Below, one piece after another: positions 1-64,000 of a DNA stretch of 64,000 nt. Below the pieces are notes generated by a model. That model did not search any database, was not told the origin of the DNA, and was given only the letters and a program-made list of their open reading frames with translations. Source of the DNA: a virus; IMG/VR virus record IMGVR_UViG_3300028597_000009, positions 46,531-110,530 of that record. One strand, written 5' to 3'. The stretch's first letter is position 1, and each line of letters begins with the position of its first letter. The translations under genes and the position numbers were made by a program.

Positions 1-251
1 GCCCAATGGAGATTCTGGAACTCTTGCCCACCATGCCACCTGTGGCGGTAGGTTCTGGTTACCAGTTCGCCATGGGGATCCTCGCTATCGGCAAGGACGC
101 GAAGTCTGCTGTGAAGACGGCGATCCGTTTGGACCCTCACTCCGGTGGGGAACTCCAAGTCTGGGAATTCCCGGGCAAACCTGACAAACCTTCGGTTCGA
201 CCTGCAAAGGCCAAACCCACTGCCAAGAAATCCGCTGGAGCAAAAGCATGA
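1..251 (+). CDS. Proteasome-like (Ntn-hydrolase) protein, C-terminal part; cut by window edge
   Basis: The reading frame is open to the left edge, so only the last 80 or so residues are visible. They closely resemble the C-terminal part of the next gene: both have a PPVAVGSG turn, then FAMG/FAMA, a run of alternating Ala/Lys residues, an 'LD' pair and a WEFPG/FEFPG end. The VGSG-x2-FAM arrangement is typical of proteasome beta/HslV-fold proteins found in phages. The stop overlaps the next start (ATGA), so the two are translationally coupled. The tail is Lys/Ala/Pro-rich. The active-site N-terminus lies outside the window, so activity cannot be judged. The two proteins probably arose by tandem duplication. 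Confidence 0.6.
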   Translation, partial: PMEILELLPTMPPVAVGSGYQFAMGILAIGKDAKSAVKTAIRLDPHSGGELQVWEFPGKPDKPSVRPAKAKPTAKKSAGAKA

Positions 252-811
252 CCACGATAGCCTACGACGGCTCGCTACTGGTAAGTGATTCGGCCATGAC
301 AGTCGATAGCACCATGTATCCAGCCGCCTTCCGCAAGATCTACACACCCGAGGAAGGAGAGTACTGGGATATCAACGGGGTTCGTATCCTGGCTTTCGGT
401 CATGCGGGTGACGTTGAGACCATTCACTTGGTCAAGGAAGCTCTGGCCGACGGGATCACCTACAAGACCACTCTCGATGCACCGAACATGGGTTTCTCAA
501 CCATCATGATCGACGAGAACGGTTTGGCTCACATGTGGTTGTTCTCGAACAACAAGGGTCAGGACAGTTACACCCTGCTCCCGATGTTGCCTCCGGTAGC
601 GGTTGGTTCGGGTAGCGACTTTGCCATGGCTGTAATGACCATCGGTAAGAGCGCCAAGGTGGCGGTGAAGGCATCCATCAAGTTGGATATCAACTCGGAT
701 GGTAATCTTCAGATCTTCGAATTCCCTGGAAGACCTGAGAAACCTTCGAAGCGACCAGAGATCGAGGCACCGACCTTGCCAGAGGCCGTGACCGAGAAAG
801 GTGCTGACTAA
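248..811 (+). CDS. Proteasome beta/HslV-like Ntn-hydrolase family protein
   Basis: 187 residues. It begins MTTIAYDG, so removal of Met would expose Thr2 as the N-terminal nucleophile, as in proteasome beta subunits and HslV. A short beta strand, an SDSAMT segment (like the conserved S/A-D-x-R/M strand), an AFGHAGD turn and the PPVAVGSG-x2-FAM motif near residue 118 follow in the family order. The C-terminal 25 residues are charged and proline-rich. It may be a self-assembling peptidase or an inactive structural relative; family members occur in several phages without a proven role. It overlaps the preceding paralogue by 4 nt. It is the last gene before a long non-coding stretch, so it probably ends an operon. 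Confidence 0.6.
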   Translation: MTTIAYDGSLLVSDSAMTVDSTMYPAAFRKIYTPEEGEYWDINGVRILAFGHAGDVETIHLVKEALADGITYKTTLDAPNMGFSTIMIDENGLAHMWLFSNNKGQDSYTLLPMLPPVAVGSGSDFAMAVMTIGKSAKVAVKASIKLDINSDGNLQIFEFPGRPEKPSKRPEIEAPTLPEAVTEKGAD

Positions 812-1002
812 CGAAATTTATCTATCCTATGCGTGGACCTGTGAGTGCACCTCCCTGAAGAAGATAGTTCGTTAGTGGTTCCGCGATGATAGTTTGGAGT
901 ACCTACTCGCACTGACCGGTCATGTCCCCCCGTTAGCATCCGGTCAGCCAGCAATTTACCGCTGGGAAAAACTCCTCTAGTACAAACCTGCCCCCTATGG
1001 TG
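812..1002 (+). other. Non-coding stretch with two adjacent hairpins (possible small RNA or 3' UTR)
   Basis: No convincing reading frame lies here. CTGACCGG (912-919) and CCGGTCAG (940-947) form a perfect 8-bp stem around a 20-nt loop with a run of C. Immediately after it, CCAGC (948-952) and GCTGG (961-965) form a second stem with an 8-nt loop. A strong terminator follows at 1003. A TATG (828-831) lies upstream and could be a late-type start. The layout fits a structured 3' UTR or a short RNA gene, but expression cannot be read from sequence. Confidence 0.4.
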
Positions 1003-1047
1003 CCCAGACCCTCCTGCCGGGGTCTGGGTGCTGTGGGTTCTTTTTTT
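1003..1047 (+). terminator. Rho-independent terminator
   Basis: An 8-bp stem CCCAGACC/GGTCTGGG (1003-1010 with 1021-1028) is followed by a T-run at 1040-1047. It would end the transcript of the proteasome-like genes or of the structured RNA region just upstream. Confidence 0.75.
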
Positions 1048-1197
1048 GCATTTTGTTTTAACCGGAAGAGTTTATTTTATACTTGCCTACGTCGTGTCGT
1101 TTCCTTGGTTGGGTTTTGACATGCGTAGACATAGGGAGTGGGTCCGAAATTTACTTCCTGTAGCAGGTAACTCCTCTTCAAGCAATTGTTTCTTCGG

Positions 1198-1240
1198 AAA
1201 CCCCCTTACTGGCTAACTATGCGGTAAGGGTTTATTTTTT
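1198..1240 (+). terminator. Second terminator upstream of phuZ
   Basis: The arms AAACCCCCTTAC and GTAAGGGTTT (about 1198-1209 with 1224-1233) pair and run into TTTATTTTTT. It is the second terminator within 200 nt and insulates phuZ from upstream transcription. A 62-codon frame spanning both terminators (1028-1216) is not credible as a gene. Confidence 0.7.
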
Positions 1241-1291
1241 ACTTGAGAGCCATTTTCTTAGGATGTAGGTAACGGGCTGAAATATTTCAGG

Positions 1292-1304
1292 CCTACATCA
1301 TTAG
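1292..1304 (+). promoter_or_regulatory. Early-type promoter candidate for phuZ
   Basis: CCTACATCATTAG lies about 60 nt upstream of the phuZ start and just after a terminator. It matches a motif recurring at 7616, 9555, 9611, 18225 and 23215, each time ahead of a gene start. The core resembles the TATATTAC-type early promoter reported for phiKZ virion RNA polymerase. Confidence 0.6.
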
Positions 1305-1364
1305 TGCGTAATCAGTAAATGATTGCACGAATTCATTAACGGTAACTTCAAAGAGAAAATTTAC

Positions 1365-2363
1365 ATGAATGTTAATAACTCGCAACTCGCTTACTTCCTC
1401 TGCGGTGGTACCGGTATCAACGTTGGTGTGGCTCTGAAGGGTGATTCCAAAACCGACAACAACAAGTCGGCCTTCTTCGTAGGTCTGGATTCCTCCAGCG
1501 CCAACTCTTCTCACGGCCTGTTCGAAATCGAATACATGGTCAAAGCCGGCAGCGCCGACGAGAAGACCCAAGGTTCCGGTAAAGTCAAAGCGACCAACTA
1601 CCCACAAGCTGAACAGTTCGTTGCTCAGACTCTGGCCAAGCACAAACCGCGTCCTTACAACGTCGTGGTCTGCAACACCGCTGGCGGTACCGGTTCGATG
1701 CTGGGCTTCGTGCTGGCGCGTACGCTGCTGGCTCAGGGTCACCTGGTCGTGCTGTGCCTGATCAACGACATGACCTCCCAGGTCGAGATGTCCAACGCCG
1801 TCGGCTCCCTGCGCTCCTTCGCCAACCAAACCGGCCCGAACTTCCTGGACACGGTAATCCCGTACCTGGAATTCAACAACACCCTGGAAAACACTCGCGG
1901 CGAAGTCAACAGCAACATCGTTGACAAACTGAACATCCTCAGCCTGTTCCTGACCGGCGAGAATGGCGAGATGGACTACCAGGACGTCAAGAACCTGCTC
2001 AGCTACTCGAAGCACTACGGCGTACCAGCAGCTCTGTCGCGCATCCGTTTCTTCGACGCCGACGCAGTGGCTCAGTTCACTGGCAAAGTTCCGGTGGCCG
2101 TTGCTTCCCTGTTCAAGGACAGCAACAGCGTGATCCCTCGCTTCAACGGTACCGTGATCCGTTCGACCGGTGTGTTCGCCAAAGACGTAGCCCGTCCGAA
2201 GAACACCGACGAGCTGCACATGGTCCTGGACCACGGCGAAGCTCTGCAAGAGCTGGAGCAGAAGATGAAAGAGCTGGACGACCGTAAGGTTGCCTCGTCT
2301 TCCAACTTCGTTCAGCAGAAAGATCTGAGCGCCGGCGCTGATGCTTCGGGCTTCGTACCTTAA
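1365..2363 (+). CDS. phuZ: PhuZ-like phage tubulin (spindle protein)
   Basis: 332 residues, close to the size of known PhuZ proteins. PhuZ polymerises with GTP into a bipolar spindle that centres the phage nucleus and moves capsids along it. Visible signatures are a glycine-rich nucleotide loop near the N-terminus (FLCGGTGINVG), the tubulin/FtsZ signature GGTGS at residues 107-111, and a charged C-terminal tail of the kind PhuZ uses for filament contacts. I chose the ATG at 1365 because AAAGAG lies 8 nt upstream; a TTG 42 nt earlier lacks such a site. C-ending codons dominate, suggesting high expression. It has its own early-type promoter and a strong hairpin terminator, so it is probably monocistronic. 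Confidence 0.93.
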   Translation: MNVNNSQLAYFLCGGTGINVGVALKGDSKTDNNKSAFFVGLDSSSANSSHGLFEIEYMVKAGSADEKTQGSGKVKATNYPQAEQFVAQTLAKHKPRPYNVVVCNTAGGTGSMLGFVLARTLLAQGHLVVLCLINDMTSQVEMSNAVGSLRSFANQTGPNFLDTVIPYLEFNNTLENTRGEVNSNIVDKLNILSLFLTGENGEMDYQDVKNLLSYSKHYGVPAALSRIRFFDADAVAQFTGKVPVAVASLFKDSNSVIPRFNGTVIRSTGVFAKDVARPKNTDELHMVLDHGEALQELEQKMKELDDRKVASSSNFVQQKDLSAGADASGFVP

Positions 2364-2371
2364 GCACCTAG

Positions 2372-2434
2372 CAATATAGACGTAGGGTACCGGGGAGCGA
2401 TCCTCGGTGCCTTATGGCTGCTATATTGTTTTTT
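2372..2434 (+). terminator. Long hairpin terminator of phuZ
   Basis: CAATATAG (2372-2379) pairs with CTATATTG (2421-2428), enclosing an inner GGTACCGGGG/CCTCGGTGCC stem, then TTTTTT (2429-2434). The 3' arm contains TTATGGCTGC (2412-2421), a string repeated behind terminators elsewhere in the window. Confidence 0.8.
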
Positions 2435-2496
2435 GATATTTTCTTCTACAGCTTCGCAATATCTATAGGAGATTATTCATTGGGAGGGGCAAGAAG

Positions 2497-2793
2497 GTGT
2501 CTAGAAGCTTCTGCATTGATTTTAAATCATACTCCCTACTCTATGTAGTGGGTGCAGATCGAAACGTCTTGAAGCGATGCGTGGACGGAATTGATCTTGC
2601 GTCTATTTTGATAGATGAGGGCTTCAATAACTTCGAGAATCCTTACGTGTATAACCGCATGAAGGGTCGCGATATCAATTCATTAAGGGAGCAAGTAGCT
2701 GGCGCTGTATTGGGGATTCCCAGGGACGCGTTGGTAAGTGTAAGGCGCTTGGGGAATAATCAGCACATCGTGTTGGTTACGCTAAAGTACTAA
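2497..2793 (+). CDS. Small protein of unknown function (98 aa)
   Basis: It starts with GTG, supported by a strong GGGAGGGG site 7 nt upstream. I recognise no family. The N-terminal half is mixed helix/strand with 'VVGADRN'. The C-terminal half ends in a predicted beta-hairpin (alternating hydrophobic residues around LVSVRRL and HIVLVTL). It is first in a compact run of small genes between phuZ and the DNA polymerase C-terminal gene, the interval of phiKZ in which early nucleus-related proteins are encoded. Codon use is less biased than in phuZ, suggesting low expression. Confidence 0.65.
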   Translation: MSRSFCIDFKSYSLLYVVGADRNVLKRCVDGIDLASILIDEGFNNFENPYVYNRMKGRDINSLREQVAGAVLGIPRDALVSVRRLGNNQHIVLVTLKY

Positions 2794-2803
2794 AGGGGCT
2801 ACC

Positions 2804-3352
2804 GTGATTTCATTCGACGTTCAACACTTGGCAAACAGTCTGCTTATGGAGACTGGTGATACATATGCAGTAAAGGAAGAAATTGCAATACGAATGGTCG
2901 AAGCAGCAATCGATATCATTAACGAGCCTAGAAAGCAAGACGCCATTCTGGATCCGTTGAATCATATCTGGGAAACGCATTACGGGCTGGTAACACCCGA
3001 CCTTGTTATCCTGGCGGTCGTAGACGATCTACAGAAACAAATCAGACAGCACAACTGGGATACACGGTTGGTTGTCAAGCCGACATTTAAGAAAGTGTCG
3101 AACACGTTCCATCGGGCTACTGTGCAGATGGATCTGGATGCCACCCTCGCCAGACAAAAGACCAAGCCCAAAAAGAAAGCTGCTGTCCGGGCACAAGTAA
3201 CGGCGACGACGGTGAGCGATAATCCTAGTGCGGAAGATATCAATGAATTCCTTGATGTTGTTGAACGCAGGAGTGAGCGACGAACTCCGCTACTTTCAGA
3301 TCGACACCCAAAATTTATTGCAGAACCTTTTGCAAGAGATCGGCGGGATTAG
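2804..3352 (+). CDS. Unknown protein with basic linker (182 aa)
   Basis: It starts with GTG behind AAAGGGG (5 nt spacing), 10 nt after the preceding stop. A helical N-terminal domain of about 100 residues is followed by a strand pair (TRLVVKPTF / RATVQMDL), a strongly basic linker (KTKPKKKAAVR, near residue 125) and a charged tail. The tail overlaps the next gene by about 110 nt, unusually long, so the last residues of this protein or the start of the next one may be mis-set. The basic linker could bind nucleic acid, but this is a guess. Confidence 0.6.
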   Translation: MISFDVQHLANSLLMETGDTYAVKEEIAIRMVEAAIDIINEPRKQDAILDPLNHIWETHYGLVTPDLVILAVVDDLQKQIRQHNWDTRLVVKPTFKKVSNTFHRATVQMDLDATLARQKTKPKKKAAVRAQVTATTVSDNPSAEDINEFLDVVERRSERRTPLLSDRHPKFIAEPFARDRRD

Positions 3353-3716
3353 TACAGGTATTCCTCCGGACTTTGATCGCTATAAGGAAATGGCGTGGGG
3401 ACTGCTTGAAATGGGTGTGATGTATTTCGGGGTAGGTAAAGGTCGCAGGATCGATGAGCAGCGTTACAACCAAGCGTTAGTAAACAAGTTCACCTTGGCT
3501 GCTGATCGGGATGACATTATAACCGACATTGCTTCAGCGTTGCATACGCAACTGAGCACTGTGCTGGACAAGACTGCTTTGGAATACCCGTTTGCATATC
3601 AGATGTTGGCGAATGGGGACATCCTGATCGGGATCGATGTACGGGACTTTATTCCAATCCCGGCAGACGATTTCGATCCTAATGAGGAGTGGGTTGATTA
3701 TGAGCAGAGCACGTAG
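3243..3716 (+). CDS. Unknown small protein (157 aa)
   Basis: I chose the ATG at 3243 because GGAAG sits 6 nt upstream; a GTG at 3228 is also in frame, and later starts would cut the long overlap with the preceding gene. The protein has a helical body and a C-terminal hydrophobic strand (GDILIGIDVRDF) followed by an acidic tail. That layout, helical domain then beta-hairpin, recurs in its neighbours. No family recognised. It overlaps the next gene by 17 nt, indicating one operon. Confidence 0.6.
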   Translation: MNSLMLLNAGVSDELRYFQIDTQNLLQNLLQEIGGISTGIPPDFDRYKEMAWGLLEMGVMYFGVGKGRRIDEQRYNQALVNKFTLAADRDDIITDIASALHTQLSTVLDKTALEYPFAYQMLANGDILIGIDVRDFIPIPADDFDPNEEWVDYEQST

Positions 3717-4068
3717 CATCCCACTAGGCGTCCTCCCCACGATATTCAAGAAGTTTGGGTATCTAGATGGGGAGGTCACCACCCTCTTGACGATTTTGTT
3801 AATGATGTGCCGGACTAATGAAGAGACGTATCTCGAAGATATCATCTCGGAGTTCATTCGGACCGAAATGGATTTAGATCCGCTGCAAGCCCAGATCTTC
3901 ATTCTGGAAGCGCTCCCAACCTTATTGGACATAGGCACGCAGTTCAGGCGATTGGCATTGACCGGTCACCTGTTACGGTATGACGTGTTCGGATACACCA
4001 TTCTTTTGGAAGTCGACGATGACTACTCGAACCTTCAGCCACTCAGTGTCGGTCCCACCACTGACTGA
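3700..4068 (+). CDS. Unknown small protein (122 aa)
   Basis: The start ATG at 3700 lies within the end of the preceding gene and has GAGGAG 10 nt upstream. Longer in-frame versions exist but would overlap more. The protein is rich in Leu/Ile, with two hydrophobic helices (around TTLLTILLMM and FILEALPTLL) and a terminal strand FGYTILLEVDDD. It is not clearly a membrane protein because charged residues interrupt the helices. The general layout resembles neighbouring genes. Function unknown. Confidence 0.6.
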   Translation: MSRARSIPLGVLPTIFKKFGYLDGEVTTLLTILLMMCRTNEETYLEDIISEFIRTEMDLDPLQAQIFILEALPTLLDIGTQFRRLALTGHLLRYDVFGYTILLEVDDDYSNLQPLSVGPTTD

Positions 4069-4321
4069 TGTACCAGAAATGCTGGGTGCATACGGAACCC
4101 TGTTCCAGTCGCTCGGCATCTCGTTTGCACAACCGTTTCCTTTTCCTCTGAGCACGGGGTTTACTCACCCGATCCCAGAGGAGAACAAGAAGCTTACCGA
4201 TGAGTTCTTCATGACCTCAATGCAGCTGACTAGCGCCAGCCAGATGAACGGCCCGCTATCGTTTGTAAACGCCAGTGTATCCAGTTCTATGGTGACATTC
4301 ATTTTCCAGTACAACGAGTAA
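4019..4321 (+). CDS. Unknown small protein (100 aa)
   Basis: ATG at 4019 with GGAAG 6 nt upstream; it overlaps the end of the previous gene by 50 nt. An ATG at 3980 is also in frame but has no good site. The sequence is rich in Ser, Thr, Pro and Phe, with a FAQPFPFPLS segment and a C-terminal strand (SSMVTFIFQYNE). No family recognised. The gene is kept because it fills the frame between its neighbours with sensible spacing and a good ribosome-binding site. Confidence 0.5.
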   Translation: MTTRTFSHSVSVPPLTDVPEMLGAYGTLFQSLGISFAQPFPFPLSTGFTHPIPEENKKLTDEFFMTSMQLTSASQMNGPLSFVNASVSSSMVTFIFQYNE

Positions 4322-4325
4322 CGAT

Positions 4326-4640
4326 ATGTGTAAACGCATCGTACAAATTGATTACGAGGAGCTTGCGGATCATCTTCTAGTTTGTCATGCGTTAGACACA
4401 CCAGCCGAATTGCTGACCTTCGAACGGGCGAGGGTTATCTTAGCTGAACACGTCGAACTCATTATGGACGAGAGTGATTACTATAGCCCGGATGCTGTCC
4501 TGACCGATATCTTGTTTAAGCACCACACCTTTGGGTCTATTAAAGATGTACATGTGACAACTGTCCCAGGTACCGTGGTGATTCGCGATGGCCATCCTTT
4601 GAAGCTTCCTCTGGTACTAATCGAGTTAGACTTTCTATAA
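4326..4640 (+). CDS. Unknown small protein (104 aa)
   Basis: ATG four bases after the preceding stop; the ribosome site is weak, suggesting coupled translation. An acidic, helical first half (EELADHLLVCH, ARVILAEHVELIMDE) is followed by a beta-rich end with alternating Val/Thr and a final LPLVLIELDFL strand. This repeats the helical-then-beta layout of its neighbours. No family recognised. Confidence 0.6.
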   Translation: MCKRIVQIDYEELADHLLVCHALDTPAELLTFERARVILAEHVELIMDESDYYSPDAVLTDILFKHHTFGSIKDVHVTTVPGTVVIRDGHPLKLPLVLIELDFL

Positions 4641-4652
4641 GGAGCATGTTGT

Positions 4653-5066
4653 ATGGCAACCCCAAACCCCGCCCAGGGAGATATCGTCACTTTCCAACTG
4701 GTGGTCAACAGCGTCAACGGTGATGAGCGCGTGGATGTAAAGGTAGACGGCCTGTTGAACTACTCCACTGCGCGCATGATCGACCCGCAACTTGTGATCA
4801 AGCACAAGAACCTTTATCCTTACTTCAAGGACAAGGTAAACCAAGTCGACGATCCGGCGATGTACAAATACCTAGCGCTGATCGGCCGTAACGGCGCTAC
4901 CGAGATCATCGGTATCCCGTGGATTAACGATTCGACCTTCCGTGTCATTGATGGTCGTAACGCTACGGTCGGCATTACCAACTGGCGTGAAGACTTCCGG
5001 GCTCCCCTGGCAACCTTCATGCAAGGGTTGGGCGCTTCCTACACACTCAACGTCTTCGATAAGTAA
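4653..5066 (+). CDS. Unknown, probably abundant beta-rich protein (137 aa)
   Basis: It has a strong AAGGAG site and clearly stronger C-ending codon bias than the preceding small genes, so it is probably well expressed. The sequence is beta-rich and soluble, opening with a DIVTFQLVVNSVNGD strand pair, with a lysine/tyrosine-rich middle (KHKNLYPYFKDK). A good terminator follows, so this is the last gene of the small-gene run. I do not recognise the family. Confidence 0.65.
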   Translation: MATPNPAQGDIVTFQLVVNSVNGDERVDVKVDGLLNYSTARMIDPQLVIKHKNLYPYFKDKVNQVDDPAMYKYLALIGRNGATEIIGIPWINDSTFRVIDGRNATVGITNWREDFRAPLATFMQGLGASYTLNVFDK

Positions 5067-5077
5067 GGTGTGTAATT

Positions 5078-5130
5078 GATTACCGTGATTCCCATTAATA
5101 AGGGAGTCGCGGTAAATCACTTTATTTTTT
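5078..5130 (+). terminator. Terminator after the small-gene run
   Basis: The arms 5078-5093 (GATTACCGTGATTCCC) and 5102-5118 (GGGAGTCGCGGTAAATC) pair with one bulge and a few G-U pairs around an AT loop, followed by TTTATTTTTT. Confidence 0.75.
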
Positions 5131-5176
5131 GGTCCATCCATTTTTTATTTAAAGAATCACCTAGGGATTAACTTAC

Positions 5177-7255
5177 ATGACCGCCATGGCTCAGCATCTG
5201 TCTCCGTTCATGGAGGTGGAATACAAACCGAACAAGGCGCTGCTGAAGAACTACCACTACCTCGCGGCTTCGTATCTGTCCGTGATGTACCAGTGGGACT
5301 ACGACACAGTTCTTGAGTTGTGCGAAAAGATCTTCATTCCAAATGAGAACGGCTTTAAAGAAGCCAAGTTCAAGGTCTTTCAGAAGAACAAGTATGGCGA
5401 CCGTGTTCCAGTCGTTATGCCTGCGCGTGAATTCTTTCAAACGGTACAGGACAAGAACTATCACCTGTCTCCGTCGTTGGTGGCCTACACTCACACTGAC
5501 GAAAAGCAATCCGTCAACGCTATTGGTACCGATACCTTTATTGAATTCCGTCGTTTGTATAAAGGCAAGCGTAAAGGTGTTCCGCACGGTAGTGACGACT
5601 GGCAAGCGTTCAACGAAATCCAGAACGCACTGAAGATCTTCAACAACGCCCAGTCGGGTGGTATGTCGTCTTCGGGTACTCCGCTGTTCAACAAGTCTGG
5701 CCACACCACACTGACCAGCACCTGCCGTGCATTGACTTCGACGGCTAACCTGATTAACGAGCGGTTGATTACAGGTAACCGACTCCTGCTCAGTTACAAC
5801 AAGTCCATGGAACTGTTTGTCAGTACCTTGGCATTCTCGGATCGCAAACTGATCCAGAAAGTGATCGACGACTTCCAAATGAAGTACGCAACAGTCGATC
5901 AAGTAATGGACATGATCAAACGTTGCAGCGCTTATTACTGGAACAATCCAAGTAGCATTAAAGCGATGGAGATGTTTGTTAAGAACCTGACTCCGCTGGA
6001 ACTGACGATCCTGCTCTGCACCATGGACTTGCGTGGTCTGTACACGACCAACCCTGAGATGATGCGGACGTTCTTCGACGAGTGGTGTGCAATCCCCGCC
6101 ATTCCAGAAGTGGGTAAACCAGAAGACTTCGTTAAACCAGCCAACGATGACTACAAGGTTCTTTGTGTCACTAAGCTGGGCAAGAGCGCAACTGCTGAAC
6201 AGATCAACCACCTCAACGCTTACCACATTACGTTGGAGCAGAAGTGGGGCGAGTTCATCAAGGCGTTCCTCAAGTCTGAGATCCCACCAACCGGTATCTT
6301 CAGCGTTAAAGAGATCGTGCGTGAAAACGTATTGACCTCCGACACAGACTCCATGATCTACTCCGTGGACATGATCGTTGACGACTACGTTAAGGGTCCT
6401 GAATCCGGTCTGTGCTTCAACGGTGTATTGACCTACTTCATTCGTTCGATCTCTGTAGACCAGCATGCTCGTCTCAGTAAGAACATGAACGTAGCGAACC
6501 GCTACCTGCACCGTCTGAACATGAAGAACGAATACCTGTTCGGTTCGTATGTAACGACTTCGATGTCGAAGCACTACTACGCACTGCAGTTGATGATTGA
6601 AGGCATCCTCAACGATGAGCCTGATCTCGAAACCAAAGGCGTTCACTTGCGCGGTATCAAGATCGCCATGAAGGTACGTGAGTTCACCAACAAGTTGATG
6701 CGGGATGTATTGAACTGTATCTACAACGGTGGTCAGCTCGATGCACCTGATCTGTTGCAACAAGTGGCTGATCTGGAACGTGCTCTGTTCGAAGAGATCG
6801 AAGCAGGTGGCTGGAGCTGGTTGACCAAGAACGGGATTAAGGAAGAAGCGGCCTACACCACTCCTGAGTCGTCGATCTACTTCTACCACGAGATGTGGGT
6901 GAAGGTGTTCGCTGAGAAGTATGGCGCGGCTCCTGAGCTGCCGTACCGTGCGTACAAGGTTAACTTGGACATGAACAACAAGACGAAGATGAAGAACTAC
7001 TTTGACTTGGTTAAGGACACTGAGGTCGGTAAGAAGTTTGAAGCTTACATCACCGAACGTAGTTCCTTGACATCCGTTTATATCCCAGTCGACATGATCG
7101 AATCGATTGGCGGTATCCCGAAAGAGATCTTGCCGATTGTAGATACTCGGTTGTTGATTGCACAGAACTTCAAATCCATTTATGCCATTCTGGAATCACT
7201 TGGTTTGTTCATTATGAACTCCAAGGTATCCCGTCTGGTATCCGATGAACATTAA
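5177..7255 (+). CDS. Family B DNA polymerase, C-terminal half (fingers, palm motif C, thumb)
   Basis: 692 residues. Family B motif C is seen as LTSDTDSMIYSVD, with the metal-binding pair at Asp389 and Asp391 (DTDS as in cellular and viral PolB). Upstream, LKIFNNAQSGGMS (Lys153, Asn156-157) fits motif B, followed by a long TSTCRALTSTANLINERLITGNR-type helix as in PolB fingers and palm. Motif A and the 3'-5' exonuclease are missing here but occur in the leftward gene at 38711-40561, so the polymerase is apparently encoded in two pieces that must associate. The region from about residue 400 would hold palm end and thumb. It would act in the phage nucleus as replicative polymerase. The alternative, an inactive PolB remnant, is less likely because the catalytic aspartates are intact in both pieces. 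Confidence 0.75.
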   Translation: MTAMAQHLSPFMEVEYKPNKALLKNYHYLAASYLSVMYQWDYDTVLELCEKIFIPNENGFKEAKFKVFQKNKYGDRVPVVMPAREFFQTVQDKNYHLSPSLVAYTHTDEKQSVNAIGTDTFIEFRRLYKGKRKGVPHGSDDWQAFNEIQNALKIFNNAQSGGMSSSGTPLFNKSGHTTLTSTCRALTSTANLINERLITGNRLLLSYNKSMELFVSTLAFSDRKLIQKVIDDFQMKYATVDQVMDMIKRCSAYYWNNPSSIKAMEMFVKNLTPLELTILLCTMDLRGLYTTNPEMMRTFFDEWCAIPAIPEVGKPEDFVKPANDDYKVLCVTKLGKSATAEQINHLNAYHITLEQKWGEFIKAFLKSEIPPTGIFSVKEIVRENVLTSDTDSMIYSVDMIVDDYVKGPESGLCFNGVLTYFIRSISVDQHARLSKNMNVANRYLHRLNMKNEYLFGSYVTTSMSKHYYALQLMIEGILNDEPDLETKGVHLRGIKIAMKVREFTNKLMRDVLNCIYNGGQLDAPDLLQQVADLERALFEEIEAGGWSWLTKNGIKEEAAYTTPESSIYFYHEMWVKVFAEKYGAAPELPYRAYKVNLDMNNKTKMKNYFDLVKDTEVGKKFEAYITERSSLTSVYIPVDMIESIGGIPKEILPIVDTRLLIAQNFKSIYAILESLGLFIMNSKVSRLVSDEH

Positions 7256-7267
7256 TAGGGGACGGCC

Positions 7268-7597
7268 ATGGGTACGTTACATTCCTTAGATGCAGCTAGG
7301 CGTAAACGTGCCCGACGGACGGAACTGTTTGGAAAGGCACAACAGCTGAGAGAGTTGGTTGCTAACTATCTCAGCGAGTACCTGCGTTCTTGCGACGACT
7401 TGGTAGCGGCTAATGACGCGCTAACTGCGTATAACCGTAAGCCTTGGTACCTCAAGTTCTTTAGTAACCATGAAAAGATGCTCCTTGTAATGAACATCGA
7501 CCGAGCTACTGATTATTGTGAAGCCCAACGACGGAACCTTATCAACGCTCGAAGTAGTCTTGGTAAGGAACTCTTTAAAGAAGTGCTGAGCATTTAA
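7268..7597 (+). CDS. Small basic coiled-coil protein, unknown (109 aa)
   Basis: ATG with AGGGGA upstream, 12 nt after the polymerase gene, so probably co-transcribed with it. The N-terminus is strongly basic (ARRKRARRTE), followed by helices with heptad-like Leu/Ala spacing and a C-terminal helix. The basic helix could contact DNA or the polymerase fragment, but there is no family match to support that. Confidence 0.6.
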   Translation: MGTLHSLDAARRKRARRTELFGKAQQLRELVANYLSEYLRSCDDLVAANDALTAYNRKPWYLKFFSNHEKMLLVMNIDRATDYCEAQRRNLINARSSLGKELFKEVLSI

Positions 7598-7615
7598 GAT
7601 ATACTCGAAGTCGAA

Positions 7616-7629
7616 CCTATATTACTTGG
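7616..7629 (+). promoter_or_regulatory. Early-type promoter candidate
   Basis: CCTATATTACTTGG, containing the exact octamer TATATTAC, lies 41 nt upstream of the ATG at 7671. It is the copy in this window closest to the early promoter core described for phiKZ. Confidence 0.6.
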
Positions 7630-7670
7630 GTGATAAAGGTAATCAATACCTTCCACCGTTGGAGTTCAGC

Positions 7671-8192
7671 ATGAGTCGTGAAATTCGCAAAGTGCCTAAA
7701 GACTGGGCGCACCCTATTGATCCTCGTGGTCATCACCATGACGGCAGTGTGTGGTACATTCCTCAGCACGACGGTAGCCGGTGGCATAACGATAGCACTG
7801 ACTACGACGAGGAAAAGGCTAAGTGGGATCGGGGCGAATATCCTGACTACGCCTCTGAGGATAGCAAGAAGCTGTCTTATGAGGCATGGAACGGCAAGCG
7901 CCCTGAAAGGAACCGGTATATGCCGGTCTGGGCTGAAGAAGAGAAGACTCACTTCATGCTCTACGAAACCACAACAGAAGGTACACCAAAGAGTCCTGCA
8001 TTCGACAACATCGAAGAGCTGGCTCAGTGGTTGGCCGTTACCAAAGCCACAACCTTCGGACGCGAGGTAGGGTCCTATGAGACCTGGCTGGCGTTCTGTC
8101 AGAAGGGGAGTACCTGCGGGGTCGGCTTCGTCATGGATTCTGATGGTAGTAACTTTGCCACAGGTGTAGATGTTGTAGCCAAGCAACCATAA
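7671..8192 (+). CDS. Phage protein of the REIRxVPxDWxHP type, unknown function (173 aa)
   Basis: ATG at 7671 with GGAG 6 nt upstream; a TTG frame start at 7626 falls inside the promoter and is rejected. The opening MSREIRKVPKDWAHP matches a sequence type I recall in many unrelated phages and prophages, with conserved Arg, Pro, Trp and His residues and no known function. A HHHDG segment, acidic/Trp-rich middle and an FDNIEELAQWLA helix follow. It has its own early-type promoter and is followed by a hairpin terminator, so it is likely a single-gene early transcript. Confidence 0.7.
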   Translation: MSREIRKVPKDWAHPIDPRGHHHDGSVWYIPQHDGSRWHNDSTDYDEEKAKWDRGEYPDYASEDSKKLSYEAWNGKRPERNRYMPVWAEEEKTHFMLYETTTEGTPKSPAFDNIEELAQWLAVTKATTFGREVGSYETWLAFCQKGSTCGVGFVMDSDGSNFATGVDVVAKQP

Positions 8193-8200
8193 ACCTATAA

Positions 8201-8230
8201 CTCCTACTGCCCTTTGCGGGGCAGTAGGAG
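8201..8230. terminator. Bidirectional hairpin between convergent genes
   Basis: CTCCTACTGCCC and GGGGCAGTAGGAG form a strong stem with a short TTTGC loop between convergent genes. No T-run follows directly on the plus strand, only an AT-rich stretch; the minus-strand gene ends about 90 nt away. Confidence 0.6.
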
Positions 8231-8323
8231 TATAAGGATTTTCAATTTATTTTCATTTTTATTTGTAAAAAAGGAAGTACTTCGTCGGATTAAACCGTTA
8301 AGTCTTCTCCCGTAAGATGAAAA

Positions 8324-9424
8324 TCAATTAAAATTGACGATGTTCAGTTCTTTCACTTCTTTCGCCAAATCGATCAACACCTGTCTGAAACTATTACCCG
8401 GCACACTTCTGTAGCGGTTAATCATAGTGTCAATGCAACGGTTGATAGGAACGTTGATGTCACTCGCCTTGTAGCCCATGCGGTTACCGATCGCCAGATA
8501 GATGGCGTACAGCTTCAGCACCTGTGGTTCCCAAGCCCACACAGTTTGCGAGAACACATTGTTCTGGCCCGGATCAACATAGTTGAAGAACGGTTCCCGA
8601 TACACGCTACCGATCTGGGTAATCAGGTTACCCACATCTATTAGACGACGGTCCGTGAGGGCGTCAATAAGGAAGACCAGATATTCCTTGAGCAGCTTCT
8701 CCTCACCCAGCGTGTTGAACACCACATTGTTAGTAGAGAGGAGAATCTTCAGCGGCTCTTCCTTTACAAAGAACTCGTAGAGGATGTTCGTGACCGTCAA
8801 CTGGTTATGGATCAGGGTAGCGGTGACCAGCGGATACTGACAGACGTACGCATGGATGCCCGTGTTGGTCATGCGGTCTTGGTTCATGTACAACCACCAG
8901 CCCAGCGCCAGCTCTACCAGATCGATACCAATAATGGCACAGTCCTTGAACTGTCCTTTAATGACGGGTTTCTCGACAGTGTGTTTGTACCCACGTTCCA
9001 ATACCGTAGAGAACAACGGAATAACCGGTTTCAGTTTTTCTACACGAAGGTCGTCATTATAGGCGTAGGTCTTTGTGTTATCGATCAGAACCCAGTGCTC
9101 TTGAACGTTCTCACGATAGAAACCATCAACCGTCGTTTCACCGATATGGTTGATAGAAGTAATCTTAAACGTGGTGCACAATGAATTAGCACGGAAACGT
9201 GTATACTTTACCACGTAATCGAGTTCCCAGTCTGGATCGATGCTGAGCATCTGCAACAACCCTACCAGCCGGTGCTGGTTCTCCAGATTGAAAGGTGTGC
9301 GGTCAACGTAGTCACGGAAGTCTTTGCGGTTGATTTCAGTGACACGTTGAAGGTTATCCATTCCAGCAAAGCGACTACGGGGGTAGACGAACTTTCCGAT
9401 ATCAGGTAAAGAGAGAGTCAGCAT
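8324..9424 (-). CDS. Unknown protein (366 aa), leftward
   Basis: A full-length leftward gene diverging from the shell-protein gene. It starts MLTLSLPDIGKFVYP and is mixed alpha/beta, Leu/Tyr/Asn-rich, with no membrane segment or catalytic motif that I recognise. A central stretch (CAIIGIDLVELALGWWLYMN, near residue 165) is the most hydrophobic part. Its position, just before the shell gene, corresponds to the gene preceding gp54 in phiKZ. Function unknown. Confidence 0.65.
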   Translation of the reverse strand: MLTLSLPDIGKFVYPRSRFAGMDNLQRVTEINRKDFRDYVDRTPFNLENQHRLVGLLQMLSIDPDWELDYVVKYTRFRANSLCTTFKITSINHIGETTVDGFYRENVQEHWVLIDNTKTYAYNDDLRVEKLKPVIPLFSTVLERGYKHTVEKPVIKGQFKDCAIIGIDLVELALGWWLYMNQDRMTNTGIHAYVCQYPLVTATLIHNQLTVTNILYEFFVKEEPLKILLSTNNVVFNTLGEEKLLKEYLVFLIDALTDRRLIDVGNLITQIGSVYREPFFNYVDPGQNNVFSQTVWAWEPQVLKLYAIYLAIGNRMGYKASDINVPINRCIDTMINRYRSVPGNSFRQVLIDLAKEVKELNIVNFN

Positions 9425-9459
9425 GTGATAGCCTTCAGGATATAAAGTATCAGTGAAAC

Positions 9460-9476
9460 GCTATTATATTGTAGAT
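9460..9476 (-). promoter_or_regulatory. Possible leftward promoter for the 366-aa gene
   Basis: Read on the minus strand, ATCTACAATATAATAGC resembles the rightward CCTAYATYATTAG motif but with two insertions. It lies about 36 nt upstream of the leftward start. Weak by itself. Confidence 0.35.
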
Positions 9477-9554
9477 GACTACATCAGGGGTAATTCCCTG
9501 AAGGGACCATAGCGTAATTTAAAAATTCGTGGTGTGGGTTTTAATGCCACTTTG

Positions 9555-9569
9555 CCTATATCATCCTAG
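9555..9569 (+). promoter_or_regulatory. Distal early-type promoter candidate of the shell gene
   Basis: CCTATATCATCCTAG, the first of two motif copies in the 281-nt gap upstream of the probable chimallin gene. It is about 140 nt from the start codon. Confidence 0.5.
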
Positions 9570-9610
9570 ACGTTTAGGGTGTAAACGGGGTGGGCTAAGA
9601 AAATTTGAAG

Positions 9611-9626
9611 CCTACATTACTAATGG
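9611..9626 (+). promoter_or_regulatory. Proximal early-type promoter candidate of the shell gene
   Basis: CCTACATTACTAATGG, about 80 nt upstream of the start codon, in an AT-rich setting (AAATTTGAAG precedes). With the distal copy at 9555 it gives this gene tandem promoters, unlike any other gene in the window. Confidence 0.55.
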
Positions 9627-9706
9627 GACTAGTAATACAGATGTTCGACATTTGTGAATATGGTCTCGCTTAAGCAAACTATCTTCGTACACAAGGAAAT
9701 TATACC

Positions 9707-11707
9707 ATGACTTTGAACACTGGCGACAGCAGCGCTTGGGGCACCAGCGACGACAACACCGGCAAGCCTACTGGCGGCAACAATGCTCCTGTCGGCGGCC
9801 TGGCAGGTTTGTTCCGTCTCCCGTCCATGACCTCGGACAACCGCAACCTGAAAGAAGTCTCCGAAACCATGGAGAAGGTTGCACAGATCTACGAGAACGC
9901 GAAGAAGTCCACCACCAACGAACTGCAGCGCAAGATCATTCCAACGATCGAATCCCTGACCTCCTCGATCTCGCCGCTGCTTCCCGGCCTGGGCCTGTAC
10001 TGCACCTACGAAGGCACCATGTACGTCATGGGCGTCCTGTTCTCCAACCGCAACCTGACCATCGGTTCTGAGCGCATCACCATCAGCGGCATGAACAACA
10101 TGACCCAGCAGGTTTCGATCCCTGTTGCCCCGGCCCAATACGCCAACGGTCAGTTCCTGGAAAAGCTGAAAGGTCACTACGTCCGTCACGCCGAAAGCCA
10201 AGGCGTCAAGAACGTATCCGTGATCAACATGATCGTGGTGGATTTGGAGATGCTCGCGCATCCCGAAGCCGGCGAGCAGAAAGACTGGCCTCACAACATC
10301 GCCAACTACCTGGCGAGCGAGTGGGAAGAAGCCATCATGGTCAAATCGGTTCAGGAAATCTGCGCCGCTGGCTATGCAACTCCGAACCCGTTCGCAACTC
10401 CTGAGCAGCCATACGGCAAGGACAACTGCGCCGAAGCTCGCGTTAGCGCCATCAGCAACCGTGTAACCAAAGGTCGTACTCTGACCGCGGCCAACATGGA
10501 AGTGATCGCTTCCACCATCAACAACAACAGCAACATCAGCAACTACTCCGGCAACTCGAAAGAGATCGCTCGGGCTACTGCGATCGTTGGCCTGAACGCT
10601 GTTAGCTGGGAAGAGCACAACCGCTTCATCATGTCGCACCGCACTCCAGACCAGATGTCGAACCTCCAGAACTTCCTGGGCGCCGGCGGCATGGGTGGTG
10701 CAGTGTTCCCGAACGGTTACCGTCCACTGCGTCCAGTGATCACCGTGGAAGCGGTGCAAGCTGGTGAGCAACTGCAGAACAACGGCGGACTGTACCCGTT
10801 CTTCTACGGCCTGTACCTGCTGATGTCCACCAACAACAACTACGTCTTCGCAGAAGCCTTGCGTCGTCACAGTGTTGGTGCACGCGGCAACCTGGCTGAC
10901 CTGGAAGTTCGCATCAACCAGATGCTGGCTCAGATCCCTGGCGGTCTGCAAGCTCAGCGCATCACTCTGGACGACAAGAAGATCGCGGATACCGATCTGG
11001 TGAACCAATGGATTCGCCAGAATGTGTCCCCACATGCAACGTTCCAGGTCAACCTGATCTCGAGCGGCCCGCATGCGTCGATCATGAACTTCCTGTTCCG
11101 CCTGGCCGGCAAGTCCAACGTGAACGAGGTCAAGACCACGATCGCTCTGATCGATGCAATGACCAACAACAAGCTGTCCGAAATCATCAAGCGCAACCTG
11201 GCAGCCAACAGCGGCTGGAACCCTGGCAAGCCAGTGCTCCTGCCTACCGGCATGATCGCAGTAAACGGCCTGGCCGAGTACGGCGACAAGAAGCTCAACA
11301 CCCAGGAAGTGGACGAGATGATGATCTCGCACGTCAAGGGCAAGGGCGGCCAAGCAGCGATCGAGTCGTACCTGGGCACTCAGTACGGGTCCAACCCGCA
11401 CGAAGAGTTCAAGCAACGCGCTCAGAAACTGCGTGTCGAACTGTCGTCGTCGATCTTCGATGGCAAGGTTCACATCAACGGTTTCGCACAACCGCACATC
11501 TGGGCACCGGACTTCATGTCGGCACTGGGTGAAGCAATGGACAGCATCGGTCAACTGAACGTGGCGAACAACCTCGGCAGCTGGCGTTCGAACGCTCTGG
11601 TGTACGCACCGGGCGTAGGTCTGGCCACTGTGTCGGCCGCCGGTTCCAACAACCCGACTGGTTCGGGCCTGGGCGTGGCGTACAACATGGGTCAATCCTT
11701 CATGTAA
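9707..11707 (+). CDS. chmA: Probable chimallin, the phage nucleus shell protein
   Basis: 666 residues, in the size range of chimallins (about 600-650). Chimallin tiles into a flexible one-protein-thick lattice enclosing the replicating phage DNA and excluding host nucleases. The call rests on context: in phiKZ the shell gene (gp54) sits immediately upstream of the nvRNAP beta' N-terminal gene (gp55), exactly as here, and downstream of PhuZ. Supporting features are tandem early-type promoters, a good AAGGA site, an almost exclusively C-ending codon choice (very high expression), no signal or membrane segment, and flexible Gly/Ser/Asn-rich ends (first 30 and last 30 residues) like the disordered tails that stitch chimallin protomers together. 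I cannot confirm the fold by eye. A major capsid protein is unlikely at this locus. Confidence 0.72.
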   Translation: MTLNTGDSSAWGTSDDNTGKPTGGNNAPVGGLAGLFRLPSMTSDNRNLKEVSETMEKVAQIYENAKKSTTNELQRKIIPTIESLTSSISPLLPGLGLYCTYEGTMYVMGVLFSNRNLTIGSERITISGMNNMTQQVSIPVAPAQYANGQFLEKLKGHYVRHAESQGVKNVSVINMIVVDLEMLAHPEAGEQKDWPHNIANYLASEWEEAIMVKSVQEICAAGYATPNPFATPEQPYGKDNCAEARVSAISNRVTKGRTLTAANMEVIASTINNNSNISNYSGNSKEIARATAIVGLNAVSWEEHNRFIMSHRTPDQMSNLQNFLGAGGMGGAVFPNGYRPLRPVITVEAVQAGEQLQNNGGLYPFFYGLYLLMSTNNNYVFAEALRRHSVGARGNLADLEVRINQMLAQIPGGLQAQRITLDDKKIADTDLVNQWIRQNVSPHATFQVNLISSGPHASIMNFLFRLAGKSNVNEVKTTIALIDAMTNNKLSEIIKRNLAANSGWNPGKPVLLPTGMIAVNGLAEYGDKKLNTQEVDEMMISHVKGKGGQAAIESYLGTQYGSNPHEEFKQRAQKLRVELSSSIFDGKVHINGFAQPHIWAPDFMSALGEAMDSIGQLNVANNLGSWRSNALVYAPGVGLATVSAAGSNNPTGSGLGVAYNMGQSFM

Positions 11708-11733
11708 GACGGCCGTCGTGTCGTAACGAACCA

Positions 11734-11786
11734 GAGAGCGAGGAGGGTAATACCTCTTCGCTTTCTAGTTCTTTTTTCTCTTTTTT
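11734..11786 (+). terminator. Terminator between shell gene and RNA polymerase gene
   Basis: A stem AGCGAGGAGG/CCTCTTCGCT with one G-U pair (11737-11746 and 11753-11762) is followed by two T-runs within TTCTTTTTTCTCTTTTTTC. It probably lets the shell gene be expressed far above the downstream polymerase gene. Confidence 0.7.
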
Positions 11787-11798
11787 CTGGAGTTAGTC

Positions 11799-13415
11799 AT
11801 GTACCTTCCCGAACTTACTCCTTCCAATGAAAAAGCTATTGCTGCGCTAACTCAGTACAGCGAAGAAGCACTGGATCCGATTCCGCACTTCACAGCGTTT
11901 GCCAAGAAGTTCGGTAAGTCCTTGGAAGACGACCCGCTTTACTCTCGTCCGTTGTATATCGACTTCGAGGATTTCGACTATCTTCACGATACCAGTCGCC
12001 TCAAGCCGGTCTACCTGAACGACTTCGATTTCAACATCCAGGAAGATCGCGATACACTGGCGCGTCTCACTCGGATGGAGTTCAATGGTAACTCGTTTGA
12101 AACGGTTGCACGTTGTACTTGTGGTAAGCTGCGGGGTAACTACCGACTGAAGCAAGGCAAAGCCTGTGACGTCTGTGGTGATGTCCCTGAGCTGTTCTTG
12201 GACAAGGGCGAGGATACTCGTCTGTGGTTGCGTTGTCCTGAAGGCGTAACTGCTTTCATCAACATCGGCTTCTTCACAACCTTCTTTAACAAGGTGGGTA
12301 TTGGTAGCCCGAAGGTTTGTGTGCCGCGTTACTTCATTGACCCGGTCTATCGTGCTCAGGTTAATAAACAGAAGAACACCACTCAGGTACTTCTGCGCAA
12401 CATGTTGGAAGAACTTCAGATCACTCAGATCGACCTCAATACGTTCCACGAGCGTTGCGACGACCTGATGCACTGGATGTTGATCGGTAACGGTAAACGT
12501 CACTGCACCACTTCTCATGAAGGCGTGTTGTTGATGGATGTGTACCAGAAGAACCGCCACTTGGCCTTCTGCAAATACATCAAGGTACCGAACCGCTACG
12601 CCACTGTGTTGGAGAAGGCGGGTAAAGAGATTTACTCGTACAGTCACCAACCAGAAACGGCTAAGCTGTATTTTGCCATCGCCGACACCAAGCGTTCCAA
12701 TCAGGTAGTCAAACTGTCTCAGGTTGATCTGAAGAAGAACGTAGCGATCGTTGGTAAGACTCTGGTCAATCTGGCGGATCAGTACCGGAAGATCAACAAC
12801 CCGAAAGCGTTGTTTGGTAAACCGGCTATCAACCGTAAGCACGTAGCGTCTGGCGCATTGCCATTCACCGGTCGTTCTGTGATTACCTCACAGACTGGTA
12901 TCATCAACCCGGACGAACTGTTGGTTCCGTGGAAGATGTGCTTGTCGATGCTGGAATATCACATCACCTCGTTCCTGTATCGTCGTGGCCATACTCCGTA
13001 CGAAGCAATTCGTCGAATTAACCAAGCGGCGTACAATATTGATCCACTGATCGATGAATTCTTTACGGATCTGGAGGTAAACCGTAAGTGTGTCATCGAA
13101 GCTGGTCGAAATCCGTCGATTGAATATCTCAGTCTGCGGGCATTCTTCCTGCGTATCAACCGGGACCTTGAAGACGAAAGTATCAAGATTCCAATCTTGG
13201 CAGTTAAAGAGGCCAACGCCGACTTTGACGGTGACAACGTGTATGTTGTTATCATGGTTGACAACGAATCCAAAGCGAAAGCTTACGGCGCATTCGGTCA
13301 CCACCAAGTGCTGGACCGCAACATTCCGTTCAGGGTTGGCGACTACGCTGGGCAGGCGGCCACTAACCTTATGAACCTTAACACGCTGATGTCGCAAACA
13401 CCGATCTTGGCGTAA
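11799..13415 (+). CDS. Non-virion RNA polymerase, beta' N-terminal part (phiKZ gp55-like)
   Basis: 538 residues. The absolutely conserved Mg-binding motif of multisubunit RNA polymerases, NADFDGD, is at residues 473-479 with the three catalytic aspartates intact. A cysteine cluster (CTCGK...CDVCGD, around residues 105-130) may form a zinc site. GKPAINRKHVASGALPFTGRSVI (around 350) resembles the 'K-x-R-x3-SGR-x2-I' double-psi barrel entry, here with a phage-specific GRSVI. The C-terminal half of beta' is a separate gene (25671). nvRNAP transcribes middle and late genes inside the phage nucleus. Start: GGAG 6 nt before the ATG. Confidence 0.9.
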   Translation: MYLPELTPSNEKAIAALTQYSEEALDPIPHFTAFAKKFGKSLEDDPLYSRPLYIDFEDFDYLHDTSRLKPVYLNDFDFNIQEDRDTLARLTRMEFNGNSFETVARCTCGKLRGNYRLKQGKACDVCGDVPELFLDKGEDTRLWLRCPEGVTAFINIGFFTTFFNKVGIGSPKVCVPRYFIDPVYRAQVNKQKNTTQVLLRNMLEELQITQIDLNTFHERCDDLMHWMLIGNGKRHCTTSHEGVLLMDVYQKNRHLAFCKYIKVPNRYATVLEKAGKEIYSYSHQPETAKLYFAIADTKRSNQVVKLSQVDLKKNVAIVGKTLVNLADQYRKINNPKALFGKPAINRKHVASGALPFTGRSVITSQTGIINPDELLVPWKMCLSMLEYHITSFLYRRGHTPYEAIRRINQAAYNIDPLIDEFFTDLEVNRKCVIEAGRNPSIEYLSLRAFFLRINRDLEDESIKIPILAVKEANADFDGDNVYVVIMVDNESKAKAYGAFGHHQVLDRNIPFRVGDYAGQAATNLMNLNTLMSQTPILA

Positions 13416-13434
13416 CCAGTTAGAGGCAGGACTA

Positions 13435-14076
13435 ATGAACAGTGCTCACGCATTTACGTACGCTATTTCAGGTAGCTATACGGAAAACCAAATGCAGAAG
13501 TACTCCAACTACACGAACCAAGTCGCGCAAGCATTCCAGCAGGGTGGAGGCTGGCTAGCTGATCAAGCTACTCGAGCGCTAGACGGGTTCAATACGTTTG
13601 TAAATTCCCGAGCATGGGAAATGAGCAAGCGGTTGTTGGGTAAGTCTGATGGTGATTACGTCAGTCGGTTTGAAATTGGTTACCTCGGCAGTGTCAATGG
13701 TCTGCAAGGTGCTCAGGGTTTCATGCGCGATTACATCATGGCGCACACTGGCATTCAGCAGGATTACCAGAACGATCTGATCGAGGGTTACGAGGGCAAC
13801 TTCAGCAAGCTGTGTGTTGGTATTGGCGAGGAAAACATTTTCTATCGTCGTGCTATGAACGGCATGCTTCATATCGAAACGGTCGATGACAAGCAACAGG
13901 CTCGACACACTCACTACATGGAAAGCATGGGTGGTGGATTGTCGTTCCGTGAGCGAGTAGATGTCCATAAGACTTGGGCCGCTATCGACCATCATCGTGC
14001 GAAGAAACTGTTCGACGTTACCAGCGAGCGCAACAACCCGCTGGCTACTGCTGAGGCCTCGTCAGACGACGAATAA
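13435..14076 (+). CDS. Unknown protein (213 aa)
   Basis: It follows the RNA polymerase gene by 19 nt and shares its operon, ending at a strong terminator. Gln/Tyr/Gly-rich N-terminal 60 residues, then a mixed domain with many aromatic residues, and an acidic Ser/Asp tail (ASSDDE). No motif recognised. Association with the RNA polymerase is suggested only by adjacency. Confidence 0.65.
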   Translation: MNSAHAFTYAISGSYTENQMQKYSNYTNQVAQAFQQGGGWLADQATRALDGFNTFVNSRAWEMSKRLLGKSDGDYVSRFEIGYLGSVNGLQGAQGFMRDYIMAHTGIQQDYQNDLIEGYEGNFSKLCVGIGEENIFYRRAMNGMLHIETVDDKQQARHTHYMESMGGGLSFRERVDVHKTWAAIDHHRAKKLFDVTSERNNPLATAEASSDDE

Positions 14077-14084
14077 GCAACTTT

Positions 14085-14126
14085 AATAAACCAGGGGAGG
14101 GTGTGCCTTCCTTGGTTTATTTTTTT
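14085..14126 (+). terminator. Rho-independent terminator
   Basis: AATAAACCAGGGGAGG pairs with CCTTCCTTGGTTTATT around a GTGTG loop, running into a T6-7 tract. The symmetrical A/T flanks would also allow use on the minus strand. Confidence 0.85.
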
Positions 14127-14196
14127 GTTTCACGCATCTTACAGCGCTTTGCTGTTTTATTCTTATAGAGGGTCCGATCACTAAAGGGTTTCCATC

Positions 14197-14601
14197 ATGG
14201 CAGGTTATTGCGTAGGGACTATGTCCTCCAAAGTTGGTTGGGAAATCAAATCCCCACAAGAAGCACTGGCACTTCATTTCATGTACTGGTTCACCACGCG
14301 CCGAGATCAAGGCAAGGTAATCGGGCAGGTTCCTTCTTTTTATTATCTCTGGGCTACCCATGGTACTACACCGGAGACCATGGTAGATCGCACCAAGACT
14401 GAGTTCGACAGCTACATTAAAGAGCTCTTCCCAAAGTCTGAAGTGAACGTGACCATGGAGAAGGTTGAAGGCCAGAAAAACAATTACCATCTGTTACTGG
14501 CAGCCAAGATCATCGTGGACGGTATTGTTTACGATCTGTCGAAGGTTGTACTGGTGACGGGTGAAAAATACAAAGTACTTGATCAGAAGAGGCTCGGATA
14601 A
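14197..14601 (+). CDS. Unknown protein (134 aa)
   Basis: First gene after the terminator; starts MAGYCVGTMSSKVGWEIKSP. A helical region with conserved-looking 'HFMYWFTTRRDQGKVIG', and a beta-hairpin end (YHLLLAAKIIVDGIVYDLSKVVLVTG). No ribosome-binding site of note (TTTCCATC upstream). The next gene starts 2 nt after its stop, so the two are coupled. Function unknown. Confidence 0.6.
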   Translation: MAGYCVGTMSSKVGWEIKSPQEALALHFMYWFTTRRDQGKVIGQVPSFYYLWATHGTTPETMVDRTKTEFDSYIKELFPKSEVNVTMEKVEGQKNNYHLLLAAKIIVDGIVYDLSKVVLVTGEKYKVLDQKRLG

Positions 14602-14603
14602 CA

Positions 14604-15404
14604 ATGGCAGCTCAGCATTTGTCTAAGGAAGAACGCGCAGAAATTATCAAGGAAGATTTCCGTTTCCTTGATGAAGTTCAGATTCAGAAGGTTAACGGTA
14701 AGCCGATGATGAGTGACGGCACCATGCCGCACAACGTATCGCACGTCATCTACGAGAAAGAGTTCGTAGAGAAGTGGCTGATGGGGTTCGCGTTGGGCAA
14801 CTACCGCGGTATCAACTACTTCAAAGCTGACGAATGGTTCAGTCTGTCGGCCAACGGCACCCGCGCTGTAATGGTAGTGGACGATGACCACAAACCACTG
14901 CTGGTGATTGCTCCAATGATCACCCACAACCTGTCGCCGCGTGAGTTCCAGCTGCTGCAACAGGCCAGTCGCTACATCCACAGCAACAGCGTGGACACCA
15001 TCAAGGCGAACGATCCGAACGCCAATCTGGGTATCGCTCGCAAGATTAAAGAAACGCTCGCTGAGAAGAAGCGTATCACTCTGACCGAGATGGTTATCCC
15101 AGAGTTCTACGAGAAACACGGCATCATCCCTGAAGTTGAACAGCAGGTCTATTATATCAAGGACAACCTGCTGCAAGGTGCTGCGCCGATCGACGATATC
15201 AACCGTCTGCGCCACGTTCTCTATGCGAACTACCGTAAAGAGAACATCAGCCAGGAAGAGTTCGAACTCGTCGAGCGTCTTACTCGTAACACTCCTCTGG
15301 TGTTCCAGTTCAACCCAGAGTGCCTCAACGCTGTAAAGGTAAACGCCACCAAAGGCGTAGCTGCGGAAACACGGGAGACACCGGTAGACCCGCTTGAATG
15401 TTAA
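14604..15404 (+). CDS. Unknown protein (266 aa)
   Basis: Soluble, mostly helical protein with moderately strong codon bias. It has an N-terminal charged helix (HLSKEERAEIIKEDFRFLDE), a central sheet-like part (TRAVMVVDDDHKPLLVIAP) and a C-terminal helical part. No motif identified. Its place between the nvRNAP beta' gene and the SbcD-like nuclease suggests a DNA- or RNA-related or nuclear role, but nothing in the sequence proves it. Confidence 0.6.
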   Translation: MAAQHLSKEERAEIIKEDFRFLDEVQIQKVNGKPMMSDGTMPHNVSHVIYEKEFVEKWLMGFALGNYRGINYFKADEWFSLSANGTRAVMVVDDDHKPLLVIAPMITHNLSPREFQLLQQASRYIHSNSVDTIKANDPNANLGIARKIKETLAEKKRITLTEMVIPEFYEKHGIIPEVEQQVYYIKDNLLQGAAPIDDINRLRHVLYANYRKENISQEEFELVERLTRNTPLVFQFNPECLNAVKVNATKGVAAETRETPVDPLEC

Positions 15405-15425
15405 TTAGGATTAGGGGATTTGCAA

Positions 15426-16547
15426 GTGCGTTTTCTATGGAGCTCTGACCATCACACGCTACACCAGATTACCCCTACGACTCACATCTTGGGTAACCTG
15501 TCGAAGTTCCTGTGGATCGATCATGACTTGGCTAAGGTCAACATGGTTGTATTCGGCGGTGATTTCATGGAACGAGTTGTTGATTCCCCTAATGCTGATA
15601 ACTTCAAGATCAAGGATTGGGGAAGGGAGTTTCTGGATAAGGCCCATGAAGCCAATCCGGATATGGTTGTTATCTGGTTAGAAGGGACTTCGTCTCATGA
15701 CTGGGGGCAGCCACGTCACTTCCTCAATCTAGCACCTCGGGGATTCGATGTCCGTTATATCGACACCTTATGCATTCAGGTGTTCGAGCAGTTTGATGAT
15801 CTGTCGGTTATGTATGTACCCGACAACATGGGCAAGATGACTCCGGATGATATCTGGGATCTCGCTCTGAAAGAATTGAAATCCAAGAACATGGATAAGG
15901 TCGATCTGATCTACTTCCATGGTGGGTTCGAATTCCAGTTGCATGCTGCGGCTCGCCACAGTGCGCACAACCTCGATCGATGGGAATCCATCGCCGAGTA
16001 CGGGATCTTCGCTGGTCACATCCACACGCCCGTACAGAAGGGCAAGCTGTGGACTTCTGGCTCGTTCGATCGTACCGCTCATGGTGAAGAACATCCCAAG
16101 GGCGGTTACTGTGTAGATCTCGATAAGAAGACCAATAAGTTTAATCCGGTCTTCTGGGAAAACAAAAATGCTTTGCCTTATGTCACCATGAAAGTGGATA
16201 AAGAGACTGGGGCAGAACAACTGGTTAAAGATGTTCACGAGTTCATTGCAAAAAAGAAACTCCCGCTACACGCACAACTGCGTATTAAAGGAGGATCTTC
16301 TGAAGTTGTTAACCCGGTAATGGCGGTACTCGCCAAGGACTACCCGTACCTAGGGTTCAAGTCTGACAACGAGGTGGATAAAGGGATCCTAGTAGACGAC
16401 ACGATGTTTGATTCGAACGTTTACGTAGGTGTGTCTTTAACCAAAGAGAACCTTAACGATTCGTTACTTCCAGAAATCTCAGACGAACTTGAAGCGGCTG
16501 GGATTTCGGTAGACGAAGCCTGGGCGGTTCTTGAGGAGTTCACATGA
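15426..16547 (+). CDS. SbcD/Mre11-like metallophosphoesterase
   Basis: 373 residues. Calcineurin-type metal-binding motifs appear in order: SDHH near residue 7 (motif I, D-x-H), VVFGGDF near residue 44 (motif II, GD), EGTSSHD near residue 90 (in place of the usual GNHD), a HGGF histidine near 165, and GHIHTP near 200 (the GHxH motif). The family cleaves DNA ends or phosphodiesters using two Mn/Fe ions. I chose the GTG at 15426, 8 nt after AGGGG; an in-frame TTG at 15420 is too close to it. No SbcC/Rad50-type ATPase partner lies in this window. The extra C-terminal 150 residues are not part of the phosphoesterase core. It could process replication intermediates or be a repair nuclease. Confidence 0.75.
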   Translation: MRFLWSSDHHTLHQITPTTHILGNLSKFLWIDHDLAKVNMVVFGGDFMERVVDSPNADNFKIKDWGREFLDKAHEANPDMVVIWLEGTSSHDWGQPRHFLNLAPRGFDVRYIDTLCIQVFEQFDDLSVMYVPDNMGKMTPDDIWDLALKELKSKNMDKVDLIYFHGGFEFQLHAAARHSAHNLDRWESIAEYGIFAGHIHTPVQKGKLWTSGSFDRTAHGEEHPKGGYCVDLDKKTNKFNPVFWENKNALPYVTMKVDKETGAEQLVKDVHEFIAKKKLPLHAQLRIKGGSSEVVNPVMAVLAKDYPYLGFKSDNEVDKGILVDDTMFDSNVYVGVSLTKENLNDSLLPEISDELEAAGISVDEAWAVLEEFT

Positions 16548-17338
16548 CCAGAGCAGTTGGTGGGCTCGGGATGTCCGTAGGTACGTCATATGCCATCGAG
16601 AACGGTGGCGCTGACGCAATGCGGGGAGCAGATACAATTCTGTTCAACCTGCGGACCCTGATCCGTAACGCGCAAGCGTCTTATGAGGCAGCAGATCCGG
16701 ATTACAACAAAGTCGACCAACTCGTTAAAGATGTTGAGAGCGACTTGTTGTTACTCGGCAAATTCATCGAACAGAACCGAAAGGGGAAGCCGATTCAGAT
16801 GGTGGTGTACGCGCCATCGTACCGTGGGCTGAAGAGTCGTTTCAAGCATGCTGACTTGTACGTTCCTAAAGAGAACTCGAAGAAAGAAGCCTACCTCAAG
16901 GTAGCCGAAAAGGTCTTCGATGCTGTCCTGAAGAAGTACGATAAGCTGCTGGTCAAGACTGATGTCGGCATGCCTGAGTTTAAAGGCAAAGGCATTGTAT
17001 TGACACACCATGTCGTAGACCTGACGGAAGTGTCAGGCATTGGCAGACTCTATCTATTGGAGTCGCACACGGGGAATTTGAAATCCTTTACCATGTGGAA
17101 CACCAAGTTAACTGGAGGGGATAAACTTCACTACATTCCTTTTAACCGACTCACCATCCAGATCTTCGGTGACAACTCGGTCAACTTTAAGTCCTCCTCG
17201 CATGCGATCAAGGAACTGGTGAAGAAGATCGCGATAGATGCCAAATGGACCTCAGCTACCTCGATGACTCGAGTACGAGGAGCCATTAACGATCTTCCTC
17301 AGGGAGTGGATAAAGCAGGCCTTTTGATGATGCTTTAA
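16544..17338 (+). CDS. Unknown protein (264 aa) coupled to the SbcD-like gene
   Basis: Its start overlaps the phosphoesterase stop (ATGA), so both are probably made together and may form a complex. The N-terminal 100 residues are helical with charged heptads, then a lysine-rich stretch (KHADLYVPKENSKKEAYLK), and a beta-rich C-terminal part. It lacks Walker motifs, so it is not an SbcC ATPase. Function unknown. Confidence 0.65.
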   Translation: MTRAVGGLGMSVGTSYAIENGGADAMRGADTILFNLRTLIRNAQASYEAADPDYNKVDQLVKDVESDLLLLGKFIEQNRKGKPIQMVVYAPSYRGLKSRFKHADLYVPKENSKKEAYLKVAEKVFDAVLKKYDKLLVKTDVGMPEFKGKGIVLTHHVVDLTEVSGIGRLYLLESHTGNLKSFTMWNTKLTGGDKLHYIPFNRLTIQIFGDNSVNFKSSSHAIKELVKKIAIDAKWTSATSMTRVRGAINDLPQGVDKAGLLMML

Positions 17339-17407
17339 TTCCACGGTAATGCCATTAATATAGACTAAACACCCTCTTTTTCAGCTTGTACAAAAGGTAG
17401 AGAACAC

Positions 17408-18121
17408 ATGAACGGACAGCAACAAGCACCGCGTCAACAACGGAAGAAAACATTCCTGAACGACTACCGTCAGGCACACCCTTGCACCGACGAGCCAATG
17501 CCAGGCGGCAAGTATCCTGCTCAGCTGATGTTCGAGCAGAAGATCACCGGCCAGATCGTGCTGAAGGTGAACGACGGTGTCTTCAAGGAAGGCAAGTCCA
17601 CTCACAAAGAAGTTGAGATGGACGCCTACGATCGCGGTATCCTGTTCGAAGCGCTGAACGAAGCTGCCAACAACGCCGACTTCAAAACCAAGAAGCTGGT
17701 GTTCGCCAAGCATCAGTTCGTGTTCCAGGGCGGTTCGGGCCGTATGTCCGACAAGCCAGTGGTTCAGGTCAACATGGTCATCACTCGTGACGACAATGGC
17801 CAGATCACTGTGGGCTACAGCAAGGGCGACTACAAGGCGGTGTTCCGCTTCAAGGGTCCACGCAGCACTGTGGTGATGGTGCGTAACGCTGCTGGCGAAA
17901 CCGTGGAAGATCACGGCGTAATGTCCCGCTGGGCCGTGCGTCACTGGACCAGCTTCATGAAGCCAGTTCTGGAACACATGGAACTGACTGGCTGGGAACC
18001 ACCGAAGCCTCGTGGTGATGCTGGTGGTGGCGGTCAACGCAGTGGCGGTAACAGCTACAACGGCGGTGGTGGCGGTGGCGAGTCCAGCGGTGGCGATGCG
18101 GACTTCGACGACGACTTCTAA
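17408..18121 (+). CDS. Probable single-stranded DNA-binding protein
   Basis: 237 residues with very strong C-ending codon bias, so abundant. Layout matches SSB proteins: a folded beta-rich domain (residues about 30-195), a Gly/Ser/Asn-rich flexible linker (from about 200) and an acidic aromatic tip, DADFDDDF, equivalent to the DDDxPF tip that bacterial SSBs use to recruit partners. The N-terminus is Gln/Arg-rich. I cannot demonstrate an OB fold by eye; phage SSBs are highly diverged. A terminator follows, and it lies just upstream of the nvRNAP gp68-like gene. The alternative is an abundant nuclear protein with a similar disordered tail. Confidence 0.55.
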   Translation: MNGQQQAPRQQRKKTFLNDYRQAHPCTDEPMPGGKYPAQLMFEQKITGQIVLKVNDGVFKEGKSTHKEVEMDAYDRGILFEALNEAANNADFKTKKLVFAKHQFVFQGGSGRMSDKPVVQVNMVITRDDNGQITVGYSKGDYKAVFRFKGPRSTVVMVRNAAGETVEDHGVMSRWAVRHWTSFMKPVLEHMELTGWEPPKPRGDAGGGGQRSGGNSYNGGGGGGESSGGDADFDDDF

Positions 18122-18146
18122 TCGTCGAGCAAACAACTCCCATATT

Positions 18147-18200
18147 AGAGCAGAAGGGGCAACCCTCTGCTCTATACCCCTATGGCTGATAACTGTTTTT
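18147..18200 (+). terminator. Terminator after the SSB-like gene
   Basis: The stem AGAGCAGA/TCTGCTCT (18147-18154 and 18166-18173) is followed by CTATGGCTGA (18180-18189) and then TTTTTT at about 18195. CTATGGCTGA is one of the copies of the post-hairpin motif discussed in the findings. Confidence 0.7.
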
Positions 18201-18224
18201 TGGTGACGCTAAAAGAATTTAAAG

Positions 18225-18238
18225 CCTACATTATTAGG
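18225..18238 (+). promoter_or_regulatory. Early-type promoter candidate for the gp68-like gene
   Basis: CCTACATTATTAGG, 34 nt upstream of the start codon, preceded by AAAAGAATTTAAAG. A near-perfect match to the window consensus. Confidence 0.6.
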
Positions 18239-18272
18239 TTAGTGACATCAAATATGTTTGGAGATTGATTAC

Positions 18273-19829
18273 ATGTTAGAACTTACGATTCGCCGAACCT
18301 CCAGCAAGAAGTTTGAGAGTATTCTGGTCACTTTCAACGAACAGACTTTGAAGTTCAATGGGGAAGCCGGTATCAAGCTGGAACGTGCAATTCGTGATCG
18401 TAACGAAGCGACGTACAACCTGTTTGATTGCTTGAACGATTATATCCAAGGCACCATGGATCATGATCAGCAACTGGAACTGTTCTCCCTGTACCAGAAA
18501 GCGTGGAACATTGTGGAGGTAGGGAAGTTCCAAGACTACAACGAAGACTTGGCAGAACTGAAGCCGGTCATCAACGAGATCTTGGATTTCATCAACATCT
18601 ACAAGTACTGCTCGTTCATCCAGTATTCGAAGTACCTACAGATCCCTAAAGATCTGAGCGAAGCCGCCAGCAAAGGCGACTATCCAGAACAAACCACGAT
18701 CATGGATCACGATTACGTAGAGCTGGTGAAACTGGCATTCGTGGTGCGGTCTATCTACCCAATCATCTTTGGCCTGATGTTCCGGTTCGAAGACATCATG
18801 GGTTCTGGTTTCAGTGATCTGGTATGCGGTGACCTGATCAAGGACAACCCAACCATCACGGGCATGCCGGGTTGGCATAAGCTGAAGACCTACGTGGACT
18901 TCGCTTTCAACAAACGCGGGATCCCAGCACAGCCAGATAGCGTGGTCAGTGTTGAGAACTTTGTGGACAAGGTATTGTTTAACACCGTGTTCAATCGTTT
19001 ATGTTGTGCCGCAATCCCTGAAACCGAAGAAGGCAAGAACATTGCTACCGCAATTAACGCTTCGGTTAAGCAACACGAATCGGTCGGTACCAACTTCACT
19101 AAACGGGATTACCCGAGTGAGTCGGATGACGACAAGCGTTCGATCTATGACAAGTATCAGATTAGCGAAGATGTTCGTCCGTCTGATGAAGCGGTCAGCG
19201 CAGAGTTCTTCAGCTTCGGTCTGTTTGACGAAGAAGATAACCCTCGGTACAAAGATCGGTTCAAGTACGCCTGTATCGCTTTGAAGGTGAATCAGCCATT
19301 ACTGGTTGAGAAGATCTACGACAACCTGTCGCCTAACTGGGACTTCGAACTCGAAGATCATATCCTCAAGCTGCTACAACTGACTTTTGCGTGGAAGGTC
19401 TCGCCCTTCATCTATGAAGCAGCTGGTTACGATCAGTTGATGGCGGCCATCTGTCTTGCGCAAGTAAGGCTGGCGGAAATGGGTTTCAAGTATCTGCCGA
19501 CTGTACTGGGTGCTATTAAAGATCCAACTGGGATTCGCACCTATCCTGACGGCATGAAACTGAATGAGGATGACAAGGAGTTCTTGGCATCTATCTGTGA
19601 CATCCAAACACGTAACAACGAAGGGCGTTCATTTAACGAAGCCCTGGTAGCCGCCAATGAATTCCTTGAGAAGTTCAGCAACGGCATCTGGAGATCCAAC
19701 TTGGAATACGGGGTGTTGGATGATCTGGAAGTATATGCTTTGGTGAAGCAAGGTGCTTTGTTTGGCATCGACATCAGCATCGAAGTAAAGAACGAGTTCA
19801 TGGAATTGGTCCGGCAGGTCAATTCCTAA
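18273..19829 (+). CDS. Non-virion RNA polymerase subunit, phiKZ gp68-like
   Basis: 518 residues (phiKZ gp68 is of similar size). gp68 is a fifth nvRNAP subunit without clear homology to cellular RNA polymerase subunits, needed for promoter recognition. The assignment rests on size, lack of any other family signature, and position: after gp55 and two genes before the nvRNAP beta gene, as in phiKZ. The sequence is acidic and helical, opening MLELTIRRTSSKKFES. I chose the ATG at 18273 with GGAG 9 nt upstream rather than the TTG at 18258. It has its own early-type promoter, as expected for a subunit needed before nvRNAP acts. Confidence 0.65.
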   Translation: MLELTIRRTSSKKFESILVTFNEQTLKFNGEAGIKLERAIRDRNEATYNLFDCLNDYIQGTMDHDQQLELFSLYQKAWNIVEVGKFQDYNEDLAELKPVINEILDFINIYKYCSFIQYSKYLQIPKDLSEAASKGDYPEQTTIMDHDYVELVKLAFVVRSIYPIIFGLMFRFEDIMGSGFSDLVCGDLIKDNPTITGMPGWHKLKTYVDFAFNKRGIPAQPDSVVSVENFVDKVLFNTVFNRLCCAAIPETEEGKNIATAINASVKQHESVGTNFTKRDYPSESDDDKRSIYDKYQISEDVRPSDEAVSAEFFSFGLFDEEDNPRYKDRFKYACIALKVNQPLLVEKIYDNLSPNWDFELEDHILKLLQLTFAWKVSPFIYEAAGYDQLMAAICLAQVRLAEMGFKYLPTVLGAIKDPTGIRTYPDGMKLNEDDKEFLASICDIQTRNNEGRSFNEALVAANEFLEKFSNGIWRSNLEYGVLDDLEVYALVKQGALFGIDISIEVKNEFMELVRQVNS

Positions 19830-19863
19830 TCAGGGTTTAAGCATTCACGAGGTAGTAGCACAC

Positions 19864-21297
19864 ATGGCAGAGATTCTTCTAACCGAAGCCATCTTCGGTA
19901 TGGGCAACGCAAACCACGACCACGTACACCGTCACAACCAGCTGAACGTCAGCACCATGAACATCGACGCTCTGAAGATGGAACAATTTCAGGGCGGCGT
20001 TACTCCGGTAACCATGAACAAGATTGCCAATGAGTCCGGCAACTTGAGTCAGATGCCACAAGGTTGGGTGAACATCGAAGACGGTTTCAACATCCGTCGC
20101 GGTATCGGTCTGTTGCGTTTCATTGTTGAGAGCAACTCGCTGGAAAGTTCTGAGCTGTCGGTAATGGGTTACATCACTGGGGGTGGTGCAACTCACGAAG
20201 GCATTGAAGGACACGCCATGTTTGTACCGGTACGTTCCTGGACTACCAACACGCGTCAGACAGCTGACAACATGGGTCTGCCAATGGCAAGTACTGCTGT
20301 GATCAACTCACACCAGTTCCTGCAAGGCGATCCAATGGCACAGCACAACCTGAAAGCAATCCGTCCTGCGGATGTGGCACAGGAAGTGTTGGGCTACATG
20401 GCTTGCGAGACTGACGGTCACGCCGGTGCTTTCGACGGTATCTTGGCGGCAGACCTCAGCAAGAACGTGGTCATGTCCAAGACTGACAACCTCAACCCGG
20501 CGCACCATGCTCGCGAACTGTTGAAGATCGCAGCTAACGTGTCTAACGAAGCACGCTTCGGTCAGGTAGAGAACGCTATTGGTGATTCGTTGAACTCGCC
20601 TGGCATTCTGGAAACGCCGTTGACTGGTAACGACTTCTTCCGCACCATGATGATGAGCACCGGCACTGTGTCGATGGTTGGCTTCATGGGCTGGACGATG
20701 GCGGAGATCAACAACGTCTTCTCCAACCTGCTCGACGTAATGAACCTGAACCTGTTGAACCCAACGTCCTTTGGGGCTGTGGACAATCTGTTCGGTTCCA
20801 AGGAATACGGCAGCGCCAGTCCGTTCGAAGTAATCGCTTCGGAAGTCGCTTACCTGACAGTTCACCTGCTGATCAAGTGTGGTCTTACCCACCTGGACTT
20901 CAGCGCCACCAACAACCCGCATCACACGCAAGGTATCGTGGGATCCGATGATGGGGTGGAAATCATCACTGGTGCATTCGGCTCGGTACTCCACCATGAC
21001 GAATACGCAATCAACCGCGTGGAACAGTTCAAGCAACTGCTGAAGCAACACTTCTTTGCCAAGCACACGACTGGCTTCATGCACACCACCACCATCATCA
21101 GCGTGAACGTTCAATGTTCGGTGTTCGGTGAGACGTCCGTTGAGTTGTTCTTCAACGGTAATCAAGACGACACCCGCCGCTTTGTCAATGCTACGTACTG
21201 TATCAACCGTACGAGTACCAACATCGCCGGCTCTGAACTCGGCCTCCAAGAAGCCAAGAACTTCATGGACAACATCACTGAATACTTTGCAAAGTAA
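19864..21297 (+). CDS. Candidate phage-nucleus protein import factor (phiKZ gp69 position)
   Basis: 477 residues, no membrane segment or enzymatic motif seen. It begins MAEILLTEAIFGMGNANHDH and is His/Asn/Gly-rich with many short strands. It lies directly after the gp68-like gene, the position of phiKZ gp69, which recent work named Imp1 (PicA in phiPA3), a factor needed to select proteins for entry into the phage nucleus. That equivalence is by gene order only; I cannot align the proteins from memory. The codon bias suggests fairly high expression. It shares a transcript with the following Met-rich protein (10-nt gap). Otherwise the function is unknown. Confidence 0.45.
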   Translation: MAEILLTEAIFGMGNANHDHVHRHNQLNVSTMNIDALKMEQFQGGVTPVTMNKIANESGNLSQMPQGWVNIEDGFNIRRGIGLLRFIVESNSLESSELSVMGYITGGGATHEGIEGHAMFVPVRSWTTNTRQTADNMGLPMASTAVINSHQFLQGDPMAQHNLKAIRPADVAQEVLGYMACETDGHAGAFDGILAADLSKNVVMSKTDNLNPAHHARELLKIAANVSNEARFGQVENAIGDSLNSPGILETPLTGNDFFRTMMMSTGTVSMVGFMGWTMAEINNVFSNLLDVMNLNLLNPTSFGAVDNLFGSKEYGSASPFEVIASEVAYLTVHLLIKCGLTHLDFSATNNPHHTQGIVGSDDGVEIITGAFGSVLHHDEYAINRVEQFKQLLKQHFFAKHTTGFMHTTTIISVNVQCSVFGETSVELFFNGNQDDTRRFVNATYCINRTSTNIAGSELGLQEAKNFMDNITEYFAK

Positions 21298-21307
21298 GGA
21301 CTGACAA

Positions 21308-22783
21308 ATGAACGAATTGAACAAGCTCTATCGATCCATGCTGATGTCGTGGGGCGGCGTGATCAAGGACGATGGCAAAATCCTGTTCACTATGAACAAC
21401 CAGAAGGAAGAATACCCGGTACGCATCGACGAGCACGATCTGTACCTGCCGCTGTCCGAAGTGCTGGACGGTAACTGCATGGACAAGGCGTTCTTCCACC
21501 CGGCGTGTGAGAACATCACGTCGAAAGAAACCGAGGTGTTCAAGATCATCCGCAAGATGACCACGGCCAAGTTGCTGGATACCTTCCGCAACTATCCGGC
21601 GGTTCTGTTTGGCATTGCCAGCCAGAAGCCAAAGGGTTCGTGGCGTCAGGACATCCTGGACATGCTGGAACCACTCAAGGGTACCAAGCGTACTGTGCGT
21701 GACGAACTGAGTGCTCTGTTCGCTCGTATGAACGTAGAACTGGAAGACAACGGGCTCGACAACCGGTTCATCCACTTCAAGGTTACCAAGGGTGGCGGGC
21801 GTAGTACCAAGACCGGCGAGAAGGTCTACTACAAAACCAAGGCGCAGTTCCCGTTCTACAACGAGATCACCAAGCGTCTGGCGCGTAGCGAAGGTCAGTC
21901 TGACAACCAGCAACTGGAACTGAACAACTTCAGTGTATCCCGTGGGGCTCTGAAGCTGGCGCAACATCTGTTCCAGTGCATTCTGCCAATCGTGCAATCG
22001 CCTGACGATATCGAATACGAATCCACCAGCCAAGTGGCCGCGCGTTTGATCTCGTACCTCGGCGCTTACGCCGAGATCGCTGACCAGTTGAATCGAGTTC
22101 AGAACACCTTCCGTGCTGACTTCGACAAGATGGGTCTCTATCCGCTGGATACCGGCTGGATGGAACACATGGACGATCTGGGCGACTGGTACCGTCAGGT
22201 TCCAATGTTGGACTACAACAGCCACAACACGAACGACGAAAACGACACGTCCCAACAGAACGTGCCAAGTAACTCGAACATGTTCTCGGTTAATCGTCCC
22301 CAGCAGAACCAGAACCAGCAGCCGCAGGTCAACAACAACCAAAACAACAACCAGCCTAACCTGGGTGGTAATGTGAATGTCGGCGACTACGACACCACAG
22401 TTCCACAGATGCAGCCAGGTGACAAGTACCTGAAGACCGAAATTGACTACATGAACAATAAGGTCCTCCACTACGCGATCAACACGATCACCGGTGGTCA
22501 GGTTGTGTATCAGTGCACCCGCTACGCTAACGTACTGGGCCGCATCGAGAACAACAACATGATGGGTGGCAACATGATGGGCATGGGTATGGGCATGCCT
22601 GGCATGGGTGGTATGGGCGGCATGGGTAACATGGGCATGATGAACATGATGCCACAGCAAATGATGATGATGCCAAACGGCATGGGTGGCATGATGATGA
22701 TGCCGCAATCGCCTACTACTGCTTCTTCGGCAGGTGGCGGTATGGTTGACTTCACTGGCGCCGCAGCGACAACTACGTTCTAA
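21308..22783 (+). CDS. Protein with Asn/Gln-rich and Met/Gly-rich low-complexity tail (491 aa)
   Basis: A folded N-terminal region of about 320 residues (charged, mixed alpha/beta, with DELSALFARMNVELEDNG) is followed by an Asn/Gln-rich segment (around residues 325-355), a short ordered stretch, then 50 residues of which 24 are Met and 15 Gly (418-467), and a Thr/Ala-rich end. Such tails favour self-association or flexible multivalent contacts. It is the phiKZ gp70 position, between the candidate import factor and the nvRNAP beta gene. Function unknown; possible roles are scaffold, condensate-forming or membrane/shell-contact protein. It is clearly translated to a natural stop before a strong terminator. 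Confidence 0.65.
   Translation: MNELNKLYRSMLMSWGGVIKDDGKILFTMNNQKEEYPVRIDEHDLYLPLSEVLDGNCMDKAFFHPACENITSKETEVFKIIRKMTTAKLLDTFRNYPAVLFGIASQKPKGSWRQDILDMLEPLKGTKRTVRDELSALFARMNVELEDNGLDNRFIHFKVTKGGGRSTKTGEKVYYKTKAQFPFYNEITKRLARSEGQSDNQQLELNNFSVSRGALKLAQHLFQCILPIVQSPDDIEYESTSQVAARLISYLGAYAEIADQLNRVQNTFRADFDKMGLYPLDTGWMEHMDDLGDWYRQVPMLDYNSHNTNDENDTSQQNVPSNSNMFSVNRPQQNQNQQPQVNNNQNNNQPNLGGNVNVGDYDTTVPQMQPGDKYLKTEIDYMNNKVLHYAINTITGGQVVYQCTRYANVLGRIENNNMMGGNMMGMGMGMPGMGGMGGMGNMGMMNMMPQQMMMMPNGMGGMMMMPQSPTTASSAGGGMVDFTGAAATTTF
22559..22708 (+). repeat. Met/Gly low-complexity coding repeat
   Basis: 150 nt of irregular GGCATG/GGTATG/ATGATG units encode 50 residues, 24 Met and 15 Gly. The unit length varies, so it is a degenerate rather than tandem repeat. 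It could expand or contract by slippage. Confidence 0.85.
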
Positions 22784-22798
22784 AGCGGCTATAAGGCT

Positions 22799-22842
22799 AG
22801 CAATCTGGGGTACTCCCCAGATTGCTATTACCTTTTATTTTT
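22799..22842. terminator. Bidirectional terminator between convergent genes
   Basis: A perfect 12-bp stem AGCAATCTGGGG/CCCCAGATTGCT with a TACT loop is followed by CCTTTTATTTTTT on the plus strand. It lies between the Met-rich protein gene and the leftward gene ending at 22842. Confidence 0.85.
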
Positions 22843-23171
22843 TAGCCTTGTGTGGTGTTATTTCGCGCAATGGCTTTATACAGATCGGTTTCGTCAACCT
22901 GTAAGAAGGAACGCATTTCCGAGATGTCCTGGTTGGGATCAATGACATCATTGAGATAGGCAACAGTCCAACGCAAATGGGCCGGTACCTTCATTGTCCG
23001 CAGCAGTCGGTAGAAGTCTGTACGGAAAGCATACACCATGCTCAGGTCAGTAAACGGTACTACCGAAGCACCTCTGAGCAGGATCTCCTTCTCAGAACGA
23101 ACCAGGGTTTTATAACGATCAGTGTAGAAGAGTGTCTTATCACTGTCCGACTCATTATTCGGGATCGGCAT
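22842..23171 (-). CDS. Unknown small protein (109 aa), leftward
   Basis: Leftward single gene between the Met-rich protein gene and the nvRNAP beta gene, with AAGG 8 nt before its ATG. Charged, helical, with an FRTDFYRLLRTMK helix and an acidic C-terminal third (DETDLYKAIARNN). In phiKZ the neighbourhood of the nvRNAP beta gene carries a mobile endonuclease gene; this protein has no HNH, GIY-YIG or LAGLIDADG motif, so it is not that. Function unknown. Confidence 0.6.
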   Translation of the reverse strand: MPIPNNESDSDKTLFYTDRYKTLVRSEKEILLRGASVVPFTDLSMVYAFRTDFYRLLRTMKVPAHLRWTVAYLNDVIDPNQDISEMRSFLQVDETDLYKAIARNNTTQG

Positions 23172-23214
23172 GACTGTATACCTTAAAGAATTGGGGGCGT
23201 TAACCGTTTTTAAA

Positions 23215-23228
23215 CCTATATCATTAGG
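23215..23228 (+). promoter_or_regulatory. Early-type promoter candidate for nvRNAP beta/beta' genes
   Basis: CCTATATCATTAGG, 70 nt upstream of the GTG start at 23299 and preceded by TTTTTAAA. A perfect match to the window consensus. Confidence 0.6.
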
Positions 23229-23298
23229 AAGAGACGTATAAGAATTTGGATCTCCTTTAACTAGGGGATCATGTGACTACAGTAAGGAGAGTTGTATC

Positions 23299-25671
23299 GT
23301 GAGCATTGTAACTAAAGAGTCTCCTAAACTGCAGTATGCTGGGAAAGAAAACCAATTACATCCGGCCCTCATGGGTATTTGTGCAAACCTGGTAGCTTTC
23401 CCTTGGGTATCTTCGCCGACTCGTATCTACATGGTCGGTAACATGATTCCCAAAGCTGTGGTGACATCGGGAGCAAGTGAGCGTAAACTCAAGACCGGCT
23501 TCGAATATCAGTACGCCAAAACTGCGCGTCGTATCGAAGCGCCTTCAAACATGGTCATTGAAGAAATCTTCTACGTAAACACTCTGGGCAATCAGGGTGA
23601 GATGACCGACAAATGGAACCCGGTCTATATCGTTTTCAAGAACGATGAAAAGAACATGTACGACATTCTGGAGCTGCCGCGTTACAACACCCAGAACACG
23701 TACGTAGGTTTCGAGTATGTGTATGATAAGAACATCATGCGCAAACTGACCAAGGGTGCAGCATTCCCTAAAGGTACGATCTTCGCCAAATCTCCACGTA
23801 TCAGTAAGACTGGTGAATGGAACTTCGGCATGGACCTCAAGGTTGCTCCGGCATCCTTCCACTTTACCGAGGAGGACGGCATTGCGATCACGCAGAGCTG
23901 CGCGCAGAACAAACTGCGTTGCATGTTCAAGCATGAGCGTAAACATAGCTGGAACGAGGAAGAGTGGATTCCGTTGATGCTGTACGGAACTGACGAGAAC
24001 CCGAAACCGTTCCCAGAGAGTGGCGAGTCGATTCGTCCGGATGGTCTGGTCATGGGCTTCCGTCGTCGGGTAACCGAGAACGCGCTGGTGTCTCTGACCA
24101 AGAAGGCATTGCGTATTCCGGATGAGATCCACGACATCCTGTTCAAGGCCCCGATCAACTCTGAAGTGATGGCTGTAGAAGTCCTCAGCGACCGCATGAA
24201 GAACCGTTCGAACAATCGGTCTACCGAGTACATCGAGCAAGCCCACAACGCCGTCCTGGACCGCTATGAGCGTCGTCAGAACGATATGTGGAACGATGTT
24301 AAACGTTGGTACCATGGTCGCGTTCAGGCTAACCGTGGCAACGACATCGCAACGACTGAGGCACTGGATAACTTCCTGCGCTTTGCTCTGGGTAACTACA
24401 CCCGTGACAACACCACCGGCAAGATCAACCCGCTGAGTCGCGGTGTCAAGCGAGTCAAACTGAAAGACTGGAACATCAACATCACCCTGCGTGAAATCGT
24501 TCCTGGTCGTACCAAGTTCAAGATGTCCGGTATGAATGGTGACAAGGGCGTAATTGTTCGGGTAATTCCGGATGAAGATGCTCCGCGTTACGACGACGGC
24601 ACTGTCTGCGAGATCATGGTGAACAACACACCAGCATTCCGTAGGCAGATCTTCTCGATGCTGATGGAGCAATCCATTAACTTCATTAACATCAACATCC
24701 ATAAAGAAGTGGTCAAACTGCGTAACGCAGGTGAATACATCGAAGCGATGGCGAAGTTGATGGAGTTCTACGATACTGGCTTCCCAGAGTTTGGGGATCT
24801 GGTGCGTACGGTGACTGTTACTCGCGAAGACATCATCGAGCACGTGGACTACGTGGCGGCGAACCAGATCAGTGTGCAGGTGCGTAGCGATACCAAGCGA
24901 TACGGTATCGAGATCATCAGTGAACTGCGCAAGGTTTACAGCTACAAGCCGGAACACATTACCTTCAAGAACTCTTTGGGGGAAATGGTACGTTCGGTTA
25001 ACCCTGTGTTGATCACCAACCAGCACTTCATGCTGCTGGACAAGTTCGGTACGGATATGTCGGCGCAGTCGTTGCCGATGGCTAACCCATTCGGGATGCC
25101 AGCCAAGCTGAACGAAGCCAACAAGTACAGCAGTTATCTGCGGGCGATCTGGAACCGGAACTCCGGTGAAACTGAAACTCGTTTGCGAGTCAGTCAGGTA
25201 GGTGCCAAAGAAACGGTCAAGCAATTGGCCATGGGGTACTCTCCTGAACTGCGGAACCGTATGGCGCAGCGTATCATTCGTGCTGACGATCCGATGAACA
25301 TCAACCAGATCATCAAACCTGATGAGTACGGCTACAACCGAGCAGTCCGTATGTCTTCGAGCATGCTGTCTGACTCTGGCTACACTCTGCGACATGAAGT
25401 GGAGTCTGACCGGACTGAACCTAATCTGGTTATGGCAACACAGATCCCAATCGTTGAGGACCTCAGCAAGCTGATTCAACCTGAGAACCTAGCGCCTCCT
25501 GCGCCCAAGCTCCTCGAGGATCACAATACGTTGATTCGACATGAGCGCCTGACCGCTCCAGTTGTCAAGGATAAGGTCAAGCGTAACCCAGCGCCAGCGA
25601 TCGAGGCGGATGTATTGGAACTCATCGAGCAGTTGTCCAATGAAAACGACGTACTGGAAGGAATCAATTAA
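23299..25671 (+). CDS. Non-virion RNA polymerase, beta C-terminal part (phiKZ gp71-73-like), uninterrupted
   Basis: 790 residues. The beta-subunit motif KMSGMNGDKGV is at residues 408-418, matching the bacterial K-x-xGRHGNKGVV segment that carries an active-site lysine. Flanking conserved stretches (LKDWNINITLREIVPGRTKF before; a DEYGYNRAVRMSSSM segment near 675) also fit. The N-terminal half of beta must be encoded elsewhere (gp123 in phiKZ, outside this window). GTG start with AAGGAG 9 nt upstream. In phiKZ this coding sequence is broken by an endonuclease gene (gp72); here it is continuous. The last 100 residues form a proline-rich, charged extension. The stop overlaps the beta' start (TAATG). 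Confidence 0.88.
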   Translation: MSIVTKESPKLQYAGKENQLHPALMGICANLVAFPWVSSPTRIYMVGNMIPKAVVTSGASERKLKTGFEYQYAKTARRIEAPSNMVIEEIFYVNTLGNQGEMTDKWNPVYIVFKNDEKNMYDILELPRYNTQNTYVGFEYVYDKNIMRKLTKGAAFPKGTIFAKSPRISKTGEWNFGMDLKVAPASFHFTEEDGIAITQSCAQNKLRCMFKHERKHSWNEEEWIPLMLYGTDENPKPFPESGESIRPDGLVMGFRRRVTENALVSLTKKALRIPDEIHDILFKAPINSEVMAVEVLSDRMKNRSNNRSTEYIEQAHNAVLDRYERRQNDMWNDVKRWYHGRVQANRGNDIATTEALDNFLRFALGNYTRDNTTGKINPLSRGVKRVKLKDWNINITLREIVPGRTKFKMSGMNGDKGVIVRVIPDEDAPRYDDGTVCEIMVNNTPAFRRQIFSMLMEQSINFININIHKEVVKLRNAGEYIEAMAKLMEFYDTGFPEFGDLVRTVTVTREDIIEHVDYVAANQISVQVRSDTKRYGIEIISELRKVYSYKPEHITFKNSLGEMVRSVNPVLITNQHFMLLDKFGTDMSAQSLPMANPFGMPAKLNEANKYSSYLRAIWNRNSGETETRLRVSQVGAKETVKQLAMGYSPELRNRMAQRIIRADDPMNINQIIKPDEYGYNRAVRMSSSMLSDSGYTLRHEVESDRTEPNLVMATQIPIVEDLSKLIQPENLAPPAPKLLEDHNTLIRHERLTAPVVKDKVKRNPAPAIEADVLELIEQLSNENDVLEGIN

Positions 25672-27665
25672 TGGCCTTGGAATTTAACCTTCGCGAGTTT
25701 GCTAATCTGTCGGAAGAGAAAGCTCTCCGCTGGAGAGGGTTCCGACTGGCTGTCGAGGTCACGGATGACTTCGGCGAGAAAATGATGACGGACACGTATT
25801 CCCTGTTGCTGACTTGGCAGGGAATGATGCTGCACCGCATCTACGACAAACTTCCTTACTCGATCAAGGAGATCATTCCGGCTGGTAAGGAAATTGTCTA
25901 TAACGACAAAACCCTCGCAATCCCGATGAACTATACGTTGGGTGAAGTGGGTCCGGATATCCACGACCCAGCCGAGTGGGACCGCAACAAACGCGTTGTC
26001 CACATGTGGCAAACCAAGTTGAACAATCTCATTGTGGTAATGAGTGAGACTTCAATTATCTCTGCAGTAGCAGAGTCTGTGGATGACCTGAAGGCCGATC
26101 CTGGGATTGCTGAGATCAAGCGCAAGGTTCTGGCCAAAGAAGTGACGATCGACGACGGGGAGATGCTGTTCAGCGTTTACCTGAAAGAAGCCGAGAGTCT
26201 GAACGACAACACTGTGGCACTGTTGGCGCGTACGGGTGGTGTGAGTATCAACCAAGCGTATCAGACTGCGATCATTCGTGGTTCGGTATTCGACCTGAAC
26301 AACACCATCATGCCGAACGCGGTAACCTCCAACTACGCGGAGGGGATCGTTAACCTGGTCGACTCCTTGGGGGACAGTCGCGGTTCTGGTAAGTCGCTTA
26401 ACTCTAACGGTCGTGGCCTGAAGGACTCCGAGTGGTTCCACCGCAAGATTCACTTGTTCACTGCGGTTATCCATTCGATCGGTCACGTCACCGACTGTGG
26501 TTCTTTGGAGACGGTTCCAACTCGGGTTGCTTCTACCGAGATGGCCACTTCGATGTTGGGCAAGTACAGGATCCTAGATGACGGTAAGCTAGACCTGATC
26601 ACCAACAAGAACCTCAAGACAATCAAGGCAGGCGATCTACTCAACCTGCGTTCGGTTGGCTTCTGTAACAGCCCACCGGGTAGTCCGTGTGGTGTGTGCT
26701 ATGGCATGATGAAGTCGGCCATTCCGTACAACACCATCATGGGCAAGGATGCGAACATCGGGATGTATTCCGGTACGACCATCTGTAACCCGTTGGGTCA
26801 GAAAATGCTGTCGACTAAGCACTTCATCCGAAATGCTGTCAGCAAGAAGTTTGTACCTCACCAACGGGATAAGGACGTTATCCATTCCAATGGTGACGAA
26901 ATCTTCTTGTCGGGTGAACTGTGTAAAGAAGGGACACGACTGATCCTCAAGTCAGTCATCGTGAAGGACCTTTCCGATTTGCGTTCGTTGGATGTATTGG
27001 ACGAAGTGTCGTTGGATAAACTGCCTTACTTCGGCGAAGTAACGTTCCAGTATGAAGTCGAAGACATCATGGTGGGCGGCACTACTACTCAACAGCACCC
27101 AGCAATTACGTCAGTATCTTCTCGCCACGCCCGCTTTTCTATGGGATTCCTCCGGTATATTCTGGAGAATGGCTGGACGGTACAGGACAAGAAGTTCATC
27201 TCGGTGGACCTCGCCAACTGGAACTCGATCGACCCAATGTTCGTACTCCCATATGTCCGTGAGGACTTGGATGCGCACCGGGCTCGGGTAGAGAACTTCC
27301 TGACGTTCAACAAACGTAACGCAGCTTGGAAGAAGCAAGTGGTCACGCCTAAGATCTTCGGTGAAGTCATGACCGAGTTCTGGACTCTGATTAACGCAGA
27401 GACCAAAGGTATCAACATGATCCACGTGGAAATGATTCTGGCATGTGCTTTGGCTAAGGATCCGGCAAACAACTCTTACGCATTGGCTACGCAACCGGGC
27501 GAGAAGTACTTCGCCAGTTTCATCAGTTGCATCGATAACCGCGGCAGTGGCGGGATGATGATCTTTGAGCGTCAACAGAACACCATCAACATCCCACGCA
27601 CCTTTGCTGTGAAAGATCGACAAGCCAGTCCGTTGGAATGTTTCCTCCATCATGGAGTGTCATAA
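25671..27665 (+). CDS. Non-virion RNA polymerase, beta' C-terminal part (phiKZ gp74-like)
   Basis: 664 residues. A cysteine cluster at residues 332-343 (C-x7-C-x2-CYG) followed by GKDANIGMYSGTTICNPLGQ and MLSTKHF (about 358-383) parallels the bacterial beta' run C-x-x-CYG...[25 protein letters not shown] that precedes the trigger-loop region. Translation is coupled to the beta part by a TAATG overlap, favouring equal amounts of both subunits. Together with the gene at 11799 it makes a full beta'. The C-terminal 150 residues contain EVMTEFWTLI and a conserved-looking 'EKYFASFIS' helix. Confidence 0.88.
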   Translation: MALEFNLREFANLSEEKALRWRGFRLAVEVTDDFGEKMMTDTYSLLLTWQGMMLHRIYDKLPYSIKEIIPAGKEIVYNDKTLAIPMNYTLGEVGPDIHDPAEWDRNKRVVHMWQTKLNNLIVVMSETSIISAVAESVDDLKADPGIAEIKRKVLAKEVTIDDGEMLFSVYLKEAESLNDNTVALLARTGGVSINQAYQTAIIRGSVFDLNNTIMPNAVTSNYAEGIVNLVDSLGDSRGSGKSLNSNGRGLKDSEWFHRKIHLFTAVIHSIGHVTDCGSLETVPTRVASTEMATSMLGKYRILDDGKLDLITNKNLKTIKAGDLLNLRSVGFCNSPPGSPCGVCYGMMKSAIPYNTIMGKDANIGMYSGTTICNPLGQKMLSTKHFIRNAVSKKFVPHQRDKDVIHSNGDEIFLSGELCKEGTRLILKSVIVKDLSDLRSLDVLDEVSLDKLPYFGEVTFQYEVEDIMVGGTTTQQHPAITSVSSRHARFSMGFLRYILENGWTVQDKKFISVDLANWNSIDPMFVLPYVREDLDAHRARVENFLTFNKRNAAWKKQVVTPKIFGEVMTEFWTLINAETKGINMIHVEMILACALAKDPANNSYALATQPGEKYFASFISCIDNRGSGGMMIFERQQNTINIPRTFAVKDRQASPLECFLHHGVS

Positions 27666-27684
27666 GCGAGGGGTCTCCCGTAAG

Positions 27685-27703
27685 GGGGACTCCGGTCCCC
27701 TTT
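27685..27703 (+). terminator. Weak terminator or attenuator
   Basis: GGGGACTCCGGTCCCC followed by only TTT. A competing pairing with the GGGGTCTCCC upstream is possible. It may reduce read-through from the polymerase genes into the helicase gene. Confidence 0.4.
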
Positions 27704-27725
27704 AAATGGTTTAGAGGCTTTTTGT

Positions 27726-30020
27726 ATGCGGTATGTGGCGACTATCTCGAAGGCCCACAACTACCTGCGTATTTACGGTTACTACGATGACTTCTGTGCA
27801 AAGGTGATTGTGCCTTTCTGCAAATCTCATCTGTACAGGACCGGGAAGGTTCCAGTTCCTGGGACCAACCAGCAGGTGTGGAAAGTAACCCATGTGTTCG
27901 CTCGGTCTAATCACGATAAGACTGAGTACCGAATTCCGAGTAGCCTCCTCAAGGAATTGATTGAATTCGCCCAGTATCGCGGCTACAACCCATCACGCAT
28001 TCAACAGCATGATGAGCCAGAGATCGTGGGTGCAGATTGTACGTTTAAGTTGAAAGCAGGCTTTGAGGTTCCTCGTGAGGGCCAAAAGGAATGGATCGAC
28101 TATCAGTTAGCTGACGGTGCTGTCAAGATTAACAATGCCGCCACAGGTTACGGTAAGGCACTGGCCAACGATACACCGGTCAGAACAATACACGGTTGGA
28201 GGCCTATTGGGCAGATCAGGGTTAATGACCTTGTGATGGCTCCTGACGGCTCCCACACGTACGTTACAGGCGTTTACCCACAAGGCAGGACCAAGGCCTA
28301 CCGTTTGACGTTTGAAGACGGCAGGACGATCGTAGCGTGTCCTGAGCATCAGTGGGAGGTACGACCGGACGGCAGCAATCAATGGCGGGTAATGACCACT
28401 CAACAGTTGTTGGATAACCCGGACCAAGTCTGGCGCATTCCTTTAACAGCCAGTGAGCGTAATGTGGACCGTTGGGATATCCACGACCCTTACCTCATTG
28501 GTAAGACCGATCGGGTCTTGGGTGAGAAGTATCTGGAAGGTTCCCATTCTCAACGGATGGGGTTGCTGCGCGGTCTGATGGATAATGGTGGTGAGCCTCA
28601 ACCTGATGGTGCAATTGTGTTCCGTAGTCAATACGGGATTACAGCCAAGATGGTTCGGGATCTGGTGCGAAGTGTTGGTGGTGTTGCCAAAGCAGTCTTC
28701 AAGAACTTTGACAACGTTGTTGCTATCAGACACCGGACTCCAGAGATCTTCTTTACCGATGAGGCGAAGATAGATCAACTGCGGGGTAAAGAGAATCGTG
28801 ATCTGGCACTGAAGATTGTGTCCATCGACGAAACCATCCGCGTAGAAACTACCTGCATCTCTGTAGAGCATCCGTCGCACTGCTTCGTTGTCAAAGATTA
28901 CATTGTGACTCACAACACCTACATGGGGTTGTTCACGATGGTCAAGTTGGGTAAGCGTGCGTTGATTACCATCCAGCCTCGCTACATCACAACCTGGCTC
29001 AATGACATCGCCAAGATGATTGAGGTTAGACCCGAGGACATCTGTGTCTGGGAGAACGCCTCACTGCCACTATTGGGAGAGCAAATCGAGAAGGGGATCA
29101 TCAATCCGAAGATTGTCATTCTGCCGATGACACGCATCTCCGGTTACCTGCGTAATACCCGCAAAGATCCACTTGCGGTTCCGTTGGATACTATCTTCCG
29201 GAAGATCAACGCGGGTTATCGGATCATCGACGAAGGGCATGAGTCTTTCCATGAGGTCAGTCTGTCTCTGATGTATGGTAACATGAGGAAGGTTCTCCTG
29301 TTGTCCGCGACGTTGAAGGCAGACGATCCATTCATGGACAAGATGTATCGGATCATGTTGCCGGTGAATCTCAGGCTTAAGGAACCTGACGCCGAAAACT
29401 ACATCGATATCTACGCATACATCTATCACCTGTGTCAGCGCAAGTTCTTCCTGAAGACTGTACAGTTCGGGATTTACAACGACATGGCGTTGGAGGCGTC
29501 GATCCTCAAGTCACCGATCTTAACCAAGTTCTATTTCCATATCGCCAACAAAGCGTTCCGGGAGTATTACTTGGATGTGCGTGAAGAAGGGACTAAGTGT
29601 TTGTTCTTCTTCTCTCGAATTGATATGTGCGAGACCATGCTGGCTATGTTCCAAAAGGAATATCCTGACATGGACTTCTGTACGTATCTGGGGACGAAGG
29701 ATAAGAAGACACCGACGAAGTATCTGGAACACGAGATCGTTATTACCACTCCAGGTAGTTGCGGTACCGGTAAAGACATTCCAGGGTTGGTGACGACGAT
29801 TTGTTTCCACACTGTGTTCTCAATTCAACGTAACAAACAGATGATTGGTCGGCTTCGTGCGTTGCTGGGTAAATTCGGCGATCGCATCACACCTCGGTTT
29901 GTATTCCCTGTGTGTAACGATTTGGGCAAGCATCAGGAATGCTTACAGAAGCGCAAGGTTGCGTTCGAAAGTAAGCAGAAAAGCTTCAAGCTGATTGAAT
30001 CGAGCTGCTCCCTCAATTGA
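27726..30020 (+). CDS. SF2 (UvsW-like) helicase interrupted by an intein
   Basis: The 764-residue precursor would give a 511-residue helicase after splicing. Helicase motifs: Walker A ATGYGKT is restored only when residues 145-397 are removed; then a conserved ALITIQPRY segment (Ia), IIDEGH near residue 500 (motif II, DExH), LLSATL near 525 (motif III), a GKDIPG segment and QMIGRLRAL near 705 (motif VI). This order fits branch-migrating, annealing-type helicases such as T4 UvsW. It occupies the phiKZ gp75 position after the nvRNAP genes. It would act on replication and recombination forks in the nucleus. AGAGG lies 9 nt before the ATG. It is inactive unless spliced because the intein separates the Walker lysine from its following Thr. 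Confidence 0.85.
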   Translation: MRYVATISKAHNYLRIYGYYDDFCAKVIVPFCKSHLYRTGKVPVPGTNQQVWKVTHVFARSNHDKTEYRIPSSLLKELIEFAQYRGYNPSRIQQHDEPEIVGADCTFKLKAGFEVPREGQKEWIDYQLADGAVKINNAATGYGKALANDTPVRTIHGWRPIGQIRVNDLVMAPDGSHTYVTGVYPQGRTKAYRLTFEDGRTIVACPEHQWEVRPDGSNQWRVMTTQQLLDNPDQVWRIPLTASERNVDRWDIHDPYLIGKTDRVLGEKYLEGSHSQRMGLLRGLMDNGGEPQPDGAIVFRSQYGITAKMVRDLVRSVGGVAKAVFKNFDNVVAIRHRTPEIFFTDEAKIDQLRGKENRDLALKIVSIDETIRVETTCISVEHPSHCFVVKDYIVTHNTYMGLFTMVKLGKRALITIQPRYITTWLNDIAKMIEVRPEDICVWENASLPLLGEQIEKGIINPKIVILPMTRISGYLRNTRKDPLAVPLDTIFRKINAGYRIIDEGHESFHEVSLSLMYGNMRKVLLLSATLKADDPFMDKMYRIMLPVNLRLKEPDAENYIDIYAYIYHLCQRKFFLKTVQFGIYNDMALEASILKSPILTKFYFHIANKAFREYYLDVREEGTKCLFFFSRIDMCETMLAMFQKEYPDMDFCTYLGTKDKKTPTKYLEHEIVITTPGSCGTGKDIPGLVTTICFHTVFSIQRNKQMIGRLRALLGKFGDRITPRFVFPVCNDLGKHQECLQKRKVAFESKQKSFKLIESSCSLN
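28158..28916 (+). mobile_element. Intein (253 aa) in the helicase Walker A motif, degenerate LAGLIDADG insert
   Basis: Residues 145-397 of the helicase precursor. The N-terminus reads ALANDTPVRT after ...GYGK, matching block A of inteins (C/S/A-LAxDTPV). The C-terminus reads CFVVKDYIVTHN followed by Thr, matching blocks F and G (final His-Asn, then T at +1). Block B is seen around 'RTIVACPEHQWEV'. Position 1 is Ala rather than Cys or Ser, so splicing must use a non-canonical route. A LAGLIDADG-like motif, LLRGLMDNGG, is present once; its second acidic residue is replaced by Gly, so the homing endonuclease is probably dead. Confidence 0.9.
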
Positions 30021-30046
30021 GGGAGTCATCTCCTGTGGGACTAATC

Positions 30047-30499
30047 ATGAACAATGAAACCCAACCGAAACTCGTGGCTCTAGTCCTGGAGTGCCCCGAC
30101 CTTAATAAAGCAAACACTGTTGTTTTAAGTGTGTTCGAAGATTTGTTGGCTGACTTTGTCCTGTACTACGAACACGACGATGAGCGTATCGACGACAAGT
30201 GGTATCGGGATCAGATTTACGATAGAGTTTACAACGAACACGGCGAGATAGTGTTACCATGGTCATTTACGTTTGAGGAGCAACAAGCCTTCATTCAAGA
30301 TCCCATGGGACACATCATGCGTTTCGCTGGACAAGTTGAAGACTACATCAGGACAGCTACCAGCCTCAATGAGGAACAGATCGATTGCATGCATCGGACC
30401 ATGGCAGTCGACTGTATTACGATAAGCCAAAAACTCAATAACCACGTAACACTGCTTGTGAGAGGAAATTACCATGGCGTTCCGCACCGAGTTCGTTAA
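30047..30499 (+). CDS. Unknown protein (150 aa)
   Basis: I chose the ATG at 30047; an in-frame TTG at 30017 overlaps the helicase stop. Acidic, helical middle (YYEHDDERIDDKWYRDQIYDRV) and a C-terminal strand pair (NNHVTLLVRGNYHGV). The end overlaps the next gene by 26 nt. Layout resembles the small genes at 2.5-4.6 kb. Function unknown. Confidence 0.55.
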   Translation: MNNETQPKLVALVLECPDLNKANTVVLSVFEDLLADFVLYYEHDDERIDDKWYRDQIYDRVYNEHGEIVLPWSFTFEEQQAFIQDPMGHIMRFAGQVEDYIRTATSLNEEQIDCMHRTMAVDCITISQKLNNHVTLLVRGNYHGVPHRVR

Positions 30500-30851
30500 A
30501 ACCCCTGGCATTGAAACCTGCCGCAACTACCACCTCGTTCAGCGCCTCATTCAGGAGCGTATTCGTTCCGTGCTGATGGGTGATCCGTTCGTGGACCAGT
30601 CTCAGTTCCTGGCCGCCCAGTTCCTGGAAGCTCCTGCCGCTATCATCTCCCCTGATGAAATGCGCAAGCACTTCCAGCAGGAAGGCAAAGAAGTACTGGC
30701 GGCTTTCCACCAGTACGAAAAGAACCCTGAGTACGCCGAGAGCATTCGTTTGCTCAAGCAGTACGAAGGCAAGATCTTCAACATCACCAACACCACGATG
30801 TCTGGTATCATGGTTGTTATCGATACCGAAGAAAACGAAGCGGTTGCCTGA
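30474..30851 (+). CDS. Unknown, probably abundant small protein (125 aa)
   Basis: The start ATG has AGAGGAAA just upstream and lies in the end of the preceding gene. Strong C-ending codon bias contrasts with both neighbours, so it is probably expressed much more highly. Helical protein with a C-terminal strand (SGIMVVIDTEENE). A short gap of 2 nt separates it from the next gene. No family recognised. Confidence 0.65.
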   Translation: MAFRTEFVKTPGIETCRNYHLVQRLIQERIRSVLMGDPFVDQSQFLAAQFLEAPAAIISPDEMRKHFQQEGKEVLAAFHQYEKNPEYAESIRLLKQYEGKIFNITNTTMSGIMVVIDTEENEAVA

Positions 30852-30853
30852 TA

Positions 30854-31393
30854 ATGGCGGCTACCTTCGTTATAAAGGTCGATCCACAAGTTAGGGAAGA
30901 ACTCTACTCAGATATTGCTCTGGAGTTCTTGGACCTCATCTTCATTGAGGGACTCTTCGTAGTTATTCAGATGACCAAACCATTTGAATGGCCAATCAGC
31001 GATGACCCGTTGTATTATTGTGACGACCCTGAGTCTCAGTTCGAGAGCTCTGTCGAGTACTTGTTGAGCATTTTGCACGACAAGAACAAAGAGGACGGGG
31101 TGCAGTTACCGGGTGACGAGCTGGTGGAGTATTGCCCGCAGTATCGCGAAGCAATCTGCATCAAGCTGGGGATGATCGTAGATTCGATCCGTGACTTCAA
31201 TGACATCAGCGAAATCATGGCAATCAAGAGTGTGCTCGAACAGCCTGAGTTCTCTAAGCGGTTTGAGCATGCCTCGATGCATCTAACGGACAGGGTGATG
31301 TTCACCATCTATCCTGACACTTCATTCTCCTTTCCGGTGTTACCCCCGGGCGCCCCTCTTATCGGTTTAGAGCCGCTCTTTGCTCCACTATGA
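30854..31393 (+). CDS. Unknown acidic protein (179 aa)
   Basis: It begins MAATFVIKVDPQVREELYSD; acidic, helical, with hydrophobic pairs such as LDLIFIEGLFVVIQM. The end is Pro/Phe/Leu-rich (SFPVLPPGAPLIGLEPLF). Last gene of the rightward run before a strong convergent terminator. Codon use is unbiased. Function unknown. Confidence 0.6.
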   Translation: MAATFVIKVDPQVREELYSDIALEFLDLIFIEGLFVVIQMTKPFEWPISDDPLYYCDDPESQFESSVEYLLSILHDKNKEDGVQLPGDELVEYCPQYREAICIKLGMIVDSIRDFNDISEIMAIKSVLEQPEFSKRFEHASMHLTDRVMFTIYPDTSFSFPVLPPGAPLIGLEPLFAPL

Positions 31394-31412
31394 CCTGTAC
31401 CAGCCATAGCGT

Positions 31413-31461
31413 CCCTAACAGCCCTCACAGGCTGTTAGGGGGCTTAGGTTGTTTATTTTTT
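31413..31461. terminator. Bidirectional terminator between convergent operons
   Basis: A perfect 11-bp stem CCCTAACAGCC/GGCTGTTAGGG with a CTCACA loop is followed by GTTTATTTTTTT. The leftward virion RNA polymerase gene ends at 31464. Confidence 0.85.
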
Positions 31462-31463
31462 TG

Positions 31464-32759
31464 CTACTTGATTGCAGTCTTGAGATTGAGGACCACTGTG
31501 TTCGAACCGGCTTGGTGGTGAGCCTTCATTCGTTGCAGCATCATCTCAGTTGGTACGCGTACCACTTCAGCAGACAGGCGGGTAGCAATCTTGCTCAAGC
31601 CTTCGCCCAAGCAGGTCTTGCAGTAGTCACCATCAACAGTCAGACAGAACTGAGGAACCCGCATAGCCACAGGCTTGCCAATGATCTTGTTCAGTTCTTC
31701 CTTGTCAATGAAGATCACTTTGCCATTGGAGATATAACTGCTACCCATCCAATAGCTGGCGCTGTCCTTCAGGACGATCTTCACCTCGCCACGAGGAGTA
31801 CCGCAGTCAGTGCCTTCTACCTTGCTACGGCCAATCAGACGCAGTGTTTCTTTTACAGCAGAGCCACCTTCACCTGTAGCCATGGAACGGGAGTAGGCAC
31901 CGGAGACCGCAGTGTTCACCTGAGTAACGATCTGCTCAGGGTCAAGGCCTTGGTCCAGAGAACGTGGCAACGCCACCCAGCCAGTGCTGGTAGGGTTCTC
32001 TTCAATACCGAACGCAATGAACATACGCTTACGCGCAGTACCAATGAACTTGTCGTTAATGAAGAAGTTCTTGGACTTGCCCTTCATCATCTCTGCACGG
32101 TCCATTGCCACCAGCTCATCCAAGATGGCAGTGAAGACAACAGGATCGTTCAGTTCGTGGGCGTGTTGCTTCAGGAGTTCGTCTTTACGCTTGAGGATCT
32201 CCTTGGACACAGTCAATGCATCCACACCGCCCGGCTTAACGAAGTGAGCACCCAGACCTTCGAGGTAGTAGCAGTTCTCGGTGAACTTCAGACAGTCTGC
32301 AACCGACGCCTTACCTTCAGGAACAGTTTCCCCTTCCTTAGGGTTGTCCACCATCAAACGACTGATGTGACCCTCGATAAGCTTCTTGGTGAAGAACGTG
32401 TTAACGTAGTCCACCTTACCCATGAAGGGTTCCCACCACAGGATCACGTTGAACAGCATGAGTCCGAAAGTAGACTCAACAGCTTGATCTTTGAGGATAG
32501 GGTGGAAGTCACCGGGGAAGCTGAACTTGGTGTCCATTACCGCGAAGGGTTCTTCCACATTACCTTCTAGGGTGACTTGCTCACCGTCTAGCATGGCGTG
32601 GAACTTACCCTTCTCTACGAACACCGCCCCAGGGATCTTCTTGAAGGCGCCAGCTGAGTCTTCATCATCCAGCTGGATAGCAATGACAGACTGTACGGCC
32701 GCCTTGCTTCCATACGCCTTCATTTCGAACCAGCGTTTAAAGAAGTCGATCTTAAGCAT
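31464..32759 (-). CDS. Virion RNA polymerase, beta' C-terminal part (phiKZ gp80-like)
   Basis: 431 residues. It carries a GTDCGTPRGEVKI segment near residue 318, like the bacterial beta' DCGTxxG region, preceded by ATGEGGSAVKETLRLIGRS, and a DYCKTCLGEG cysteine pair near 380. It is clearly different from the other beta' C-terminal gene at 25671, so the phage encodes two distinct polymerases. In phiKZ the packaged virion RNA polymerase (gp80, gp149, gp178, gp180) has its beta' C-terminal part at this map position. It is injected with DNA and reads early promoters. Leftward, it overlaps its partner gene by 8 nt. Confidence 0.7.
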   Translation of the reverse strand: MLKIDFFKRWFEMKAYGSKAAVQSVIAIQLDDEDSAGAFKKIPGAVFVEKGKFHAMLDGEQVTLEGNVEEPFAVMDTKFSFPGDFHPILKDQAVESTFGLMLFNVILWWEPFMGKVDYVNTFFTKKLIEGHISRLMVDNPKEGETVPEGKASVADCLKFTENCYYLEGLGAHFVKPGGVDALTVSKEILKRKDELLKQHAHELNDPVVFTAILDELVAMDRAEMMKGKSKNFFINDKFIGTARKRMFIAFGIEENPTSTGWVALPRSLDQGLDPEQIVTQVNTAVSGAYSRSMATGEGGSAVKETLRLIGRSKVEGTDCGTPRGEVKIVLKDSASYWMGSSYISNGKVIFIDKEELNKIIGKPVAMRVPQFCLTVDGDYCKTCLGEGLSKIATRLSAEVVRVPTEMMLQRMKAHHQAGSNTVVLNLKTAIK

Positions 32760-33660
32760 AAGTGAGCTCTTCCAATTTTTCCACTAACTGCTCAATAGCA
32801 ATCAGCGCAAGGTGATCGGTCACGACGTTGTTCAGATAGACTAGGAGCTGGTCACGCATCTGCTGATCATTCAATTCAGAGATCAGATAAATGGCGATGA
32901 CTTCCTTACCATACTGTACGAGGTTGTCGTGATCGGGATAGTCGATGAGCTTTTGCAGCTCAGGCTTGAAGAAGGACAGCAATGTATCTACTGAGCTCCC
33001 TACGCGACCGTTAGAGGTGACGTGCTGAAAGGCGTACGTACCACGGATGTTCTCGACGTTGGCCCGTATACGCTTGATCAGGGTCTCTGGGATACCATCT
33101 TCAACATCGGCCTGCTTCAGGTTGTCACGAACCGCCTTCAACGTCACTTCACTGACGTCTTCGATCAGCAGTTCATGCTCGCCGAGGTCAGCGTTGTCGC
33201 CCAGATACTTCTGGAGGATCAGTAGGAACCGACTAACAGGGGGAATGTCAGTAGAATCCAGAACATCACCCAAACCAATGAGGTCTTCATAGTTGTCCAT
33301 CTCGTAGAAGAAGTTGCCGATCTCGATCAACTGCTCAACGCGCTCATGAGTAACTTCATCGAGGTTGATGATGAAACCCATTTTGGTAAGTACGTCGATT
33401 ATATTGTTGGTGATCAGTTCATAGATCTGTTTCTTCTTGATGTTCGTGTCGTACTCTTCGCCGATGAGTATCTCGGTGATGACTCCCGGCATTAACGACT
33501 CAGGTTCAGACAACAGAATTAAATTGAACCCATCGGTCAATATTTTAGCCTGAGGCGCGGGGACAGCGTCCTTAAAGCTAACCCAAATACCACCGAGGAG
33601 GGTGGCTGCAAAGTCTTCTCCTTCGCTTACAATAACTGCTTCGTTAGTCTCGATGAGCAT
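32752..33660 (-). CDS. Unknown protein (302 aa) coupled to the virion RNA polymerase gene
   Basis: It is the first gene of the leftward pair, with AGGATAG before its ATG, and its end overlaps the polymerase gene by 8 nt. Acidic, Leu/Ile-rich, mostly helical; no cysteine cluster or catalytic motif. It corresponds to the phiKZ gp81 position. It may be a virion protein or an assembly partner of the packaged polymerase; this is inference from coupling alone. Confidence 0.6.
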   Translation of the reverse strand: MLIETNEAVIVSEGEDFAATLLGGIWVSFKDAVPAPQAKILTDGFNLILLSEPESLMPGVITEILIGEEYDTNIKKKQIYELITNNIIDVLTKMGFIINLDEVTHERVEQLIEIGNFFYEMDNYEDLIGLGDVLDSTDIPPVSRFLLILQKYLGDNADLGEHELLIEDVSEVTLKAVRDNLKQADVEDGIPETLIKRIRANVENIRGTYAFQHVTSNGRVGSSVDTLLSFFKPELQKLIDYPDHDNLVQYGKEVIAIYLISELNDQQMRDQLLVYLNNVVTDHLALIAIEQLVEKLEELTYA

Positions 33661-33699
33661 TGAGGCTATCCTATTAGATTAATCAGGGAATCATAGCAT

Positions 33700-34515
33700 A
33701 TGTCTAGCAATAAACAAGCCAAGCGTGCGGCAGCTTCGAAACAGAAAAAGAAAGCTGCGAACATCGAGCGTGCCAAGACACAGCAACAGCTGGGACGCCG
33801 ACAAGAGCAACAGGACCGTCGTTCACCACAAGCCAAAGCCGCCCGTAACGCACGCGTCGGCTATGCCGTTGCCACCAAAGGCGTGATCGACACGGCCAAA
33901 GAACTCCAGAAAGATCCTGAGTTCGCCAAGACCAAGATCAAAGCACTGACCAACATCGAAGTGCTCACCGGCATTAACGAAATGATCCCGGTCCTCGGCG
34001 GTGTGCATGGCGGTATCGAAATCGTTACCCGTCTCAGCGACATGAAGAAGTACGACATCCTGCCGCATCAGGCCGAGATGATCGAAGCCTTCGACCGCAA
34101 GGTGATCTCGATCTCGGAAGACATCCACGCGATGTACGAGTTCATCAACGCCGAGAAGCAGGTCGAAGATTACATGCCGATCTTCATCCACTACATCGAC
34201 ACTCTGGCTGACGTTGTTCAGTTCGCTATCCCGGAGCTGATGGAAGGTCTGTTGCAGCCAATCGAAGCGCTGATCAACGAATACGTGAACGAGCACAAGG
34301 CAGAAGGCGAACACTCCTCTGCGTTCGGCGCACGCGTCTCCGACGAGCGTATCGTTCGTATCGCTCCTGAATACCGCACCATGCGTCCGCTGGAAGACTT
34401 CCTGCCAGACGCTGATGCTGAAGGCGAAGCAGAACCGACCCCACTGGTAGGCGAACTGCAGAAAGTCGACGAAGCTGGCGCTCTGGAAGCCTCGCTGGCC
34501 AAAGAAATCCTCTGA
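33700..34515 (+). CDS. Unknown, probably virion-associated protein with basic N-terminus (271 aa)
   Basis: The first 55 residues are Lys/Arg/Gln/Ala-rich (KQAKRAAASKQKKKAAN) and probably disordered. A long helical middle and an acidic, Glu/Ala/Pro tail follow. Strong C-ending codon bias points to high late expression, and structural genes follow. It lies 39 bp from the divergent leftward operon. The basic head could bind DNA in the capsid. The HAKE/SAFGAR region has no protease motif I trust. Function unknown. Confidence 0.6.
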   Translation: MSSNKQAKRAAASKQKKKAANIERAKTQQQLGRRQEQQDRRSPQAKAARNARVGYAVATKGVIDTAKELQKDPEFAKTKIKALTNIEVLTGINEMIPVLGGVHGGIEIVTRLSDMKKYDILPHQAEMIEAFDRKVISISEDIHAMYEFINAEKQVEDYMPIFIHYIDTLADVVQFAIPELMEGLLQPIEALINEYVNEHKAEGEHSSAFGARVSDERIVRIAPEYRTMRPLEDFLPDADAEGEAEPTPLVGELQKVDEAGALEASLAKEIL

Positions 34516-34537
34516 CCATTAACAAGGACTTATCTTC

Positions 34538-36307
34538 ATGACTGATACTCCTAACACCGACAGCACAGGTACTGAACTGAGTGGTGCTGTCGGCGAAGCT
34601 GGTATTGTAGGCCAAGCATCTGCGCCAGCACAGCCTGCAGCCCCTGTACAACCTGCGGTAGCGAAAGCTACCCACCAGGATAAGCACAACGCTGCAAACA
34701 CCACCATGACCACTATGGTGCCTCCTGCATCCCCTCTGCTTGCCGAGCTGTCGGTTGCTGAGCGTGAGGCTGGTGGTTACCTGACTGTCTTCTTGGGCAA
34801 CAGCAAGAAAGACGTGCTGGAAGCTCAACAGCTGATCGGTAAGTGGTTCACGTTCAATAGCTTCGTGTCGATGGCACAAGAAGGGCGTGTTAACCAATCG
34901 ACCATGAACAAGGCCAATGCCGACTGGGAACAGTACGTTGCAGAAACCTATCCTGGTCGTACTCCGAAAGAGATCGCCGATCACGCTGCTGACCTGTATG
35001 CGTACATGTCGGAGATCCAGGACGAGATCAAGGTTCGTAGTCATGTCTGCAACGAAGCGGGTATCACCAACCTCAGCGATCGTGGCGGCAACTACGTTAC
35101 TGGCGACATCGTCGGTAAGAAGCCTGCTCGTTCTACCAAGGGTTTCTCTGCAGCTGAAGTAATGCGTCGCTCTGCACTGCGTTCGAACGGCGACAAGCTG
35201 ATCTTCGACGTACTGCTGCGTGACTCCTTCGTCAGCCTGTCGTTCACTCGTCCTAACCGTCTGGAAATGGGCGACCTGCTGAACGATATCCGTCGTACCA
35301 TCGTCGGCTATGTGCGTGAGATCAACAACAACAGTGCGGTCCTTGCTCGCATTGCGTCGATCCGCGTCATCTGGAACTTCCTGGCCACGCGCATTACCTC
35401 GTGCAGCGTCTCGGACATCAGCGACTTCCGCCAACTGGCCAACGTTATCACCCTGAACGATATGGAACAGTTCGTGGTGGCGTTGATCGAGTCCCTGAAC
35501 ACCAAGGGTGTCAACCTGAACCTGCGCTGCTTGGCACCTTCCTGCAAGTGGGACGCTTTCCACTTGGTAGAGCCAAGCAAGCTGGTGCAGATCCGTCCTT
35601 CGCTGCGTGTTCCAGAAGAGCTGGCCATCTATGCCAACCTCATCAACGGTCATGCGAAGTACACCATCGAAGAAACGCTGGCAATGAGTCGTGCGGCGAC
35701 CTACGGTTTGGAAACGAACCGTGTCTACAACGACGACAAGACCATGTGCTTCCTGATTGCGCCGCCTGTGTTGACCGAAGCGTTCAATACCTTCGACTAC
35801 TTCATCGGCCGGGTTAACCCTCAGCTGTTCGACATCCGTCAAAAGGTTGTTGATCCAGACGAGTATGCAACCCAAATCACCATGGCTCACAACGAGCTGG
35901 GTTCGACGGAATACATCCACTGGGTAACGGGTTACATCAACCTGCCAACTCCAGGTACTGACGAAGAAGAGATCATCATTCTTCGTAAGGACACGGATGA
36001 CACCGAGTTCAACGAAGGCGTGATGGCGGTCATTCTGGATCACCCAGACATGAACCGTAACCTGACTCGCTTCATCCTGAACAAGACCCCGTACATGTCT
36101 CGCACCTTCATCGGTGTGCAGAACTACGTGTGCCCTGTGTGCAGCAAGCAGTCGGGCGACCTCCAGGACCCGGAACACTTCCTGGACCGCAAGTTGGGTT
36201 ATACTCCTATTGACCCAATCATGAGTTTTTTTACCCTCACCCAGTTGGCGATGCTGGCGCAAGCGGTGGAGTCGGGCAGAGCCAAGTCCGAAGCCCTCTC
36301 CGAATAG
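34538..36307 (+). CDS. Probable structural/assembly protein with two cysteine pairs (589 aa)
   Basis: The N-terminal 60 residues are Ala/Pro/Thr-rich and disordered. The main body carries an L-L-x-D-S-x-V-x-L block near residue 225, then ITLNDMEQFVVALIESL followed by CLAPSC (near 328) and, towards the end, CPVC (near 530). Two well-spaced Cys pairs suggest a zinc site. The order 'D-x-E-x6-ALxxxLxxxG...C...C' recalls T4-type baseplate hub assembly proteins, but I hold this weakly. Strong codon bias suggests a virion or abundant assembly protein. Confidence 0.5.
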   Translation: MTDTPNTDSTGTELSGAVGEAGIVGQASAPAQPAAPVQPAVAKATHQDKHNAANTTMTTMVPPASPLLAELSVAEREAGGYLTVFLGNSKKDVLEAQQLIGKWFTFNSFVSMAQEGRVNQSTMNKANADWEQYVAETYPGRTPKEIADHAADLYAYMSEIQDEIKVRSHVCNEAGITNLSDRGGNYVTGDIVGKKPARSTKGFSAAEVMRRSALRSNGDKLIFDVLLRDSFVSLSFTRPNRLEMGDLLNDIRRTIVGYVREINNNSAVLARIASIRVIWNFLATRITSCSVSDISDFRQLANVITLNDMEQFVVALIESLNTKGVNLNLRCLAPSCKWDAFHLVEPSKLVQIRPSLRVPEELAIYANLINGHAKYTIEETLAMSRAATYGLETNRVYNDDKTMCFLIAPPVLTEAFNTFDYFIGRVNPQLFDIRQKVVDPDEYATQITMAHNELGSTEYIHWVTGYINLPTPGTDEEEIIILRKDTDDTEFNEGVMAVILDHPDMNRNLTRFILNKTPYMSRTFIGVQNYVCPVCSKQSGDLQDPEHFLDRKLGYTPIDPIMSFFTLTQLAMLAQAVESGRAKSEALSE

Positions 36308-36408
36308 ATCCGCGTGGGCGAAGAGGGGAAATAGTCTTCAGTCCTGTTTACAGACAGGTCTACAGTCAGTTGGTCGGTGTGTCTACCGCTCACTTGCCTG
36401 AGGAGTCA

Positions 36409-36771
36409 ATGGTGTTCAGTGAGTCAATGCTCCACGACTTAAACATGAACTACTACAACACCAAGACTAAGACCCCTTTCTCGTCGGTACAGTACTTCAA
36501 AGAAGAGCACGAGTATTATCACCCGTGGTCTCTTAAGTCGAGTGGGAAGATGTTCGGGTTCCACAAGCTCCATGAGGTTATTAGTCTCAAAGACTTCATG
36601 GAGTGGCCGATGTGCGTGACCGATGAGTTGCTGGACGGCATTACGGAGGGAAGGAATGAACGGGATAAGCTGGACAACCCTAACCCTCCGGATGCCGATG
36701 GTAAGTCGTCTACCAACAAAGATCTTAAAGCAATTATGCAGCAGCTGGGTTTGGATAAAAAGCTCTTTTGA
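36409..36771 (+). CDS. Unknown small protein (120 aa)
   Basis: GAGGAG ends 3 nt before the ATG at 36409, and a GTG directly after it (36412) has better spacing, so the start is uncertain by one codon. Tyr/His/Lys-rich N-terminal half (DLNMNYYNTKTKTPFSSV) and a basic, Asp/Asn-rich C-terminal half. Unbiased codon use. It may be a small tail-assembly or regulatory protein; there is no family evidence. Confidence 0.6.
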   Translation: MVFSESMLHDLNMNYYNTKTKTPFSSVQYFKEEHEYYHPWSLKSSGKMFGFHKLHEVISLKDFMEWPMCVTDELLDGITEGRNERDKLDNPNPPDADGKSSTNKDLKAIMQQLGLDKKLF

Positions 36772-36817
36772 TTAATACCCCGGGGGCCTTTGGGTTCCCG
36801 GGGTATTAACCGTATTT
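36772..36817 (+). terminator. Strong hairpin terminator
   Basis: TTAATACCCCGGG pairs with CCCGGGGTATTAA (36772-36784 and 36797-36809). The downstream tract CCGTATTTTATG is only partly T-rich. A TTATG at 36817 could be a late-type start for the following gene. Confidence 0.65.
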
Positions 36818-36877
36818 TATGTCGCGACGGCTTTACCAGACACCCTTATTTAAATTCTCATACGAAAGGGCCCTTTC

Positions 36878-37519
36878 ATGAGCAAAGACACCTTTACCTC
36901 TCCTCAGGTTACTGACCTGAGCGGGAAAGCGCCGGCTGAAGCCGAAGCTGCTCCAGTGGTTACCAAGGAAGTTGCACCAGTTGCTGCTCCTCCTGCTGCC
37001 GCTGCCCCTGCTACCGCCGAAGCTTCCTTCGTGCCTAAGCAAGACGTTATCGCCATTAACAAAATGGTGAACGCCAAGGGTACCGTTACCACCGACGTCA
37101 TTGTTGCTCGTATCAAGCAACACATGGAGTTCTTGTCTGGCGCTAAGCGCTACAAGAGCAAGGAAGAAGAAGTTCAGGAACAAGTGAGCTTCATCGAGAC
37201 CGTCGGCAACACGCTGAAACTCGACTTCCCTCAGTACGCCCTGGTGACTGACGAACTGTTGAACGCCATCCGCGACAACAAGGACGTCTTCCAGAAAGGC
37301 ACCCAGTTCCGCTTCACCATGGGTCTGGACAAAACCTACCCTGCTCAGTACATCCGCACCTACCAGGTCTACATGACCTTCCTGGCGATGGTTGCGAAGA
37401 ACTGGGTGTCCCGCTACAAGCTGGACAAGTTGGTTGACCTGGCTCACGTGATCCACGACTTTGACCGTAAAGGCAAAGAGAACCTCACGCAGTACTTCCG
37501 CTACCTGACCCAAGTCTAA
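36878..37519 (+). CDS. Unknown, highly expressed protein with Ala/Pro linker (213 aa)
   Basis: The first 55 residues include an Ala/Pro/Val-rich flexible segment (APVAAPPAAAAPATAEAS). The rest is a compact helical domain with 'YKSKEEEVQEQVSFIETVGN' and aromatic-rich repeats near the end. Strong C-ending codon bias. It is followed by an inner-body-type protein gene, with a CGGCCG palindrome just after its stop. Function unknown; probably virion or assembly. Confidence 0.6.
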   Translation: MSKDTFTSPQVTDLSGKAPAEAEAAPVVTKEVAPVAAPPAAAAPATAEASFVPKQDVIAINKMVNAKGTVTTDVIVARIKQHMEFLSGAKRYKSKEEEVQEQVSFIETVGNTLKLDFPQYALVTDELLNAIRDNKDVFQKGTQFRFTMGLDKTYPAQYIRTYQVYMTFLAMVAKNWVSRYKLDKLVDLAHVIHDFDRKGKENLTQYFRYLTQV

Positions 37520-37565
37520 CCACGGCCGTCAGTTTAACCCAACCCTCCTTGCAAGGAATAGATTC

Positions 37566-38648
37566 ATGAACGAAGAATACCAACCGGATGGCGACGGCTT
37601 CGGTTTGCCAGACAGCCCGCACATGGAAATCATGTTCGATTCCCTGACCGACACCGTCGACCAGATGGACATCGCGGGTACTGAGTCCCTGACTCTCACT
37701 CCAGCCCAGCACTACGCTCAAGGCGTTCTGAGCGCTGCTGGTATCGTTTCCGCCGCCCAGGTAACTGGTAACGAAGGCATCTTCTCGGCCATCGGCGACG
37801 GCTTCAAAGCGGTGTATGACTACATCGTTAAAACCTTCAAGTCCATCTGGGACTTCTTCTTCAACCGTGACAGCGCCAAAGAAGCAGAAGTGGCCAAGAC
37901 TGCGGTTGACGAGAACACCAAAGAACTGCAGGCTGCTGAAGCCGGTACTCAGACCGAAGAAGAAGCCAACAAGCAGATCGCTGCTATGGCTACCGTTGCC
38001 AACGCTGAAGGCGGCGACAAAGCTCTGGCTGAAGATCTGGCCGAAGCCAAGAAGGGCGACCTCAAGGAAAAGCGTAAAGCTATCCATGAAGCTCTCAAGA
38101 CCCTGCCGAAGCTGAAAGGTGCTGCCAAGCACAACCTGGAAAAGACCATCGAAAGCGCGGTCAAGGTGAAGATGGCATTCACCACCAAAGGTCTGGGTGG
38201 CGGCGACAGCAAAGCTGAAGGCGACGCTGCTGACCACCTGATGGGTAGCAACAAAACCGCCAACGACCTGGTCGACCTGACGGCTGAGATCACCAAGTTC
38301 ACCATCAAGGACGCGCACTTCATTACCGCTCTGAAGGGTGCTACCTCGATCAACAGCATCGACAAGGCCATTGCGTTCAGCAAAGCCTGCTCGGCCAACA
38401 TCCAGATGGTGAAAGAGTTCTCCGACGTTGTCAAAGGCAAGAAGTCGAAGATCGAAGCACTGCTGCATGCTGCTGAAGCCAAGATGAAGTCCGCCAAAGA
38501 CGGCAAAGACAAAGACGCACTGTCGAAAGACATCGCCGCTCTGCGTCTGATCGTTGTGATGGGCACTCGCTTGGCCAAGCTGATCGAGCAGAACTACATC
38601 AAAGTCAAGGCTGCTTCGGAAGCCATGAACAAGGTGTTCTGCATCTAA
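37566..38648 (+). CDS. Inner-body-type virion protein with protease motif (360 aa)
   Basis: An N-terminal acidic region (1-69) ends in VTGNE at residue 70, followed by GIFSAIGDGFKAVYDYIVKTF, an amphipathic helix, and long Lys/Ala/Glu-rich helices. G-x-E is within the (S/A/G)-x-E motif cut by the phiKZ prohead protease gp175. The same arrangement occurs in five to six other genes of this window. Such proteins in phiKZ form or coat the inner body around which DNA is spooled. An additional AGTE sits near residue 40. Strong codon bias. The mature protein would start at Gly71. Confidence 0.65.
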   Translation: MNEEYQPDGDGFGLPDSPHMEIMFDSLTDTVDQMDIAGTESLTLTPAQHYAQGVLSAAGIVSAAQVTGNEGIFSAIGDGFKAVYDYIVKTFKSIWDFFFNRDSAKEAEVAKTAVDENTKELQAAEAGTQTEEEANKQIAAMATVANAEGGDKALAEDLAEAKKGDLKEKRKAIHEALKTLPKLKGAAKHNLEKTIESAVKVKMAFTTKGLGGGDSKAEGDAADHLMGSNKTANDLVDLTAEITKFTIKDAHFITALKGATSINSIDKAIAFSKACSANIQMVKEFSDVVKGKKSKIEALLHAAEAKMKSAKDGKDKDALSKDIAALRLIVVMGTRLAKLIEQNYIKVKAASEAMNKVFCI

Positions 38649-38666
38649 ACCGTGCAGCGTGAATAA

Positions 38667-38699
38667 CCCTACCCACTCCCGACAACGGAGTGGGTAGGG
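38667..38699. terminator. Bidirectional terminator between convergent genes
   Basis: CCCTACCCACTCC and GGAGTGGGTAGGG form a 13-bp perfect stem with a GACAAC loop. TTATGGCTGC follows directly at 38701, then the stop of the leftward polymerase gene. Confidence 0.8.
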
Positions 38700-38710
38700 T
38701 TTATGGCTGC

Positions 38711-40561
38711 TTATGCTGCTTTCTTCATTTCTTCTACGGTTGGTTCTACTGCTGGTGCAGGAGTAGGGAACGATACTACGTTGTCAACGCTAACTTCTTC
38801 TGGCAGGTTTGCACGCATCTCTTTAACCAGCTCACCGAAACCTTTGTTGATCAGAGCAGCTTCGAACACTTGCTTGATCTTGTCGATTTCTGGGAAGCGG
38901 AACAGATCATGGCACAGACCAATCGCATTCGCCTGCGTACTGGACGCATAGTTAACTGCGATCTCACGGAACTTCGACGGACCAGCCCCTTGGATACCGT
39001 ACACTTCCATTTGGGTTGTGTAGTTACTGGCGTTGTTAGCCAGAGTACCGGTTGGGTAAGCACCTTCAACGTCAAGGTCAGAAGTACTGCTACGACCCGA
39101 ACTGATAACGTCATCCAGACCCACAAACAGAGCACGACCCTTGGTGGCGTTCTTCTCAGTATCGAGCAGAGCAATCCAGTCGTCCAGAGTAGGTAGCTTA
39201 TCGGTGAAGGACTTATCACGCTGCGAAGGAGTACTGCCCCAGACGTATCCGTTATCCTTGGCAATAAACGACAAGGTGTCCGAGATAAGGCTAGGTTGCG
39301 AAACGAAGTTGAAGTACTCCGAGTAACGAAGCAACATTGGAATCGACAGAGTGAAGTCCAGAGTCTTTTCGTTAATCTCTTCAATTGGGAAGTTATCCCC
39401 GATGTTGTATGAAGAGTACAGATACTTGTACTGCCGTTGCATGTTCCGGTGCCACTGGCCGCTACCCGGGCCCCAAGACATGCCTTCCTCGGTATACAGC
39501 TTACCTTTAACGTTTTCACGCTGAGAGATAGCTTCTAGGCTGTAGCTTTCCAGCTTACCGAATGGGAAACGTTTAATAGCGTAACCCGACATGGCATCCG
39601 CCCACTGCCATTTAGCCATGGTGCGAACGGTAGGGAACTTCTCTTGTGGTTCCAGAGGAGTACGGTCACCGTTCTCCTTAACCTTGTGAGTACGACCGAG
39701 GTTAAGGTTGTAGGTACGGAACTCTTTTGGAATGCTTGGATCGCTGTAGACGTCTGGAAGGTTGTACCCGTCAGCAATCAAAGCACGCTCACAGGCTTCC
39801 ATGTCATAGCTTGCGTTCCAGCTCAATACCCAGTCAGGCTCCCACTCGTGGAACTTCTGAATACAGGCATAGGCCACTTGACCCGGAGTATCGAACAGCT
39901 CGTAAACAACAGTGCACTTACGACGCTCCAAGTGTTCCTTCAAATACTTGTCTTCTGCTTCCTTGAGCTTACGGAAGATAGTCTCATCATCCGGTTCGTC
40001 ATACCAACTACGAATCGCTGCGAAGTAAGCTTTGTTCTTCATGGTGACAGACGCCATCATGATTGGCTTGTTCTCACCCGGGAAGTCCATGTCCGCTTCA
40101 ACGTCGAACGCCGCTACGGTGTACGGTTCCTTCTCCTGATACTCCCCATACTTCTGGAAGAACTTCTGCTTGAAGTGAACAGGGGTGGTTTGATCTAACC
40201 CGAATACGAACTGATGACCCGGGCAACCCTTAACGTCACGAATGGTAGCCTTATAGTCAGCTGCCCCAAACAACTGCTTCTTGACTTCAAACGGAATCTT
40301 GCAACGTGGAGCCTTGTACTCTCTTACCAAACGTTCTTCGATGTAATCTTTAGGTTGGTTAAAACGACGATGGTCATCTTTAACGATCCAGAACGGTTGC
40401 TTGTAATTCTCTAACGAAATAAACGAGTTGCTGCGACTACCATCTTCGTGGACGTTAGTAATTTTCGCACACAACAGGTCTTTGCCTTTATCGAAACGAC
40501 TCATCGCATAAGCCGCATGCTTGCAAACTTTTGCGATAATAGGTGAAGTGTTTTGTGTCAT
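38711..40561 (-). CDS. Family B DNA polymerase, N-terminal half (exonuclease and palm motif A)
   Basis: 616 residues. 3'-5' exonuclease motifs: Exo I AAFDVEADMD with Asp153 and Glu155; Exo II SWNASYDME (N-x2-YD) near residue 250; an Exo III-like YNIGD/LDFTLSIPML region near 400. Palm motif A is seen as SDLDVEGAYPTGTLANN with catalytic Asp497. After it come 100 residues and a Pro/Glu tail, but no motif B or C; these are in the rightward gene at 5177-7255. Together the pieces make a complete proofreading polymerase. I chose the ATG at 40561 with AGGG 7 nt upstream rather than the ATG at 40576. It is a leftward gene in a rightward structural region. Confidence 0.75.
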   Translation of the reverse strand: MTQNTSPIIAKVCKHAAYAMSRFDKGKDLLCAKITNVHEDGSRSNSFISLENYKQPFWIVKDDHRRFNQPKDYIEERLVREYKAPRCKIPFEVKKQLFGAADYKATIRDVKGCPGHQFVFGLDQTTPVHFKQKFFQKYGEYQEKEPYTVAAFDVEADMDFPGENKPIMMASVTMKNKAYFAAIRSWYDEPDDETIFRKLKEAEDKYLKEHLERRKCTVVYELFDTPGQVAYACIQKFHEWEPDWVLSWNASYDMEACERALIADGYNLPDVYSDPSIPKEFRTYNLNLGRTHKVKENGDRTPLEPQEKFPTVRTMAKWQWADAMSGYAIKRFPFGKLESYSLEAISQRENVKGKLYTEEGMSWGPGSGQWHRNMQRQYKYLYSSYNIGDNFPIEEINEKTLDFTLSIPMLLRYSEYFNFVSQPSLISDTLSFIAKDNGYVWGSTPSQRDKSFTDKLPTLDDWIALLDTEKNATKGRALFVGLDDVISSGRSSTSDLDVEGAYPTGTLANNASNYTTQMEVYGIQGAGPSKFREIAVNYASSTQANAIGLCHDLFRFPEIDKIKQVFEAALINKGFGELVKEMRANLPEEVSVDNVVSFPTPAPAVEPTVEEMKKAA

Positions 40562-40594
40562 CGGTATACCCTGCATTTTATGCCCGCTTTTAGC

Positions 40595-40607
40595 GCTATA
40601 CTAATAG
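40595..40607 (+). promoter_or_regulatory. Weak promoter-like motif in divergent gap
   Basis: GCTATACTAATAG is a poor relative of the early-type consensus, 35 nt upstream of the metallopeptidase gene start. The 80-nt gap also serves the leftward polymerase gene. Confidence 0.25.
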
Positions 40608-40641
40608 TGCCCCAGTACTAAAAATAGAGGAGTACTCATTA

Positions 40642-42051
40642 ATGATCTCGATGGATTTTTTGAAACACTCAGTGTCAGGTATGGAGTTCATCGACTTCCA
40701 GAGCTCTGACTTTTACACCAAGCTGTCGTCGTACCTTGAAAGTCAGATTGATGCGGAAGGTTTCCTGTCGCCTGAATCAGCAAAGGGCATCAAACCCCTC
40801 ATCGCTGAATACACTGGTTTCAAGAACATCGACATCAAGTTCGAACAGTCCGGCAACCTGTCTGTTGACACGGGCTACTTCTCCCCGAACCACGTCCTCA
40901 ACAACGACATGGTCGACGAACTGCTGAAGACCACGGAGACTACATTGTACCGTTGGTTCACACAGAACACCGATAAGCTGTTCCGTGGCGGTATCGACTA
41001 CAAGACCGGCAAGGTTACGGGTAGCTTTCAAACTGTCCCTGTTACCCTGCGCATTAACGTCAACCTGAATCAGACCTTCCCAAAAGATAAGGTGGGTAAG
41101 TTCGGTATCCCGTTGCAAGGTATTCTGTGCGGCGCTATTGCTCACGAATTGGGTCATGTGTTCAGCGGCTGTATGATGATGTCCACAGTGGTATCTGACA
41201 ACTTGACCGCCAAGGCTGCCCTGCGTTTCTATCGCACTTCGAATACCGAAGAAGATCGGGTCGTGGTGCTCAAGGATATCGGCGCTCTGCTGGATGTCCC
41301 TGCTGCCAAGCAAGCCGAACTGCAACGTCTGGCTCAAGACCCTGACGATAAAGCAGTGTTCATGTACTTCGACAAAATGGTGTCGCAACGTAATATGCGT
41401 CGCAGTCTTTCTGTCGGCGTAGAACGTATGTCGTCTGAAGTAGTGGCCGACATGTACGCCATTCGCATGGGCTGTGACAAGGGTATCATTGCGGCTATCT
41501 CCATCCTGACTGACCACGGCTGCATCCAGACCGTAGTCAACAGCCTGCTGACCGCAACCATGTTCACCCTGCTGCTGTTCCCATCTGCCCTGATGATGAG
41601 CCTCGGTGCTGGTGGTATCGCTGTGGCATTGATGTTCAGCTTCTTCACGTTCACGTTCGTCTTCGTGATGGACTATTTCAGCAAGGGCTACTCTGGTGTG
41701 TACAACGCCGACCACCGTCGTTTCGATGACGCTGCTCGTCAGTTGATCCAGAAGCTGAAAGAAGACAAATCTGCTCCTGCTAGCCAGAAGGCGCAGATGG
41801 TTAAAGAAATCGATCAACTGATGGTGCACGCTAAAACCCTGCGCCCTTGGTACGAGTCGACTGTTATCCATCGCTTCATGGGTTGGGTGTTCAGTCAGAG
41901 CGATTTTAAATTGCAAGAGATCGAGCATTATACTGGGGTTGTGGCAAACCATGAGGTCAACACCTTCTCGCATAAACTCCAAGCTCTTAAAGCACGCCGT
42001 GACCCTGATAACCGGGGTGAACCGGAAACCGACAAGACTTACGAATTCTAA
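40642..42051 (+). CDS. Membrane-anchored zinc metallopeptidase (HExxH)
   Basis: 469 residues. AHELGHVFSG gives HExxH at His168-Glu169-His172, and SSEVVADMYA places Glu266 as the likely third ligand with Asp270, the E-x3-D pattern of M48-type gluzincins. A hydrophobic double span (about residues 290-345, rich in Leu/Phe/Met, with GAGGIAVALMFSFFTFTFVF) indicates two transmembrane helices after the catalytic core. AGAGGAG lies 9 nt before the ATG. It is followed at once by inner-body-type genes and shares their operon. It could process a host or phage membrane protein or a virion protein. It has no resemblance to the prohead protease, which is a serine enzyme. Confidence 0.75.
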   Translation: MISMDFLKHSVSGMEFIDFQSSDFYTKLSSYLESQIDAEGFLSPESAKGIKPLIAEYTGFKNIDIKFEQSGNLSVDTGYFSPNHVLNNDMVDELLKTTETTLYRWFTQNTDKLFRGGIDYKTGKVTGSFQTVPVTLRINVNLNQTFPKDKVGKFGIPLQGILCGAIAHELGHVFSGCMMMSTVVSDNLTAKAALRFYRTSNTEEDRVVVLKDIGALLDVPAAKQAELQRLAQDPDDKAVFMYFDKMVSQRNMRRSLSVGVERMSSEVVADMYAIRMGCDKGIIAAISILTDHGCIQTVVNSLLTATMFTLLLFPSALMMSLGAGGIAVALMFSFFTFTFVFVMDYFSKGYSGVYNADHRRFDDAARQLIQKLKEDKSAPASQKAQMVKEIDQLMVHAKTLRPWYESTVIHRFMGWVFSQSDFKLQEIEHYTGVVANHEVNTFSHKLQALKARRDPDNRGEPETDKTYEF

Positions 42052-42075
42052 CCACTATCCCCAGGAGTACTACCC

Positions 42076-42474
42076 ATGTCTCATTTGATCCACGTCCTCG
42101 ACTACAAGAAGTACCTGACCGAACAAGGCATCACCTGCCCTGTAGAACAAAGCGCCATCCTGGTGGAACCATTCGCCCGTGCGCTGATCCGTCACGCCTA
42201 CCGCACCGGCGGCCAGTGGACTCCTGTTGTCGACGCCAAGGCTTGGACCATGCTGGAGAAGTGGAACAGCGTGTCGCCGATCAATGCCCCTCTGGTTCAC
42301 CAGAAGGCCCTGTGGCGCATCAACAACCTGAACGGCTCCATGGCCCAGACCGGTACCCTGCCAAAGGCTGAAGAATACACCTGCGTCATCAACGACAAAG
42401 ATGTAACTCAGAACGAGCAGTTCAACACTCTGGTGGCTTACCTGTTGAAAGAGCTGGAGGCCGGCCGTGAGTGA
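42076..42474 (+). CDS. Unknown, highly expressed protein (132 aa)
   Basis: A compact soluble protein (MSHLIHVLDYKKYLTEQG...), Trp-containing, with a strong C-ending codon bias. Its stop overlaps the GTG start of the next gene (8-nt overlap), so they are made together. It may be a chaperone or partner of that inner-body-type protein. No family recognised. Confidence 0.6.
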   Translation: MSHLIHVLDYKKYLTEQGITCPVEQSAILVEPFARALIRHAYRTGGQWTPVVDAKAWTMLEKWNSVSPINAPLVHQKALWRINNLNGSMAQTGTLPKAEEYTCVINDKDVTQNEQFNTLVAYLLKELEAGRE

Positions 42475-43972
42475 ATCGCAACTCGACTCCTACTTCCAGC
42501 TGGGTAACAGCGCGCCTACCGACGCCTACCAGCCAGGTGAAGACAAGCAACGTATTGACCTGACCGAGTTCTATCGGGACAGTGATCAAGACAACGCAAC
42601 TGTTATGGTCATGGGTGCGGAAGAGCTGGCGCTGGGTAAGTTGTCCAAGCGTACTGCTATCCTGCTCAGCCTGTCGGGCACTGAGAGCTACGATCCGTTC
42701 CCATCTGAGCGTAACGCACGCATGGGCACCGAAGGCTTCTTCAGCACTATTGCAGAGGGTTTCAAGAAGTTCATTGAAACCATCATCAAATACATCCGCA
42801 TGGCCATCGACTGGGTTATCGACCTGATCCAAGGCATCTTCGGTTTCCGTAAGAGCGCCCGCATCAACGAAGAGATCAACAAGTCTCTCGACGAGATGAA
42901 GATCGAGTTCGCCAAGACCCTGAACGGTTTGGGCTTCCCTGGCAACGTGTACAACGTGGAAACCTTCTTGGGTGACCTGCCACCGAACCAAGACCGCCAA
43001 GCGCAACTGCACCTGCTGCGTAGCAAGTTCGACAAGGACAGTGATCAAGTCAAGAAATTGTCTGACACTGTTCCCCTGTTGCAACAGGCCATGGGCAAAA
43101 TCAAGCAGATCGGCGAGCGGGCCGAGCGTACGTTCAAGACCTTCAAGAAGACCTTGGGCGAAGAGTTCAACCGTAGCAAGGTTCGTCACCACACCGCCAA
43201 CAACACCGCCCCGCTGACCGAAGTCAACCGCGTGATGAAGGCCATCGAGGAAGCTACTCTCGCGTTGGATTCGACTGAGCTGGTGGGTTTGGTGTCGAAG
43301 ACCTACAGCACCCTGTTCGGTATCACCTTCACTAACGAAGAGCTGACCAACGGTTTCACTGAAGTGCAGAAGAAGCTTCAGGAAAACGTCAAGCTGGAAG
43401 TGGTTAAGCTGGACAAGGTCAACGTGGGCGAGACCCTGAGCAACATCCAGGATCTGAACACCCGCTACATGGGCATGGTCAGCGACGAGATCGATATCTC
43501 CAAGGTCAACTGGAAGGCGATGGGCACCATGATCGACCGTTCGGATGCCGAGAAGGTTGAGCTCATGTCGAAGATGTACAACGCTCCGACCATGTTGGCC
43601 AGCTATCAGAAGCTGTCGTTGAACATCCGCAACTTCACTCAGTTCTGCTTCTTCGTAACGAACGAGCTGCGCCGGGTAGAGAAACAGATCACCGACCTGA
43701 TCGAATGGCACCAGCGGACCCATGCGTACTACTACGCCGGTTTCGTTAACGACCTGGATAAGCTCAAGGAGATCGTTCTTGATGCTCAAAGCAAGGGTCA
43801 TGCGCCTTTGATCGGCAACGATCACATGGTCTTCATCAAGGCGGCCGACGCACAGACCTTCATGGAGAAGCTCTCGGCTAACATTAACTTCGGTCTGGAG
43901 AACGATATCGGTGGTCTGAAGACTATCGTTAACAACTTCTCCAAACAGACTGGTTGGGGTAAACTGATATGA
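42467..43972 (+). CDS. Inner-body-type virion protein with protease motif (501 aa)
   Basis: GTG start. A disordered acidic head of 85 residues ends with ARMGTE (Glu89), followed by GFFSTIAEGFKKFIETIIKY, an amphipathic/hydrophobic helix, then DWVIDLIQGIFGF and long charged helices. G-x-E fits the prohead protease consensus, giving a mature start at Gly90. The layout matches genes 37566, 53738, 55137 and 56695. Strong codon bias. Its stop overlaps the next start (ATGA). Confidence 0.7.
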   Translation: MSESQLDSYFQLGNSAPTDAYQPGEDKQRIDLTEFYRDSDQDNATVMVMGAEELALGKLSKRTAILLSLSGTESYDPFPSERNARMGTEGFFSTIAEGFKKFIETIIKYIRMAIDWVIDLIQGIFGFRKSARINEEINKSLDEMKIEFAKTLNGLGFPGNVYNVETFLGDLPPNQDRQAQLHLLRSKFDKDSDQVKKLSDTVPLLQQAMGKIKQIGERAERTFKTFKKTLGEEFNRSKVRHHTANNTAPLTEVNRVMKAIEEATLALDSTELVGLVSKTYSTLFGITFTNEELTNGFTEVQKKLQENVKLEVVKLDKVNVGETLSNIQDLNTRYMGMVSDEIDISKVNWKAMGTMIDRSDAEKVELMSKMYNAPTMLASYQKLSLNIRNFTQFCFFVTNELRRVEKQITDLIEWHQRTHAYYYAGFVNDLDKLKEIVLDAQSKGHAPLIGNDHMVFIKAADAQTFMEKLSANINFGLENDIGGLKTIVNNFSKQTGWGKLI

Positions 43973-44727
43973 GTCGTGAATCCCTGTGGGCGGAAATCAG
44001 CCAGCTTAAAGCGGTTGCTACTACCGTGTCCCAGCAAATGGCCGACGAGACCGTTCAGCTGACCAAGAGCATGGAGGATGGAATTACCCTTCCTGTGGCT
44101 CTGCGCATCGTCAACACGATCTGGGGTACTCATACTCAGTCGTCGCAGAAGCTCAAGGTTCAGTTGTCGGACACGTTCCCGAAGACCAACCGTGACGTTA
44201 TTCGTTACACTGCGTTGCCTGCGGATGAGCTGCGCAAGCTCACTGGTGAAATGGAAGAGGTAGTGTCTTACTTCGGCCTGATCCACGAGTACATCGAGAA
44301 ACTGGTGTGTGCTATCACCGCGGCGTTGGTTAAGGGTGAGCCTACTCCTGAAGGCCAAGAAACTGTTGACGAGTTCCGTCGTAACGTGTTGCAGTACTGC
44401 TGCTACATCAACGGCTACTTCTACGAAGTCAAAGATATGGTAAACGACGAGGCCTGTACGGCTTGGGACCATATCCGCATCGTACCAACTGGTGTATTGG
44501 ATGGTGACTACCTGTTCATCCAGTCCTTCAAGGATCAGTTGGCGACAGACCACGCAGAATTCCTCAAGCGTACGTTCTTCCGTCAAGAGCGTGATTACTG
44601 GTCGCTGGAAGATATCAAGTGGTCCTCGGATCGTCTGGTGCCTTTCATCAAGTTGCCGTTCCTCTTCGCAGAGTGGCTGAATGCTACCTACGCAGACGTT
44701 GTACTCGCAGAACCTGCTGGCGAATAA
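43969..44727 (+). CDS. Unknown protein coupled to an inner-body gene (252 aa)
   Basis: Helical, charged protein starting MSRESLWAEISQLKAVATT with a long heptad-like first helix. It ends before a strong convergent terminator. No G-x-E followed by an amphipathic helix is seen, so it is not a clear member of the cleaved family. ATGA coupling suggests it works with the preceding protein. Confidence 0.6.
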   Translation: MSRESLWAEISQLKAVATTVSQQMADETVQLTKSMEDGITLPVALRIVNTIWGTHTQSSQKLKVQLSDTFPKTNRDVIRYTALPADELRKLTGEMEEVVSYFGLIHEYIEKLVCAITAALVKGEPTPEGQETVDEFRRNVLQYCCYINGYFYEVKDMVNDEACTAWDHIRIVPTGVLDGDYLFIQSFKDQLATDHAEFLKRTFFRQERDYWSLEDIKWSSDRLVPFIKLPFLFAEWLNATYADVVLAEPAGE

Positions 44728-44743
44728 GCTGTACCGGCCATAT

Positions 44744-44775
44744 CCCCTCCTATCCCTTTGCGGGGATAGGAGGGG
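44744..44775. terminator. Bidirectional terminator between convergent genes
   Basis: CCCCTCCTATCCC pairs with GGGGATAGGAGGGG around a TTTG loop. TTATAGCTGC follows at 44781, a one-base variant of the post-hairpin motif. The leftward gene ends at 44792. Confidence 0.8.
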
Positions 44776-44791
44776 TAGGCTTATAGCTGCT

Positions 44792-47728
44792 TTACACCGG
44801 ACCCAGGCTTACCATGGATACGTCGTGTGGCAAGAAGACGATGTCAATGTCTTCAACGATGGACAACAGCCCATCAGAACTTTCCTGCAACAGTTTACGC
44901 ACACAGAAGCCAGTCAGACTGTCGGCGTTACTGATAACGTCAACCGAACTGTCACCAGCCAATGCACTCATCTTCACCGATACCACTTCACTCGAAGTAC
45001 CGTCCTTCAGCAACTTGGTTAACCCACTCACGTCGATGGTAGTAGCACCGAACAACGCTTCGTTGATGACCTGAGGGGTGCTGGCGGTAAGCGCGTCTTT
45101 GAGGCTGACGTTCTTGTAGCCAGTTGCAGTAAGGTAGAAGGTTACAACAAAGCCCAGATCCTGTTTGACGTAGGACTGATAGTTGCTGTTGACCACCACC
45201 TTCTGGTAACCCATCTTGTTGCGTGGCTGGTACATCAGTGTGGTCATGTCGAGCAAGGACGAGTTGAACGAGTCCATGTCCTGACCGATGTGGTTGACGA
45301 AGTAATCTTTGGTCTGCTGAGCAAACTCCAGATCATAGTCATCTTTGGTGAAGTAGTACGCACCGTCGAATGCGATGAAGTCCCAGTGGTACTGCAAGTC
45401 ACGAGGAGCGACTTCCACATATTGACCCTCGTCATCCAACACGAAGTCACCAATGCTGTACTTCAGGATAACCTGAGGTGGCACGGTGTTGGTGTACATG
45501 ACGTCACCTGCTTTATGCAGGATAACCGGCTTACCGTCGACCAGATCCAGTTCGCCGTTCTCTTTACGCTTGAGAACAGTGGCAGGATAGGTTTCAGGAA
45601 CCGGGGTGGTGTGACGTTTGTACTGCGCTTCACCGATGAGAGGCCGTATACGGCTGTACAGGTTGCCCAGCTTCTGACCCAGGGTAACCGCGTACTGGGT
45701 TTCGATGATCGCCACCATCGGCACTGTGAACAGCGTAGGATCGATCTTCTGATCCGACAAGGTACCAGTGTTGGCGCTATCGCCTTGCATGGTGAAGATA
45801 AACGTCATACCCAGATTCAGCGGGGTACCCGTGTTAGGCTGCACGCTGCCGAACTGCGAGAAGTTGGTGAAGTAGATAACGTCGTTGACATCCACGTCGA
45901 AGTTGGTATCCAACGCAAACTGCCAGATCCGCTCACCGCCTTCCGTTTGCCCGTAATACGTAGCCCCTATGCTAGCCAGGCTGTTCGAGTCCTCGGGTTG
46001 GATAGACAGTTGTACACCCACCTGAGAGTCATCCAGGTCTTTGTAGCTTTTGCCAGACTCAGTAACCAAGGTAACAAGATAGCCACCCTCGCGTTGTTCA
46101 ATGTTGATCTGCCCAACGCCTACTTCGATGCCCAGTGTGCTGTTTTCAGTCACAAAGGTCTGGTTGTTAACAACCGGCTCATCGAGATGGTAGGTACGCA
46201 ACACCGCTTGGGTGTTTGTCAGGTCCATGACGTAGTAGAAAGGTGTGTAGACCAACGTCTGGTCCGATACCAAGTCTACCAGCGCAGCGTTGCTCTTAGC
46301 CGCGTAGGAGGCCTTGATGACAGCGTTAACCAAGACAGTGCTTGGCTTACTGATGTCAAACAACACGTTGTGAGGAATGGTGATACGCTGACCGTTGTCA
46401 ATCACCACACCGCTGTCGATCAGGTTATTCACCGAGCACAGGTAACTGCCCACGAAGCACGCCATTGGAGCGAAGAACTTGGAGTTGTCAGGAATCGGCA
46501 GCTCTTTGGTCAGGGAGTACTTACGGCCGGTCGTGTAGTCGATGGTCTTGACAGAGTCGTAACCATAGTTCTCAACAGTACCGGTCAGGTTGTTCTGTGT
46601 GATTGGCAACACACGCTGACGACGACCCTGAATGAAGGAAGCCTTCAACTGAGCAAAGGACTTGGCATTGCTACCGCCTGTGGTACCGTTGATAGCACGC
46701 CATGCCACGCCACCCGTGTTCTTCAGGGCAGAGGAGTAAGGACCCAGAGTACCCGCACCAAAACGGTAGTCCTGGTAGTTGATGCCTACTTCATCCAGCT
46801 TGACCTCGGTAAAGTCCTTGGTCAACTCACCCTTGGTCGTGTAGGTATAGATGTCAATCACACCGATACCCGAACCGTTGGCGATATAAACGTCAGGGAT
46901 CTCGTAGTCGAAAGACCCATTGCTAACGTTCAGGTTAATCGACAGGGTTACAGTCGACGGGTTGAACACGTCTTGGTCGTAGGTCACCAAGATCTCGCGT
47001 TTAACCCCGTTGGTGGTCATGAACGCACGGACGCCGTACAGGTCGTCTTTGAAGTTGATGGTACCGTTGCAACCAGAACTCAAGTTGGACGTCAAGTTCT
47101 CGGTAGGCTTGCAAGCGATCTGACGCGCGGGGATAACGATCGTCAGGTAGACGTTGCCATTGATCTCACGCAGCGCTTTCTTCAGCAGGTTGGTAGAGAT
47201 CGGCGCAATCGGGTTGTTGGTAGTGTCGTCGTACACCACTTGATAACTGGTCTGTTCGCTGTAACGGATTTCAATACCGTTCTCAATAGCGAAGGTGTAA
47301 CCATTGAACTCGACTTCGGTGTCCTTCGGCAGCAACAGCATTTTGTACGTGAAGGACGTCTTACCCGACTGTACTGTTACGTCTTTAGCCAGCGACAGAA
47401 ACACCGACTCCAGAATAGCGAACTGCAACTGCACGATCGACGGGTTACCGAACATACCGTACTGTTCTTCTTCCGACATGTGGCGGCTGAGATCAGAGGT
47501 AGACCGTGCGTGCGCTGGGAACAACTTGGCAATGGCGTCGTCTACCCGGTTAAGGATACCGTAGCCAGTACCGAGGATGAGGTCGGTTGCATAGATGAAA
47601 GGGTGAGACTTGCTGTTCTGCGAGATGGCTCTGTCGAACCAAGCGGTCTCGAGATCGTTAACGACAGTGTTAACCCCACGGATAGGGTTGTTGGCCAGAC
47701 TGACCAGTTGGTCTTGAGTTAATGCCAT
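44792..47728 (-). CDS. Large probable virion structural protein (978 aa)
   Basis: Leftward; the start ATG at 47728 overlaps the preceding stop (TAATG). A short helical N-terminal region (QDQLVSLANNPIRGVNTVVNDLE) is followed by many beta-rich blocks with Asn, Thr, Val and Tyr. A LLPKDTEVEFNGYTFAIENG segment near residue 135 recalls baseplate wedge (gp6/J-type) proteins, which have 'x-G-x-x-F-x-I' loops after a helical start. No collagen-like or enzymatic motifs. Codon bias moderate. It is probably a tail or baseplate component, but that is uncertain. Confidence 0.55.
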   Translation of the reverse strand: MALTQDQLVSLANNPIRGVNTVVNDLETAWFDRAISQNSKSHPFIYATDLILGTGYGILNRVDDAIAKLFPAHARSTSDLSRHMSEEEQYGMFGNPSIVQLQFAILESVFLSLAKDVTVQSGKTSFTYKMLLLPKDTEVEFNGYTFAIENGIEIRYSEQTSYQVVYDDTTNNPIAPISTNLLKKALREINGNVYLTIVIPARQIACKPTENLTSNLSSGCNGTINFKDDLYGVRAFMTTNGVKREILVTYDQDVFNPSTVTLSINLNVSNGSFDYEIPDVYIANGSGIGVIDIYTYTTKGELTKDFTEVKLDEVGINYQDYRFGAGTLGPYSSALKNTGGVAWRAINGTTGGSNAKSFAQLKASFIQGRRQRVLPITQNNLTGTVENYGYDSVKTIDYTTGRKYSLTKELPIPDNSKFFAPMACFVGSYLCSVNNLIDSGVVIDNGQRITIPHNVLFDISKPSTVLVNAVIKASYAAKSNAALVDLVSDQTLVYTPFYYVMDLTNTQAVLRTYHLDEPVVNNQTFVTENSTLGIEVGVGQINIEQREGGYLVTLVTESGKSYKDLDDSQVGVQLSIQPEDSNSLASIGATYYGQTEGGERIWQFALDTNFDVDVNDVIYFTNFSQFGSVQPNTGTPLNLGMTFIFTMQGDSANTGTLSDQKIDPTLFTVPMVAIIETQYAVTLGQKLGNLYSRIRPLIGEAQYKRHTTPVPETYPATVLKRKENGELDLVDGKPVILHKAGDVMYTNTVPPQVILKYSIGDFVLDDEGQYVEVAPRDLQYHWDFIAFDGAYYFTKDDYDLEFAQQTKDYFVNHIGQDMDSFNSSLLDMTTLMYQPRNKMGYQKVVVNSNYQSYVKQDLGFVVTFYLTATGYKNVSLKDALTASTPQVINEALFGATTIDVSGLTKLLKDGTSSEVVSVKMSALAGDSSVDVISNADSLTGFCVRKLLQESSDGLLSIVEDIDIVFLPHDVSMVSLGPV

Positions 47729-48801
47729 TACAGAGGACTCCAGTATTCCATTTCCATGCTGTTCACGTTGATCCATGGATAAGCAGCATAACCACCTTCG
47801 AAGTATTCGCTTACCTTCAACTGGCGGAAGTTCTGTTCACGGACCTGAGCGCTCATGTTTGGGTTGAAGAAGAGAGTAGTGCGGTTGAACATATCCGCAA
47901 TACGAATGTTGTTGTAACGGAAGGCGATACTTGGGAAGGTGATCTCTACTTCATCTTGCCCTTGGCCCCGCAGACTGTTCTGCGTACGGTCGATAGCGCT
48001 GAACGCACCCGATGGGTAGGTGTTAGGCCAAGAGTAGCCGTTACAGAACAGACCTTCGATACTGCGCATGTTCTTGTTCATGATGACATGGTAGATGCGC
48101 ATGTCATAATCGCGGTAATTCTGTAGCAACGCTTCTGGATAAGGTTCCAGCCCTTCATCGCCCAGCGTTACCCCTTCGATGTAGTGGTTGATCACGTCGA
48201 AGATAAAGGGAACGAAGTTAGGCTTAGGGTTGTGGAAACTCAAACGCATGTCGTAGTCATAGTTGACTTTGAGGATGCCGCTCACGTACTGGTAGACTTC
48301 CTTACGGATACCAGGTTGCGACTTCTCTACGTTCAACGACACGTCTGGGAAACCAGAACTGACTTTAAGACAGTTGGTCAATCCAGCCATCCACGGGTAC
48401 ATCGGGTCATGCAGCGCATCGTTACCACTGTTTGCTCGACCCCATACAGGGTCCAACAATCCCTTGACGTAATGCTGTAACGAGTTGCGAGTCGGTTCAT
48501 AAAGCGGCAACAGTTGAGGGTGTTTTATCACGTTTTCATCGGATAAGTTCAACAGCGGCCGGTTAATGAAGACTAATCCTATGGTGTCGTCGGGGATGGG
48601 AGCCATCTGGTTCCCGGGACCTAAAATACGGACGCCCTTGAGCATGTTGACCAAAGCACTGTTGTACCCCGGACCACCGTTTTCTCTGAAGACGTATTCT
48701 CGCCATTCTTCAACAGTGTTCGAGTCGAGTGCAATAGTAGGTTGTTCATTTCCCGGGGTCTTATCGTACCATCCATCGTAAAGATTCGGATCATCAGCCA
48801 T
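47728..48801 (-). CDS. Probable virion structural protein (357 aa)
   Basis: First gene of the leftward pair, GGGAG 10 nt before its ATG. Opening acidic and Pro/Tyr/Trp-rich; IGLVFINRPLLNL near residue 75 is a hydrophobic strand-turn seen in other tail-type proteins, and the C-terminal part is aromatic (EGGYAAYPWINVNSMEMEYW). Coupled to the 978-aa gene, so the two likely assemble together. Family not recognised with certainty. Confidence 0.5.
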   Translation of the reverse strand: MADDPNLYDGWYDKTPGNEQPTIALDSNTVEEWREYVFRENGGPGYNSALVNMLKGVRILGPGNQMAPIPDDTIGLVFINRPLLNLSDENVIKHPQLLPLYEPTRNSLQHYVKGLLDPVWGRANSGNDALHDPMYPWMAGLTNCLKVSSGFPDVSLNVEKSQPGIRKEVYQYVSGILKVNYDYDMRLSFHNPKPNFVPFIFDVINHYIEGVTLGDEGLEPYPEALLQNYRDYDMRIYHVIMNKNMRSIEGLFCNGYSWPNTYPSGAFSAIDRTQNSLRGQGQDEVEITFPSIAFRYNNIRIADMFNRTTLFFNPNMSAQVREQNFRQLKVSEYFEGGYAAYPWINVNSMEMEYWSPL

Positions 48802-48836
48802 GTCGTTGGCTCCCGTTATTAAGAGGTGAAGTATTC

Positions 48837-49955
48837 ATGATTAACCAAATTGTAGGTCTGGGGTCTTTCCTGCTGGACATTGCGGCAAAACTGTATCCCG
48901 ACAGTAAAGACATAAACTCCGCTGCCAACGTGGCAGGTCAAGTACGACGTTCATACAATGTGGTTTCTACCACCTCGGTCCATGAGAGCGCCAACCGCGC
49001 AATCATTGCTCCAATGGTGGCCGTAGAAGCCTCGCTGTTGCACCAAGAATTCATGTCGGACTTGATGCAAATCGTTATGCTGCGAGATATCGTCGCTACC
49101 CTGACGCACATCGCACTGCAAGGCTCTGTGGGCCTCGGCGTGAAGGTTGAGAACATCATCGGCGGCATCAACCCTAACCGGGCTGGCATGATGTCTCTGG
49201 CTGGCTGTGAATCGCTGGATGACAACATCCGCGCTGTTACTGGTAACGAGGAAGACGACAAGGCCAAGCTGCCTGAAGTTGACACCGTTCGTATCGACGG
49301 CAAGAACGTTCCTGATATGGCTGAGTACACCCCACTCGCCGTCGGTAAAGTGGTCATGGCCACTCTGTACAACGACAACGGCACCAAGATCGACTTCCCG
49401 TTGACCTTCCGCCAGATCCCAGTTCCGTTGCCGGCCAAAGACCTGAAGCGTATCTTCAGTGCTGCCAAGATCGAAGAAGGTTTCTTCGCTCGCCTGCTGA
49501 TGGCCAAGACCAAGGAAATCACTTATCCTGAATTCCTCTCCGGTCGTGACATCATCAAAGACCGCTTCAACATCCGCAACGAAGAGATGTCCGGCTATTA
49601 CAAGGAAGCGCAGAAGCGCGAGAACGGTAACAAGCTGGCTGCTGTTCGTACTGGTCTGGTTAGCTTCAACAGCATGGCCAACACCTTCATCATGTCGAAA
49701 GATGCCGCTACTCAGCTGGAACTCGACATCGGTAAGCGTTTCAACAACGCCTCTTCCCGTGAAGGCATCTTCAAGGCCGTTGTAGCCAACACCATTGTTG
49801 TCTGCGACGAAGACCGTGGTATCTACACGTTCTACACGCACGGTAGCGATATGCACGAGACTTACACTCGTAAAGACATCGCCATCAAATCCAAAAAAGA
49901 TTCGGGTTCCAACACTTTGGCGGACCTGGTCAAGTTGCTCAACGGAGGCATGTGA
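48837..49955 (+). CDS. Probable virion or inner-body-associated protein (372 aa)
   Basis: AGAGGTGA precedes the ATG. Starts with a hydrophobic helix (MINQIVGLGSFLLDIAAKLY). SLAGCES and VTGNEED resemble protease sites near residues 120-140. The rest is mixed, with a long C-terminal alpha/beta region. Strong codon bias. First gene of a rightward operon of at least nine genes. Function unknown, likely virion. Confidence 0.6.
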   Translation: MINQIVGLGSFLLDIAAKLYPDSKDINSAANVAGQVRRSYNVVSTTSVHESANRAIIAPMVAVEASLLHQEFMSDLMQIVMLRDIVATLTHIALQGSVGLGVKVENIIGGINPNRAGMMSLAGCESLDDNIRAVTGNEEDDKAKLPEVDTVRIDGKNVPDMAEYTPLAVGKVVMATLYNDNGTKIDFPLTFRQIPVPLPAKDLKRIFSAAKIEEGFFARLLMAKTKEITYPEFLSGRDIIKDRFNIRNEEMSGYYKEAQKRENGNKLAAVRTGLVSFNSMANTFIMSKDAATQLELDIGKRFNNASSREGIFKAVVANTIVVCDEDRGIYTFYTHGSDMHETYTRKDIAIKSKKDSGSNTLADLVKLLNGGM

Positions 49956-50836
49956 TGGATATCACTCAATACGTCGGTGGCGTCAAGACGGTCAAGCAGA
50001 ACGAAATCCTTTCCACTATCCTCAACGTGGAAGTCGCTGCGGCTGATCTGGATGCTGGTCTGGAAAGCATCATCAACAACAGCATCGACCTGTCGACCCA
50101 GATCGAGAAGTGGGTTCTGACCAAGGGCGTGAACAAGGCGATCCATCAGGCCGGCTTTAAAGCTGACACCCTGATCGAGTTCACTCGTCACGGTCTGGGC
50201 GTTATCAAGGCGCTGAGCCCTGAGATCACCAAGATGGTCAAGAGCTACAAGGAAACCCTGTGGGACGGTAAGCTGATGTCCGTCAAACAGGCCAACGTCC
50301 TGAACGTCATCGAGTACATGAACTTCTGGGTCAAGTACTCCCGCATGATGTACGAAGTTCTGCTGACCATGAACAACGAAGGTGTTGAGCCTTCCAAGTA
50401 CCTGACCGGCATGGACCTCAAGTGGATGAACGGTAGCGAGATGTTCTACCGCATGTTCACCATCGACCTGATGAAGGGCGGCCGCTACATCCTCGACAAC
50501 ATGGCCAAACTGCCAGACATCGAAGTGTCGCCGACCTCTCTGGACGTGCTGAAGGCCTCCGAAGGTAGCGGTCATATCGACGTCCTGAACAAAGGCTTCG
50601 GTATCCACAACGTCAACCCGCTGTTCTGGCTGGGCCTGGGTATCAGCAAGATCCAGGGCATGTGGATCGACAAGCTGCGTCGCGACAACGAATACTTCGC
50701 TATGAAGATCTCGCAAGCGATCAACAAGCGTAACGGTTCGCCTGATCCTGATCTGGATCGTCGCATCGAGATCTACCAGGACAAGATCATCAAGAACGAT
50801 CACTCCATCTCTGAAATCGAGGCCCAATATGCCTGA
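49955..50836 (+). CDS. Unknown, highly expressed helical protein (293 aa)
   Basis: GGAGG is 6 nt before the ATG at 49955, favouring it over the GTG at 49952. It overlaps the preceding stop (TGATG). Helical and charged with a 'KLMSVKQANVLNVIEYMNFW' stretch and repeated Lys/Asp motifs. Strong codon bias. No family recognised; position suggests a virion or head-assembly role. Confidence 0.6.
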   Translation: MDITQYVGGVKTVKQNEILSTILNVEVAAADLDAGLESIINNSIDLSTQIEKWVLTKGVNKAIHQAGFKADTLIEFTRHGLGVIKALSPEITKMVKSYKETLWDGKLMSVKQANVLNVIEYMNFWVKYSRMMYEVLLTMNNEGVEPSKYLTGMDLKWMNGSEMFYRMFTIDLMKGGRYILDNMAKLPDIEVSPTSLDVLKASEGSGHIDVLNKGFGIHNVNPLFWLGLGISKIQGMWIDKLRRDNEYFAMKISQAINKRNGSPDPDLDRRIEIYQDKIIKNDHSISEIEAQYA

Positions 50837-51347
50837 GTATCGGATTACCCCAAATGGTTACGCGAATGCTGCCCTGGGTGACTCCGATCTTGGGGTGATC
50901 TTCAAGAACCTTCAGTGTCTGCGGAACGACGCTTACGTCGACTTCGATCTGATCATGAAGGGCGCAGTAACCATCGAAACCCTGCGTGAAGCTAACCTCC
51001 TCACCGGTCGTTCCTTTGCTCAGTTCCTGGAAGTCAACTTTGATTCCGGCAAAGGACCCTTGGCCAGTCTGGTACGCGACATCGTTCATTATCTGAATGG
51101 TCGTTGTGGTCACCAGACTATCATCACCTCGCTTAACATCGAGGAGAATAAACTCCGCAGTCTGACTAAGGCTCGCCATGGCACTTACACGCCAGCGATC
51201 CGTAGCGGCGGCGGGGAGGCTTTCCTGAAAGATCAGGACAAGGTTTACGACAACGATCTGTACCGTTTGATGTCTGGCGTTGGTGCCGGCGTGGTCGGGC
51301 GGATCCTTTTGCTCCTAGGAGGAGACAGCTACTATGGGTCAAATTAA
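50829..51347 (+). CDS. Unknown protein (172 aa)
   Basis: It overlaps the preceding gene by 8 nt and the following one by 14 nt, the pattern of a tightly coupled operon. Mixed alpha/beta, ending with a Gly-rich hydrophobic segment (GVGAGVVGRILLLLGG) that could be a membrane-interacting tail. Function unknown. Confidence 0.55.
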   Translation: MPEYRITPNGYANAALGDSDLGVIFKNLQCLRNDAYVDFDLIMKGAVTIETLREANLLTGRSFAQFLEVNFDSGKGPLASLVRDIVHYLNGRCGHQTIITSLNIEENKLRSLTKARHGTYTPAIRSGGGEAFLKDQDKVYDNDLYRLMSGVGAGVVGRILLLLGGDSYYGSN

Positions 51348-52644
51348 TCAGGACCTGCAGTTGGCTGCTGAAATGGCGGCGGTCTCTGTAGTCAAGTCTG
51401 AAGAAATCGTTAGCTTGGCTCGCGACACTGGTCAACTGGACCGTTTCCAGCAACGACTGGACGATTCGAAAGACCGTGTTGCTATGGTCAGGTCTGTGTT
51501 GCGTGATACCGAGCCGCATCAGGTCACTCCTGAGCTCGCTTCGGCCATGGACAATGCACTGGTACGTTCTGAGGTGGACATTCCGCCTGTAGACGGTCTG
51601 GAGCACGTTCAGGGCGCCGAAAGCCTTGGACGCACTCTGATGCCTAGCCAATTCATTTTCACGCGTCTGGTGGGCTGTGAGAACTTCCTGGGGGATTTCA
51701 TCAAGAAGTCCCGTGAAGTAATCCTGCGTTCCAACATCGCGTTCAAGGAAGCTTACATCGTTTTCACTCAGAACCAAGAGTCTCTGACTGAAGCGGTAGA
51801 TGCACTGGAACGTGGTCTGGAAGCGTCGGGTTCCTTCGACAATAAGGAAACTCTGCTGCTGGGTAGCCGTCTGTTCAACCTGTTCAAGATCAACGGTAAG
51901 GTCTCCGAAGACTGGACTGGTGACGTGAGCAAGCTGAGCCGCACCATCGCCGCGTTGTCGGGTAACTACTACCTGAACAGCAAGAACGCCATGAACGCAA
52001 CCATGAGCTACTTCGGTGGGTTCGCTGGTAACACTCAGGAAGAAGCATTGTCTCGCTTCCTGCTGCTGCCTGTGTCGATCCCTTCGGAACGCTTCAAGGA
52101 ATGCACCTACCCTAACAAGGAACACACCACTGCGCGCATCACCGCCCGTCAGTCTGTGGAACTCATGGGCGGCGCTTACTTCATCGATGCCCGTCAGACC
52201 AAGCCTGCGTATAAGGCTGATACGACGGATGACGTGGATAACTATCTGCGTCTGTATCTGGAAGAAGAATACACCGGCTTCCAGAACAGCTCCGAAATCA
52301 TCTTCCCTAAACTGGGCAATGAAGTGAAGAGTCTGTCGTCCGGTCAGTGCAAAGCGATCGGCAAGCACCTGCATGAGCTGTTGAAAGAATGGCGCAAGGC
52401 CTTCGACAACGGCGACAAGTACAAGTTGGCTGACAGTGACTACAACGATATCACCAAAGGTATCTACGAGTCAGAGATGTCCGACGAGTTGAAGGATCAA
52501 GTGCTTACAGCGTTCTCTGCTGTTGTGCGCAAGAACCAGATGGAACTGTTGACACTTCGTGCTTCGGTTACCAACTACCTCACGCTGATCATCAATGGGT
52601 TGATCGAACTGAGCAACCTGTCGGTCAAGGCAAACACCCAGTAA
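51334..52644 (+). CDS. Inner-body-type protein with possible protease site (436 aa)
   Basis: Helical head with 'EMAAVSVVKSEEIVSLARDTGQ', then HVQGAE (Glu96) followed by SLGRTLMPSQ and RLVGCE-NFLGDFIKKSRE, two G-x-E sites of the type cut by phiKZ-like prohead proteases. A long helical C-terminal region follows. A strong AGGAGG precedes the ATG. Position within the cluster fits an inner-body or head protein; the match to the consensus layout is weaker than in its neighbours. Confidence 0.55.
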   Translation: MGQINQDLQLAAEMAAVSVVKSEEIVSLARDTGQLDRFQQRLDDSKDRVAMVRSVLRDTEPHQVTPELASAMDNALVRSEVDIPPVDGLEHVQGAESLGRTLMPSQFIFTRLVGCENFLGDFIKKSREVILRSNIAFKEAYIVFTQNQESLTEAVDALERGLEASGSFDNKETLLLGSRLFNLFKINGKVSEDWTGDVSKLSRTIAALSGNYYLNSKNAMNATMSYFGGFAGNTQEEALSRFLLLPVSIPSERFKECTYPNKEHTTARITARQSVELMGGAYFIDARQTKPAYKADTTDDVDNYLRLYLEEEYTGFQNSSEIIFPKLGNEVKSLSSGQCKAIGKHLHELLKEWRKAFDNGDKYKLADSDYNDITKGIYESEMSDELKDQVLTAFSAVVRKNQMELLTLRASVTNYLTLIINGLIELSNLSVKANTQ

Positions 52645-52659
52645 GGGTCGGGGGTCAGG

Positions 52660-53685
52660 ATGAGTAGCACGAAACGTCTGTATCGTGAAGGGCTGGAGTC
52701 ACACACAGTCCTGCGTGAAGATCAGCGTGAAGTCGAAATCCTGGGCAAGCTGCTACTGGAGGCCCCACACCGGCTAACAGTAGCAGTGGCTGGTAACGAG
52801 GACTTTAAAGAGACCTTGGTTACTGGCATGAAGGATTTGGGATCCGGTCTGTTCTCTGTGAGCAAATGGGTTGGCGGTACTACTGTCAGTTTGTTTGGTA
52901 AGGCACTGGGCGCTGCTGGTAATGGGCTCTACAAGGCTTTCAGCGAGAACGACGTACTGATCAAGAAGCTGTTACAGAACTTTAGCAAGGTAGAGGATCA
53001 CGAGCTTAACCTCTCGAAAGAAACCATTGCCTTGTTGACGTCTGAAGGGGACATAGAGCGTATCGGGCATGATATGGATCTATTGCTGCGTGCGTTGGAT
53101 ATCCTGGATCAACACAGCAAGGGCTTGTTGAGCTTCCTGGATAAGCAGTTGATCGTAGCACGCAAGTTGAAAGGTGTTAGCACAGCTGAAGGCATCTTCG
53201 CCGTGGTAGAGGAGTTCCAAGGGCTGAAGTACCCAATGTTTAATCTGCCCCACTCCAAAGGTGATACCCATAGCTCAGACGTACTGCCAGGTGGCAAGAC
53301 GTGGGAGTTCGTGTACAACGAAGGTAAGTCACCTAAATATCTTATAGGCGGAGACGCACCTGCAGAGGCAGGATCTGGTGTCACCTTCTCGCGCTCCGAA
53401 GTCAGCTCATTGCTGAACAAGCTCGATAAGGTTAACTCTATGCACAAACGCTTGAAGACGTCGTACGACAGTTACCTGTCTTTTATCAAGTCGTGGTCAG
53501 AAATGGTCAAGGCTGTCGACACTAACCTTAGTAAGTTGGATAAGGTTAGCTCAAGCGCAATGGCTGAGGGTGAAAAGATCCTGGCTGGAGAACCGAACGC
53601 TCTGGCATTTTATAGCGGATTCACTCCACGAGTGGTTAGCTACACTGACAGGTACATTCATGGTGTGCTTGGTGTTTTCGCCTAA
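52660..53685 (+). CDS. Inner-body-type virion protein with protease motif (341 aa)
   Basis: A 46-residue head is followed by VAGNE (Glu47) then DFKETLVTGMKDLGSGLFSV, an amphipathic helix, and a Gly-rich KWVGGTTVSLFGKALG stretch. The rest is long charged helices with an AEAGSG linker. The start 'AGGATG' spacing is tight, 16 nt after the previous stop. Codon bias is weaker than in its neighbours. The mature start would be Asp48. Confidence 0.6.
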   Translation: MSSTKRLYREGLESHTVLREDQREVEILGKLLLEAPHRLTVAVAGNEDFKETLVTGMKDLGSGLFSVSKWVGGTTVSLFGKALGAAGNGLYKAFSENDVLIKKLLQNFSKVEDHELNLSKETIALLTSEGDIERIGHDMDLLLRALDILDQHSKGLLSFLDKQLIVARKLKGVSTAEGIFAVVEEFQGLKYPMFNLPHSKGDTHSSDVLPGGKTWEFVYNEGKSPKYLIGGDAPAEAGSGVTFSRSEVSSLLNKLDKVNSMHKRLKTSYDSYLSFIKSWSEMVKAVDTNLSKLDKVSSSAMAEGEKILAGEPNALAFYSGFTPRVVSYTDRYIHGVLGVFA

Positions 53686-53687
53686 AC

Positions 53688-53724
53688 TGTTTAATTAAAC
53701 ACTCAATTTTCCTTCGTTAACGAA
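53688..53724. promoter_or_regulatory. Two adjacent perfect palindromes in a gene gap
   Basis: TGTTTAATTAAACA (53688-53701) and TTCGTTAACGAA (53713-53724) fill the short AT-rich gap before an extremely codon-biased gene. They could be protein-binding sites, a weak transcript end or a promoter region. Confidence 0.35.
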
Positions 53725-53737
53725 AAAGGATGTAAAG

Positions 53738-54997
53738 ATGAATCTTCTCGATATGTACGCTGGTGTTGAAGACCTGGAACTGGGCGCTGGTGCTGCCGAC
53801 GTGGTTGAAGCTGTTGAAGAAGCAGTGAAGACCGAAGTGGCCGAAGTTGCCGTCGTCATCGAAGAGCAGTCCAACCAGATCGAACAACTGGTTGAGCAAG
53901 TCACCGACCTCGAAGAAGCCGTTGAAGAAGCGGTCGAAGTTGTTGACGGCCTGGAATCCCTGCTGGGCTCCGGCAACTTCAACAGCGTTGCGTTCTCGCA
54001 GCTCTACAACCGCGGCGTGAAGCTGGCGAACAAACTGGGCGGCAACATCCAGGGCGATCGCATGGGTGCTGAATCCATCTCCGACGCAGCCACTGCTCAG
54101 CTGATGGCGCGCACCGGCATGGAGTCCATCATGGACACCATCAAAGAATACGGTCGCAAAGCGATCGAATTCATCAAGCACATCTTCAACACCGTGATCA
54201 ACTTCTTCGTGTCGATCTTCAACCAGGCCGATGGCGTGGTACGTCGCACCGAGCAGCTGCGCAAGCGTCTGAACGACGGCGCCAAGATCAAGGAACAAGT
54301 CAAGCTGGGCGGCTGGAACGTCTACTTCGACTACGCCAAGAACGGCCTGAGCGGTTCGAGCAAAGCCAAGCCATGGGACGCTACCCAAGACGCCGTTGCT
54401 GCACTGGCTACCCTGGGCAACAACGTTTCGGGCATCACCCTGGAAGGCTTCAAGTCGGCTTACGCCAGCGTGATCTCGGCCATCAAGTCCGACGCCAAAG
54501 CTGCCGGCAAGTACAACGAGAAGAAGTCGGGCAACACTGACGTCCTCATCTCGATCGACGCTGGTATCCGCGTTCAGGCGTCCTTCGCCGACAACGAGAT
54601 CAAAGATCTGGGCGACGCAGCTACCCACGCTCGCAGCCTGAAGATCGTGATCATGAAAGACCCAGAAGCCAAGAAATTGTCTTCCGGCGAAACCAAGGCC
54701 AAGCTGGACAAGTCGGCTCTGCTGGGCATCCTGGACCACAACAAAGCAGCTGCCAACGGCACCCGCGGCGACAAAGTGGCCAAGAAGTTCACCAACGCAG
54801 AGCGTGACCGCGTTGTTGGCAGCCTGAACGCCATCAAGGCTTCGGACAGCGACAAGACTGCCGAGATCAACAAGCAAGTGACCCTGGTTAAAGCGATCTT
54901 CGCTTCGGCTGCTTCGGTTACTCAAGCGGTCTCCAAGCACACCATGTCGACTCTGAAAGCCAGCTGCGACGGCGTTGCTGCTCACCTGTCGTTCTAA
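53738..54997 (+). CDS. Inner-body-type virion protein with protease motifs (419 aa)
   Basis: Very strong C-ending codon bias. The head is Glu/Val-rich (an acidic coiled coil, ~15-75). Two G-x-E sites follow: MGAE (Glu112) and TGME (Glu129); the latter precedes SIMDTIKEYGRKAIEFIKHI, the same amphipathic helix type as in its relatives. The rest is Lys/Ala-rich helical. It may be a major inner-body protein judging by codon use. AAGGA lies 10 nt before the ATG. Followed by a CGGCCG palindrome and a terminator. Confidence 0.7.
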   Translation: MNLLDMYAGVEDLELGAGAADVVEAVEEAVKTEVAEVAVVIEEQSNQIEQLVEQVTDLEEAVEEAVEVVDGLESLLGSGNFNSVAFSQLYNRGVKLANKLGGNIQGDRMGAESISDAATAQLMARTGMESIMDTIKEYGRKAIEFIKHIFNTVINFFVSIFNQADGVVRRTEQLRKRLNDGAKIKEQVKLGGWNVYFDYAKNGLSGSSKAKPWDATQDAVAALATLGNNVSGITLEGFKSAYASVISAIKSDAKAAGKYNEKKSGNTDVLISIDAGIRVQASFADNEIKDLGDAATHARSLKIVIMKDPEAKKLSSGETKAKLDKSALLGILDHNKAAANGTRGDKVAKKFTNAERDRVVGSLNAIKASDSDKTAEINKQVTLVKAIFASAASVTQAVSKHTMSTLKASCDGVAAHLSF

Positions 54998-55030
54998 TCC
55001 GGCCGGTGCTGCTGTAAAGACGTAAAGTAA

Positions 55031-55085
55031 CTACTATCGGGGAGCAATCCCCGATAGTAGTCTTTATGGCTGCAATTTGTTTTTT
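55031..55085 (+). terminator. Strong terminator after the most biased inner-body gene
   Basis: CTACTATCGGGG/CCCCGATAGTAG forms a perfect 12-bp stem with an AGCAAT loop, then TTTATGGCTGC and TTTTTT (55080-55085). The 3' side carries TTATGGCTGC at 55064-55073. Confidence 0.85.
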
Positions 55086-55106
55086 CGAAGGATGCTATAG
55101 GTTCAG

Positions 55107-55120
55107 CCTATATTTATAAC
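55107..55120 (+). promoter_or_regulatory. Weak promoter-like motif
   Basis: CCTATATTTATAAC is partly like the early-type motif and lies 16 nt before the ATG at 55137. It diverges in the second half, so I treat it as doubtful. Confidence 0.3.
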
Positions 55121-55136
55121 CCAAAGGTATTCTCAC

Positions 55137-56192
55137 ATGACTACGTCGGTACTTGCTCGTCGTTTTGTTAATACCCCTACAGTGATGGAGCTTTACGAGA
55201 GCGAAGCCGGTGGGGATCAATTGCCAGTTGCAGAGAAGGTCGAAGACAAACTGTCTGATGAATACGACCAAGTTGATGGTAGCGAAGGTTACTACCGTTA
55301 TACCTTGCAACACCTGCCACGTGCTCACGCCGATCTGGACGGTGTTGTTGGTAACGAAGGTTTGATCCAATGGGTCAAAGACACCGTGGGTACTCTTATC
55401 CAAGCGGTGAAGAACTTCTTCAAGTGGTTGTTCAGCTTCTTTACCAGCAAGAGCAAGATCGCTGAGACGAAGATGAAGAAGCTGGAAGCCGCTCTGGACA
55501 AGAACGGTGTTAAGGGAGGCTACCATGCTTACCCTCCGGTTTACATCAGCCTGTGGGCCAGTAAGGCCAAGGTACCCGATCATCTGGACTGGATGGCCAA
55601 GTCGCTCGATACACTTGAAGCAGCCATCGTTAAAGGCCAGGAATACGTCAAGGCTATCGAGTGGTTCTCTAATGACACTAAGCAGACTGTTCTGGCTCAC
55701 GGTCAGCTCAGCAAAGCTTGGGAGCACTACCAAGACGGTGAGAAGCAGTTCCACGGCAAGCTGGAGAAGATCTTCGGTAAGGAGAACTCCCTGTTCATCG
55801 GCGGTACTCACGTTACCGTTATGGCCGGTGGCAAAGTTCAGATCGATCCGGATCCTGAATTGCTCGAAGCAGATAAGGAAGGGAAGTGGACCACCAACGA
55901 TACCACGGTCCGTACCCTGTTCAAGAAACTCGATCGCTGCAACACCGCGTTCGACAAGTTGCTGACAGACATTACCAAACTGGAGTCTGAGTTCATCAAG
56001 ACTCTGGAGAAGACTGTTACTGCCGCCAATGAAATGGAACAACTGGATCTGCTGAATGCGGACAAGGTTGTCTCCGGGGTTAAGAAACAAGTCTCTCAAG
56101 CGATGGCCAGTATCAAGGTATTGGAAACGCTGTTCCTTAAGGTCATCAGCGCTGGCATTACCGTAGTGACCGCCACTGTTAACCAAGGGTAA
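55137..56192 (+). CDS. Inner-body-type virion protein with protease motif (351 aa)
   Basis: An acidic head of 73 residues ends with VVGNE (Glu74), then GLIQWVKDTVGTLIQAVKNF, an amphipathic helix with FFKWLFSFF, followed by long charged helices. G-x-E fits the phiKZ prohead protease consensus. Moderate codon bias. The ribosome site is weak (AAAGG about 11 nt upstream). It starts an operon of four genes after a terminator. Confidence 0.65.
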   Translation: MTTSVLARRFVNTPTVMELYESEAGGDQLPVAEKVEDKLSDEYDQVDGSEGYYRYTLQHLPRAHADLDGVVGNEGLIQWVKDTVGTLIQAVKNFFKWLFSFFTSKSKIAETKMKKLEAALDKNGVKGGYHAYPPVYISLWASKAKVPDHLDWMAKSLDTLEAAIVKGQEYVKAIEWFSNDTKQTVLAHGQLSKAWEHYQDGEKQFHGKLEKIFGKENSLFIGGTHVTVMAGGKVQIDPDPELLEADKEGKWTTNDTTVRTLFKKLDRCNTAFDKLLTDITKLESEFIKTLEKTVTAANEMEQLDLLNADKVVSGVKKQVSQAMASIKVLETLFLKVISAGITVVTATVNQG

Positions 56193-56197
56193 CCACC

Positions 56198-56683
56198 ATG
56201 CGTCTTAATTGCTTGAATCGCACCATCATTGTCGGGGGCAGTCTTGAACGTCTGCGCATTACCGACCTGAATCCACGTTTCGGTTTGGCTCTCGAACTGG
56301 ATGCCAATACGTTCAAGTATTCGGTACTGGGCAACGAGGGCACCAAGGGTGTCATTATCGATAAGGTTAGCTTGAATGACCTGTTCGACGGTATCCCTCA
56401 GGACATCACCGGTATCAACTTTGATTTTGTAACGGGGTCTGTGGCTCCGGGGTTTGATATCGACCTTGCTGTAGAAGAGCCGATCATCGACGACGTCCCT
56501 CTTGAAGAACCGGGGACACACGACGATGCGCTGTCTGTGCACTTCTGCAACTGGAAACGGTTGGTGGGGTTGAATGACCTGAGTCGCGCTGAAGTCGACT
56601 TGGGAACCGCGGATGACTACCTGTATGTAGAAGCCCGCAAGTCTACTATCTATCGCGGCTCAGTTGCGATCAAGATCAAGTAA
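56198..56683 (+). CDS. Unknown beta-rich protein (161 aa)
   Basis: Starts MRLNCLNRTIIVGGSLERL. Beta-rich, with hydrophobic strand pairs and a DLFDGIPQDITGINFD block that loosely resembles a block in the 58137 gene (DLLKGRVIDITATQG). An acidic loop (AVEEPIIDDVPLEEP) sits centrally. Gap of 5 nt to the preceding gene. Possibly a small virion or assembly protein. Function unknown. Confidence 0.55.
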   Translation: MRLNCLNRTIIVGGSLERLRITDLNPRFGLALELDANTFKYSVLGNEGTKGVIIDKVSLNDLFDGIPQDITGINFDFVTGSVAPGFDIDLAVEEPIIDDVPLEEPGTHDDALSVHFCNWKRLVGLNDLSRAEVDLGTADDYLYVEARKSTIYRGSVAIKIK

Positions 56684-56694
56684 GGAGTATCGCG

Positions 56695-58131
56695 ATGAGC
56701 CTTTATTTTGAATTAGGGTTAATCGGTATCTTGCTGTCGGGTAAAGAGAAAGCCCTGACAGAAGAAAGCAACCCGGTGATGGTCAATACCCTGCGTTCCC
56801 TGGGTTACGGTTACGTTGTAGACGGCGGTGGTGATATCGCTGCTGTTAAAGAGCGTCTCTACGCTATCACTGCCGCGCTGGAAAGTCGACTGGCTTACTA
56901 CGATTCGTCGGAGATGCTGGTTAACACTCCACTGAATCAGTACCTCGGTGAATTGCTGGCTAATGCAGCCAACGGTTCTTTCGATCCTTCCAAGAACGTC
57001 GCTATGATGATCTGTGCGCTGGGTAACAAGACCAGCGAAGGCATGAGTGGCGGTGCGGTTGAAGAATGGCTGGAGCACGCTTACAAACGCATCCAGTACT
57101 TCGTTGAAGTGTATGAAGGCCACGAGCCTGCACTGATCGAAGGTTTCAGCGTAAACATTCGTCAACTGGAATACGCCGACAAGATCCTCCAGCTGTTGGA
57201 CGTGTTCGTTACCACTCGACTCGGCATGCTGGCTGGTGTGGAAGAGTTCTCTCCTGCGTCGGTAGAAGACCGTACTGAAACAGATGATCCCGATTTCGAG
57301 ATCGCTGAACAGTGCGCCCAGTCTGATGACTGTGGTTGTGGCTGCAAGCTGGATCACGCGTTGACTCTGCTGCAAGGTATGGAAGACTTGCTCAATGGTC
57401 GCGTTACCTACGAAGCCCATTATGCACACGGCGTGGCTATGGCCAACAACGTGCGTCCCTTCGACGCTGTAACAGGCACTGAAGGTGCAGTCCTTGACGC
57501 ACTCAAGGATCTGGGTGAAAAGGCCTGGGAAGCGATCAAGGAGTCTTTCAGCGCTATCAAAGAACTCATCAGTCCTGAAGAGGATAAAGAGAAGGGTTCT
57601 GACGCGAAGAACAAGGCCGACAACAACAAGAAGTCGTTGCAGGCTATGGAAGACAAGTCGGCACAGATCAATGATGCGGCGAAGGCTGGTATCTTGGCTC
57701 TGTGTGACAAGGCCGACCCAAGCGGCGAGATGAAGAAAGCCATCAGCGGCCTGAACACTGCTGGTGACGGCCCTCGTACCCTTGATGCTCTGTTGGGTGT
57801 TCTCAACAAAGAGATCAGTAGCGGTAGTGCTTTGCAGGAAGCGTTCAAGAAAGGCGAGAAAGCTCTTGCTGATCTGAAGTCGGCGAACGGCAAGGTCTCC
57901 GGTGCAGACGAAAAGAACAAGGATGTCGTGGCCGCCACCAAGGCGCAGGTCAACGACAAAATTGCTCAGGCTAAAGAAGCGCTGAAGACTGCCCGTAAAG
58001 AAGTGGGCGATCACAACAAGCGTGTCAATGCCATCGTCAAGGCCATCAGCGGTATCAACGAGAAGATCTTCTCCAAGAAGAGCTATCCTGCCGATAAGAA
58101 ACCGAAAGAAGCTGCTGCAGCTAAGGAGTAA
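56695..58131 (+). CDS. Inner-body-type virion protein with late protease motif (478 aa)
   Basis: A 260-residue N-terminal part with a Cys cluster (C-A-Q-S-D-D-C-G-C-G-C, near 206-216) is followed by VTGTE (Glu263), then GAVLDALKDLGEKAWEAIKE (an amphipathic helix) and Lys/Ala-rich helices. This is the family layout but with a much longer head, so cleavage would release a large N-terminal fragment. Strong codon bias. AAGGAG precedes the ATG. Confidence 0.65.
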   Translation: MSLYFELGLIGILLSGKEKALTEESNPVMVNTLRSLGYGYVVDGGGDIAAVKERLYAITAALESRLAYYDSSEMLVNTPLNQYLGELLANAANGSFDPSKNVAMMICALGNKTSEGMSGGAVEEWLEHAYKRIQYFVEVYEGHEPALIEGFSVNIRQLEYADKILQLLDVFVTTRLGMLAGVEEFSPASVEDRTETDDPDFEIAEQCAQSDDCGCGCKLDHALTLLQGMEDLLNGRVTYEAHYAHGVAMANNVRPFDAVTGTEGAVLDALKDLGEKAWEAIKESFSAIKELISPEEDKEKGSDAKNKADNNKKSLQAMEDKSAQINDAAKAGILALCDKADPSGEMKKAISGLNTAGDGPRTLDALLGVLNKEISSGSALQEAFKKGEKALADLKSANGKVSGADEKNKDVVAATKAQVNDKIAQAKEALKTARKEVGDHNKRVNAIVKAISGINEKIFSKKSYPADKKPKEAAAAKE

Positions 58132-58136
58132 GGGCA

Positions 58137-58838
58137 ATGGGTTTGGAAAAAGTTCATCCACAAGTGCTTACCCGGGTTAAGGATCAACTGCCCGAGGGCT
58201 ACACCTTGGTGGATGCAGTAGCCACTTCGGAATCGGTAGCGGTCTTCACAGTAGAGAAGGACGGTGTCTTGGGCAAAGCAACAATGCCTAAGGTCAACCT
58301 GCTGGACCTGCTGAAAGGCCGGGTTATTGACATCACCGCTACTCAGGGTGAGTCACTGGACAAGGTTGTGTTGGAACTCGCTGACAAATACCGGATTCAT
58401 TTGGTGTCTGGCACCGACTACGATGTGGGTAACCAAGTCGTGGACTTCCAAGGCGGTTGCTCTTATCAGGTCTCTGTCCCGACACTTGCTTCTAGCGTCA
58501 GTGTGATGGGTGCGTTGATCTTCGTCGTTCGTGATGAAGTTCAGCCTTGCTCTGCGCTTGAGCATACGTCGTTCGATGTAGAAGGCGCTCGCGTTCGTTT
58601 GGCACTGGCTGGCAAGATCTTCAAGGTCGAAGCACCAGAAGTGGCCGAAGACGGTCTGTCGATGACGCTCTGTGAAGACGCAGCTGCATTCATTGGTGGG
58701 CTTGGTTTCGACTACAAGCCAACGGTTGAAGACTTCTTCGATGCCAAGGTGCAGGTTATCACCAAAGACACGGTCAGCGACTTGGCCATTGTCCAGTTGC
58801 CTTCTGGCTTGATTGTACCCGTTCGTTTCGCTGTTTAA
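58137..58838 (+). CDS. Unknown beta-rich protein (233 aa)
   Basis: Follows the inner-body gene by 5 nt with an AAGG-type site. Beta-rich throughout (alternating Val/hydrophobic residues) with a KVNLLDLLKGRVIDITATQG block near residue 53 that resembles a block in the 56198 gene. Compact and acidic; no cysteine pairs. Likely a small virion or assembly protein. Its transcript ends at the following terminator. Confidence 0.6.
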   Translation: MGLEKVHPQVLTRVKDQLPEGYTLVDAVATSESVAVFTVEKDGVLGKATMPKVNLLDLLKGRVIDITATQGESLDKVVLELADKYRIHLVSGTDYDVGNQVVDFQGGCSYQVSVPTLASSVSVMGALIFVVRDEVQPCSALEHTSFDVEGARVRLALAGKIFKVEAPEVAEDGLSMTLCEDAAAFIGGLGFDYKPTVEDFFDAKVQVITKDTVSDLAIVQLPSGLIVPVRFAV

Positions 58839-58844
58839 TCCACA

Positions 58845-58890
58845 GTTGGTAATGGGGGTTCTGCCCCCATTGCTGACTTCACTATTTTTC
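58845..58890 (+). terminator. Terminator after the inner-body operon
   Basis: GTTGGTAATGGGGG pairs with CCCCCATTGCTGAC with G-U pairs, loop TTCTG, followed by ACTATTTTTC. Confidence 0.75.
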
Positions 58891-58906
58891 TTGTGGGTTT
58901 ACGCTC

Positions 58907-60457
58907 ATGCTTAAATCAACCGTTATGTCGGAAGATGACTACAAGTCATTCCTTCGGCCTGCTATTTACGATTCGCTCAAAGCTGTACTGAAGTACTACG
59001 GCCTAGAGAACGCTTCTCAGATTTACTATAACGGTGAGAATGAGATCGCTAAACTCGTAGGGAGCAACGCCAACGATGGTCTCCGTGGTGACATGTACAC
59101 CGACGGGGTGTTCCGTAACAAGATTTACATTGTACCAGAGATTCAGCAAACCGATTTCAACAATGGCAATGCTAACCAGCGTCGCCAGCCTACCGAACGT
59201 CCTGTATGGATGAACGATGACGATCACACTCCGGCCATGGCACTGTATCCTGGCTTCAGCGGTGTAAAGATCGAAGTCACGGTAGCCGCTACATTCAACA
59301 GCAGTAAATTGGCAGAACACTATGTCCGTCGTATTAATCGGTTGCAATCAAACCAAGTGACCGACATGGCGTTTGATGCCACCGTACACATGGGTCTCAA
59401 TCCATGTCTGCTGGAACTGTTCTCCGATGTTCACGGGCTGTTGAAGAAGAACGATCCAGCCACTCTCGATTTCGGTGATTGGTTCAGCAAGTTCTGCAAG
59501 GTTCCGTTTACCACCATTATGAACGTGGCGGGTAAGCACAAACGGTTGGTAGTCCCGATCTGTTTGACCAACATCGGCATTCAGTTTACTGAGCCGTTGA
59601 TTGCCCGTGCTCGTAAGGGCGACACATCGGGAACGTTTACTGCGGAGTTCAAGTATTCCTTCTATTTCAATGAGTTCACTCACTGGGAGATTGAGTACCC
59701 GTTAAACGTCTGGCAGGACCAGATCCCTGCGAAGTGGATCAGTGCCCCTAATGCGGCGTTTAAACGTCCCTACGCGATCCGTGTGGCCCCTGAGACGGCT
59801 TGGATCAACCAAGGCGTTGAGACACGTGCTGCTCAGGCTCCGTATTACCTTAAACTGCCGGATCATGATCCTTGGACCATGCCGAAGCAGTCGTGGGTAC
59901 AGCCTATTGTTCAGGCTCGGTTGGCGCTACAGGATTTGCCTACCCAACAACTGGGTAACATCTTCGAGATTCCCGGCTTCAAATGGAACGAACAGGTTAA
60001 GAACTATATCCTGCGTCGTCGTGAGTGGGCGTTCACTCAGTTCTTCACGCCGTTTGTGATCTGGGTGTACAGCGACAACATTCGTGTGCTGCCTACTCAG
60101 CTGAGTATGGATGAGACTGGCATGATCACTCTCAACCGTGCACCGACCATGCAGAACACGTACCGTATCGTGGTGACTCTGGATTACGCCATCCGAGATT
60201 ACACCAACACGTTCTGGGATGACCTCGTTAAGAACAAGGACGACATTAACTTGTTGCCTGCTATCTTCACGTGGTACGACTGGGCTTCGCTCCCTCAACC
60301 TTGGCTGGAAGACATTCCTCGTATTCGTCGTGAGATCGATAAGGGCCGTGGCTTGCCATTTGACGGCACTGGCATTAATCGATACATGATGGACTTGGGT
60401 CTCCAAGCGCATCGACTTCTTTTGGTAGAGGACCTCCGCCATGTCATTCGCAATTAA
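58907..60457 (+). CDS. Probable virion structural (tail/baseplate) protein (516 aa)
   Basis: Starts MLKSTVMSEDDYKSFLRP. Beta-rich, Asn/Tyr/Trp/Pro-rich, typical of phage tail or baseplate components. It includes a 'FKYSFYFNEFTHWEIEYPLNV' strand set in the middle and a WNEQVKNYILRRREWAFTQF segment later. Codon usage unbiased but regular. Overlaps the next gene by 17 nt, first of four coupled genes. Function inferred from composition and company. Confidence 0.55.
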   Translation: MLKSTVMSEDDYKSFLRPAIYDSLKAVLKYYGLENASQIYYNGENEIAKLVGSNANDGLRGDMYTDGVFRNKIYIVPEIQQTDFNNGNANQRRQPTERPVWMNDDDHTPAMALYPGFSGVKIEVTVAATFNSSKLAEHYVRRINRLQSNQVTDMAFDATVHMGLNPCLLELFSDVHGLLKKNDPATLDFGDWFSKFCKVPFTTIMNVAGKHKRLVVPICLTNIGIQFTEPLIARARKGDTSGTFTAEFKYSFYFNEFTHWEIEYPLNVWQDQIPAKWISAPNAAFKRPYAIRVAPETAWINQGVETRAAQAPYYLKLPDHDPWTMPKQSWVQPIVQARLALQDLPTQQLGNIFEIPGFKWNEQVKNYILRRREWAFTQFFTPFVIWVYSDNIRVLPTQLSMDETGMITLNRAPTMQNTYRIVVTLDYAIRDYTNTFWDDLVKNKDDINLLPAIFTWYDWASLPQPWLEDIPRIRREIDKGRGLPFDGTGINRYMMDLGLQAHRLLLVEDLRHVIRN

Positions 60458-61730
60458 CCCGTTGGGGCAAGACGTTCCTCCAGAACCAGAACGCCCCAAG
60501 ATTTACAGCAACACGTACAAACACACCATCGTCGATTCTTCTTATCAGCCTGAGACGTCGCTGCTGACGATGGTTACTGGTATTCCGCGTCTGCTGGAGT
60601 ACTATCGTCAGTTCCTCGGTCCTGATGAAGAACCCGCTTCGTTCGCTCCTGATAACGCCCCGACGTACCAGAGTTATCAACGCATCAAGCAAATGATCGG
60701 CAAGATGGATGGGAGTGGTTCCTTTAACTTCGATCCCCTCACTGGTCAGAGTTCCAATACGTTCGAGATGTGGTTGGCTTTCGACCTCACTCCTGTGCGT
60801 TGGGACGTGTTCATTGTTGATATCGGTGAAGGTCGTGCTGGTCTCGGTCACATCAAGGAACAGCCAGAGATCCGTAACAACACGTCGAACAAGGTTTACC
60901 TGTGCACGTGCGAAATCCTGTGCATCCTGACGGAGGATATCTTCGCCAAGCTGAACAGTCGTGTTGTTGATGAGTTCGTGTACGCTAAGGACTCTGCACT
61001 GCACGGTGGTATCTCCGTAGTGACTCCTGCCGAGTTCGATACGGCAGAGAAACTGTTCAACTGGCGGTTGACGATTGCCAACTCGATCATGAACACCTTC
61101 TACTGGAATGCCGAGCGAACCATCGCTTGGGAAGATGACGTGGGTCGCAAGATCTACGACCAGTATTTGGTGAAGTTCCTGTCGGCGGTAATCGAACCGG
61201 ACCTGCGTAACAGCTATCCTCCGATCGCTACGTTCTCCACGCAGTACGGCGGTCGTGAGTATGGTTCGTATGGCACCATCAACATCTGGGAAGTATTGAT
61301 GCGGGGTGATTTCAACCTCCTACCTCAATGCAAGAACAACGACGCGGTGATCATCGCCACCAACCGTCTGATCAACACCCGGACGTACGGTAACCTGCGT
61401 TCCAGCAAGTTCGATTGGTTTGTAGCAACCGATCCCGATAACTACCAGCAACTCAACATGTACTTCAACTACGACGGCTTCCCTATCTTGCACACCTCTC
61501 CGGAGCACAAGGTAGCCTATCTGTTCTCTCCTGAGTTCTACACAGGGGTTCCACAGACAGAGTTCGAGCGTATCGTGGTGGACGTCCTGAAGAACAAGTT
61601 GGTGGATCGCCAGCGGCTCCTGACATATTGTGAAACCTATTTCTCTTTGGAGAAGTGGCAACAACTTTACTACGGTGCGATCTTGATCCTCTTGATTCAG
61701 ATCAGCCGTAAACTCGGATCCCCACTATGA
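60441..61730 (+). CDS. Probable virion structural protein (429 aa)
   Basis: It overlaps the preceding gene by 17 nt and the next by 4 nt (ATGA). Aromatic and Asn-rich, no transmembrane helices. 'QYGGREYGSYGTINIWEVL' and 'FPILHTSPEHKVAYLF' are beta-type segments. Family not recognised; the coupled set suggests a complex such as a baseplate. Confidence 0.55.
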   Translation: MSFAINPLGQDVPPEPERPKIYSNTYKHTIVDSSYQPETSLLTMVTGIPRLLEYYRQFLGPDEEPASFAPDNAPTYQSYQRIKQMIGKMDGSGSFNFDPLTGQSSNTFEMWLAFDLTPVRWDVFIVDIGEGRAGLGHIKEQPEIRNNTSNKVYLCTCEILCILTEDIFAKLNSRVVDEFVYAKDSALHGGISVVTPAEFDTAEKLFNWRLTIANSIMNTFYWNAERTIAWEDDVGRKIYDQYLVKFLSAVIEPDLRNSYPPIATFSTQYGGREYGSYGTINIWEVLMRGDFNLLPQCKNNDAVIIATNRLINTRTYGNLRSSKFDWFVATDPDNYQQLNMYFNYDGFPILHTSPEHKVAYLFSPEFYTGVPQTEFERIVVDVLKNKLVDRQRLLTYCETYFSLEKWQQLYYGAILILLIQISRKLGSPL

Positions 61731-62473
61731 GCCAAATGCTGCCCACCCGTTATACGACAGTGCGGGAGAAGATCCTCACACTGTTTAACATTTTGAACAA
61801 CCGTCAGTTCCCGGTGTGGATTGCCCCGAAGACCCTGATGTCGACCGAACAACTCCGTGAACGTTACGAGCTGTCTCAACCCGGCTTCGCTAACGACCAC
61901 GGTTACTACGGCGACCCACAGCTGCGCAAGATGAAGATCCCGCAACTGTTGGACATCATGGACAACATCACGTCCCATGAAGACTTGGGGTTCAACAAGG
62001 CTGTAGACGTCGTCACTGAGATCTACGAGTCGATCCAGGAATACATCGCCCTGTGGTGTGAGCTCATGCGTGCTCAAGCGGTAAGGGATTACCCGCCACG
62101 GGAGGAGCTGCGTAAACTGGAGAGCTTGGCTTTCCTGATCTTCCCGTTGTACAAGAGGATCAAACCGTTCAAGGTTAACGAAGCGATTCGTCAAGCGGGT
62201 AAACAGGACAGCAAACTAATGGGTCAGGGCTTGGCCACCATGGGGATGCTGTTTCAGATCGCCCGTATGGGGTCTGGCCCGGGAGAGACCGAGATCAGCT
62301 TCATCAGTCACATCGATACTCTCGAAGGGGCTGAGATCAACGATTACAACATAGAGCACGGTCCAGTCAACATGGGTAACTTCTACCCTTCCGCCATTTC
62401 CCCAATGTCGGACAGTCTCATGAGTGTTGACACTCTGCCAGACAACAACGACTGGATCTTCAAGGCGGATTAA
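61727..62473 (+). CDS. Probable structural/assembly protein (248 aa)
   Basis: Helical protein starting MSQMLPTRYTTVREKIL. A long helical middle (IPQLLDIMDNITSHEDLGFN) and an Asp/Asn-rich C-terminal end (ISPMSDSLMSVDTLPDNN). ATGA-coupled to the preceding gene, and followed by the next start after 3 nt. Its mostly helical composition differs from its beta-rich neighbours, so it may be an adaptor or chaperone. Confidence 0.55.
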   Translation: MSQMLPTRYTTVREKILTLFNILNNRQFPVWIAPKTLMSTEQLRERYELSQPGFANDHGYYGDPQLRKMKIPQLLDIMDNITSHEDLGFNKAVDVVTEIYESIQEYIALWCELMRAQAVRDYPPREELRKLESLAFLIFPLYKRIKPFKVNEAIRQAGKQDSKLMGQGLATMGMLFQIARMGSGPGETEISFISHIDTLEGAEINDYNIEHGPVNMGNFYPSAISPMSDSLMSVDTLPDNNDWIFKAD

Positions 62474-62476
62474 CCC

Positions 62477-63817
62477 ATGGAACTTCCAAAGCCCATAGCC
62501 AACATCATTGCGCACGCCAATGCCATTGATGCAACGGGTACGGAGCGTTTGTTCAATGTGGATGCCAACATCATCACTCCTACCCAGCAGATCCCGTTGT
62601 TAGTTCCTAACGGGTTTGCTCGGTTGAGTAACTTTGCTGGCGCTAACAGTGACGATGCTCGGCTCAAGGCGCAGATCCAACCCGGTGTTTACATGCGGGA
62701 CGTATTGCCACACAAAGACAACCTCTACATTGAGGTGATCGAACGTGTGGGCTTCAAACAGGTTATGAAACGTTATCGTTGTGTACCACTGGGGGATGGC
62801 AACCCTGAACAACAAGGTGGTAACTCCTCGTTAGCGGATCTGGGTACCAAAGATGACATCAACATGGTGACGGTGACTTTCCAGTTGCTGGAGACCGGCT
62901 TCGCTTTGTTGAAGAACGAAATGGTGGCTGACGTCATGCTCATGCCTACTCTCTACGACGTAATGCACGGACAGTTAACCGAATACGGGGTTAAGGTTAC
63001 CGTAACGGGTGCGGATGCGTTTAAGGGAGTGGACATCGAACGACCGGTTGATAATGAACGGTCATTCAGCCATGTGGCTATTGGTCCTGCTGTGCCTCTG
63101 GTTAAACTGGGGAGCTGGTTGCAGGAGCATGATGAGTTCGGGGTGTACTCGACAGGTCTTGGGCAGTACTACCGTAAAGGTATGTGGTGGATTTACCCAC
63201 TGTACCGTCTAGGACGCTATGAGACGGCGCCTAAGGTGCTTAACATCTATCGGGTGCCCGAGAACGTCATCCCTACCTTGAAACGTTCCTACTTCGAAGA
63301 TGGGAAGGCTATAACCGTTCTGTCGACAGGTGGGGGTAGCCAGAAAGACGGTTCTGACATCAAACGTCAGAACGTTGGTACTGGTAAACGAGTTATTAGT
63401 TCTGATGCTGTTATGGGTGAAACCGGTCGGTACTACAACAAGGGTCAGGCGGTTACTACACGTCAAGACTCTTTGTCGGAATATCAAACGGCTAAGCGAG
63501 CCAGTGGGGAAGAGATGGTTCCTTTCCACGGGACGCCTACCAACAACATCTGCAAGATGCTAACGCAGAATGCTAAGAACGACGGTAACTCGATTCAGGT
63601 TGCTTGGCATAACTCTGACAGTTCTTTGATTGTTCCTGCTATGCCTGTTCGTTACTACTACATGAGTGGGAGTGACAAGCTGGTGTATCGGGAGGGAACG
63701 ACTCAGTACATTCGTTGTGAGTGGCAGATGGATACTGAGAACGTGGGGCAACCTGTGTTCAGGGAACACTCGGCCATTGGCATCTTCCTAAGCGATGAGG
63801 AACTGGCTGCCGAGTAA
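62477..63817 (+). CDS. Probable virion structural protein (446 aa)
   Basis: Beta-rich, Gly/Tyr/Thr-rich, starting MELPKPIANIIAHANAIDATG. It has a LLVPNGFARLSNFAG segment and a Gly/Ser/Lys-rich loop (STGGGSQKDGSDIKRQNV, near residue 278) that is probably exposed. Tail, baseplate or fibre-associated proteins of phages often look like this, but I cannot name the component. Last gene of the four-gene set. Confidence 0.55.
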   Translation: MELPKPIANIIAHANAIDATGTERLFNVDANIITPTQQIPLLVPNGFARLSNFAGANSDDARLKAQIQPGVYMRDVLPHKDNLYIEVIERVGFKQVMKRYRCVPLGDGNPEQQGGNSSLADLGTKDDINMVTVTFQLLETGFALLKNEMVADVMLMPTLYDVMHGQLTEYGVKVTVTGADAFKGVDIERPVDNERSFSHVAIGPAVPLVKLGSWLQEHDEFGVYSTGLGQYYRKGMWWIYPLYRLGRYETAPKVLNIYRVPENVIPTLKRSYFEDGKAITVLSTGGGSQKDGSDIKRQNVGTGKRVISSDAVMGETGRYYNKGQAVTTRQDSLSEYQTAKRASGEEMVPFHGTPTNNICKMLTQNAKNDGNSIQVAWHNSDSSLIVPAMPVRYYYMSGSDKLVYREGTTQYIRCEWQMDTENVGQPVFREHSAIGIFLSDEELAAE

Positions 63818-63914
63818 TTCGTCAGTCATGTCCCTATGCCTATGTTCAGAAATGAATACTCTTCTGTGAAAGCAGGGGGGGGATGTGTGGGAGATATTTT
63901 CAATATAAACTAGC

Positions 63915-63945
63915 CCTACCTTCCGTTAGGGAGGTAGGTTCCTTC
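63915..63945 (+). terminator. Hairpin, probable terminator
   Basis: CCTACCTTCC pairs with GGGAGGTAGG (one G-U) around a GTTA loop. The tail TTCCTTCTATG is T/C-rich rather than a pure T-run, so termination strength is uncertain. Confidence 0.5.
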
Positions 63946-63973
63946 TATGCTCTAGCCTTACAGGAAACTAGAT

Positions 63974-64000
63974 ATGTTAAATAGCTTAGCAATCAAAGTA
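63974..64000 (+). CDS. Start of a gene cut by the window edge
   Basis: ATG at 63974 with AGGA 8 nt upstream opens a frame (MLNSLAIKV) that runs to the last base. It lies after the hairpin at 63915 and a TATG at 63947. Too short to assign. Confidence 0.5.

Follow-up and report, generated by a model that had tools for sequence, protein, structure and literature searches.

A family of six or more, probably seven, chimallivirus proteins is apparently trimmed at G-x-E by the head protease

The window analyzed here, a 64,000-nucleotide stretch comprising positions 46531-110530 of IMG/VR record IMGVR_UViG_3300028597_000009 (110,530 bases in all), encodes at least six, and probably seven, related proteins that are apparently trimmed at G-x-E by the head protease. 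These are very probably divergent paralogs of an internal-head family, produced as proproteins that are cut at x-G-x-E before an amphipathic helix, with the mature protein located in the capsid and probably ejected. Each protein would be made as a proprotein and taken into the prohead, where the prohead protease would cut the N-terminal head at x-G-x-E, serially where there are several such sites; the final cut would fall just ahead of a conserved amphipathic helix. In the capsid this helix would form the mature N-terminus, and the mature protein would probably be ejected with the DNA. Cleavage in the source phage is predicted from sequence with high confidence, packaging presumably proceeds through the head, and ejection is suggested by analogy with phiKZ, of which gp93, 94, 95, 97 and 163 are injected (PMC10449902).

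The source phage is a chimallivirus, kin to phage EL and RisingSun. The window encodes chimallin, the nuclear shell protein (9707-11707; 52% identity with RisingSun gp28 across 673 aligned columns), and PhuZ (1323-2363). Upstream of the window, the same record carries genes for subunits of the virion RNA polymerase and for the head protease, with the prohead protease gene at record positions 19890-20738, on the same contig as the family. Together these genes identify a nucleus-forming jumbo phage (Chimalliviridae). Gene 48837 (capsid/scaffold) showed 62% identity to RisingSun, a phage of Erwinia, and 56% to EL, a phage of Pseudomonas; a nucleotide search of known phages with the source DNA returned 0 matches.

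All family genes lie on the plus strand and are named here by their start positions. The G-x-E motifs quoted in the initial annotation of this DNA were present in 7/7 named genes at the residues given, and the new N-termini that it predicted for 37566, 42467, 53738, 55137 and 56695 (Gly71, Gly90, Ser130, Gly75 and Gly264, respectively) were correct. The first member (37566..38648; 360 aa) has a predicted propeptide of residues 1-70 with conserved GxE at 40 and 70; its predicted maturation site, TGNE70 then G (37767..37775; GxE kept in 9/10 relatives), is followed by an amphipathic helix at the new N-terminus (37776..37883) assigned by profile, moment and helix properties. The second (42467..43972; 501 aa; propeptide 1-89) was assigned through a weak PF12699 match (9e-5), phrog_14541 (virion structural protein), the leave-one-out search described below and an alignment with SPN3US gp47; here motif and ortholog retention place the predicted site at MGTE89 then G (42725..42733), before an amphipathic/hydrophobic helix (42734..42841; moment 0.66, z 3.7). 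The third (51334..52644; 436 aa) is a PF12699 internal head protein with a predicted site at VGCE116 then N (51673..51681; GxE kept in 14/14 relatives). In the fourth (53738..54997; 419 aa), the orthologue of RisingSun gp68, the predicted site TGME129 then S (54116..54124) was kept in 13/13 relatives, as were upstream GxE at 11, 73 and 112, and the helix (54125..54232) showed 81% mean identity among relatives vs 54% for the other mature residues. The fifth (55137..56192; 351 aa) matched phrog_5750 (internal head protein; 1.3e-5) and carries VGNE74 then G (55350..55358; kept in 13/13), and the sixth (56695..58131; 478 aa) has a long predicted propeptide of 263 aa ending in TGTE263 then G (57475..57483; kept in 12/12); the helices of both (55359..55466 and 57484..57591) were assigned by hydrophobic moment. 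Several propeptides hold at least two conserved GxE sites each. The weakest member candidate is 52660 (52660..53685; 341 aa), which had been called a probable member: its predicted site, AGNE47 then D (52792..52800), was kept in 14/14 relatives, but the gene was otherwise weak on every test (PF12699 E 0.0095, a weakly amphipathic helix and no leave-one-out recovery).

GxE accounted for 21/788 residues in the seven predicted propeptides (2.7%), compared with 6/2098 in the mature parts (0.3%) and 55/14995 in other window genes (0.4%), an approximately sevenfold propeptide enrichment (Fisher, 6e-8 vs mature parts and 8e-11 vs other window genes; 8e-5 and 6e-6, respectively, without the seven chosen sites). 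V-x-E was raised in propeptides too (1.4%), and A-x-E and S-x-E slightly or not at all. The chosen GxE was retained in 77/78 orthologs; upstream G-x-E in the head region were often retained as well, and those in the mature region were mostly lost. In EL, the predicted mature N-termini of the orthologs of 37566, 42467, 53738, 55137 and 56695 come directly behind GNE70, GAE86, GVE167, GTE79 and GSE282, respectively (longest-ORF numbering). G-x-E is short and the proteins are rich in helix, which would suit a chance motif in ordinary helix-rich proteins, but the enrichment, the site retention, the leave-one-out recovery and the helix-site coupling across genera leave that reading with negligible probability. 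It was ruled out for the five main members by leave-one-out recovery together with retention and enrichment, and for 51334 by its PF12699 match.

For the leave-one-out analysis, a junction profile of 48 columns was built from six members and the seventh was sought among 1048 six-frame ORFs. The five main members were recovered (E-values: 42467, 7e-5; 37566, 3e-4; 53738, 6e-3; 55137, 0.016; 56695, 0.057), 51334 and 52660 were not recovered among the 1048 ORFs, and the full junction model placed no clearly unrelated ORF of this set below E ~0.3. The 18-24 residues after the site had a high hydrophobic moment in the five main members (z 2.5-4.7 vs shuffles) and a weaker one in 51334 and 52660. 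In most members the helix was better conserved than the body.

Helix-to-site coupling extends across genera. A helix-only profile built solely from the EL/RisingSun clade and tested on genera outside it gave 18 ORF matches at E<1, in phages of Vibrio, Aeromonas, Shewanella, Klebsiella, Kosakonia and Edwardsiella. The matches were preceded by [SAG]xE at offset 0 in 14/18 cases and within 4 residues of the extrapolated helix start in 17/18 ([SAG]xE background, 1.5%), and all 17/17 of these ends have G at P3, that is, G-x-E; the computed p of 6e-23 is overstated since the proteins are related. The same arrangement was found behind the final cuts of SPN3US gp53 and gp54, which were mapped by mass spectrometry (PMC10052503): gp53 AQE-125 is followed by GWKETLKDLFERF (moment 0.74) and gp54 ARE-137 by SLWDDIK (moment 0.73), and the remaining AxE sites in the two proteins reached a moment of at most 0.40. 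Similar candidate S-x-E/helix junctions were seen in the sequences of phiKZ gp95, gp96 and gp97.

The proposal that G-x-E is the site of the prohead protease is well supported by conservation at aligned positions in the capsid protein, the protease C-terminus and the gp45 homologue. SPN3US cuts mapped by mass spectrometry are A-x-E (PMC10052503). In the clade, the gp45 homologue carries SGME, EGLE and AGTE at positions aligned with or near SPN3US cuts; in the window this protein (40642..42051, plus strand) is without the helix module, and its N-terminal SGME then F aligns with SPN3US cut ASE-20. The C-terminal tail of the clade protease carries AGLE and one further site, [AE]G[NT]E (AG[NT]E or EGTE), in 4/4 aligned sequences (4/10 records), and the major capsid protein has three G-x-E[GS] sites in 6/6 correctly called sequences of relatives (3/9 ORF picks were on the wrong strand and were excluded). 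Since G-x-E occupies aligned or nearby positions of substrates that are cut in SPN3US, the clade protease most likely recognizes G-x-E followed by G or S. In the AlphaFold model of 37566 (pLDDT 78), the predicted cut site falls in a low-confidence loop (63-72) between the helical head and a long helix (78-126), as expected for an accessible site. The window homologue of SPN3US gp50 (48837-49955), also without the helix module, carries AGCE and TGNE near a mapped SPN3US cut (ATE), and the first of these two G-x-E is common to RisingSun and EL.

The family had been put at "at least five" members; these five were confirmed, but the figure is an undercount. Seven copies were counted in the window, 7-9 in each of seven IMG/VR relatives (214-229 kb), 7 in EL and ~10 strong ones in RisingSun. 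The RisingSun lysate proteome (31/243 products; PMC6034870), obtained from crude lysate, contains 8/10 strong members (gp5, 59, 66, 68, 71, 72, 73 and 189; hypergeometric 1e-6), or 7/10 without the low-confidence gp66 (3e-5); since the proteins are related, these hypergeometric values, like the binomial ones, exaggerate the significance. RisingSun gp68 ranked second in that proteome, and the EL samples of the same study also hold counterparts of RisingSun gp5, 59, 66, 68, 73 and 189 (PMC6034870).

Against the PF12699 profile (cut-off 27 bits), 51334 (116.6 bits, 2e-33) and 53738 (113.3 bits, 2e-32) scored above and 42467 (22.2 bits) and 52660 (15.6 bits) below; 51334, annotated as a probable member, is thereby a firm one. 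No PF12699 match was obtained for 37566, 55137 and 56695, which are tied to the family only via PHROG cross-hits and the junction, and PDB sequence searches returned weak coiled-coil or haemagglutinin-type matches at most, or none. Gene order in the head block follows SPN3US (gp45-46-47, 48-49 on the opposite strand, 50-51-52, then family A); 37566 sits outside this block, beyond the polymerase gene, and the remaining members are in conserved position. Site conservation, enrichment, helix coupling, the SPN3US cuts and the RisingSun proteome therefore make the encoded proteins either members of the known PF12699 phiKZ_IP family ("paralog family A", internal/ejection proteins that undergo proteolysis) or remote relatives of it. 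Within the head block, two large genes on the opposite strand (44792-48801, minus strand) match PHROG 3248 and 3196, both families of unknown function.

The initial annotation had read the family as a reused tag rather than a recent duplication, head and helix forming a module moved onto unrelated proteins and sending them into the capsid, with low identity outside the junction. Profile similarity was indeed limited to the head and junction (residues 2-150 of 37566 matched residues 191-345 of 56695, 98%), with nil between the bodies; the similarity extends from the junction into the head. The tblastn matches of 37566 in many phages were likewise confined to ~residues 19-121, and the models differ, that of 37566 being all-helical and that of 53738 (pLDDT 62, poor, and not used for the junction) containing strands. 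However, the comparison of C-terminal bodies says little, since it also scored nil for its positive control, 51334 vs 53738, a known related pair of full-length PF12699 proteins. The 37566 model matched its Joad (TM 0.70) and Miami (TM 0.65) relatives over the full length (range 0.65-0.71), whereas tblastn of 37566 against the Miami protein covered ~residues 19-116 only. In this branch at least, the junction is therefore where full-length homologs evolve slowly. The PF12699 profile, moreover, covers both sides of the junction, and several structures were matched by both the 37566 and 53738 models, weakly and below any safe threshold for 37566, a model-based hint that the two may belong to one family; a Foldseek search of the 37566 model against the PDB gave nothing at E<0.001. 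Because part of the family shares a predicted fold over its full length, descent from ancient, divergent paralogs whose bodies evolve fast explains the family no less well than a reused tag, and we regard the modular tag as doubtful.

Under divergence from internal-head paralogs, the helix may serve in inner-body docking or in host-membrane contact after ejection, and docking is the most likely role. A reading in which the helix serves assembly, being hidden until the proprotein is cut and then docking the mature proteins on one another in the inner body, with the head as capsid-targeting signal, falls in our judgment just short of an even chance. It agrees with a helix better conserved than the body in most members, the long helices in the structure models, the T4 capsid-targeting precedent and the continued packaging of C-terminally truncated SPN3US gp47 (PMC5694885); in this clade docking is a candidate role. 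If T4 and the SPN3US gp47 mutant are a guide, targeting would more likely reside in the propeptide that is removed; the one line of support in this group for the propeptide as a packaging signal is that gp47 truncation (PMC5694885). Alternatively, the helix could act on membranes after ejection, the mature proteins helping to form or anchor the early-phage-infection vesicle, which is described as host-membrane derived and as holding injected virion proteins (PMC13282480, PMC12908238). In moment (~0.6-0.75) and net charge (0 to +3), many of the helices are indeed similar to amphipathic helices that bind lipid, but those of SPN3US gp54 and window gene 56695 are slightly acidic and a high moment fits protein packing equally, and we consider a membrane role unlikely. 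Quite improbable, too, is the fuller proposal that the prohead protease unmasks an N-terminal helix on a set of ejected proteins that make or hold the early vesicle at the host inner membrane.

The family, the protease and the propeptides with their trimming are already known. Paralog family A (phiKZ gp93, 94, 95, 162 and 163; SPN3US gp53 and gp54) shares with the present genes the full-length PF12699 match (51334 and 53738), genomic position, N-terminal propeptides, a small-x-Glu cut site and multiple copies, and the SPN3US proteins share the amphipathic helix directly after the mapped cuts. It differs in the site, which is uniformly G-x-E here, A-x-E in SPN3US and S/A/G-x-E in phiKZ, with LSxE enriched; here, in addition, copies are many and three members are missed by the Pfam model. 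Like SPN3US gp47, gene 42467 follows the gp45 and gp46 homologues in the genome, and its product likewise has a long propeptide and, behind the cut site, a hydrophobic segment, but the two sequences are barely alignable and 42467 carries the family helix. In its workings the system can be likened to T4 IPI-III and Alt, ejected proteins from which the prohead protease likewise removes an N-terminal propeptide (capsid-targeting sequence), although the T4 propeptides are 10-20 residues long (PMC5694885). In the literature surveyed, the constant placement of the amphipathic helix at the final cut across genera, the spread of the junction beyond PF12699 and the uniform G-x-E of the group seem to be undescribed. 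The junction signature ties together proteins that Pfam misses, mostly filed as hypothetical, across several phage genera. With it, mature N-termini can be predicted to the residue, and it offers a sequence handle on processed, probably ejected proteins. The unmasked amphipathic helix would also be a testable candidate beside the question of how nucleus-forming phages come by their membrane vesicle.

One more member of the junction family is located well away from the cluster in RisingSun (gp189; L105:30804-31730), EL (near 167,258-167,395) and Miami (gp279; L084:2989-3984); gp189 adjoins a groEL-like gene, and gp279 lies two genes away from the one for the nuclear shell protein. A copy of the gp189 type was not found in the 110-kb contig, itself a fragment. 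RisingSun also has extra copies, gp5 and gp8 (L022:5469-6533 and L022:7837-8751), in the vicinity of tail and thymidylate kinase genes. At the position of 37566 its annotation shows no copy, and together these findings suggest that copies have moved or been lost.
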